From an uncultured Clostridia bacterium (lineage in GTDB: Bacteria > Bacillota > Clostridia > Christensenellales > Borkfalkiaceae), in NCBI GenBank assembly GCA_947625695.1, contig CANQPO010000017.1, forward strand, positions 1-36,620: 36,620 bases of DNA, in the 5' to 3' direction. The notes beneath the pieces were generated by a model. The model did no database searches, was not told the DNA's origin, and was given only the letters and a program-made list of their open reading frames with translations. Positions 1 through 36,620 of the stretch are shown here, piece by piece (positions within the stretch are counted from its first letter, which is position 1; each line of letters starts with the position of its first letter). Position numbers and translations under genes: made by a program.

Positions 1-2156
1 CCGTTGTTTGCATAGGGGTTGATTTCAAGATACTTCGTACCCATCTTGATGTACCAACCGCTATCGCCGTGCTTCTCTATCGTGAATTTGACTGCGTCGG
101 CGACATCTTTGGAAGTCTTAATATATCCCTCGCTTCCGCTGTCCAATTCAAGGCTGGAAGCATAGAAACGTTCGCCCTTGTGCATTGCGGAGAAGATGTA
201 ATCACCTTCTGCAGGTGCGTCAAGTGCCTTGAAGGCAAGGGCGGAGGCTGCCGCGACATTGACCTTGAACTCCACCGTTTCGGTTTCGCCGTCGAGAACG
301 ATGGTTGCAACGAGCGTGACCTCGGTATCTTCCGAAGGAAGAGAGGTAACTTTGATCTTGCCTTCCGCGATGGAGATCCAGCTGAGGGAGGTATCCTTGA
401 CTTTCCAGGTAATGGTGGTACCGAGGTCGTCCACTACGGGCAGATCGAACTCGCCTGTACTCTTGATGTCCTCAATTTCTATCTTTCCAAGCGCTTCCTT
501 GACGTTTTTGACGATCTCCGCATCGCTCAACTTCCAGTTGTGAAGTTTGAAGAAGCTGTAACCCGTGTAATCGCCGATGGTGTAGGTGACTTGAATGTCA
601 TAATTCTTTTCGCTATCGATGGGGTCGATCGTGAACTTGCCGCCATTGATGGCAACGGTGGGATTGGTTGCACCCGCGACCTTATAGGCAATGGTAACAC
701 CCTCAACGGAAGCGGGCATATCGACTTCCTTATGTGTGGCAACAAGAGAAGCGAAGTTTGCCTTTACGGCATCGTCCACTGCCTTGACCGCCGCCTTGAC
801 CTTGGCACCGTCCGTGTTCGCGCCCTCGGCATCTACCTTGGTGATGTCGCTTACAAGAACGGGCTGGATCTGGAAGCCGCCGTGATAGCCGAGGATACCC
901 ACGACATCGACGAAGTCGCCGACCTTGAGCGTATCATACAAACCTCCGAATGCTTCAAGTTCGCTTTGGGTACGTTGGATATATTTGCTTAAATACACCG
1001 CGATGGTAGTGTCGCCGCGCGCGAGTGTGACCACATTCCCTTCGGTGCCTTTGGAGCCGAGGGTCCAACTGCTCGGCTTACTACCGATTGCATTCACTTT
1101 CCATCCGGACAGGCTGACGAAGGTGCTCTCATGATAGATCGTGGAAGGTGTGCCCGCAAGAATGTCGGTATCGAGTGCATAGACCTTTTCTCTCGGATTG
1201 ATCGGCGCCTTGTCGTCCACAACTGCCGTGCCGCCGCCGTTGTTCTCCCAAAGGCCGTCGTAGTCCTTGGTAGTGTCGCCGCTGACGGTGACATGCGCGC
1301 CCTCGACGTATTTTGCAACGTCTGCCTTGTCGATCTTCACGCGGAAGCAATAGTAGCCGCTACAGAAGTCGTCGTCGATCATGTAGAAGGTCGCGTTGCC
1401 GTAGCTCTCGGACGCTTCAAACACATGAACAATGTAACCGCTGAGTTCGAGAGGATAGCCCGCTACCGTATAGTAACGGTTGACGGTTTGAAGGTGCTCA
1501 AGAATGGGAGTGACGGAGAAGGGATATTTCTGCGTAGCCTTTTCACCGTTGTAGGAGAAAGTCGCCTCAATCTCTACATCCACGAGTTCACTCCCGGGGG
1601 TGACGAGAACTTTGTTCTTCGCCTCGTTGAGCGCAATGAATTCACTGTACTCAGATTCGATCGCCCAAGAGATGGTCGCCTTCTTGCCCTGGAAAGTCGT
1701 TTCGGTGTCGAGGTCGAAATCTTCCTTGACGGCGGTCTTTCTCTGAGGGAAGCTATAATTGTCGAGGAAGGTATACACGCTGAAGCCATCGACGCGGACC
1801 GTGAAGTTTTTGGAAGCGTCCTCCGCCGAAATGGTGAGCGTGACTTCGGTTACCTGGTCCTGAATGGTGACTTTGGCATTGTAATTTTCACCGCCATCCT
1901 CGATCGCGATCGCGGCGGTGTTGCTCGACTTCCACTCTACCGTGATGGGAGAGTCTGCACTGCCGATGGTCTTGGGCAGGGTGAAGTCGGCGTCTACGAG
2001 GGTCTGGTTCTGCGGGAGAAGGTACCGCTCGATCGCCTCTTTCGCCGACACGCCGCCGTTTCCGCTGTTGTCTTTGCAGGCGACTGCGCCGAAAATAAGG
2101 CAGAGCACAGACACCACCATCAATATGGTGAGCGCTACTTTCTTCTTGAATCTCAT
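1..2156 (-). CDS. Large Ig-like/OB-like lipoprotein, C-terminus cut by window edge
   Basis: The frame is open from the ATG at 2156 to the left edge (718 codons, no stop), so the C-terminus is missing. The start follows an AAGGAG site and lies 15 bases after the upstream nuclease gene. The N-terminus MRFKKK plus a hydrophobic stretch ends in GAVAC, a lipobox with Cys27, so the protein should be lipid-anchored outside the cell. The rest looks all-beta. Several segments of the type 'VEWKSSNTAAIAI' resemble atrophied bacterial Ig-like domains, and a middle part (roughly residues 330-430, with 'LKVGDFVDVVGI') resembles the OB folds found in secreted nucleases. No catalytic motif is visible. As the last visible gene of the transporter/nuclease operon it may help bind substrate at the surface; that is inference. 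Domain names are from pattern only. Confidence 0.8.
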   Translation of the reverse strand, partial: MRFKKKVALTILMVVSVLCLIFGAVACKDNSGNGGVSAKEAIERYLLPQNQTLVDADFTLPKTIGSADSPITVEWKSSNTAAIAIEDGGENYNAKVTIQDQVTEVTLTISAEDASKNFTVRVDGFSVYTFLDNYSFPQRKTAVKEDFDLDTETTFQGKKATISWAIESEYSEFIALNEAKNKVLVTPGSELVDVEIEATFSYNGEKATQKYPFSVTPILEHLQTVNRYYTVAGYPLELSGYIVHVFEASESYGNATFYMIDDDFCSGYYCFRVKIDKADVAKYVEGAHVTVSGDTTKDYDGLWENNGGGTAVVDDKAPINPREKVYALDTDILAGTPSTIYHESTFVSLSGWKVNAIGSKPSSWTLGSKGTEGNVVTLARGDTTIAVYLSKYIQRTQSELEAFGGLYDTLKVGDFVDVVGILGYHGGFQIQPVLVSDITKVDAEGANTDGAKVKAAVKAVDDAVKANFASLVATHKEVDMPASVEGVTIAYKVAGATNPTVAINGGKFTIDPIDSEKNYDIQVTYTIGDYTGYSFFKLHNWKLSDAEIVKNVKEALGKIEIEDIKSTGEFDLPVVDDLGTTITWKVKDTSLSWISIAEGKIKVTSLPSEDTEVTLVATIVLDGETETVEFKVNVAAASALAFKALDAPAEGDYIFSAMHKGERFYASSLELDSGSEGYIKTSKDVADAVKFTIEKHGDSGWYIKMGTKYLEINPYANN

Positions 2157-2171
2157 ATCGTATCTCCTTTT

Positions 2172-3428
2172 TTATTTGATCGTAATGTTGGTATAGTCGG
2201 TAATAGTGACTTTGCCCGAGTTTGCTTCGAACTGGTAGCAACCGGAGACGGTGAGTTCCGACCCCTCTTTGATGGCGCCGCTGTAATCTGCGGGAACGGT
2301 GACCGTGAAGGTGAACGCAGGTGTGGTCCCGTCCGTCTTGGGAGCGGTCCCTTGGAACGTGAGCGTCGTGTCCTCAAGTTTTACCGAAGTCACCGTAATG
2401 TTGCCGTAACAGTTCGAACTGATCTTTTGGGTGTAGAGCGTTTTCGAAGCGTCGAACATGAGGAAATAGGAGAGCTGGGAACGCCATGTGGCGTCTTCTT
2501 TCCCCTTGAGGTCGTCGTCGAGCGCAACGCCCGAAATCTGCCAAGCCCCGTCGTGCTTCGCCAATGTGCCCACGATGTGATACATGTCCCCCACCCGCAT
2601 GTTGGAGGTGGAGTTGGTGTGCCCCGCATACAGCGTGAGCGTGTAGCCGTTGCCAGTAGCCTCGTCGTACTGCCCGATGGTGAACGAGACAGCGCCGGAA
2701 GAAGCGGTGTACTTGTCCGCAATGTAGGCATAGAGGCGGACTTTCATGTTCTCCTTGTACTTCTCGGAGCCCTCTTTGAGCTCTTTGATGGAGAGCTCGT
2801 TGATCGCGGTGTCGAACAGCGGATCGTCGAGTTTGGAGAACATGCGGAGCTCGATACTGCGGGCGAATTTCTCCGCCTTCTGAAAATAGCTGTAATAGGC
2901 GTTGTCCGCGCTCTCCTTATTGTAGGAATAGCCGTTTTCCACGAGCTCGAGGTTGAGCAGTTTGAAGTCGTCCTCGGCGGTCTTGTACCAAACGTAGCAC
3001 ATAAGGCGCGTGCCGCTGATGGAATCCTTTTCGGGAACGCCGCCGCTCGCCGATTCGATGACGATCTCGGTGGCAAGATGGAGCCGCTCGTTGGTGAAAT
3101 TGCTCGCGGCCTTCCCCCACTTCTGCACGTCGGCGGTGCTCTCGGGCGTGTCTACTCCCTGATAGCGCACCGCGATGGAACCGCCTTCCGCCAAAGCGAA
3201 ATTGGAGGTGTCGCCGTCGGTGGTGTCGCCGATCAAGGTCGCCGCGCCGATGCCGTCACTGCTCATGAGCTTTTTGCCCTCGTAACTCTTGGAGAGCTTG
3301 AGCGTCTTGGTGATCGAATCGAAGTGCTCGGTGTTGTCGGCGATGTCGGGGACTTTTTCACCGCATGACGCAAACGCCAAGCACGACGCGAGCAGTGCGG
3401 TCGCAAATACTACGAATAATTTTTTCAT
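2172..3428 (-). CDS. Secreted thermonuclease (SNase-like) lipoprotein with OB-like C-terminus
   Basis: A 418-residue predicted extracellular nuclease. A Lys-rich start and hydrophobic segment end in FASC (Cys22), a plausible lipobox. Residues about 60-190 form a staphylococcal-nuclease domain: DGDT (71-74) supplies a calcium ligand, RYQGVDTPE carries the equivalents of Arg35, Asp40 and Glu43 (Arg88, Asp93, Glu96), and GTRLMCYVW carries the Arg87 equivalent (Arg141). The catalytic set is therefore intact. Residues about 195-418 look like two beta-rich OB-type modules ('VGDMYHIVGTL'; 'EGSELTVSGCY'). The ATG at 3428 is preferred over the in-frame TTG at 3440, although neither has a strong ribosome binding site; coupling to the upstream gene, which ends at 3443, is likely. 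Family members cut DNA and RNA to 3'-phosphate products. It sits directly behind the binding protein of an ABC importer. Confidence 0.87.
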   Translation of the reverse strand: MKKLFVVFATALLASCLAFASCGEKVPDIADNTEHFDSITKTLKLSKSYEGKKLMSSDGIGAATLIGDTTDGDTSNFALAEGGSIAVRYQGVDTPESTADVQKWGKAASNFTNERLHLATEIVIESASGGVPEKDSISGTRLMCYVWYKTAEDDFKLLNLELVENGYSYNKESADNAYYSYFQKAEKFARSIELRMFSKLDDPLFDTAINELSIKELKEGSEKYKENMKVRLYAYIADKYTASSGAVSFTIGQYDEATGNGYTLTLYAGHTNSTSNMRVGDMYHIVGTLAKHDGAWQISGVALDDDLKGKEDATWRSQLSYFLMFDASKTLYTQKISSNCYGNITVTSVKLEDTTLTFQGTAPKTDGTTPAFTFTVTVPADYSGAIKEGSELTVSGCYQFEANSGKVTITDYTNITIK

Positions 3429-3442
3429 TTTTGTTTTCAATC

Positions 3443-4894
3443 TTATTTACCGCCGCAATTCTTGTAAGCGTCCGCAAGCGCTCTGGTTGCGTCTTTCTGC
3501 CCGAGCAGGACGTACTGCACAACGCTCGTCATCTGCGCACGCGCCGTGGAAGAACCGACGAACGCGGGAGAGGTGAAGAAACGGTCGGTGAGAAGCTGCG
3601 CCGCATTTGCCGCCTTGGCAACGACGAGCTGTTTCCCGCTGAGCGCATCGCCCGTGTCGGGGTCTTTGCCGGTGAGGAAGGTCTTATAAGATTCGACATC
3701 GTACACATCGGTGCGCATGGGGTTGTAGCCGCTGGCCTTTGCGAACTTCGCCTGGAACTCGACGTCGAGGAGCTCTTTGATGAACTGGAAGGTCATGATT
3801 TCCTTCTCGTCGGGATTGGTGGGGTTATTCCCGCCTCTGAGCATGACAAGGGAAGGCCCCTGGCTGATGCACTGGCTATGGGTCTCGTCGATACCGGGAA
3901 TGGGAGCGACTTCGGTCGTGAAGGAAGTGCCTGCCTGGTTGCTTGCGCCGCCCGAGGAGCCGATGCAGAGCACAAGACCGCCGTCTTCGGGTCCCTTGAT
4001 GAAGAGCGCGCTCGTGTAGCTGCCGTAGATCTGCTGGGTGGTGATATAGCCTTTCTCATAATACCCTGCGAGTTCGGTGAGCCAAGCCTTTGCCTTATCG
4101 TTGTTGAAGAGGTAGTGGTTATTGGCGTCTGCGCTGGTGTAGCCGAAGTCCATCTGCTCGGACATGGTGATGAACCAGTTCGCCTCGGAGTCGTAGCCGA
4201 GAGGGGTGCACTTGGGCCACGCTGCCCGTGCCTTTTCGCAGATGTCCCAAAGTTCGTCCCACGTTGCGGGAGGCTTCGCTTTTCCGTTTTCGTCCTTATA
4301 GCCGAGTTCGATGAGCTTGTCGGGATTGTAGTACAGAAGCTCGGTCGACTTTACGAAGGGAAGGGTAATGAGCGAATTTTCATCCCCCTGATAGCCCGTG
4401 AAGTTCTTTGCATAGCCCTCGGCGAGATAGCCGGGGACAAATTTGGAGACCTCTTCCTCGGTGAAGCCGATGCGGTCGATCGTCTTGCTCTCTTCGCCGA
4501 CGGTATAGGTGTAAGATTCGGCGCTCTTCAGGTACTTGTTCATGTCTACGACCGTACCCGATTCGATGTACTGCGCAACGTGGTCCGCATAGCAATAGGC
4601 AAGATCGGGTTGGAGCCCCGCCGTGAGGTCGGAACGCACCTTGCTCAAAACCTCGTCGTACCCACCGGGCTGCGTGTGCTCGATCTTCCACCCGGGATAC
4701 TTCGCCTCAAAGGAATTGATCGCCGTATCCGTTACGGTCGCGAGATCTTGCCCCTGCGACGAATAGAACACGATCGTGTGATCGTAATCGCCGCTGCTAC
4801 TGCCACCGCCACCGCTGTCATCGCACGCACCGAGCGCAAAACATCCGGTCAGGGCAAAGCAACTTGCCAAGGCAACAGTTAAAATCTTCTTCAT
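3443..4894 (-). CDS. ABC importer solute-binding lipoprotein (family 1, UgpB-like)
   Basis: A 483-residue extracellular binding protein. The N-terminus MKKILTVALASCFALTGC has a textbook lipobox at Cys18, with a second possible one (LGAC) at Cys24, followed by a Gly/Ser spacer. The mature part has the family 1 (CUT1) pattern: 'TIVFYSSQG' first strand, 'PGWKIE', 'PDLAYCY', 'LPFVKSTELLYYNPD', 'PPATWDELWDIC', and a late 'ASGYNPMRTDVY'. The segment after 'SSGGASNQAG' matches the glycerol-3-phosphate/oligosaccharide (UgpB) branch better than maltose binding proteins. The start has AAGGAG upstream. Both permeases and the ATPase lie upstream in the same operon and a secreted nuclease lies directly downstream. 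The substrate cannot be read from sequence; sugars are usual for the family, and a nucleic-acid product is suggested only by context. Confidence 0.92.
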   Translation of the reverse strand: MKKILTVALASCFALTGCFALGACDDSGGGGSSSGDYDHTIVFYSSQGQDLATVTDTAINSFEAKYPGWKIEHTQPGGYDEVLSKVRSDLTAGLQPDLAYCYADHVAQYIESGTVVDMNKYLKSAESYTYTVGEESKTIDRIGFTEEEVSKFVPGYLAEGYAKNFTGYQGDENSLITLPFVKSTELLYYNPDKLIELGYKDENGKAKPPATWDELWDICEKARAAWPKCTPLGYDSEANWFITMSEQMDFGYTSADANNHYLFNNDKAKAWLTELAGYYEKGYITTQQIYGSYTSALFIKGPEDGGLVLCIGSSGGASNQAGTSFTTEVAPIPGIDETHSQCISQGPSLVMLRGGNNPTNPDEKEIMTFQFIKELLDVEFQAKFAKASGYNPMRTDVYDVESYKTFLTGKDPDTGDALSGKQLVVAKAANAAQLLTDRFFTSPAFVGSSTARAQMTSVVQYVLLGQKDATRALADAYKNCGGK

Positions 4895-4968
4895 GTTGTT
4901 CTCCTTTTTTTGATTTTATCCCAATCGCGCCCCTGATGGAGTGCGAAAGAAACCGTAATAATGAGGAA

Positions 4969-5967
4969 TTAACCCTTCGTCCCGCTCTTGGATACGCCGC
5001 GCATGATGTACTTGCGGCAGAAGATGAAGAGGACAAGAAGGGGCAAACTGACCATGCAGACAGCCGCCATCTTGAGGGTATCGAGCGACGTCGTGCCGTA
5101 ATCTCCGCCGTAGAGGGAGAAGCCGTCGGGCTGAACCCTATCCACAAAGCCGCCCGTCACCCAGTTGGTGATCATCTGCCACGACTGCGTATTGACGAGG
5201 CGGGGCCAGATGTAGCTGTTCCACGTGCCGATGAAGCGGAGAAGGGTGATGGAGATGAGGGTGGGAGCGGTGAGCGGGATCATCACCTTAATGAGATAGC
5301 CCATATCGCTCAACCCGTCTACCTTTGCCGCCTGATACAGCGAGTTGGGGATCTGCATGAAGTTGTTCCGCAGAAGATAGATATAGTACACACTTACGAG
5401 GAAGGGCAGAATGAGTACCGTGTAGGAGTTGTTCATGTGCAGTTTCGCAACCGTAATGTAGTTGGAGACGGTGAACAGCTCGCCGGGGATCATCATGGTC
5501 GCAAGCATGATGGCAAAGAGAAGGTTCTTTCCCTTGAACTCCATGCGCGCCAGGGCGTAAGCCGTGATGATGATGACGACAAGCCCCAAGAGGGTGGACA
5601 GGAGCCCGACCACCAGCGTGTTGACGAGGATCTGCCCGAAAGAGGCGCTCGTACCCGTCGTAGTCGTCACCTGATGGAAAATCATCCAATAGTTCTTCCA
5701 CTGGAAGGTGTGCGGGAAGAAGGTGGGCACCGACTCGCGGAATTCCATCTCCGTTTTAAGGGAGGAGATGATCATCCAATAGAAAGGCAAAAAGGCAAGC
5801 ACGGCGCAGAGCGTCAAAAACACATAGACAAAAACTTCTTTGACGATGTGTTTTATTTTCTCTTGTTTTTGCGCTTTTTCGGAGTCAAACCCCTCGTCGC
5901 CCGCGGAGAGATCCCACTTTCCGACAACTGCCTCCGAAGCATTTTTCTTTTTGAAAATATTCGGCAT
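4969..5967 (-). CDS. ABC sugar-type permease, MalG/UgpE-like
   Basis: A 332-residue inner-membrane subunit of a CUT1 importer. A cytoplasmic N-terminal tail of about 43 residues precedes six predicted membrane helices. The cytoplasmic EAA loop, which docks on the ATPase, is at residues 211-231 (YQAAKVDGLSDMGYLIKVMIP). The C-terminus is short and basic, as in MalG. The start follows a very strong AAGGAGGAG site, 12 bases after the partner permease gene. The 74-base gap to the binding protein gene is the longest within the transporter set; it holds only that gene's AAGGAG site and no convincing terminator. Confidence 0.93.
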   Translation of the reverse strand: MPNIFKKKNASEAVVGKWDLSAGDEGFDSEKAQKQEKIKHIVKEVFVYVFLTLCAVLAFLPFYWMIISSLKTEMEFRESVPTFFPHTFQWKNYWMIFHQVTTTTGTSASFGQILVNTLVVGLLSTLLGLVVIIITAYALARMEFKGKNLLFAIMLATMMIPGELFTVSNYITVAKLHMNNSYTVLILPFLVSVYYIYLLRNNFMQIPNSLYQAAKVDGLSDMGYLIKVMIPLTAPTLISITLLRFIGTWNSYIWPRLVNTQSWQMITNWVTGGFVDRVQPDGFSLYGGDYGTTSLDTLKMAAVCMVSLPLLVLFIFCRKYIMRGVSKSGTKG

Positions 5968-5979
5968 CTTCTCTCCTCC

Positions 5980-7155
5980 TTATCTGTAGGTCGTGCGCTT
6001 TTTGGTGACCTTGTTGTTGATCCACGTGATGATCATGATGATGATAAAGAGCATCAACGATCCGGCGAACGCATAACCGGTCTGCCCGAGCTCGATGTAG
6101 TTGTAAAGATAGCCGACCATCGTGCCCATATCGTAGTCCTGACCCATGGTAACGCCGAACAGACCGACGATCGCCGAATACTGCTTCATACCGCCCATGA
6201 TACCCGTTACGAGAAGGTAGCTGATCTGGGGCATGATCATCGGCGCGGTGATGTGCCAAAGGATGGTCCAACGGCTCGCGCCGTCCACCTTCGCGGCGTC
6301 GTAGTACTGCTTGTTGATGGACTGCATCGCACTGAAGAGGATGAGTATCTTGAACGGAAGCCCCGACCATACCTCATAGATGATGGCGACGATATACTTT
6401 GCCCATGGGATGCTCAGGCTTCCTATTTGCCAATGCGGCGATGTTAGCCCCACCCAATCGACGGGAGAGATGCCGAACCAGCCGAGCACGATATTGACGA
6501 TACCCACCGTTTCGGTGTTGTTCGCCGTACCGATGATCTTGAAGAAGGTCGCAAACACGGCGCCCATTGCGAGCGCGTTGGTAAGATAGGGCAGGAAGAG
6601 CACCGTCTGGTACGCCTTCTGCACCTTTTTGATGGAATTCAGCGCCACGCTGATGAGGAGCGCAAGCAGTGTGGAAAGCGGGACGGAAATAAACGTGAGC
6701 ACCAACGTGTTCACAAGACACTGCACGAAGTCCGCGCCGCCCGTGCCCGTGTCTCCTTTCAAAACGCGGACGAAGTTATCGAAGCCCCATCCGTCAAATC
6801 TTCCCGTCATGCCCGAATATCCCTGTTTGAAGGAGTTGATGAATGCGGCAATGATGGGATAAAATGTGAATATTGCCATTAAAATGAGCGCGGGAGCAAC
6901 GAAAAGCCAACCGCTCTGCGATTTTAATCCGCGGCGGAATTTTTCTCCGCGGCTGAGTTGCGGACCTTCCGGCACAAGTTCCTCTTGCGGCTTCTTTTTG
7001 AACAGCCCGACGAAGAAGTCTTTGATTGCCGTGTACTTGTCCACAAACCAACCCTTGATGCGGGCGCCCAAATTGATAAAGTATTGAACAAACCTGTTGT
7101 GCTTTTTGGGAGGCGTTTCCGGCATCGGATCGATGTTGTCCTTATTCTCTTCCAT
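5980..7155 (-). CDS. ABC sugar-type permease, MalF/UgpA-like, with long N-terminal tail
   Basis: A 391-residue membrane subunit pairing with the MalG-like permease. It opens with an unusual cytoplasmic tail of about 80 charged residues containing amphipathic stretches ('YFINLGARIKGWFVDKYTA'), then six membrane helices from 'SGWLFVAPALILMAIF' onward. The EAA loop is at about residues 284-304 (YYDAAKVDGASRW...). The start codon overlaps the ATPase stop codon by one base (TAATG), so translation is probably coupled. UgpA/MsmF-type permeases are usually near 290-300 residues; the excess is all in the N-terminal tail, whose role is unknown. Confidence 0.93.
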   Translation of the reverse strand: MEENKDNIDPMPETPPKKHNRFVQYFINLGARIKGWFVDKYTAIKDFFVGLFKKKPQEELVPEGPQLSRGEKFRRGLKSQSGWLFVAPALILMAIFTFYPIIAAFINSFKQGYSGMTGRFDGWGFDNFVRVLKGDTGTGGADFVQCLVNTLVLTFISVPLSTLLALLISVALNSIKKVQKAYQTVLFLPYLTNALAMGAVFATFFKIIGTANNTETVGIVNIVLGWFGISPVDWVGLTSPHWQIGSLSIPWAKYIVAIIYEVWSGLPFKILILFSAMQSINKQYYDAAKVDGASRWTILWHITAPMIMPQISYLLVTGIMGGMKQYSAIVGLFGVTMGQDYDMGTMVGYLYNYIELGQTGYAFAGSLMLFIIIMIITWINNKVTKKRTTYR

Positions 7156-8228
7156 TATCTCAACCTCTCTTCCGTCTCTGCGTCAAACAGGAATAGCTTA
7201 TAGGGTTTGATATTGAATTTCAGTTGTTCTGCGTCCGCGGGGAGGGCGACGTCGCTCTCGATGATGCAGCGCACGGTCGGCTTTGTGGAGCTCTCGTGCG
7301 TGGAGACGACGGACTTGTCCCTGCCCATGACTTCGACATGGTCCAAATTGAGGGTAAACGCTCCGTTCGGGTCGTAGATAAATCCCTCGGGACGGATGCC
7401 GATAAAGACTTCGCGGTCGTCGCATTCCGCGGAGGCTACCGCCTCTTCGCCGATGTAGACCTTGCCGCCCTGCACCTTCCCCTTGAAGATGTTGATGGGA
7501 GGAGTGCCGAGGAAGTTTGCAACGAACAGGTTGTTGGGATCGTCGTAAATTTCCTGCGGCGCGCCGATCTGCTGTACGACGCCGAGCTTCATCACCACCA
7601 TCGTGTCGCAGATGCTCATCGCCTCTTCCTGATCGTGGGTGACGAACACCGTCGTGATGCCCGTGGTGCGCTGGATGCGCTTGATCTCCTCGCGCGTCTG
7701 CAGGCGGAGACGGGCGTCCAGATTGGACAGAGGCTCGTCGAGAAGCAATACGTTCGGCATTTTCACCAAGGCGCGGGCGATGGCAACACGCTGTTGCTGA
7801 CCGCCCGAAAGCTCATGCGGCTTGCGCGCCATAAGGTCCTCGATCTGCACCAATCTTGCCGCGTCGAGGGCGCGGGCGTTCCCCTCTTCCTTCTTGATGC
7901 GCATGTTGTCGAGCGGGAAGCGGATGTTCTGTTCCACCGTCATGTGGGGATACAGCGCATAGTTCTGGAACACGAGCCCGATGCCCCGCTTTTCGGCGGC
8001 AAGCGTCGTGACGTCCTGATCGTCAAAGAAGATCTTGCCGGAGGACGGGCTCTCCAGACCGCTCAACATGAAGAGGGTCGTCGATTTTCCGCAACCGCTG
8101 GGACCGAGCAAGCCGACGAGCTGGCCGGAGGGGATCTCGATGTTCATGTCCTCCACGGCGTGCACCGCGCTTCCTCCCTTTGTACGGCTGGGAAAGATCT
8201 TGGTCAAGTGCTGAATGGATATTTTCAT
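7155..8228 (-). CDS. ABC importer ATPase, UgpC/MsmK/MalK-like
   Basis: A 357-residue ATP-binding subunit with all motifs intact: Walker A GPSGCGKST (42-50), Q-loop 'VFQNYALYPHMTV', signature LSGGQQQ (140-146), Walker B VLLLDEP (160-166) with D-loop 'SNLDARLR', and switch His198 in 'VFVTHDQEEAMS'. After about residue 235 comes a C-terminal OB/TOBE-like regulatory region ('IFKGKVQGGKVYIGEE', 'FIGIRPEGF') as in MalK and UgpC. It powers the two permeases encoded next. The start lies 5 bases after the preceding membrane-protein gene, so it is not the first gene of the operon. Many Gram-positives share one such ATPase between several CUT1 systems; this one is encoded with its own permeases. Confidence 0.95.
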   Translation of the reverse strand: MKISIQHLTKIFPSRTKGGSAVHAVEDMNIEIPSGQLVGLLGPSGCGKSTTLFMLSGLESPSSGKIFFDDQDVTTLAAEKRGIGLVFQNYALYPHMTVEQNIRFPLDNMRIKKEEGNARALDAARLVQIEDLMARKPHELSGGQQQRVAIARALVKMPNVLLLDEPLSNLDARLRLQTREEIKRIQRTTGITTVFVTHDQEEAMSICDTMVVMKLGVVQQIGAPQEIYDDPNNLFVANFLGTPPINIFKGKVQGGKVYIGEEAVASAECDDREVFIGIRPEGFIYDPNGAFTLNLDHVEVMGRDKSVVSTHESSTKPTVRCIIESDVALPADAEQLKFNIKPYKLFLFDAETEERLR

Positions 8229-8233
8229 AAGCG

Positions 8234-9544
8234 TTAAACCTCGCGCCTTACTATTTTTACTGTAATTTCCGTCTGGTACCCTTCCACGATCAGGTTGTCG
8301 GGCAGATCGACGGGAGCGTAAGTTCTGTCGATATCAATGAACGGGTTGACATAGACGCCCGCCTTCATGCGCACCGTTGCGGTATAGTCCTCTGCCTTGA
8401 GAAGGGAGAACACGAACTCCTCGCCGCCCGCGGTGTACTTTATTTCGACGCTCCCGCCAAATTCCGGAACTTCGGTAAGGTCCAGCTTCAAGGTGACCAT
8501 GCTGTAATAGTCGTGCCCGAATACCTCGTCGCTCAAAGCGGGCTTCTTCTCCTTGTGCGGGATCCTGCACACTTTGAAGAGGAACCACTTGAAGAACTTG
8601 ATGATGTAATGGGTCCCGAGCAGGAAGTCCGCAATGATATAGATCGCGACAAAGTAGATGATGATGAAGGGGATCGCTTTCCCGTTCGCCCGCTTGCCGA
8701 TCTTCTCGGACGCCGCTTGGTACTCCGGAGCAACGCCGATCTCTTGATCGCTGCTGTTGAGTGCACAATCGGAAGTCTTGTCGACCGCGCTCTTCACCTC
8801 TTTCAAATAATCCTTGCGCGCTTCGTTGATCTTCTCCGATTCGTCGGAAGTGATCCCCTCTTTTCTCAACGAAGCGACCAGTTCGTTGTAGGCCTCAACG
8901 TCCCCGAAGCAATCGAAAAATTGACTTTGGAACGCGAGCTCCTTCTCCGCTTGGGCGGTGAAGACGGCCTCTCCCGTTCTGTCGGTAAACGCAAGCGACG
9001 AAATGGATGAGACGTCGCTCTGGCGGAGCTCCAAAAGGATAAATCCGCTCTGCGTAAAGGTGGAGATGCCGTCCTTTGTGCCGTCCCCGTTCGCGTCGTA
9101 ATCGAGGAGCGGGAGAACCCTTTCCTCTCCGCTTACCGTCGTCACTTTCAACGACGTCTTGTTGTTTGTCTCCGCGAATACGTCGTAAGTTTCCGCAACG
9201 CCGTACACGTACCCCGTGTACCCCCGATACAGCATCCCGTGGGTGAGCTGACCTTCCTCATCGTCGGAGGTATCCCTGTCGTAGACCTCCGTCACCGTTT
9301 CGAACAGGATCACCCCGCCGCCGCCCTCGAACTCCTGATGGAGCGCGGGCGTTCTGCAAAAGCCGATCGGCTCCGCCAAGACGAGACAGGTGATGAAATC
9401 TCCCTCCGAAAGCGCTTCCGAAATCAATTCCGCAGGAACCGTAAACGTCGCAAAATATCCCGGCAGCGTCAGCGAAAAAATGACGCCGATGCCGAACGTA
9501 AAGATAAAATAGACGACGGTCGCAAAGATCCTACTTTTCTTCAT
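8234..9544 (-). CDS. Unrecognised two-helix membrane protein with large extracellular domain
   Basis: A 436-residue protein I do not recognise. One membrane helix lies near residues 7-30. A large, probably external region of about 255 residues follows, and a second helix lies at about 290-311 ('IPFIIIYFVAIYIIADFLLG'). The last 125 or so residues are probably cytoplasmic and beta-rich ('VEIKYTAGGEEFVFSLL'). The external part contains DANGDGTKDG, which looks like a calcium-binding EF-hand/dockerin-type loop. The start overlaps the end of the preceding small gene by 14 bases, and the ATPase gene follows after 5 bases, so it belongs to the importer operon. It could be an accessory or sensor component; no function is assigned. 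Confidence 0.8.
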   Translation of the reverse strand: MKKSRIFATVVYFIFTFGIGVIFSLTLPGYFATFTVPAELISEALSEGDFITCLVLAEPIGFCRTPALHQEFEGGGGVILFETVTEVYDRDTSDDEEGQLTHGMLYRGYTGYVYGVAETYDVFAETNNKTSLKVTTVSGEERVLPLLDYDANGDGTKDGISTFTQSGFILLELRQSDVSSISSLAFTDRTGEAVFTAQAEKELAFQSQFFDCFGDVEAYNELVASLRKEGITSDESEKINEARKDYLKEVKSAVDKTSDCALNSSDQEIGVAPEYQAASEKIGKRANGKAIPFIIIYFVAIYIIADFLLGTHYIIKFFKWFLFKVCRIPHKEKKPALSDEVFGHDYYSMVTLKLDLTEVPEFGGSVEIKYTAGGEEFVFSLLKAEDYTATVRMKAGVYVNPFIDIDRTYAPVDLPDNLIVEGYQTEITVKIVRREV

Positions 9545-9842
9545 CTTCTATCAGTTCGATCGGCTCTGTCGGCTCGATCGACTCGTCATCCGCAGGCGCG
9601 GAGTCCTGCTCATCCTCGACGGGAGCCGAAAATACGGCGGGACTTCCGTCCGTGCGCTGCACGTTGGACTTGAAGGCGACCTCTCTCTTCTTGAGATTTT
9701 CGCGCATCTCTTTATATTGTTTCTTATTGATCACGGGGATGAGAAAATAGACCCCGATACAGAGCACGATGATCGCCGCGATCACGACGAAGAAAATGAT
9801 GTCTGTTTTGTTGAGTGGATTGAGGGCAAGTAAACCAAGCAT
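9531..9842 (-). CDS. Small single-helix membrane protein heading the importer operon
   Basis: A 103-residue protein with one strong membrane helix at about residues 14-38 ('IIFFVVIAAIIVLCIGVYFL'), a short basic segment and an acidic tail rich in Asp, Glu and Pro. The start has a strong GGAGGAAG ribosome binding site, and the operon promoter lies about 83 bases upstream. It overlaps the next gene by 14 bases. I do not recognise a family. It is a partner gene by position to the 436-residue membrane protein and probably acts with it. Confidence 0.72.
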   Translation of the reverse strand: MLGLLALNPLNKTDIIFFVVIAAIIVLCIGVYFLIPVINKKQYKEMRENLKKREVAFKSNVQRTDGSPAVFSAPVEDEQDSAPADDESIEPTEPIELIEDEEK

Positions 9843-9874
9843 CTCTCTTCCTCCATAAATCTTTATCTACGCTC

Positions 9875-9904
9875 GGCGGCCGTGGGCATAAGCCCCTCTC
9901 CGCC
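9875..9904 (-). promoter_or_regulatory. Stable hairpin in the leader of the importer operon mRNA
   Basis: On the minus strand GGCGG pairs with CCGCC (outer arms 9900-9904 and 9875-9879), and an inner GGGC-TTAT-GCCC stem is stacked inside. It begins about 15 bases after the predicted transcription start and ends well before the ribosome binding site. No known riboswitch is recognised. It may stabilise the 5' end or serve as an attenuation element. Confidence 0.4.
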
Positions 9905-9924
9905 ACATTATCTGTCCATAGCAA

Positions 9925-9953
9925 ATTATAGCATTTTGTGTCGAAATTGTCAA
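9925..9953 (-). promoter_or_regulatory. Sigma-A promoter of the importer/nuclease operon
   Basis: On the minus strand the -35 TTGACA (9953-9948) is separated by exactly 17 bases from the -10 TATAAT (9930-9925). The -10 is preceded by TG (extended -10). All twelve hexamer positions match consensus. The next gene downstream starts at 9842. The stretch between this promoter and the endonuclease gene (about 9954-10056) has no convincing terminator, only a weak A/T-flanked stem near 10000-10035. Confidence 0.85.
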
Positions 9954-10056
9954 TGGCATAGCCGATAATTTTTTTCGTAAATTACAACATTTTTATGTGC
10001 GTTTTTCACACTTTCCCCGCGAGGTGCGAAAAAAGGACGAAAAAGACGTGAAAATG

Positions 10057-11181
10057 TTATTTTTTCTTGCGGCGGAGCACAACAATCACGATGACCGCAA
10101 CGAGAATGGCCGCGCCGCATACGCCGCCCACGATCCCGCCGATGAGCGCGGCTTTGTTTTTCTCCCCTGTGTCTGAAGGTTTGGAGGGCTCGGGCTCCGT
10201 GGGTTCAGGCTCCGTAGGCTCGGGTTCTGTAGGCTCGGGCTCGACGGGTTTCGGGTCTGCAGGCTCGGGTTCTGTAGGCTCGGGCTCCGTGGGCTCGGGC
10301 TCGACGGATTCGGGGTCCCAAATCTGATCCGCATATTCGGGATGGTCGATGAAGGGGTTGCGGTTGTGCTGTATTTTAAACGCTTCCTCGTTGCGCGTCT
10401 TTTCGATGTCGTCCACGGGGTCGAGTTCGTTCCATTTAAGGAGCAGTTCGATCGCCTCCTCCTCGGTCCCCGCCATGACGTTGGTGAACTTCAGCGTTCC
10501 GAAATAGCTCTCCTGCCCGCTGCCGTTCGTGGAGCCGTGCACATTTTCGGCTTTGTTGTAGTGTACATACAGATACAGGACGATGCGCGCCGCGTCCCCT
10601 TTCACATTGTCGAGAGGCTCGAACACGCCGCCCGCGTGATGCCCGCCGAGTTGGGAATTGCTGCCGTCCTTCTTTTTGGAATAAACTGCGCCGCCGTTTG
10701 TGACTTCGCCGAACTTGTCGTTCCCGCGCTGACCGTTCATCTCCTTCTCGGAGGGACGGATGTGGTGCAGATCGGAGCCGCCGCCCGCTTGTCCCCAAAG
10801 CTGTCTGCCGGTACTATCCTTCGTCAGACTCTGCGGCCAAACGTGCTCGCGGTTCCATGTGCCGACCGCATTCGAACTCGCGATATATGTCGTGATCGTC
10901 TCGTGCGTGTAGAACTCGACGACGCCGTCCTCGCCGTTCAATGCGGGGTCGGTCGTTTTCGCATAGTCTCTGCAATCGCTATAGGAAGTATAATGTGTAT
11001 GCGTGGTCGTGACAAGGTCGTGGAGCTGGCCTAAAAGCTCCTCCCCGCTCGTTGCGGTAATGGGCGCGTAATAGTCCTCTTCGGCATATGCGGGAAGAAC
11101 GGTACTTCCGAACGAGAGGACGCCGCATAGCAGCAGCCCCGCAAGCGAGAGGGATAAAATTTTTGCGTGTTTCCGATGCAT
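10057..11181 (-). CDS. Surface-anchored endonuclease I family protein
   Basis: A 374-residue secreted nuclease of the endonuclease I family (EndA/Bsn), which cleaves DNA and sometimes RNA nonspecifically. A signal peptide (about 1-33, ending AYA) leads into the catalytic domain (about 44-275). Visible motifs are WNREHVWP (109-116), GGSDLHHIRP (134-143) and NGQRGNDKFG (149-158), covering the usual metal- and substrate-binding residues. A linker of repeated PEPTEPEP units (about 285-340), then 'KPSDTGE', a hydrophobic helix and a terminal RRKKK, indicates retention at the cell envelope. This is not a canonical LPxTG signal. The ATG at 11181 has GGAGAAACC upstream and is preferred over the in-frame TTG at 11214, which overlaps tdk. 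It lies 16 bases after tdk as the last gene of the deo operon. Confidence 0.92.
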   Translation of the reverse strand: MHRKHAKILSLSLAGLLLCGVLSFGSTVLPAYAEEDYYAPITATSGEELLGQLHDLVTTTHTHYTSYSDCRDYAKTTDPALNGEDGVVEFYTHETITTYIASSNAVGTWNREHVWPQSLTKDSTGRQLWGQAGGGSDLHHIRPSEKEMNGQRGNDKFGEVTNGGAVYSKKKDGSNSQLGGHHAGGVFEPLDNVKGDAARIVLYLYVHYNKAENVHGSTNGSGQESYFGTLKFTNVMAGTEEEAIELLLKWNELDPVDDIEKTRNEEAFKIQHNRNPFIDHPEYADQIWDPESVEPEPTEPEPTEPEPADPKPVEPEPTEPEPTEPEPTEPEPSKPSDTGEKNKAALIGGIVGGVCGAAILVAVIVIVVLRRKKK

Positions 11182-11197
11182 GGTTTCTCCGAAATGT

Positions 11198-11776
11198 TTA
11201 TTTTTGCGCCGCAAGCTGTTTCAGCCAGCACTTGCGGCACATCGCGACATATCTGTCGTTGCCGCCGAGGAGGACCTGCGAGCCCTCCGTGACGATCTTC
11301 CCGTTTTCATCGATCCGCGCGTTTACCGTGGCCTTTGCCCCGCAGGTGCACACCGACTTGATTTCGCTGATGGACTCGGCGATCTCGAACAGTCGCTTGC
11401 TCCCCGGGAAGAGGTGGGTGGTGAAGTCGGTTGCGAGCCCGAAGCAGAGCACGGGGACGTCCCTTTGCATAACGAGGTCGGCGAGCTGGTCCACCTGCTT
11501 TGGGGTGAGGAACTGGCACTCGTCCACGATGATGACGTTGCGGTCGGCATACTTTTCAAGATAGAGCTTGTAGAGGTCCTCTTCCTCCCCCACCGCGATG
11601 GCGTCCTGTTGGAGCCCGATGCGGGACTTTACGACGGCGTCGCCGTCCCGCGTATCCACGGCGGGCTTTAAGAGCAGCACCTTCATGTTCCGCTCTTCGT
11701 AGTTGAACTTGGTGATGAGCGCCTGCGCCGTCTTGGAAGAGCCCATTGCCCCAAACTTGAAATACAGCTTTGCCAT
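11198..11776 (-). CDS. tdk: Thymidine kinase (type II)
   Basis: A 192-residue cytoplasmic kinase that phosphorylates thymidine (and deoxyuridine) with ATP. The P-loop region reads GAMGSSKTAQAL (9-20), and the Walker-B-like DECQFL motif lies at about residue 86. Cysteine pairs in 'CTCGAKA' and 'CRKCW' fit the structural zinc site of the type II (human TK1-like) family, and the length is typical. It begins 17 bases after pdp, with an AAGGT site. In this operon it gives imported thymidine a salvage route that competes with breakdown by the phosphorylase. Confidence 0.96.
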   Translation of the reverse strand: MAKLYFKFGAMGSSKTAQALITKFNYEERNMKVLLLKPAVDTRDGDAVVKSRIGLQQDAIAVGEEEDLYKLYLEKYADRNVIIVDECQFLTPKQVDQLADLVMQRDVPVLCFGLATDFTTHLFPGSKRLFEIAESISEIKSVCTCGAKATVNARIDENGKIVTEGSQVLLGGNDRYVAMCRKCWLKQLAAQK

Positions 11777-11793
11777 ACCTTTTTTCCGTCCGT

Positions 11794-13095
11794 TTATTCG
11801 ATCACGTCGTACACGAGAGGTTCGTCTGCGGGCTTTTCCGCTTCGATGACGGTCGCCGCAAGGAGTTTTTCCTCCGCCGCCGCAAAGGAGGCGGGGTCGT
11901 TTGAGAAGAGGGTCGCGATTTCCTCCCCCTCCGAGACGAGATCGCCCGTCTTTTTGCGAAGGAGGATGCCCGCGCTGTAGTCGATGGGGTCCTCCGCCGT
12001 GTTGCGGCCCGCGCCGAGGGTGAGGCTCGCAAGCCCGTAAGCCTCGGTATCCGCCCGCACGATATATCCCCGCTTGACGCTCTTTACGGCGTGGGAATAT
12101 TTCGCCTTTGCAAAGTTTTCCGTATCTTCGATGAGCGCGGCGTTCCCGCCCTGCGCCTTGACCGTTTGGATGAGTTTTTCAAGCGCGCTGCCGTCTGCAA
12201 CCGACTGCTCGGCGAGCTTTCTGCACTCCTCGGGCGTGCCCTTGCCCGCGAGAGAGAGCATGTATGCCGCGAGGGTCAAGCACACTTCGGTGAGATCTGC
12301 GGGGCCCCTGCCCTTCAACGTCTCCACCGCCTCGATGACCTCGAGGGAGTTGCCGATGGCATTCCCCAAGGGGCGGTCCATGTTCGTGATGAGGGCGACC
12401 ATCTTTTTGCCCGCGTTCTTGCCGATGTCCACCATCAGCCGCGCGAGCTCCTTGCTCTTTTCCGCCGTCTTCATGAACGACCCGCTCCCCGTTTTGACGT
12501 CGAGCACGATGCAGTCGTCGTCGGCGGCGAGCTTTTTACCCATGATGCTCGCGGCGATGAGGGGCATGCTGTCCACTGTCGCCGTGACGTCGCGGAGGGC
12601 GTAGAGCTTTTTGTCCGCGGGCGCGAACTGCCGCGACTGCCCGACGATGGAGAGCCCGATCTTGTTGACTTGCGCGATGAATTCCTCCTCCGAAAGGGTG
12701 GTGCGGAATCCGTCGATCGCCTCGAGTTTATCCACGGTGCCGCCCGTGTGTCCGAGGCCTCTGCCGCTCATTTTGGCGACCTTCACCCCAAACGAGGCGA
12801 CGATGGGCGCGACGACGAGGCTGGTCTTGTCCCCCACGCCGCCCGTGGAGTGCTTGTCCACGCGGATGCCGTCGATGGCGGAAAAGTCGAGCCTCTCCCC
12901 CGAATCGCGCACGGCGAAGGTGAGGTCGCAGGTCTCCCGCACATTCATGCCGCGGTAGTAAATCGCCATGAGGAGGGCGGTGATCTGGTAGTCGGGAATG
13001 CTGCCGTCCGTCACCCCTTCGATGAAGAATTTGATCTCCTCGGTGGTGAGCTCTCCGCCGTCCCGTTTTTTCTTGATGATGTCGTACATTCTCAT
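11794..13095 (-). CDS. pdp: Pyrimidine-nucleoside phosphorylase
   Basis: A 433-residue enzyme of the thymidine/pyrimidine-nucleoside phosphorylase family. It splits uridine, thymidine or deoxyuridine with phosphate to the free base and (deoxy)ribose-1-phosphate. Recognisable motifs are VDKHSTGGVGDKTSL (phosphate-binding), MSGRGLGHTGGTVDKLE (family signature) and 'DVKTGSGSFM'. The length matches Gram-positive Pdp. The ATG at 13095 (MRMYDII) has AAGGAG at the right distance, and the longer upstream frame reads into the preceding gene, so it is rejected. Whether it prefers only thymidine (deoA) or all pyrimidine nucleosides cannot be decided here. Confidence 0.95.
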   Translation of the reverse strand: MRMYDIIKKKRDGGELTTEEIKFFIEGVTDGSIPDYQITALLMAIYYRGMNVRETCDLTFAVRDSGERLDFSAIDGIRVDKHSTGGVGDKTSLVVAPIVASFGVKVAKMSGRGLGHTGGTVDKLEAIDGFRTTLSEEEFIAQVNKIGLSIVGQSRQFAPADKKLYALRDVTATVDSMPLIAASIMGKKLAADDDCIVLDVKTGSGSFMKTAEKSKELARLMVDIGKNAGKKMVALITNMDRPLGNAIGNSLEVIEAVETLKGRGPADLTEVCLTLAAYMLSLAGKGTPEECRKLAEQSVADGSALEKLIQTVKAQGGNAALIEDTENFAKAKYSHAVKSVKRGYIVRADTEAYGLASLTLGAGRNTAEDPIDYSAGILLRKKTGDLVSEGEEIATLFSNDPASFAAAEEKLLAATVIEAEKPADEPLVYDVIE

Positions 13096-13120
13096 ATCTG
13101 TTTTCTCCTTATTTTTGGGG

Positions 13121-14584
13121 TCAGTTTCCCCTTCCCCCGCCCGAGATATATGCCGCCACGAGGTCGCGCGCATAGACGTTTCCCTCGAGCCGCTTTACTT
13201 CCGTGATGTGGTTGGGGGCATAGGTGGATGTGTAGCTGTCTACCACGATATAATAGATTTTATCGTCGTCCACGTCGCTTGCGCTGAGGCCGCTTGTATA
13301 GGTATGATAGTTGTCCTTTGCGGACAGGAAGTTGCTCTTTAAGAAGTTGCCCTTGATACTGCCCAAAACGATGGCGTTGTCGAAGGGAAGAAGGGAGAAG
13401 AGGTCGGCATAGGTGACGTCTCCCCCTGCAAGGTCGTAGGGACTGCGCGTCTTGAGGTAGCCGCCGCCGAGCGCGATCTCGTACTCATTGCCCCAAACCT
13501 CTGTTCCTTTCTTATAATACAGTTCGGCGACCTTGTCGGCAATGCCTGAGGAGTTCCACTTAGAGGCGTTCTTTCCGAGCACCGTCGTATAGGGGTCGCT
13601 GTCGGGGAAATATTTGTCGTAGAGCTCGTCCACGCAGGGGTCGTCCTTGAGACTGCTTCTCGCGTATTCGTTGCTCTTGACGAGTTTGGGGGTGACGGTG
13701 TATTTTCCCGTTTTTGTGTTGAAGGAGACGTCGGCGCGGCTGATCGCCTTGTTCTCGCCGCCGCCCTGCAGATGGTAGACGCCGTATTCGTCCTTGACGA
13801 TATATTGCTTGTGAGTATGCCCCTCGAAAACGAGATCGACGTAGCCGTCCGAAAGCGCGGTGTCGTAATAGGACATATCGCTGTTTTCAACGTCGCCGAC
13901 GCCCGAGGAGGAAAATCTGTCGCCGCCGTCGTGAATGGAATAGACGATGAAATCGCACCCCTCCTCTTCTCTCAGCCGCGCGGACTCCTTTTTGACGAGC
14001 GCGGTGAGCTCTCCGCCCGTTGCGAAGTGGAGGCCCGTCTGGAATTCGCCCGAGATGGAGGAAAGGCAGTCGCCGATCGCGCCGATGACGCCGATCTTGA
14101 CGCCGCTCTTTTCCACGACGACGGAGGGCTTGCAATAGCTTGCGGGCCCGCCCTGATAGGTCACGTTGATGCCGAGAAAGGGAAACTCCGCGAGCTCGCT
14201 GTTTGGATCGAGCACGGCGGGGCCCCAATCGAATTCATGGTTGCCGAGGGTCATGGAGACAAAGCCGACTTCGTTCATCCACTCCGTCATGAGCTGCCCT
14301 TGGTTGGAAGAGGATTCCACCGTCCCCTGCCACATGTCCCCCGAGGAGAGCAGAATTTCCTCGCGCGCGTCGTCTGCGTACAGATCTTTCAAATAGGTGG
14401 TGAATTCGTCCACGCCGGGCTGACCGCTTGTGTCCATGAATTTCCCGTGCAGATCGTTGACGGCAAAAAAGGAGAGCTCCGCCGTATTGCCCGAGCGCCC
14501 CGAAGGAGCGCAGCCTGCAAGCCCCGCGCCGACAAAGAGCAGGGCAAAGAAGGGAGCGAAAAATTTCAAAAGCCGTTTTTTCAT
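13121..14584 (-). CDS. Lipoprotein 5'-nucleotidase (UshA/YhcR-type metallophosphatase)
   Basis: A 487-residue extracellular enzyme predicted to remove phosphate from nucleotides so that nucleosides can enter the cell. Signal segment ends GLAGC with lipid-modified Cys25. The calcineurin-like domain has the metal and active-site motifs NDLHG (Asp44, His46), GDMWQG (82-87), GNHEFDWG (114-121) and GHTH (about 255-258). Residues from about 320 match the 5'-nucleotidase C-terminal substrate domain ('ALGGGYLKT', 'TYADLFSLLPFDNAIVLG'). The start lies 4 bases after cdd. Its position inside a nucleoside-catabolism operon supports a nucleotidase role over a general phosphodiesterase, but 2',3'-cyclic nucleotides are also possible substrates. 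Confidence 0.92.
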   Translation of the reverse strand: MKKRLLKFFAPFFALLFVGAGLAGCAPSGRSGNTAELSFFAVNDLHGKFMDTSGQPGVDEFTTYLKDLYADDAREEILLSSGDMWQGTVESSSNQGQLMTEWMNEVGFVSMTLGNHEFDWGPAVLDPNSELAEFPFLGINVTYQGGPASYCKPSVVVEKSGVKIGVIGAIGDCLSSISGEFQTGLHFATGGELTALVKKESARLREEEGCDFIVYSIHDGGDRFSSSGVGDVENSDMSYYDTALSDGYVDLVFEGHTHKQYIVKDEYGVYHLQGGGENKAISRADVSFNTKTGKYTVTPKLVKSNEYARSSLKDDPCVDELYDKYFPDSDPYTTVLGKNASKWNSSGIADKVAELYYKKGTEVWGNEYEIALGGGYLKTRSPYDLAGGDVTYADLFSLLPFDNAIVLGSIKGNFLKSNFLSAKDNYHTYTSGLSASDVDDDKIYYIVVDSYTSTYAPNHITEVKRLEGNVYARDLVAAYISGGGRGN

Positions 14585-14588
14585 AAGA

Positions 14589-14993
14589 TCAGAGGTCTTT
14601 TTCGGTGAACGAGAAGGGAAGCAGCGCTTCCAAGGTGTACGCCTCGAACTTTTCGGGGTTCCCGAGGAGAATTTTGAAATGCTTCGGGCAGAATTCGGCG
14701 ATCACCTGCCGGCAGACGCCGCAGGGCGCGCAGAAGTCGGAGGTCTCCCCCTCCTTTCCGCCCACGATGGCGAGCGCTTCGAACTCCCGCTCCCCCTCGC
14801 TCACGGCCTTGAAAAAGGCGGTGCGCTCGGCGCAGACGGTGGCGGAATACGCCGCGTTTTCGATGTTGCAGCCCGTGTAGAGTTTTCCGCTCTTTGCAAG
14901 GAGCGCCGCCCCCACGCGGAAATGGGAATAGGGCGAATAGGAACGCCCGCGCGCTTTCTGCGCCTCTTCCATCAAAGTTTTATCGTCAATCAT
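14589..14993 (-). CDS. cdd: Cytidine deaminase
   Basis: A 134-residue enzyme that deaminates cytidine and deoxycytidine to uridine and deoxyuridine. The zinc site is complete: CAERTA supplies Cys and catalytic Glu, PCGVCRQ supplies the other two cysteines, and CNIENAAY is the substrate-binding motif. This is the short homotetrameric three-cysteine form typical of Bacillota. The start (MIDDKTL) overlaps the deoB stop in an ATGA. It feeds deoxyuridine to the phosphorylase encoded two genes downstream. Confidence 0.97.
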   Translation of the reverse strand: MIDDKTLMEEAQKARGRSYSPYSHFRVGAALLAKSGKLYTGCNIENAAYSATVCAERTAFFKAVSEGEREFEALAIVGGKEGETSDFCAPCGVCRQVIAEFCPKHFKILLGNPEKFEAYTLEALLPFSFTEKDL

Positions 14994-16153
14994 TTTACAA
15001 CTTCCTTCAAAAAACTCTTGCCGCTCGTATTTTCCTGCGGAACGCCGAAGAAATCGAGCACGGTCGCGGAGATGTCCGCAAAGCTCGGGCGGATGCCGAG
15101 GTTGACGCCGCTTCTGATCTTCTGCCCGTAGATGAGCATGGGGGTATATTCGCGGGAATGGTCGGTAGACGGGGTCGCGGGGTCGCAGCCGTGGTCGGCG
15201 GTGATGAGGAGAACGTCGTCCTCCCGCATATCTTTGATGAATTCGCTCAAGAAGCCGTCGAACTCGGTCGCCGCCGCGGCATAGCCCGCAACGTCGTTCC
15301 TGTGGCCGTATTTCATGTCGAAATCGACGAGGTTGACAAAGCAAAGCCCGTTGAAATCTCTCCCCTCGATCTCCTTTGTGACCTGCATGCCGTGGGTGTT
15401 GGAGACGGTGCGGTTGCTCTCCGAAACGCCGCTGCCTGCAAAGATGTCGTAAATTTTACCCACCGAAATGGTGTCGTACCCCGCCTTTTGCAAAAGGTTG
15501 AGCATGGTGTCCGAAGGGGGCACGAGGGAAAAGTCGTGACGGTTGGAAGTGCGCGTGAAGGGATATTCGCCGCTAAAGGGACGGGCGATGACCCTGCCCA
15601 CGTTGTGGGGCGGCACGAGCATCTCCCGCGCGATCTCGCAATAGCGGTAGAGCTCTTTTACGGGCACGACGTCCTCGTGCGCGGCGATCTGGAACACGCT
15701 GTCCGCGGAGGTGTACACGATGAGCGCCCCCGTCTTTACATGTTCTTCCCCGTAGTCCTTGATGACCTCGGTGCCCGAATAGGGCTTGTTGCAGATGACC
15801 TTTCTCCCCGTCTTTTGCTCGAATTCTTCGATGACTTCCTTGGGGAAGCCGTCGGGGTAGGTGGGGAGAGGCTCGGGCGAGACGACGCCCGCGATCTCCC
15901 AATGCCCGATGGTGGTGTCCTTCCCCATCGACTTTTCCGTCATCTTTGCATAGCTCGCCTTGGGGGCGGGAACGCCGCCGCCCACGCCGTCGATGTTGAA
16001 CAGCCCGAACGCCTCAAGTTCGGGGCAGTGGAAGTTGGGATGGTTGCGGATGGCGCCGAGGGTATTGCTCCCCTCGTCATGCCAGAGGTAGGCGTCGGGG
16101 AGCTCCCCCACGCCGAAACTGTCGAGTACGATCAGAAAAAATCTCTTTGCCAC
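14990..16153 (-). CDS. deoB: Phosphopentomutase
   Basis: A 387-residue enzyme interconverting (deoxy)ribose-1-phosphate and -5-phosphate. It belongs to the alkaline-phosphatase superfamily. Metal-site residues are in 'VLDSFGVGELPD' near the N-terminus, 'ADHGCDP' and 'TDHSREYTP' near the C-terminus, and the phosphorylated threonine lies in KDTTIGHWE. The length is normal. It starts 15 bases after deoD and overlaps cdd by four bases. It links the two nucleoside phosphorylases to deoC. Confidence 0.97.
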   Translation of the reverse strand: MAKRFFLIVLDSFGVGELPDAYLWHDEGSNTLGAIRNHPNFHCPELEAFGLFNIDGVGGGVPAPKASYAKMTEKSMGKDTTIGHWEIAGVVSPEPLPTYPDGFPKEVIEEFEQKTGRKVICNKPYSGTEVIKDYGEEHVKTGALIVYTSADSVFQIAAHEDVVPVKELYRYCEIAREMLVPPHNVGRVIARPFSGEYPFTRTSNRHDFSLVPPSDTMLNLLQKAGYDTISVGKIYDIFAGSGVSESNRTVSNTHGMQVTKEIEGRDFNGLCFVNLVDFDMKYGHRNDVAGYAAAATEFDGFLSEFIKDMREDDVLLITADHGCDPATPSTDHSREYTPMLIYGQKIRSGVNLGIRPSFADISATVLDFFGVPQENTSGKSFLKEVVK

Positions 16154-16168
16154 GGTCTTGCCTCCGCG

Positions 16169-16888
16169 TTAAGCCAATTCGAGCGCGATCTTCATCATCG
16201 CAGTGAAGGAGTTCTGCCGCTCTTCGGCGGTGGTGTTCTCCTCGGGATGGATGAAGCTGTCGCTCACGGTGCAGATGCAGAGCGCCTTCTTGCCCGCGCG
16301 GGCGGCGTTGCAGTAGAGCGCCGCGCTCTCCATCTCCACGCCGAGCACCCCCATCTTCGCCCACTGCATGCCGCTGTTCGCGTCGTCGTAGAACATGTCG
16401 GAGGAGAAGATGTTGCCCACCTTATAGCGCACGCCCGCCTCCTCGCAGAGCTCCGCCGCCCGTTTCAGAAGGCCGAAATCGGCGATGGGGCAGAAGGTGC
16501 CGGGGAGGTTGTACTGCGCGGCATAGTTGCCGTTGGTGCATGCGCCCTGCGCGAGAATGAGGTCGCGCACGTGCAGGTCCTTATCAAAGGTGCCGCAGGA
16601 ACCGACGCGGATGATCTGCTCCACGCCGTAGAAGTTGAAAAGTTCGTAAGAATAGATGCCGATGGCGGGCTGGCCCATGCCCGACGCCATGACGGACACC
16701 TTTTTGCCCTTATACGTTCCCGTAAAGCCGTTGACCCCGCGCACGTTGTTGACGAGGACGGGGTTTTCGAAGAAGTTCTCCGCAATGAACTTTGCGCGGA
16801 GAGGGTCGCCGGGCATTAAAACGGTCTTTGCAAAGTCGCCGTACTTTGCGGCGATGTGGGGAGTGGGAATGTTGGGATGTTCGCTCAT
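16169..16888 (-). CDS. deoD: Purine-nucleoside phosphorylase, DeoD type
   Basis: A 239-residue hexameric-type enzyme that splits purine (deoxy)nucleosides with phosphate to free base and (deoxy)ribose-1-phosphate. Visible family features are [15 protein letters not shown] near the N-terminus, '[14 protein letters not shown]', '[10 protein letters not shown]', '[10 protein letters not shown]' (nucleoside-binding Glu) and 'CTVSDSF' with the catalytic Asp. Its start overlaps the deoC stop (ATGA), giving tight translational coupling. Confidence 0.97.
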
Positions 16889-17544
16889 AACAGATGTTCC
16901 TCCTTGACGATTTTTACAATGCGGGAAGTGCCGAGCCGCTCTGCGCCGAGCGAAACGAAGTCCTCCGCGTCCTTGACGGAGGAAATTCCCCCCGCCGCCT
17001 TGATCTTCACGTCTTTGCCGACGTATTTTTTGAAAAGCGCCACATCCTCACGGGTCGCGCCCGCCTTGGAAAAGCCCGTGGAAGTCTTGATGAAGTCCGC
17101 CTTTGCCTCGGTGACGATGTTGCACATCTCGATCTTCTCCTCTTCGGAAAGGAGGCAGGTCTCGATGATGACCTTGAGGATCTTCCCGCCGCAGGCTTCC
17201 TTGATCGCCTTGATCTCGTCGAGAATTTTATCATGTAGCCCCGCCTTGAGGTCGCCGATGTTGATGACCATGTCGATCTCGTCCGCCCCCGCCGCTACGG
17301 CGTCGCGGGTCTCGAACACCTTCACTTCCTTGCTGTTGTAGCCGTTGGGGAAGCCGATGACGGTGCAGATGGCAAGCCTGTCGCCCGCGTACTTTTTCGC
17401 CTCGCCCACATAGCAGGGCGGGATGCACACGGACGCAGTATGATACTTGATCCCGTCGTCGATGAGCGCTTGGATGTCCTTCCAAGTCGCGGTGACGGAG
17501 AGCTGGGTGTGGTCGCATTTGCTTAAGATTTCACGAATGTCCAT
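16885..17544 (-). CDS. deoC: Deoxyribose-phosphate aldolase
   Basis: A 219-residue class I aldolase that cleaves 2-deoxyribose-5-phosphate to glyceraldehyde-3-phosphate and acetaldehyde, the final step of deoxynucleoside breakdown. The Schiff-base lysine is in DFIKTSTGF, the second active-site lysine in KIKAAGGI, and the substrate Asp is in 'EIDMVINIG'. Length is typical. It is the first gene of the operon: the start at 17544 has GAGGACAG upstream and a consensus promoter follows about 30 bases further. Confidence 0.97.
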
Positions 17545-17576
17545 TTCTGTCCTCGCTTGTATTTTGGTGCTTCTCT

Positions 17577-17605
17577 ATTATAATGCAAAAATTTTTCTTT
17601 GTCAA
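17577..17605 (-). promoter_or_regulatory. Sigma-A promoter of the deo/nuclease operon
   Basis: On the minus strand TTGACA (17605-17600) and TATAAT (17582-17577) are both perfect and 17 bases apart, giving a 5' leader of only about 25 bases before deoC. I see no clear DeoR or CytR operator around it. With such a strong core promoter, any regulation probably depends on a repressor site not evident to the eye. Confidence 0.87.
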
Positions 17606-17825
17606 TGAAAAACTGTAACAAAAAATGATTTATTTTCTGCAAAATACATACGATTTTCGCGCTTCGATGAAAAGGTTTTGCATTTTCGGGCAGCGCGCTC
17701 CGCTTGCTCCCTACATTGGTAAGAGGGGTATCCTTAAACCCGTAAAAACATTCAAGGTTTTGTGAAAAACGCAATACGTATGGAAAAATATAGTTCAAAA
17801 CCCTTAATTTTTTATTAAAAAGGGG
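17606..17825. other. Upstream region between two divergent promoters
   Basis: A gene-free stretch of A/T-rich sequence between the deo promoter and the surface-protein promoter. It holds three AAACCC motifs (near 17735, 17799 and 17838) and an inverted repeat at 17799-17827 (AACCC-TTAAT, five T's, ATTAA ... GGGTT). The repeat touches the -35 of the rightward promoter and could be an operator. No RNA family or ORF is supported. Confidence 0.35.
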
Positions 17826-17853
17826 TTGCAATTCCGAAAACCCATGATATAAT
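17826..17853 (+). promoter_or_regulatory. Extended -10 sigma-A promoter of the cysteine-repeat surface protein
   Basis: TTGCAA (17826-17831), a 16-base spacer and TATAAT (17848-17853) preceded by TGA make a strong extended -10 promoter. The transcript starts near 17860 and opens with a perfect hairpin at 17872-17888 (CCGCGCG-CGA-CGCGCGG) that runs directly into the ribosome binding site GGAGAAGGAG. Confidence 0.82.
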
Positions 17854-17902
17854 ATAGTAGACTTTGATTATCCGCGCGCGACGCGCGGAGAAGGAGCGCA
17901 CT

Positions 17903-20410
17903 ATGACAAAGATGCGTAAAAGAATTTTAGGACTCGGCTGTGCGGCTGTATTTGCCCTCTCCCAAGTCCCCCTTGTTCTGCAGGCGGCCCCGCTCGGCGT
18001 TTCCGCCGACGGAGCGACCACCGTTACCCTCGAAGCCTACGGCGGAAACGGGGCGAAGACCGTTGAACTCGAGAACGGCAAGCTGCCCGATCTCCCCACT
18101 CCCGAACGCGAGGGCTATGACTTTGTGGGTTGGTTCACCGCGCCCGTCGAGGTTGAATTCTGGGGCGACAAAAAGGGTGAAGATTGGACAAAACTCAAAG
18201 ACACATATGGCAACGCGGGCTATACTTACCTCAACGGCAAGTCCATTGCATGGTACAACGAGGGAGAGAAACCCGATCCTCGCTATGCCGACAATGCAGG
18301 TTACAATTGGGAAAACGCCCGCTGGATAGAGCATTCTCTCGGGGTGCAGAACGCCACTAAGGGCGACTTGGTGAAGAAAGGCGACATGGTGTCGGCGGGT
18401 TCCACCCTCTATGCGATGTACGACCCCAAGCCCATCACCGTCTATTGGTACAGCAACGGCTGGAAGGGCATCGATGATACCGAATACGCCTCCACCGGCA
18501 GAAGCACGGGCTTTGAATACGGCGGCAAGTTTGCCCGCCTCCCTCTCGACGAATGGGTGTCATGGCAGGGACATGAATTCAAGGGCTGGATAGACGCAAA
18601 CGGCACAAAGTTTGAGTTCGACACAAATTATGATGGCGAAATGCTCAAGAACTTCTTTACACCCGAAAATTATGAGCCCGTTCTTCGCCTTTATGCGATC
18701 TACGACGACATGACGACCGTCGGCGGCGCGGTCCAATCCGCCAAATTCAAGGGGCTCATTGGAGGCGGCCGCACCTTCGACCCCAACCTCGGCTCCCATA
18801 CCTTTACCGCGACCTTCGACTCGAAAAACAAGCAACTGCCCGCGAATATGGGCTGGGAATTGACGAGCGGTTCCGATCACTTTGATTTGACCGTCTCCAA
18901 AGACAAGACGGTTGCGACCGTCACCGTAAAGGATGAATTCAAGAATCACCTTCCGGAAGCAGAAACGGTCGAGGTCAAATTCATCTTCGGAGAAGAGACT
19001 TATACAACGTCCGCGACCGCTTCACACTATTATAACAACGGGAAAGTCGTGAGCGGGCAGTGGGGCGCGTGCACCGCACCTTATACGATGCAATATACCT
19101 GCACCGCCTGCGGGCAGAAAAAGATTGTGACGACCGAAACGAAGGGACATGAAATTGTTTCCCGTGAAGTTCCCGCGACCTGCACCGAAAGCGCTTATAC
19201 CATAAACGTCTGCGTAAAGTGCGGCGAGACGACCCGTACCCCGAAAGAAGACAGCACCCCCCTCGGACATGACTGGAAAGTGACGACCGAGAAAAGCTGC
19301 GGCGGAACGGTGACGACAACGACCTGCACGCGCTGCGGCGAGACGCAGGTAGAGACGGACCCGACCGCCCAACATACTTGGGAAACCTCCCCCACCGTGG
19401 ACGTTGCGCCCACCTGCACGACGGAGGGGCAACAGTCCGTACACTGCAAATTCTGCCCTGCCGTGAAGGAACAAAAGACCATTCCCGCAACGGGGCACAG
19501 CTACAGCGAGACGAAACACGAGGCGACCTGCACGGAGGACGGCTACACCGAGAAGGTCTGCACGAAGTGCGGCGACACTCAAAGAGAGGCGGGCGAAGAG
19601 GCTAAGGGTCACACCAAGGGCGAGCCCGTTACGCTGAAAGCTACCTGCATTCAGGACGGCGCAGTGAATACCTATTGCACCGTCTGCGGCGCGCTGCTCG
19701 AGAGTGAAAAAGTCTCCGATCCGAACGCCCACGCTTGGTCGGTCAACATGACAAAGACGGAGGATGGCTTTGAGATCACCTACCGCTATTGCGTCCTCTG
19801 CGGAAAAGAGGAAGAAATCAGCAAAGTAGAGGTAGCGCCCGCACAGCAAGCGGAGCCCGCTCCTCAGCCCGATTCGGAGCCCGTTCCCGAAGTGCAACCC
19901 GAGCCTACGCCCGAACCCGTTCCCGAGGTTCAGCCTGAAGTTCAGCCCGAAATCGAGGTCCAGCCCGAGGTGAGCAAGACGGAGCCCAAGGCACAGGAGC
20001 CCGAAATTCAACCCGAGGAAACAGCGCCCGAAGTGCAGGAGCCCGCGGTCAAACCGCAAGCAGAAACGCCCAAGACTGAGCAGGCTCCCTCGGTGAAGCT
20101 CGACAAACTCCCCGAGGCGGCGTCCGAAGCGCCCTCGACTCCCGCGATCGTACCCGAGCGCGAACTTGCGCCCAAAGCTCCCGTAGCTCCCGAAGTTTCC
20201 GAACCCGAGACAAAGACGACCCCCGTTCCCCAAACGGAGGAAGGAAACAACGCGGCGGTGAGCGGCGGCGCTACGGTGGAAATTCTGCCCTCTATGGAGA
20301 GCGCAGGTTCCGACAGCGGCGTGTGGATGTGGATCACCCTCGCCTGCGTCTGCGGCGCGGCGCTCGTGTGCGTTCCTATGGCGGTGGTTGCCGTAAAACG
20401 CCGTAAATAA
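17903..20410 (+). CDS. Surface protein with InlB-type repeats, cysteine-rich repeats and Pro/Glu linker
   Basis: An 835-residue envelope protein; the ATG at 17903 sits behind GGAGAAGGAG. A signal peptide (about 1-30) is followed by two InlB/Listeria-Bacteroides-type modules ('REGYDFVGWF', 'WQGHEFKGWID') up to about residue 270, then a beta-rich segment. Residues about 390-640 hold five or six repeats of 40-50 residues with a Cys, a C-x-x-C pair and a Gly-His turn ('ATCTE.GY...VC.KCG', 'KGH'). A long linker of PEPxPEVQ type (about 650-795) leads to one helix (about 803-828) and a basic KRRK end. No LPxTG is present, so anchoring may be by the helix. The cysteine pairs could bind metal or form disulfides. 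Function unknown; adhesion is possible. Confidence 0.87.
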   Translation: MTKMRKRILGLGCAAVFALSQVPLVLQAAPLGVSADGATTVTLEAYGGNGAKTVELENGKLPDLPTPEREGYDFVGWFTAPVEVEFWGDKKGEDWTKLKDTYGNAGYTYLNGKSIAWYNEGEKPDPRYADNAGYNWENARWIEHSLGVQNATKGDLVKKGDMVSAGSTLYAMYDPKPITVYWYSNGWKGIDDTEYASTGRSTGFEYGGKFARLPLDEWVSWQGHEFKGWIDANGTKFEFDTNYDGEMLKNFFTPENYEPVLRLYAIYDDMTTVGGAVQSAKFKGLIGGGRTFDPNLGSHTFTATFDSKNKQLPANMGWELTSGSDHFDLTVSKDKTVATVTVKDEFKNHLPEAETVEVKFIFGEETYTTSATASHYYNNGKVVSGQWGACTAPYTMQYTCTACGQKKIVTTETKGHEIVSREVPATCTESAYTINVCVKCGETTRTPKEDSTPLGHDWKVTTEKSCGGTVTTTTCTRCGETQVETDPTAQHTWETSPTVDVAPTCTTEGQQSVHCKFCPAVKEQKTIPATGHSYSETKHEATCTEDGYTEKVCTKCGDTQREAGEEAKGHTKGEPVTLKATCIQDGAVNTYCTVCGALLESEKVSDPNAHAWSVNMTKTEDGFEITYRYCVLCGKEEEISKVEVAPAQQAEPAPQPDSEPVPEVQPEPTPEPVPEVQPEVQPEIEVQPEVSKTEPKAQEPEIQPEETAPEVQEPAVKPQAETPKTEQAPSVKLDKLPEAASEAPSTPAIVPERELAPKAPVAPEVSEPETKTTPVPQTEEGNNAAVSGGATVEILPSMESAGSDSGVWMWITLACVCGAALVCVPMAVVAVKRRK

Positions 20411-20422
20411 GCAAACCGATAA

Positions 20423-20457
20423 GAGCGGTCCGACTTTCCCGTCGGACCGCTCCTTTT
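20423..20457 (+). terminator. Rho-independent terminator after the surface-protein gene
   Basis: A perfect 12-bp stem, GAGCGGTCCGAC (20423-20434) with GTCGGACCGCTC (20441-20452), a six-base loop and CTTTT after it. It lies 13 bases past the surface-protein stop and also just past the stop of the converging ku gene. Confidence 0.85.
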
Positions 20458-21268
20458 ATGCTTCTTTTTTCACTTCTTTGCTTTTGGGGCGGGCGGGCTT
20501 CCCCTTTGCGGGTTTCGCCCGCTTTACGCTCGCCTTGAGCGCCTCCATGAGATCGAGCACCTGCCCCGCCCTCTCCTCTTTGGGGGCGACGGTTTCCCGT
20601 CCCGCAATCTTGTCCGCAACGAGCTTGCGCAGCTTTTCGCGGAAGGCATCGTGATATTTCTCGGGAGCAAAGGGAGCCTCCATGCTCTTGATGAGCTGCT
20701 CCGCCATGCTGCGCTCCTCATCGGTGACGGCGGGGCGGTCGTAGTCCACGGGAATGTCCTTGAGCTCGTCCTGATAGAGAAGGGTTTCGACGAGCAACCC
20801 GTCCTCTCGCGGGAGAATGAGGAGGAGTTTTTCCGAATTCCCGAGCACCGCCTTCCCGAGCGCCGCCCGCCGCGTCTCCATCATCGCCTGCCTCAAAAGC
20901 TCGAGCGCCTTCCCTCCCCCCTTTTGGGGAGCGACGTGGTACGCCCTGTCATAATAAATGGGGCTGATCTCGTCCGAAGAGGTGAAGCTCAAGATTTCGA
21001 TCGTGCGGTCCTTCTCCGTCTTGAGCGACTCGAGCTCCTCGTCGGTGATGATGACATACTTGTCCTTTGCGTATTCGTACCCCCGCACGATGTCCTTCGC
21101 CTCCACTTCCTTGCCGCAGTGGGCGCATACCTTTTTGTAGCGGATACGGGACTTATCCGCCTTGTGAAGCTGGTTGAACGTGATGTCGCTGTCCTGCGTC
21201 GCCGTGTAGAGGTTTACGGGAATGTAGACGAGCCCGAACGAAATGGCTACCTTCTGTACCGCCGCCAT
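20456..21268 (-). CDS. ku: DNA end-binding protein Ku
   Basis: A 270-residue bacterial Ku homologue. Homodimers encircle broken DNA ends and recruit LigD in non-homologous end joining. Diagnostic stretches are 'ISFGLVYIPVNLYTAT' at the N-terminus, 'KVCAHCGKEVEAKDIVRGYEY', and 'LMEALKASVKRAKPAKGKPA' at the Lys-rich C-terminus, which in other Ku proteins aids DNA and LigD binding. The start at 21268 (MAAVQK) has AAGGGGGC upstream; the longer frame to 21610 would read through ligD and is rejected. It is divergent from ligD with 99 bases between. Confidence 0.95.
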   Translation of the reverse strand: MAAVQKVAISFGLVYIPVNLYTATQDSDITFNQLHKADKSRIRYKKVCAHCGKEVEAKDIVRGYEYAKDKYVIITDEELESLKTEKDRTIEILSFTSSDEISPIYYDRAYHVAPQKGGGKALELLRQAMMETRRAALGKAVLGNSEKLLLILPREDGLLVETLLYQDELKDIPVDYDRPAVTDEERSMAEQLIKSMEAPFAPEKYHDAFREKLRKLVADKIAGRETVAPKEERAGQVLDLMEALKASVKRAKPAKGKPARPKSKEVKKEA

Positions 21269-21295
21269 AGTTGCCCCCTTTTTGAAAACAGTCGG

Positions 21296-21325
21296 AATTA
21301 TGCCCCTTTCGTGCGGGCAATATTC
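21296..21325 (-). promoter_or_regulatory. ku: Possible sigma-G-like promoter of ku
   Basis: On the minus strand GAATA (21325-21321), an 18-base gap and CATAATT (21302-21296) resemble the forespore sigma-G pattern, with a mismatch at the last position. No good sigma-A promoter is visible in the 99-base ku-ligD gap. B. subtilis ku/ligD are sigma-G controlled. The match is short and could be chance. Confidence 0.25.
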
Positions 21326-21367
21326 TCCTTTCCCCATAATTTGCGTTGGGAGGCGCAAACTGAAGTC

Positions 21368-23740
21368 ATGGACGAAAACAAACTCGAAACATATCAAAAA
21401 AAGCGCGACTTCTCGGTGACGGGCGAGCCCGCGGGAGAGGTAAAGCAAAGCGGCGAAAGGCTGAGATTTTGCGTGCAGCATCACCTTGCGCGCGCCGACC
21501 ACTACGATTTCCGCCTCGAATGGGAGGGCGTTGCGCTGAGTTGGGCGGTACCGAAGGGGCCCTCCTATTGCACGCTCGATAAACGCCTTGCCATGCGGGT
21601 GGAGGACCACCCCGTGGACTATATGTCCTTCGAGGGAACGATCCCTGCGGGGGAATACGGCGGCGGCACGGTGATGCTCTGGGACGAGGGGACGTACTCT
21701 CCCCGCTTCGATTTTGACAAAGGGCTTGAAAACGGGTCGCTCAAGTTCACTCTCTTCGGGGAGAGGCTGAAGGGAAATTGGGCGCTCGTCAAAATAAAAA
21801 GCAGCAAGGAGCGCGGGGAGCCGTGGCTGCTCATCAAGGAGAAGGACGGCTATGCAAAGGAGACGGCTGGGATCTCAAAATATACCCGCGGCGTGCGCTC
21901 GGGCAAGAGCATGGAGGAAATTGCAAAGAGCGGCAACACGAACCCTTTCTCCGAGGCGGACGTGATGCTCGCAAATCTTACGGACGAGCTTCCCGAGGGC
22001 ACGGGGTGGCTCTTCGAACTCAAATACGACGGGCACCGCACCCTCGCCTTCTCCGAAAAGGGCAAGACGGCGCTTAAAACGCGCAACGGGTACGACTGCA
22101 CCCAAAAATTTTCGCCCGCGGCGGAGGCGGTAACTGCGCTCCTTAGCGGCCGCGCCGCCGTTTTGGACGGGGAGATGATCGCGGTAGGAAAAGACGGGAA
22201 ATCCGACTTCGGCGCGCTGCAATCGTACCCCTCCCACAAAAGCGGGCTTTGCTATGTGCTCTTCGACCTCCTCGCCCTCGACGGCGTCGATTTGAGAAGC
22301 CGTCCTCTTGCCGAGCGCAAGGAGCGGTTAAAAACCCTCTTGAAAGACGCCCCTCCCCTCCTCAAATACAGCGAACATGCCGAACGTATGACGAAAACGC
22401 AGCTGAAAAGGCTGAAGGCGCAGGACATGGAGGGGGTCGTAATCAAGCGCGCCGATTCCCCCTACGCGGCGGGCAAAAACGGCGATTGGTTAAAGCTCAA
22501 ATTCCGGAATTGCGAGGAGTTTGTCATCGGCGGCTACACGGAAGGAGAGGGCGGCTTGAAGTCCCTTCTTCTGGGACTCTACGAGGGAAAGTCGCTCGCC
22601 TTTGCGGGAAAGGTGGGGAGCGGCTTTTCGGAAAAAACAAAGAGCGAACTGCTGAAAAAATTCGCTCCCCTCGTGCAAAAGGAGTGCCCCTTTTCCCCGC
22701 CGCTCAAAGAAAAGAACGCCATATGGCTGAAGCCCGAAACGGCGGCGCAGGTGGAATTTGCCGAGCGCACGGCGGCGGGGCTCCTGCGGCAGGCGAGCTT
22801 TCAAGGGCTGAGGGAGGATAAACCGCCCGAAACGATTATTGCCGAGCCTCCCCTCCCTGCCCGAAAACGCATACGTTCAAACAAAACGGAGAAAAAAGTG
22901 GGGGGAATGCGCGTACTCGGCGTGAACATCACCCACCCCGAAAAGCCGATGTTCCCCGCGCAGAAAATTACAAAAGGCGAAGTCGCAAACTACTATGCGG
23001 CCGTTGCGCCGCGCATGCTGCCCTACCTCAAGGACAGGCTCTTGAGTTTGGTGTGCTGTCCCGCGGGGATCGAAGGCGAGGCCTTTTTCCGTCGCCGCCT
23101 CGAGGGGGAATTCGCGGGCGTGGGAATGCTCTCTGAGGGCAATGGGTTTTTCGTGAAAAATGAGAAGGGAATTTTGTCCCTCGCGCAGTACAATGGGGTG
23201 GAATTCCACGTGCAGGGCGCGAAAAAGGGGGCGGAAAAGCCCGACGTGATGGTGTTTGACCTCGACCCCGACGAGGGGCTTCCCCTCTCCAAAGTGCGGA
23301 AAGGGGCGCGGGAACTTAAAAAGACGCTCGAAAGTTTGGGACTCACTTCCTTTTTGAAGACGAGCGGCGGCAAGGGCTATCACCTCGTAGTTCCCCTTCG
23401 CCCGCGCGCGGACGGGGAGCGTTTCAAGCAGTTTGCAAAGGGGGTCGCCCTGCTCATGGAGGAGCGGTTCCCGAACGACTTTACCGCAAACATCTCCAAA
23501 AAAGCGCGGACGGGGAAGATCTTTCTCGATTGGCAGAGGAACAGCGAGAGCGCAACGAGCGTCGCCCCCTATTCTCTCCGCGCCCGCGACGGCGCGCCCG
23601 TCTCCATGCCCATTGCGTGGGAGGAACTTTCGCGCGTTGCCCCGAACGGAATTACCTTGAAAGGCGCGCTCAAGCGGCTAAAAAAGCCCGACCCGTGGGC
23701 GGACTTTTTTGAAGTAAAACAGCGGCAGACGATAAAATAG
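21368..23740 (+). CDS. ligD: ATP-dependent DNA ligase D (phosphoesterase-ligase-polymerase)
   Basis: A 790-residue multidomain end-joining enzyme. Domain order is 3'-phosphoesterase (about 10-165, with 'QHHLARADHYDFRLEW' and 'EDHP...EGTIPAGEYGGG'), ATP ligase (about 195-500, nucleotidyl lysine Lys219 in ELKYDGHR, 'VIKRADSPY', 'KLKFR'), and primase-like polymerase (about 513-790, catalytic DLDPD at 631-635, 'KTSGGKGYHLVVPL'). All three catalytic sites look intact. This is the order seen in Pseudomonas LigD, unlike the polymerase-first order of Mycobacterium or the ligase-polymerase form of Bacillus. The ATG at 21368 is the only sensible start, though GGGAGG lies 14 bases away, longer than usual. 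It works with the divergently encoded Ku. Confidence 0.96.
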   Translation: MDENKLETYQKKRDFSVTGEPAGEVKQSGERLRFCVQHHLARADHYDFRLEWEGVALSWAVPKGPSYCTLDKRLAMRVEDHPVDYMSFEGTIPAGEYGGGTVMLWDEGTYSPRFDFDKGLENGSLKFTLFGERLKGNWALVKIKSSKERGEPWLLIKEKDGYAKETAGISKYTRGVRSGKSMEEIAKSGNTNPFSEADVMLANLTDELPEGTGWLFELKYDGHRTLAFSEKGKTALKTRNGYDCTQKFSPAAEAVTALLSGRAAVLDGEMIAVGKDGKSDFGALQSYPSHKSGLCYVLFDLLALDGVDLRSRPLAERKERLKTLLKDAPPLLKYSEHAERMTKTQLKRLKAQDMEGVVIKRADSPYAAGKNGDWLKLKFRNCEEFVIGGYTEGEGGLKSLLLGLYEGKSLAFAGKVGSGFSEKTKSELLKKFAPLVQKECPFSPPLKEKNAIWLKPETAAQVEFAERTAAGLLRQASFQGLREDKPPETIIAEPPLPARKRIRSNKTEKKVGGMRVLGVNITHPEKPMFPAQKITKGEVANYYAAVAPRMLPYLKDRLLSLVCCPAGIEGEAFFRRRLEGEFAGVGMLSEGNGFFVKNEKGILSLAQYNGVEFHVQGAKKGAEKPDVMVFDLDPDEGLPLSKVRKGARELKKTLESLGLTSFLKTSGGKGYHLVVPLRPRADGERFKQFAKGVALLMEERFPNDFTANISKKARTGKIFLDWQRNSESATSVAPYSLRARDGAPVSMPIAWEELSRVAPNGITLKGALKRLKKPDPWADFFEVKQRQTIK

Positions 23741-23756
23741 AGATTTCCGAATATGC

Positions 23757-23800
23757 AAAAGGCGCCCCCGTTGCGTTCGCAACGGGGGCGCCCCGCATTT
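23757..23800. terminator. Bidirectional terminator between ligD and the giant lipoprotein gene
   Basis: A perfect 14-bp stem, GGCGCCCCCGTTGC (23761-23774) with GCAACGGGGGCGCC (23779-23792), and a GTTC loop. It is flanked by AAAA on the left and CATTTT on the right, so each direction ends in a short U-run. It sits between two converging stop codons. Confidence 0.8.
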
Positions 23801-23811
23801 TCAGCGGAACA

Positions 23812-26800
23812 TTACCAGTGATACTCGTTTACCAATGTCGCTGTCCAATCGTTTCCTACTTTTACGATGTTGAAATCATAGCTTCCGGTGTCGGTACCAA
23901 ACTGGAAGTTGTAGCCATCGCCTTCAGTCGCTGAACTCCAAGTAATCGTGAGTTCCTTAAAGCCATCTCCGTCCTTTTCTTCAAACTTCGTAACTCCATA
24001 CACGAAATCATTTCCGCTCGTTAAAACGGTGACGCGGTACTTTCCGTCGGAAGTTGTAAGAATGTGCTCCTCAAGTTCCGCCATAGTGCTATCGGTAATG
24101 TTCGCAAGATAGTTCTTGGTGACATCCCCTACCGTGAACGAAAGCAGAGCGCAGTCTTTCCCGCTTATATAATCGGACTCGAACGTCACGACAACCGCTT
24201 TGTTTTGGTAGGTGGCAGAGGCGACGCCTACGACCTCGTTGTTGGACTGCACAAGAAGAGTGATCGTAAACTCCCCGCTCGTAAATGCTTTTGCCGAAAG
24301 TGCGGAGATCCTGCAACTGTTTGAGGAAAGGGTCACATAATAGTAGTCCGTACCGTTCGTAAAGATATAATAGTAATCATATTCGGTAAACGTCGTGTAG
24401 CTCTTATCTCCCATCGTGAGGGTCATGCTCTTCGCCGTGCCGTCGGGGTTTCTCTCTACGCGAACACTGCCCTCAAGATCGCTGTATTCGTCGCTTTGAT
24501 AGGTCACATCCGCAAAGACGACAAGCGCTGTTCTGCTTTCGAGATCGAACGTGACATAGAAGGTTTCTTCTTGGAATTTAACCGTGAGATAGCCGTCGCC
24601 CTCTGTAATGTCGCTTGCCGCAACTTTGCTGTATTCTCCGTTCGACCTGCCCATATAGAAATCGGTGCGCGTGGTCCCCTCGTAGAAAGCAATCGCATAC
24701 ACGCCGTCGAGATAGCCTTTAACGACCGTACCCACGGAAAGGTTGCCCGTGAGCGTTTCTCCCTCGCCCATGAACGTGAAGGTAAACGACCCCGCATAGT
24801 TATAATCGTATACCAACCAGCGGTAAACCTTGCTGTTTTCCTCGTGCGTTAAGACAAAGTTCTTGATATCCTCGCCGACCTCACTACCTCCTACAAAGAG
24901 GGTCACGCTCGTGATCTCGCCCGTCGCCGACTGGTATGCAACGACTTTCGCCGATCCGTCTGCGGAGTTGACGACGATCTCCCGATCGCAGGTGTACGTA
25001 TAGGAGAACGTTCCGTCGTCGTTGACGGCAAAGGTGAGTTTGTAGCTGTAGCCCGCGAACACATAGGACTCTTTGGCGGTAAACGTGCCGTCTGCGTTCT
25101 TCTCCACGGCGAAGTTCGCAAGGGAGAAGGGAACGTTGTTCTCATCTCTGATCGCGGCGAGAACAAAGGAAACAGTGTAATCGGTCTCAGCCTTATTGTT
25201 CTGCGAAACGACAAGCAAACTCTCGTCCGACATCGTATAGCGTTTGATGACGGGATCGAACTCTTCGCGCCCGAGCGAAGCGGTGACTTTGCCGCCTGCG
25301 GTGGAGAGAGAATTGATCGCATAGCGGTTTTCGCCCGCTTTGAGATACAATGTGAACCCGCCATCCGCCTGATAGGACGCTTTCACTTTCGCGTCCTTTT
25401 GCGTGCCGCCCGTCGTCCACTTCGCGGAGACTTCGTAAACGTCGCCCGTCGCAAGCGAGGTAAATTCTCCCGGGGTGAACACAATGGCGTCGCTATCTCC
25501 TACATGCAGCGTGAATTCTTTGCCCGCCTTGAAGTAGGTGTAACTATACTCGGGCCCGTATTCATAGGGATCGTAAACGAGGCTTCCGTTCTCGCCGAAC
25601 GTAACGAGTTTTGTTTCCGTGTACTTGCCCTCTGCCCACTGACTGAACGTAATGGAATAGATCCCGTCGTCGCGCACCTCATATGCGCCCTTATGGTTGA
25701 TCGCATACGGTGTGACTTCATGCAAGGTCTCATCCAAGACGAATGCATAGACAGAACCGTCGCGATAGTTGTAATAGGTGCCGACATACTCTTCATCGCC
25801 CTGGCAGCCGACGCAGTTGTTGTAATCCGCCCAGCCGTCCGCAAGATAGAACTTCTTGACGGTGGCAATATCGTTCACCACAACGGTGTAAGAGGCGACG
25901 CCTGCAAACAGCTGTTTCCCGACCACGGGAGCCTCGGCGCAAAGAAGCGTCACTTTGAGGCGCGCCTGTTCAAAGCCGCCTTCCCGTTCGAACACGCCCG
26001 CGACCTGTTCGTCGGGAGTGCCGATCTGGGTGAGATGTTCGCCGAGGGTGACAAGTTTGAGCGCAAAGCAATCGAAGAACACGCCCTCATACAGCTCTTC
26101 CGCAGCGGGAAGGGAAATTTCGGTGAGTTCATAGCAATTGCTGAATGCGGCGGCATAGACGATCTTTACCTTGTCGAGCGTGACTTTTGTCAGCGATTCG
26201 CAGAGGTGGAACGCCATTTCGCCGATCTCTTCAAGGGCGGGAAGATCGAGCGTGGTAAGTTCGATGCAGGCATAGAAGGCGTTCTTGCCCACTTTTTTGA
26301 GCTGTTTGCCCGTGACCGACTTCAGAACCGAACAGCCGTTAAAGGCATTGTCGCCGATCTCCGCCACGTTGTTCAAATCGAGGGAGACGATCGGCGCGCC
26401 CGAATAGTTGGAGCCGTAAACATGCTCGGAGAAGGCGAGCGGCGCGATCTTTGTCACTTCGTCGGGAATTTTGATCGCAGTTTCGTCCCCGCCGAGATAC
26501 TTCACGAGGGTGTCGCCGTCGATGAGCATGCCGTCCTCGGGAACGGTAAAGGCGCTGCCCTCAAGTTTGCAATAGATGGCGTTTTGTGCGTATTCTCCTT
26601 GGAAAGAGACGACGTGCTCTGTGAACTGCGTGATTTCACCCTCATAGCTGACGCCGTACTCGTCGGTGTAGATCGCTTCACCGAACGTGTCGATGGTGAG
26701 ATATTCCCACTTGTCGCTCACATAAGTGCCTTTGATTTCGACTTCTTTCGTATAGTGACCGATAAAATCTCCCTCGTCGTCCAACAAGTAATAGCAACGG

Positions 26801-28105
26801 ATAAGATACGGGTCTTCGCCCTCGAACGTGACGTTGATAATGATCCTGCCCTCTTCGTCATAGCCTATGACGGTATAGGCGCCCTCCGCCGTCTCGTTGT
26901 CGATATTGTAATAGGTAACGTGCCCGTAACCGTCGAATTCGAGAAGTTCCTCTCTGGCGATATCCTCATAATAGAAATCGCATTCATAGCCGCAGATGGT
27001 GTAAGTCTTTGTTTTGAAGTTGATATCAAAGATTTCTGCATCCTTCGGTTCGCCATTGATATAGAAGGCGGCATAGATACGGTAGATACCATCGCCCAAG
27101 TCGCCCACGTTCGCAAAGGAATAATTTCCCTCCATGCCGTCATATTCGGCGAACCCGTAGGCGTCGAGCTTGAGCGGGGTCTCGCCCGCAAAGGTGACGT
27201 CCTCTTCTCCTTTGAACTGTTTGTATTGTGTGAAAAAGACCGGATATCCCGTTCCGTCGGTTCCCAATGAGAACTTCAGAGAATCATCGGAGGGATCGAG
27301 TTCAAAGTCGGGATCGACAGTAAACACGCCGCGGTAGGTGTTTTCATCGTAGGTATAGGAGCCGTAATATCCCACATAAGTCTGTCTATCTTCAACCCGC
27401 CAACGATAGATCGCCGTCTGTTCCTTTCCGTCGAAGAGGATCAGCTGATAGGTGTCATCCGCCTCTGAACTGCCTTGATTGTACCAATCATAGACTCCCG
27501 AGACTTCTCCGAGCGCTGTGAAAGAGGTATTCGCTGTGTCGTATTCGAAATACTGATACGTTCCCGCTTCGTAATCGAAAAATTCGATGTAGGTGTGATC
27601 GGACACACTTTCGATCAAGACAAATTGGCCGACCGTGGAAGTATCTCCCGACGTGTAGATCGCCGCGCTATTCCGAGGCACGAGGACCAATTCGTCTCCG
27701 TCCTCCGACTCCAAGAACAGTACGCCCTCTGCGCCTTCTTCAATGACGGGATAGTAGGTGAAATAGTGGCAATAGTACCGTGTGCCCGCCAAAGTGAAAT
27801 CGTCGCCATAGAGCTTGAACTCAAAGACCATCTCGTCATCGGTCGCGGTGAAGAGCATGAGATCTTTTTTGTCCTTCACGTCCGTCACTTTGCCCTCGAC
27901 CTTCACCTCGGGCGTAGCGACATTCGGATAAAGGGTGGCCGTACCGCCGCTGCCAAGCAGGAGAACGGCGGCTCCCAACCGTCCGTTGTAAAGAATGTAT
28001 TCCGTATAGCTTCCGTCGCCGAGTTCGGAGAACTTTTCGTCGATCGAGATGCGGTAGGAAGTTATCTTGCCGTCCGCTTCCTGTAAGCGCAGAATGTAAA
28101 CCGAA
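23812..28105 (-). CDS. Giant repeat lipoprotein, C-terminal part downstream of a frameshift (BspA-like LRR)
   Basis: An open frame of about 1430 codons that continues the protein begun at 29722, after a one-base shift near 28106. Coding in this frame begins right at the shift (PSVYILRLQEADGKITSYR...), and the first possible start is only a TTG at 27978 without a ribosome binding site, so this is not an independent gene. It contains many beta-rich modules with recurring Gly-x-Tyr spacing. At about 26000-26450 it has a block of BspA-type leucine-rich repeats ('VAEIGDNAFNGCSVLKSV', 'KVGKNAFYACIELTTLDLP', 'EIGEMAFHLCESLTKVTL'). No catalytic motif is seen. The family often mediates adhesion; function here is unknown. 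Confidence 0.78.
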
Positions 28106-29722
28106 GGGGGAATAGTCTAAGGCGTACATGCCCTCTTTCTTCGCCGCTCCGTCTTTCGCGGTCCAGACTGCGCTCCCGATGGTACCGCTGTAGCCGTCGA
28201 GGGTCAGCTTATTGCCCTCCGCGTCGGTATACGTGCCTGCCCAACCGTCCTCGTATACGGTGATCTTCTCTCCTCCGTATTCGAGCAGTTTGACGTTAAA
28301 GACATTCGAAACGTTATCCTCGTCCACCCACTTCAAGGTGACAATGCCGTTTCCCTTCGGCTCGTAACTGCCCGCAGCGATGACCTCTTCGGTTTCGACG
28401 TCGATAAATGCCATACTGCCCAGACCGTACAAATTGAGGCTGACCGACGGGATGTCCGCCTTGATCTCGGTTTCTTCATAATAGAATCGGAAGAGGAAAT
28501 AGGCGCCGAACTCCTCTCCGACCGTGATGAACACCGTCTCGGAAGAGCCGTCCGAACCGGACACGTCGGTGAGAACAAAGTCGAAGTGCTCCCCGTCCCC
28601 CTCAAAGGTGTAGAACATCAACGAGGGCTTGTAAGAAACGACGCCGTGCTTTTCCGTTCCGCCGACGGTATAGGTGCCGTTGCCGTAATTATCGAATTTG
28701 ATCGTCGCGCCGTCCGCCTCGAACACGTTCTGATAGGCGCTGAAGTGGCGGTAAGTCTCCTCTTCCTGCCCTTCGCGGTAGTACACAAAGGTGCCGTTGG
28801 CGTTTACCTGTCCTTTGACGATCTCCTTGTCTCCGTCTTTGAAAGAGAAATTGTTGCCGTCGTGCGTGCCGCGGTATTCCTTCCCAGCGCGCCGCAAAAT
28901 GGCTACGCCTTCCTCTGTCTGCGGGAAGAAGATGAAATCGCCGCCGCCGAAGCGGTCCTGATAAGCCTCGTCCCAGACGGCATAGAGGAAGAGATTGCTC
29001 TCGGGCGTGACTTTTTCACCCGCCTGATAGGCAACCGCGCCGTCCGCATCCGTCGCCCAGCCCGCAAAGCGGAACCATTCGGGAGAGGTCAGCGCGCTGT
29101 CGGAAGATACGGTGATCTCCGTGCCATAGACAACGGAAGCCGACTCTATTTCGCCCCCGAACTCCTCCTCCGCTCCCGCGGGCGCGTTGACGTAGTAGTG
29201 GACCCCATACGTCTCGCGCTTTAAGTAGGCGGTAAACGTCTCCCCTTTGCCGAGCTTTTCGGAAGAGAGTTTATTCTCTTTCTCCGTGTCGAGTGTGTAG
29301 TGCGCTGCGGAGGGAGAATAGGTGAACGCCTCCCCGTAGATTGCCGTCTCCTGCGTGGCGGTCGCATCGCCATAGGCGCCGTTTACATCCGCAAGATAGA
29401 GATTGAGGGTATAGGGCACATTGTATTTCGCAGTGAGAGAAAGTCCGCTCTCGGGCATCGTCTCCGTCGAGATCGGCGTGCTGCCGTTGTACCAGCCCGC
29501 AAAGGTGAGCCCTTCCTCGGGCGTGACTTTCACGTCCTTCAGATAGTCCGCAAGGGACGCGCCGACTTCCACCTCATAGATCGTCTGGGTGAGTGTGCCG
29601 CCCTCTCCCGCAGAGAGAGTGAGGGTCGCGGTCGGCTGATCGGGCTTGCATGCCGCAAGGGACAAGAGTCCGAACCCCGCCGTGATCCCGAGCATTACGG
29701 TCAAAATTCGTGTCTTTTTCAT
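27836..29722 (-). CDS. Giant repeat lipoprotein, N-terminal part (frameshifted)
   Basis: Starts MKKTRIL with a lipobox SLAAC (Cys25), so the product is lipid-anchored outside. The start has GAGGAGG and a good promoter (29765-29793). Residues about 35-260 carry InlB/Listeria-Bacteroides-type modules ('EGLTFAGWYNGS', 'FRFAGWATDADGAVAYQAGE'). Beta-rich repeats follow. Genuine coding ends at about residue 539 ('ALDYSP'); after that the frame reads out-of-frame low-complexity sequence to a stop at 27836. The true continuation is the adjacent frame, giving about 1969 residues in all. The cause is a run of five C's (28106-28110) where four would keep the frame: sequencing error, recent mutation or recoding. 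Confidence 0.82.
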   Translation of the reverse strand: MKKTRILTVMLGITAGFGLLSLAACKPDQPTATLTLSAGEGGTLTQTIYEVEVGASLADYLKDVKVTPEEGLTFAGWYNGSTPISTETMPESGLSLTAKYNVPYTLNLYLADVNGAYGDATATQETAIYGEAFTYSPSAAHYTLDTEKENKLSSEKLGKGETFTAYLKRETYGVHYYVNAPAGAEEEFGGEIESASVVYGTEITVSSDSALTSPEWFRFAGWATDADGAVAYQAGEKVTPESNLFLYAVWDEAYQDRFGGGDFIFFPQTEEGVAILRRAGKEYRGTHDGNNFSFKDGDKEIVKGQVNANGTFVYYREGQEEETYRHFSAYQNVFEADGATIKFDNYGNGTYTVGGTEKHGVVSYKPSLMFYTFEGDGEHFDFVLTDVSGSDGSSETVFITVGEEFGAYFLFRFYYEETEIKADIPSVSLNLYGLGSMAFIDVETEEVIAAGSYEPKGNGIVTLKWVDEDNVSNVFNVKLLEYGGEKITVYEDGWAGTYTDAEGNKLTLDGYSGTIGSAVWTAKDGAAKKEGMYALDYSPFGLHSALTGSGRQDNFLPHLDRRKVLRTRRRKLYGIHSLQRTVGSRRSPAWQRRYGHPLSECRYARGEGRGQSDGREGQKRSHALHRDR

Positions 29723-29764
29723 ATGACCTCCTCTTTTAACAACAAATATAACAAAATATATTTC

Positions 29765-29793
29765 AGTATACGCTGTTCCACCCGAAATGTCAA
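29765..29793 (-). promoter_or_regulatory. Sigma-A promoter of the giant lipoprotein
   Basis: On the minus strand TTGACA (29793-29788), a 17-base spacer and TATACT (29770-29765). The leader is about 35 bases long and ends in AAGAGGAGG before the ATG at 29722. Confidence 0.78.
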
Positions 29794-29876
29794 ATCATCT
29801 GCGTTATGAGAAGTATAAGAGTTGCTTATGTTTTCTATTTTTTGAGGAGAAAGCCGCACATCCCGCCGAAAATCGC

Positions 29877-29905
29877 TTTACTTACATTTCTCCCTGCGCT
29901 ATAAT
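29877..29905 (+). promoter_or_regulatory. Sigma-A promoter of the VUT-family transporter
   Basis: TTTACT (29877-29882), a 17-base spacer and a perfect TATAAT (29900-29905). It is divergent from the giant-lipoprotein promoter and gives a leader of about 90 bases. Confidence 0.62.
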
Positions 29906-29908
29906 AGA

Positions 29909-29993
29909 ATGCGCGGCGGATGTTCGCCTTGCCCAACCATCCGAGCCGCGTTCCGCAAGGAAAAGCGCATTTTGCGCAATAAAAAACAAGGAG
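29909..29993 (+). promoter_or_regulatory. Structured leader with possible SD-masking pseudoknot
   Basis: Three stems follow each other. First, a CGCGGC-GGATG ... CATCC-GA-GCCGCG hairpin (about 29912-29950) with a 15-base loop. Second, TTCC-GCAA-GGAA with a GNRA tetraloop (29951-29962, last base approximate). Third, GCGCA-TTT-TGCGC (29965-29977). Then comes an A-rich tail and the ribosome binding site AAGGAG (29988-29993). CCTTG in the first loop (29927-29931) can pair with CAAGG (29987-29991), which would mask the binding site. No known riboswitch consensus is matched. Confidence 0.42.
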
Positions 29994-30000
29994 TTTTTTT

Positions 30001-30750
30001 ATGAAACAAAAGATTTCGGACTTCTTTTCCGAATGCGGCGTTTTGTTGCGCTCCGTTTCCCCCCTCGCTTTCGCCTTTTTTCTGCTCTCCGTATTTGCGA
30101 TGAATTTGCTTGCGAACAAGAGCCTCAATCTCTCCCTCGATTGGCTCGCCCTCGACTGCGGCATCATCGTCTCGTGGGTCGCCTTTCTCTGCATGGACGT
30201 GCTCACCAAGCACTATGGGCCAAAGGCGGCGACTGTTCTTTCCGTCTTTGCCATTTTCGTCAACCTGTTCGCCTGTTTTATTCTCTGGCTTGCGAGCCTC
30301 ATTCCGGGCACGTGGGGGGCGTTTTTCGACTTCGGCGAGGAGCAGGTCGTCAACGAAGCCCTCGATTCAACCATCGGCGGGACGTGGTATGTGCTCCTCG
30401 GCAGTACGGCGGCGTTTATCGTGTCGGCGGTCGTCAACAACTTCTCCAATTGGGGGATCGGCAAGCTCTTCAAGAAGAACCCCGACGGCTTTCTCGCCTA
30501 CGCCTGCCGCACCTACCTCTCCACGGCGGTGGGGCAGTTCTGCGACAACCTCGTATTTGCCTTTCTCGTGAGCTTTTTCTTCTTCGGCTGGAGCCCTCTT
30601 CAATGCTTCACCTGCGCCGCGACGGGCATGGTGGCAGAACTGCTTGTGGAGGCTGTGTTCTCCCCCATCGGCTATAAAATCTGCGACGTATGGAAAAAAC
30701 GGGGCGTCGGCAGGGAATATTTTGAATACATCGCCGCAAAACAAGGATGA
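30001..30750 (+). CDS. VUT-family transporter (queuosine-precursor/YhhQ-type)
   Basis: A 249-residue membrane protein with about six hydrophobic segments. The signature 'LALDCGIIVSWVAFLCMDVLTKHYGPKAA' fits the VUT (DUF165/YhhQ) family, and the second half has conserved polar membrane positions ('VNNFSNWGIGKLFKK', 'RTYLSTAVGQFCDNLVFAFL'). Members import queuosine precursors such as preQ0 or queuine; other small vitamins are possible. The ATG at 30001 has AAGGAG followed by a T-run. The stop codon overlaps the left end of a repeat element. The leader structure suggests control by a small metabolite, which would suit this family. Confidence 0.88.
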   Translation: MKQKISDFFSECGVLLRSVSPLAFAFFLLSVFAMNLLANKSLNLSLDWLALDCGIIVSWVAFLCMDVLTKHYGPKAATVLSVFAIFVNLFACFILWLASLIPGTWGAFFDFGEEQVVNEALDSTIGGTWYVLLGSTAAFIVSAVVNNFSNWGIGKLFKKNPDGFLAYACRTYLSTAVGQFCDNLVFAFLVSFFFFGWSPLQCFTCAATGMVAELLVEAVFSPIGYKICDVWKKRGVGREYFEYIAAKQG

Positions 30751-30939
30751 GATGTCTCGACATGCCTCGTTCCTCGGCGGCTCGACATGACATTTTAAGA
30801 ATGGCTTCGTTGTTTTTACACACTGTTTTTAATTTGTCATTTCGCCCCGCCCGCACGTTCTATGTTGCCGAAGGGCGGTACGAGCACGCAGTGCGAAGTA
30901 CCGAAGCGAACGAACGTGAGCAAAGTGGAGAAATCTCGC
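30749..30939. repeat. MITE/REP-like inverted-repeat element, copy 1
   Basis: The left end GAGATGTCTCGAC and the right end GTGGAGAAATCTC (reverse complement GAGATTTCTCCAC) form imperfect terminal inverted repeats around about 165 bases. The left end folds (ATGTC-TCGA ... TCGA-CAT-GACAT) and is followed by TTTT, so it may serve as terminator for the VUT gene. The right half adds a nested hairpin (CGGTAC ... GCAC/GTGC ... GTACCG). The inner edge GTCATTTCG recurs in copy 2 and in the right-edge repeats. Confidence 0.6.
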
Positions 30940-30973
30940 ACTATTTTAACGCGGATGTAAAAGGAGAAACCGC

Positions 30974-31618
30974 ATGAAAGTTCTCATCACGGGCACAAGT
31001 CGGGGGATCGGCAGGGCCATCGCCGAAAAATTCCTCGAAACGGGGCATGAAGTCGTGGGCCTCGACCTCCTCCCCTCCCCTTTCAAAGAGAAAAATTACA
31101 CCCACTTCATCGCAGACGTGACGGGGGAACTTCCCGACGTCAACGATGTGGAAATTCTCGTCAACAATGCGGGCGTGCAGGACAGCGGGAAGGACATCGA
31201 CGTCAATCTGAAAGGGGCGATGAGCGTCACCGAAAAGTACGGCGTGCAGCCGAAAATCAAGAGCGTTGTGTTCATCGCCTCGGCGAGCGCGACGACGGGG
31301 GCGGAATTCCCCGCATACGCGGCGAGCAAGGGCGGGCTTGTTGCCTACATGAAGAACGTCGCCCTTAGGGTTGCGCAGTGGGGCGCGACCGCGAACAGCC
31401 TCTCCCCGGGGGGCGTGACGACCGCGCTCAACCGCCATGTGATGGAAGATGAAAAGATGTGGGCGCAGATCATGGCGCTCACCCCCTTAAAAAAATGGGC
31501 AACCCCCGAAGAGATCGCCGAATGGACGTATTTTATTTCCGTTGTAAACAAGTCGATGACGGCGCAGGACATTCTCATCGACAATGGCGAGAGCTCCGAC
31601 GCCAAATTTGTTTGGTGA
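30974..31618 (+). CDS. Short-chain dehydrogenase/reductase
   Basis: A 214-residue NAD(P)-dependent oxidoreductase of the classical SDR family. It has the cofactor loop TGTSRGIG (6-13), NNAG, catalytic Ser in 'FIASASATTG', and the YAASK (YxxxK) active site followed by 'NSLSPGGVTT'. It is somewhat shorter than the usual 240-250 residues, with a compressed region between the cofactor and NNAG motifs. It ends with the usual 'ILIDNGE' strand. The start has AAAAGGAG. No own promoter is clear; it may be read from the upstream VUT gene through the repeat element. Similar SDRs include FabG and sugar dehydrogenases; the substrate cannot be read. Confidence 0.9.
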   Translation: MKVLITGTSRGIGRAIAEKFLETGHEVVGLDLLPSPFKEKNYTHFIADVTGELPDVNDVEILVNNAGVQDSGKDIDVNLKGAMSVTEKYGVQPKIKSVVFIASASATTGAEFPAYAASKGGLVAYMKNVALRVAQWGATANSLSPGGVTTALNRHVMEDEKMWAQIMALTPLKKWATPEEIAEWTYFISVVNKSMTAQDILIDNGESSDAKFVW

Positions 31619-31633
31619 GGGGGGAACAAGGTA

Positions 31634-31780
31634 GAGATGTCTCGACTACGCTCGACATGACATTTTGGAACGGTGTTCCGCTTATATGCTCCCTCCCGAG
31701 GAGGGGTTTCGTTTACCACGCTTCTAAATATGTCATTTCGACCGTAGCGAACGAATGTGAGCGAAGTGGAGAAATCTCGC
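31634..31780. repeat. MITE/REP-like inverted-repeat element, copy 2
   Basis: Same plan as copy 1: left end GAGATGTCTCGAC, a CTCGACATGACATTTT edge, a unique core of about 65 bases, then GTCATTTCG and a GTGGAGAAATCTCGC right end followed by CATTTTAAC, as in copy 1. It fills the gap between two converging genes and abuts the stop codon of the phosphopantetheinyl transferase. Its left-end hairpin plus TTTT could terminate the SDR transcript. Confidence 0.6.
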
Positions 31781-31781
31781 C

Positions 31782-32444
31782 TCATTTTAACCCCCGCAAC
31801 ACCTCTTCCGCGAGGCAAAAAGAAACGGTGAGGGCGCAGCTTTCCCCCTCCGACGTGCAGACGGAGAGAAGATATTCCGGCGCGGCGCATTCCGCAAACG
31901 GAAGAATTCTTTCTCCCTCGATTGAAAAGGAGCGCACCCGCTCGTCCGCAAGGCGCAAGCCGCGCATTGCCGCCGCCCCCTCGCCGCGGCGTTTGACTGC
32001 GCTCTCCCGCGCCGTCCAGACGCGGTAAAATTCCAAAAGCGGCGCTTTGGACGCGGCGATTTTTTTTTGCTCTTCGATCGAAAAACACCGCGCCGCGACC
32101 GCCGAAAATTCCCGCGGAACGACCTTTTCGACGTCCACGCCGACGGGCAGTTCCGCTACCGCCAACACGACCTTTTCCCCCGAATGGGAGAGATTGAAAC
32201 AAAAATCGGGGACCTCCTTTAAGTATGGCTTCTCCTTCTCCCCGCGCAAGATCACGGGGCAAGCAACGCCGAATTTTTCAAGGGCGAACCGCCGCACGAG
32301 CGCCTCGCCGACGACCTTTTGCGCCCGTTCCAACTCCCCTTTCAAACGGAAAATTTCCTCCCGCCGCGGGGAGGGAATTTTGTTTAACGCGCTATAAATG
32401 AGTTCTTGCGGCGTTCCGCAAAGGTCCGCGATGACGAGGGTCAT
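31782..32444 (-). CDS. 4'-Phosphopantetheinyl transferase (Sfp type)
   Basis: A 220-residue enzyme predicted to transfer phosphopantetheine from coenzyme A to a serine on a carrier protein. Motifs in order are 'GEKEKPYL' with 'FNLSHSGEKVVLAVA' (P1/P2 region), GVDVE (Mg-binding Asp and Glu) and 'VWTARESAVKRRGEG' (the W-x-x-K-E-S-x-x-K motif with Arg for Lys). The start at 32444 overlaps the hydrogenase stop (ATGA). No carrier protein, polyketide or peptide synthetase is in view, so the partner is unknown; fatty-acid acyl carrier protein is the simplest candidate. Confidence 0.93.
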   Translation of the reverse strand: MTLVIADLCGTPQELIYSALNKIPSPRREEIFRLKGELERAQKVVGEALVRRFALEKFGVACPVILRGEKEKPYLKEVPDFCFNLSHSGEKVVLAVAELPVGVDVEKVVPREFSAVAARCFSIEEQKKIAASKAPLLEFYRVWTARESAVKRRGEGAAAMRGLRLADERVRSFSIEGERILPFAECAAPEYLLSVCTSEGESCALTVSFCLAEEVLRGLK

Positions 32445-33865
32445 TTTTCGAACTCTCCGAGCGCGAGGGCGATCTCCGCATACGCCGCCTCGCTTGCATA
32501 GCGCTCCGTGTCGCTCTTTCCGCGCTCGCCGTGAGTAAGGCACCCTGCCCCTCCCACGCAGCCGCCAACGCACACCATGCCCTCGATAAAGTTGTTTTGC
32601 AGCATTCCCCTGTTCGCCTTGAGAAGGGCGGCGCGGCACTCGTCGATCCCGCTGCAGGAGACGGGGTCGAAGGGAAACGCGCTCCCGCTCTCTCTCAATG
32701 CTTGCGCGACCGCCTCGGCGACCCCGCCCGCGCACGCAAAGCCCCTGCCGAAGGGAGAGGCGTCCGCAAGCTCCGTTTCTGGAAGATCGGAAACGGGAAT
32801 GTCGCGGCTGTCGATGAGCGCCTGCAGTTCCTCGAAGGTGATGACGCTGTCCAAGAGGCCGCGGTACTCCTCCCGCTGGAACTCTGCCTTTTTTGCGGTG
32901 CAGGGACCGATGAACACCGTTTTGCAGTTCTCGTCCCGCTCCTTGAGCATGCGGGCGATAGTCCCCGCGGGGGAGAGGTTGTGGGAGATGTGTTCTTTGA
33001 GGCTCGGGAAATTCTTTTCGATATAGGAGACGAACGCGGGGCAGCAGGAGGAAGTGAGAAAGCCCTTTTCTGCGAGCTCCTCCGCCTCTTTTTTGGCGAC
33101 CGCGTCCGCGCCGAGGGCGACCTCTACGACCCCGTAGAAGCCGAGCTCCTTGATCGCCGTGATCACCTGCCCGAGCTTTGCATAGGAAAACTGCCCCGCA
33201 ATGGAGGGCGCGACGAGGGCGTAAACTTTATAACGGGTGTTGTTCTGGCTCTTGAGAATGAGGTCGATAACGTCTAAGATGTAGGAGCGGTCGGTGATGG
33301 CGCCGAAGGGACAGGCGTACACGCACGCCCCGCAGGCGATGCACTTTTCATAGTCGATGACCGCCTCCTTTTCGCTCCCCACCGAGATCGCCTTCACCTT
33401 GCAGCTCTGTTCGCAGGGGCGTTTGTAATTATGTATTGCAGAATAGGGGCACGCCTTGGCGCACGCGCCGCACTCCACGCACTTGGTCTTGTCGATGAAC
33501 GCCTTCTGCTTGTGGTCGAAGGAGATCGCGTCCCGCTTGCACGCCTCCTCGCAACGGTGGGCAAGACAGCCGCGGCAGGCGCTCGTCACCTCGTAACCGC
33601 CCGTGGGGCAGTCCTCGCAGGCGATATCGATGACCTGTATCACCTTGCGGTTGTGCCTGTTCCCGCCGATGGCAAGCCGCACCCGTTCGCTCAAAATGGC
33701 GCGCTCCTTATAAATACAGCAGCGCATGGTGGGCACCTTTTCGGGCGCGATGATCTTGGGAATCTCGGTGACGTTCTCGAGAAGGTTGTCCGTCCACGAG
33801 AGCCGCGCCACTTCCCTCAGCACCTTATATTTGAGCAGTTGTACTTTGGTATCGAACTTGTGCAT
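32441..33865 (-). CDS. Group B [FeFe] hydrogenase, monomeric
   Basis: A 474-residue iron-sulfur enzyme, predicted cytoplasmic. Residues about 75-190 hold clustered cysteines, including two ferredoxin motifs (CVECGACAKACP, 129-140; CIACGACVYACP, 175-186) plus further Cys pairs at 83-105 and 151-155. The H-cluster domain follows. TSSCCPAF (271-278), GPCTAKKAE (320-328) and IEGMVCVGGCVGGAG (427-441) match the L1, L2 and L3 motifs in the variant form of group B enzymes. The start has GAGGAG overlapping the upstream stop. It may oxidise or evolve H2 with ferredoxin, but group B function is little studied. Assembly proteins HydE/F/G are not in the window. Confidence 0.92.
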   Translation of the reverse strand: MHKFDTKVQLLKYKVLREVARLSWTDNLLENVTEIPKIIAPEKVPTMRCCIYKERAILSERVRLAIGGNRHNRKVIQVIDIACEDCPTGGYEVTSACRGCLAHRCEEACKRDAISFDHKQKAFIDKTKCVECGACAKACPYSAIHNYKRPCEQSCKVKAISVGSEKEAVIDYEKCIACGACVYACPFGAITDRSYILDVIDLILKSQNNTRYKVYALVAPSIAGQFSYAKLGQVITAIKELGFYGVVEVALGADAVAKKEAEELAEKGFLTSSCCPAFVSYIEKNFPSLKEHISHNLSPAGTIARMLKERDENCKTVFIGPCTAKKAEFQREEYRGLLDSVITFEELQALIDSRDIPVSDLPETELADASPFGRGFACAGGVAEAVAQALRESGSAFPFDPVSCSGIDECRAALLKANRGMLQNNFIEGMVCVGGCVGGAGCLTHGERGKSDTERYASEAAYAEIALALGEFEK

Positions 33866-33867
33866 AC

Positions 33868-34599
33868 TCACTCCTCGACCGTCCATTGCAGAAGTTTGGC
33901 TTTTTTTACGGGGTCGGTCGCCCGCGCGAGCTGCGCCGCCGCAATCAGGGGCACCCATTCCATCGCGTATTCGCGGCTCCCGCCCGCCTGTAAATTGAAT
34001 TCGTCGAGATAGTCCTCCGCGAACCCGTCCGCACCCGAAAGGCGGAACAGAAGGTAGCTCTTCACCGCGTCCGCCGTGGAATTCCCTTGGCTCGCGTGCG
34101 ACCAGTCGAGGATATAGGGTCCGTCCGAGGCGAGAATGACGTTGCTCGGAAGAAAGTCGCCGTGCAGAACATGGGTATGCCGCCGCATGCCGTCAAGCCG
34201 CATGGAGAGGTCGTAGCGGGTGGAGGCGCTCAGCTCCGAGCTCAGAATTTTCATCTTGAGCTTGTCGATGTATTTTGTGAGAAGCAGATGCTTGCGGGAG
34301 TGCACGTCCCGCTGGATGGAGACGAACATGCGCAAAAACTCCCCGCGCTTCTCGGGATATTTCTCCATGAGCGCGGCGAGCGTCTCCCCCTCTATGTAGT
34401 CCATGACGATAGCCGACTTGCCGCCGACGACCGTCACCTCGCGGAAGCGGGGAATTCTCAGCCCCGTTTCGGCGACCCGCGCCTGATTGATCGCCTCGTT
34501 GAGAATGTCCGACTTGGAATAATTTTCGTCGAACATCTTGATGAGCTTGTCCCCGTCGCGGCAGATGACCTTGTCCTTTCGCTTTGCGATGATCTCCAT
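33868..34599 (-). CDS. APH-fold phosphotransferase (aminoglycoside/choline kinase-like)
   Basis: A 243-residue small-molecule kinase fold. The catalytic loop is HGDFLPSN (146-153), the metal motif ILDW has Asp165, and 'AIVMDYIEGETL' is the hinge. The N-lobe is short. It ends two bases before the hydrogenase start codon and follows the flavodoxin-like gene by 12 bases, so the three are co-transcribed. The family phosphorylates antibiotics, sugars, choline or other alcohols; nothing points to drug resistance here. The link to a hydrogenase is unexplained. Confidence 0.88.
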   Translation of the reverse strand: MEIIAKRKDKVICRDGDKLIKMFDENYSKSDILNEAINQARVAETGLRIPRFREVTVVGGKSAIVMDYIEGETLAALMEKYPEKRGEFLRMFVSIQRDVHSRKHLLLTKYIDKLKMKILSSELSASTRYDLSMRLDGMRRHTHVLHGDFLPSNVILASDGPYILDWSHASQGNSTADAVKSYLLFRLSGADGFAEDYLDEFNLQAGGSREYAMEWVPLIAAAQLARATDPVKKAKLLQWTVEE

Positions 34600-34611
34600 G
34601 TGCGCTCCGAT

Positions 34612-35232
34612 TTATCTGATAAAATTGGTGCGGATGCGCGGCTCGTCCACAGGCCTTTGCACCCCCGCGTTCTTTCCCGCCTCGATGTTTTTGAGGAGCC
34701 ACGCCGTCTCGCGGGCGAGCGTGCGCATGGTCTGCAGGCCCTCGCCGTCCTCTCTCACCTCTTCGGGTGTGTTGCCGTGCACCTGGTTCCAATATTGAGA
34801 GGAGACAACGGGCATTCTGTTCATCATGAAATATTTGTTGAGGCGGTCGAACGCCGCGCTCGCGCCGCCCCTGCGGCAACTGACGACCGCCGCGCCAAGC
34901 TTTCCCGCCATTTTCTTTCCGCCCGCATAGAAGAGCCTGTCCAAAAATGCCATGATCTGCCCGCTCGGCCCCGCATAGTAGACGGGGGAGCCGACGATGA
35001 GGGCGTCGAATTCGTCGAGACGGGCGAGGACTTCGTTGACTTTATCCTTGAAAACGCACCCTCCCTGCTCTCTGCAATGCCCGCAGGCGATACACCCCGC
35101 AACGGGCTGTTTGCCGAGCCAGACGATCTCGCTCTCCACCCCCTCCTCTTTGAGGGTGTTTTTGACCTCCGTAAGCGCCGTAAAAGTGCACCCCTTTTCG
35201 TTGGGGCTGCCGTTTATCATCAATACTTTCAT
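34612..35232 (-). CDS. Flavodoxin-fold NAD(P)H/FMN-dependent oxidoreductase
   Basis: A 206-residue protein of the flavodoxin-like/NADPH-FMN-reductase superfamily. It shows the phosphate loop 'INGSPNEKGCT' (7-17), a cysteine cluster 'GCIACGHC...GGC', and the flavin-binding 'VGSPVYYAGPSGQIMAFLDR'. Such proteins bind FMN and often pass electrons in anaerobes. The ATG at 35232 has GGAGG eight bases upstream; the GTG at 35241 is disfavoured because it overlaps that site. It is the first gene of the hydrogenase operon and could be an electron partner, by inference. Confidence 0.9.
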   Translation of the reverse strand: MKVLMINGSPNEKGCTFTALTEVKNTLKEEGVESEIVWLGKQPVAGCIACGHCREQGGCVFKDKVNEVLARLDEFDALIVGSPVYYAGPSGQIMAFLDRLFYAGGKKMAGKLGAAVVSCRRGGASAAFDRLNKYFMMNRMPVVSSQYWNQVHGNTPEEVREDGEGLQTMRTLARETAWLLKNIEAGKNAGVQRPVDEPRIRTNFIR

Positions 35233-35252
35233 ACTTTCCACCTCCGCGTTCT

Positions 35253-35281
35253 ATTATAAACGCATTTTCCCGCGCTGTCAA
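35253..35281 (-). promoter_or_regulatory. Sigma-A promoter of the flavodoxin/hydrogenase operon
   Basis: On the minus strand TTGACA (35281-35276) and TATAAT (35258-35253) are both perfect and 17 bases apart. It lies in the 59-base gap after the hemolysin-III family gene and drives the four genes down to 31782. Confidence 0.85.
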
Positions 35282-35291
35282 GAGCGAAATT

Positions 35292-35954
35292 TCAGAGCAG
35301 AAAGAGAATGCCTAAAAATTGGAGGGCCGTCCCCGCGAGGTCGAAGAGGTGCCAAATGGAGTGGAAGTAGCGCACCCGCTTGCCGAAGGCGAAGAAGACG
35401 ATGCCGCCCGTGTAGGCGATCCCGCCCGCAAGCAGCAGCCACAAAAAGGCGGCGGGGACCTTTCCGAGCACGAAGGGCAGAATGGCGAGCGCCGCCCAGC
35501 CCATGACGAAATAGAGCGCCATCGAAAGCCCCTTGATCACCTTGTTCTTCATGGCGATGGCGTTCATCGTAATTCCGCCCACAGCGCACACCCATTCGCC
35601 GATAAGAACGCCGATCCCGATGGGAGTAAACCCGAGCGCGATAACGCAGACGGGCGTATAGGTGCCTGCGATGAGCAGAAAGATGGTGCAGTGGTCGAAG
35701 ATGCGGAACACCCCCTTCGCCCTGCCGTCGGGGAGGAAGTGGTAGAGCGCGCTCATTGTATATAAGATGATAACGCAGACGCCGAATACCGCCATCGCCG
35801 CCATATTTGCGCCCGAGGGGTAGGCGAATACGAGCCCGAGCGCGAAGATCGCAAGCCCCAGCGCGCCGCCCACGATGTGCGAGACGGCGTTGAAGATCTC
35901 CTCGCCGCGGGTGTAAAAGGAACGAAATCCCCTCTTTGCCGATGTCATTTCCAT
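35292..35954 (-). CDS. Hemolysin III / PAQR family membrane protein (TrhA-like)
   Basis: A 220-residue integral membrane protein with about seven helices. Conserved family positions are visible: 'EIFNAVSHIVGG', 'TMSALYHF' (Ser and His), 'FRIFDHCTIFLLIAGTYTP' (Asp and His) and C-terminal 'YFHSIWHLFDL' (two His), a possible zinc site as in adiponectin-receptor relatives. TrhA homologues affect membrane homeostasis; despite the family name a haemolytic role is not supported. The start is preceded by AAAGGAGAACG, and a TATACT hexamer lies about 20 bases further with only a weak -35. It may be a single-gene unit with read-through into the next operon. Confidence 0.93.
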   Translation of the reverse strand: MEMTSAKRGFRSFYTRGEEIFNAVSHIVGGALGLAIFALGLVFAYPSGANMAAMAVFGVCVIILYTMSALYHFLPDGRAKGVFRIFDHCTIFLLIAGTYTPVCVIALGFTPIGIGVLIGEWVCAVGGITMNAIAMKNKVIKGLSMALYFVMGWAALAILPFVLGKVPAAFLWLLLAGGIAYTGGIVFFAFGKRVRYFHSIWHLFDLAGTALQFLGILFLL

Positions 35955-36076
35955 AACGTTCTCCTTTGATACTATCAGTATACCCGTTTTTCCGCCAAAA
36001 GGAAACCTACCGCTTATGATTGCGCCTCTCCTCTTGATTTTTCAAATTCTCCTTAAAAATATTGAATTCTACTGTC

Positions 36077-36105
36077 AAAAAAAGGACTCTACCGTGAGTA
36101 GAGCC
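36077..36105 (-). terminator. Rho-independent terminator after the zinc-ribbon gene
   Basis: On the minus strand GGCTCTAC (36105-36098) pairs with GTAGAGTCC (36092-36084), allowing one wobble, with a five-base loop. A run of seven T's (36083-36077) follows. It begins seven bases after the stop codon. Confidence 0.8.
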
Positions 36106-36111
36106 GCCTTT

Positions 36112-36378
36112 TTATTTCCAGAAAAGGTACCAACAGACGAGCACAGCGATTGCAATGACCATGCCGACGGAGAAGGTGATGATCTTGATCTTTTTGATCT
36201 GCTTGTCGGTGAGCGGGGTGTAGCCCTTGGGTTTGAGGGGTTTTTTACAGCGGGGGCACTCCGTCATATGGTCGAGGACCTCCGCCCCGCAGTACGGGCA
36301 GAGCACGGTGTGCTCCTCGAGATACTTTTGTCTTTTCGCCTCGCGATCTTCATATACCGTTGTCTTTTTGTTTTTCAT
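36112..36378 (-). CDS. Small zinc-ribbon membrane protein
   Basis: An 88-residue protein: a charged N-terminus, a zinc ribbon with C27-P-Y-C30 and C41-P-R-C44, a Pro/Lys linker and one C-terminal membrane helix (about 66-86) ending in a single Lys. The start MKNKK has GAGGGAAACC upstream; the longer frame to 36441 enters the flanking repeat and is less likely. No family-specific function is recognised; such proteins are common, usually lone envelope or membrane factors. Confidence 0.78.
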   Translation of the reverse strand: MKNKKTTVYEDREAKRQKYLEEHTVLCPYCGAEVLDHMTECPRCKKPLKPKGYTPLTDKQIKKIKIITFSVGMVIAIAVLVCWYLFWK

Positions 36379-36402
36379 GGTTTCCCTCGTTGAATGGTTT
36401 AG

Positions 36403-36620
36403 AAAGAAGTTCCGTTTCCATTGTCGCTCTTGCTTTATCATTTCAAACCAAGTGTTCTATTTGTCATTTCGAGCGGAACGAAGTGAAGTCGAGAAATCTC
36501 GCCTTATTATAAAGAAGTTGCGTTTCCATTGTCGCTCTTGCTTTATCATTTCAAACCAAGTGTTCTATTTGTCATTTCGAGCGGAACGAAGTGAAGTCGA
36601 GAAATCTCGCCTTATTATAA
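36403..36620. repeat. Tandem 108-bp direct repeat running off the window
   Basis: Two head-to-tail units, 36403-36510 and 36511-36618, appear identical except for one base (C at 36412, G at 36520). The last two bases match the start of a third unit, so the array probably continues. Each unit contains the dispersed motif GTCATTTCGAGC ... GAGAAATCTCGCC, also present at the right ends of the two elements near the dehydrogenase gene. Confidence 0.85.

What the first reader, a model, noticed from the sequence alone, without database searches (positions are those of the whole stretch)
1..17605. Two adjacent operons form a candidate extracellular-DNA utilisation locus
Seen: a secreted SNase lipoprotein, an envelope-anchored endonuclease I, a lipoprotein 5'-nucleotidase, a full ABC importer, and then deoC, deoD, deoB, cdd, pdp and tdk, all on one strand behind two perfect sigma-A promoters. 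Known: these enzymes cover each step from DNA polymer to base plus central metabolites. Inference: this bacterium feeds on DNA (carbon, phosphate or nucleosides) through one dedicated locus, in the style of a polysaccharide utilisation locus. I know of no described system with this composition.
Basis: partly seen in the sequence, partly recalled or inferred. Interest (0 to 1): 0.78.

Follow-up and report, generated by a model that had tools for sequence, protein, structure and literature searches.

The report
Nucleic-acid feeding locus, gut Clostridia
A gut bacterium carries, side by side, genes to cut DNA outside the cell, an importer, and enzymes that break nucleosides down; the nuclease-plus-importer set recurs in related gut bacteria, so it is real, but similar DNA-degradation loci were already described in marine Izemoplasma and in mycoplasmas.

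Summary
On the minus strand lie deoC-deoD-deoB-cdd-nucleotidase-pdp-tdk-endonuclease I, then, behind a second promoter, an ABC importer with binding lipoprotein (SBP), SNase lipoprotein and a further lipoprotein running into contig C59. The refuting test failed: SNase follows the SBP in 20/20 family, 76/80 GTDB and 20/20 hand-picked Bacilli loci (sets overlap); deo genes sit beside the importer in 28/80, in tandem, divergent or downstream order. Against: none of the 20 Bacilli loci has deo genes, and 7 of 29 SNase neighbourhoods fetched in that class, all weak-scoring, lack the importer. In 151 family genomes the importer never co-occurs with a Bmp-type SBP (21 versus 42; stratified P 2.4e-4; control P 0.7). 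The SBP model's best structural matches are a dinucleotide-binding protein, tied with a UgpB; several ligand-site positions are kept. NrnA-like and SurE genes flank it. Best reading: nucleic-acid utilisation, perhaps importing dinucleotides. The claim of an undescribed kind fails: Izemoplasma 'DNA-degradation loci' and mycoplasma SNase-ABC operons are in print. New variant of a known kind. Uptake, growth and expression were not tested.

The parts
16885..17544 (-). deoC, deoxyribose-phosphate aldolase
   Evidence: TIGR00126 240.8 bits, cut-off 117.3
16169..16888 (-). deoD-type purine-nucleoside phosphorylase
   Evidence: NCBIfam, over cut-off
14990..16153 (-). deoB, phosphopentomutase (GTG start)
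   Evidence: TIGR01696 over cut-off
14589..14990 (-). cdd, cytidine deaminase
   Evidence: TIGR01354 over cut-off
13121..14584 (-). nucleotidase lipoprotein (Metallophos + 5_nucleotid_C); positional specificity unknown
   Evidence: Pfam; NCBIfam best 104 bits, far below cut-offs
11794..13095 (-). pdp, pyrimidine-nucleoside phosphorylase
   Evidence: TIGR02644 over cut-off
11198..11776 (-). tdk, thymidine kinase
   Evidence: NF003300 over cut-off
10057..11181 (-). endonuclease I with signal peptide, proline-rich linker and C-terminal membrane anchor
   Evidence: PF04231 E 6.9e-40; anchor read by eye
17577..17605 (-). promoter of the deo operon, TTGACA-17-TATAAT
9925..9953 (-). promoter of the importer operon, TTGACA-17-TATAAT
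9531..9842 (-). small membrane protein (by eye), first gene of the importer operon
8234..9544 (-). membrane protein (by eye) of unknown family; an RDD-family protein stands here in diverged relatives
   Evidence: no Pfam match over cut-off
7155..8228 (-). ABC ATPase, UgpC/MalK type
   Evidence: NF008653 356 bits, below its cut-off 432
5980..7155 (-). permease (UgpA/MalF-like)
4969..5967 (-). permease (UgpE-like)
3443..4894 (-). substrate-binding lipoprotein (SBP_bac_8), branch of UgpB and the dinucleotide-binding protein
2172..3428 (-). SNase lipoprotein; catalytic positions kept
   Evidence: PF00565; four catalytic positions kept in 109 of 109 sequences
1..2156 (-). second large lipoprotein (aBig_2), cut by the contig end; continues to C59:11432 (977 aa)

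Best explanation
A nucleic-acid utilisation locus of two adjacent operons. Surface SNase and membrane-anchored endonuclease I cut extracellular DNA (and probably RNA) into short pieces; the nucleotidase lipoprotein removes phosphates; the SBP lipoprotein hands a nucleic-acid fragment to the ABC importer (a nucleotide or dinucleotide rather than a nucleoside, in my view); inside, NrnA-like DHH phosphodiesterases and SurE, encoded just beyond the importer operon, would finish oligonucleotides and nucleotides; Cdd, DeoD and Pdp work on nucleosides; DeoB and DeoC turn the deoxyribose phosphate into glyceraldehyde-3-phosphate and acetaldehyde; Tdk salvages thymidine. Shown here: gene identity, conserved linkage, kept active sites, mutual exclusion with Bmp-type SBPs, fold of the SBP. 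Inferred: the flow of substrate, what the SBP binds, and the nutritional role.
Confidence: 0.8

Rival explanations
1. A rival for the cargo only: the importer carries free nucleosides, made outside by the nucleases and the nucleotidase; NrnA and SurE are only neighbours.
For: Mutual exclusion with Bmp-type SBPs, a family that includes nucleoside SBPs (the family's ligand recalled); PMC8289736 inferred nucleoside or nucleobase transport for its locus; a UgpE-type permease gene is needed for efficient nucleoside import in M. bovis; nucleotidase genes in 22/80 loci.
Against: The SBP belongs with phosphate-ligand proteins and keeps phosphate-contact positions; its best structural match binds a dinucleotide; genes for intracellular phosphodiesterase and nucleotidase recur beside it.
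Confidence: 0.32
2. The importer carries a sugar or glycerophosphate, and the nuclease and deo genes are chance or merely syntenic neighbours.
For: Best model matches of the transporter are Ugp/Mal components; UgpB of M. tuberculosis ties with the best structural match.
Against: SNase linkage in three sets; deo linkage in several arrangements; UgpB's glycerol-contact Glu, Arg and Trp pair are not at the aligned columns, although invariant D104 and R452 and frequent W240 stand close by, so a shift in the alignment could hide an equivalent.
Confidence: 0.07
3. The locus serves competition or biofilm control (degrading DNA of neighbours or of the matrix), nutrition being a by-product.
For: Secreted nucleases have such roles in other bacteria (recalled; titles in the listing).
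Against: Operonic union with an importer and linkage to deoxynucleoside breakdown genes.
Confidence: 0.07

Closest known systems
Izemoplasmatales 'DNA-degradation loci' (Wasmund 2021, PMC8289736; a similar cluster in X. coldseepsis zrk13, PMC8397711)
   Same: Extracellular nucleases, phosphohydrolases and an ABC transporter in one locus; SBP whose relatives lie near nucleases; the comparison with polysaccharide utilisation loci is made there; zrk13 grows better with DNA and up-regulates its cluster (passages).
   Different: Here in gut Clostridia with sporulation genes nearby on C59 (GerA, SpoIIE), joined to a deo operon with tdk; no phosphate ABC transporter and no lamin-tail protein found in the two operons.
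Mycoplasma SBP-SNase lipoprotein-ABC operon (M. agalactiae MAG_5030 to MAG_5070, PMC3585158)
   Same: SBP, SNase lipoprotein, one ATPase and two sugar-type permeases, co-transcribed; import of nucleic-acid precursors proposed in 2013.
   Different: Gene order differs (SNase before the ABC genes there, after the SBP here); common descent by sequence was not tested; no deo linkage in the passages read.
Dinucleotide-binding protein of an ABC transporter (7c0f, 7c0l and variants)
   Different: 20% identity; two of the eight differ (N81 is D, Y224 is mostly L) and Y246 is Y in 50/117 only; ligand here unknown.
UgpB / glycerophosphocholine-binding proteins (CUT1, PMC12718374)
   Same: Close relatives; phosphate-contact Tyr and Ser positions kept.
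   Different: Glycerol-contact Glu, Arg and Trp pair not at the aligned columns; Q345 (117/117) stands opposite Gly in E. coli UgpB.
Deoxynucleoside genes with a Bmp-type importer (one case seen, L232)
   Same: Same cytosolic pathway beside an importer.
   Different: Different SBP family, no surface nuclease; the two importers exclude each other in this family.

Membership tests
Izemoplasmatales-type DNA-degradation locus | several extracellular nucleases in one locus | tested here: met
   SNase lipoprotein and endonuclease I with signal peptides
Izemoplasmatales-type DNA-degradation locus | ABC transporter whose SBP relatives lie beside nucleases | tested here: met
   76/80, 20/20, 20/20
Izemoplasmatales-type DNA-degradation locus | further nucleases or phosphohydrolases | tested here: met
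   nucleotidase in the operon; NrnA-like genes and SurE next to it
Izemoplasmatales-type DNA-degradation locus | phosphate ABC transporter in the locus | tested here: not met
   none among the genes of the two operons; not every gene of the flanks was scanned
[quoted passage not shown]
   the 977-aa lipoprotein gives only aBig_2 (first 718 aa) and nothing in its last 273 aa in Pfam
Mycoplasma SBP-SNase-ABC operon | SBP, SNase lipoprotein, ATPase and two permeases together | tested here: met
Mycoplasma SBP-SNase-ABC operon | common descent with the mycoplasma importer | not tested
   six mycoplasma-like genomes fetched have an SNase but no importer gene within about 8 kb (0/6); MAG_5030-type sequences were not obtained
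Dinucleotide-binding SBP | fold and sequence kinship | tested here: met
Dinucleotide-binding SBP | ligand-site residues (the eight positions mutated in the 7c0 entries, taken from their titles) | tested here: inconclusive
   Y56 is Y in 105/117 (W 12), S127 is S and Q274 is Q in 117/117; F79 is Y and T240 is S in 117/117; N81 is D in 117/117; Y246 is Y 50, H 35, N 27; Y224 is L in 97
UgpB proper | glycerol-contact Glu, Arg and Trp pair | tested here: not met
   aligned columns hold P/A, F and A/F; residue numbers of E. coli UgpB recalled
Polysaccharide utilisation locus (SusC/SusD type) | SusC/SusD pair | tested here: not met
   no such gene among those scanned in the two operons; only the logic is alike

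The most novel reading that the evidence does not exclude
The importer is a dedicated dinucleotide/oligonucleotide ABC transporter: SNase products with phosphodiesters are bound by the SBP, taken up whole, and finished in the cytoplasm by NrnA-like exonucleases and SurE before the deo pathway. This would be a nucleic-acid counterpart of oligosaccharide-importing sugar loci, spread through gut Clostridia and Bacilli.
Probability: 0.42. Interest if true: 0.75.

Novelty: new variant of a known kind. Interest (0 to 1): 0.55.

Why it matters
Nucleic acids from shed host cells and dead microbes should be plentiful in the gut (general knowledge), yet the feeding loci in print that I found are from marine sediments and mycoplasmas. 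A conserved SBP-SNase pair gives a genomic marker for such feeders: the SNase profile matches 194 of 346 sampled genomes of the class of Anaeroplasma, and 21 of 29 neighbourhoods fetched there hold the importer. The SBP offers a simple binding test that decides between nucleoside, nucleotide and dinucleotide uptake.

Tried and rejected
Riboswitch in the importer leader: the 81-base leader folds better than shuffles (z -3.57), but Rfam gives nothing and the relatives' leaders share no predicted structure; dropped. Purine auxotrophy as the driver: no overall link with purF; in genus g1 the 5 genomes without purF all carry the SBP, but this was noticed afterwards and not tested on its own. Direct comparison with the mycoplasma operon: the six mycoplasma-like SNases fetched are not beside ABC genes. 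A first adjacency count (SNase within 600 bases in 44/80) was an error of measure, because stop-to-stop frames overlap; corrected. The change counts of the SBP tree treat loci with short flanks as a state of their own and so overstate the number of events; I use the tree only to say that linkage occurs on more than one branch. A Foldseek listing against the PDB was not obtained; only the VIA-align second look ran. Literature searches that found no described gut form: (open-licence PMC library only).
Full report
What is there. The window is contig C17 of a 1.89 Mb, 93-contig genome (81.6% complete by the tool's estimate). On its minus strand lie two runs of genes. Run 1: deoC, deoD, deoB, cdd, a nucleotidase lipoprotein, pdp, tdk and an anchored endonuclease I (17544 to 10057). 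Run 2: a small membrane protein, a membrane protein of unknown family, a UgpC/MalK-type ATPase, two permeases, an SBP lipoprotein, an SNase lipoprotein and a second large lipoprotein (9842 to 1, then on into contig C59). Domain calls are; signal peptides, lipoboxes and membrane helices were read by eye. Each run has its own 12-of-12 promoter. C59 shares 77 exact bases with the window's left end, and on it two NrnA-like DHH genes and surE, overlapping one another by four bases, run towards the end of run 2. The NrnA match is 238 bits against a cut-off of 350, so 'NrnA-like' is all that is claimed; SurE passes TIGR00087. Germination and sporulation genes (GerA, SpoIIE) lie further along C59.

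Is it more than chance? A protein search finds the SNase lipoprotein in 21 of 151 genomes of the family, and PF00565 also in 21 of 151; 20 are common, G066 is only in the first list, G149 only in the second. In the first list the SBP lies next to it in 20 of 20 fetched loci and in the window. G149's SNase match (23.1 bits) is not beside this SBP. With the SBP alignment, 526 matched stretches (two peptide patterns, so a protein can count twice) encode relatives in named GTDB genomes; the best 80 loci were kept. SNase follows the SBP in 76 of these 80; the exceptions are L092, L095 and L118, and L114, where the contig ends soon after the SBP. In the class of Anaeroplasma (Bacilli in GTDB, recalled) the SNase profile matches 194 of 346 genomes. 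I fetched 29 neighbourhoods: 20 chosen by hand among matches down to E 1e-27, all 20 with the SBP-SNase pair; and 9 small genomes with weaker matches, of which 1 has the importer, 7 do not (six with TGA inside the gene, hence mycoplasma-like, and G516), and 1 is cut by the contig end (G563). Nine loci occur in two of the three sets.

The neighbours. At least one deo-set gene lies beside the importer in 13 of 20 family loci (one, L040, is a phosphorylase-superfamily protein of doubtful kind) and in 28 of 80 GTDB loci, or 26 of the 57 with at least 8 kb before the SBP; two or more such genes in 21 of 80; none in 20 Bacilli loci. Arrangements in the 80: tandem 14, divergent 6, downstream 7 (one, L095, lacks the SNase), both 1. 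On the SBP tree the tandem form stands on two well-separated branches and the divergent and downstream forms mostly on others. DHH genes occur in 31, SurE in 28, nucleotidase in 22 and endonuclease I in 21 of 80. In Bacilli, DHH genes occur in 8 of 20 loci; in L211, L212 and L214 two of them follow the SNase gene or genes on the same strand. Control: 15 hand-picked regions around Bmp-type SBPs of the same family hold deo genes in 1, nucleotidase in 1, and endonuclease I, DHH or SurE in 0, by the same method.

A swap of importers. Among 151 family genomes, 21 have the SNase importer and 42 a Bmp SBP (PF02608); none has both, where 5.4 would be expected within genera (exact stratified P 2.4e-4). 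A control SBP family, PF13407, overlaps in 13 against 12.7 expected. Five genera hold both kinds, never together. Genomes are incomplete and related, so the P value is a guide only, and only one Bmp region in 15 has deo genes near it.

How it most likely works. Shown: the genes, their linkage, kept active sites, the exclusion of Bmp, the SBP fold. Inferred: surface nucleases make fragments; the nucleotidase trims phosphates; the SBP and importer take up fragments; NrnA-like enzymes and SurE reduce them to nucleosides; Cdd, DeoD, Pdp, DeoB and DeoC yield bases, glyceraldehyde-3-phosphate and acetaldehyde; Tdk salvages thymidine. Whether the cargo is nucleoside, nucleotide or dinucleotide is open. 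I lean to a phosphate-bearing fragment, but the M. bovis work (PMC12838404, passages), where a UgpE-type permease gene is needed for efficient nucleoside import, is good support for the nucleoside reading.

What is known. PMC8289736 (section 11 in full and passages) describes Izemoplasmatales loci with nucleases, phosphohydrolases, ABC and phosphate transporters, infers nucleoside or nucleobase transport from SBP neighbourhoods, and draws the comparison with polysaccharide utilisation loci. PMC8397711 (passages) reports a DNA-degradation cluster with thermonuclease and ABC transporters, up-regulated with DNA. PMC10470597 (passages) reports a locus with NrnA and ABC transporters. PMC3585158 and PMC9740415 (passages) describe the mycoplasma nuclease-ABC operons. 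Two features listed for the Izemoplasma loci (phosphate transporter, lamin-tail protein) were not found here, so I do not file it as a member; it works like one. Searches for a printed account of the gut form found none, within an open-licence library only.

Noticed in passing
window 9840-9920, minus strand: Leader of the importer operon folds into a GC-rich hairpin better than shuffles (z -3.57) but has no Rfam match and no structure shared with relatives.
   Followed up: yes
L003 (contig C59) 7208-8317, minus strand: One protein fuses a deoxynucleotidase-like domain (NT5C) with a guanylate kinase domain, close to the locus.
   Followed up: no
L096 (12534-14838), also L099, L100, L117, L122, L123: A second ABC importer (ATPase or permease hits, and in L096 an SBP_bac_1 lipoprotein) lies just downstream of the locus.
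   Followed up: partly
family loci of genus g1: L025 and the window versus L032, L033, L037, L041, L043, L044: Within one genus the same site (after endonuclease I) holds importers whose SBPs are only about 34-40% identical and whose first genes differ (membrane pair or RDD protein), as if one importer had replaced the other in place.
   Followed up: partly
window 17864-20410 plus, 23812-29722 minus: Large proteins with List_Bact repeats and a BspA-type leucine-rich repeat region next to the locus.
   Followed up: no
L218-L223: Six mycoplasma-like genomes (TGA inside the gene) carry an SNase lipoprotein; in L218 it lies beside a class-II fructose-bisphosphate aldolase gene, with look-alikes by eye in L219, L221 and L223, and no ABC importer near it.
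   Followed up: partly
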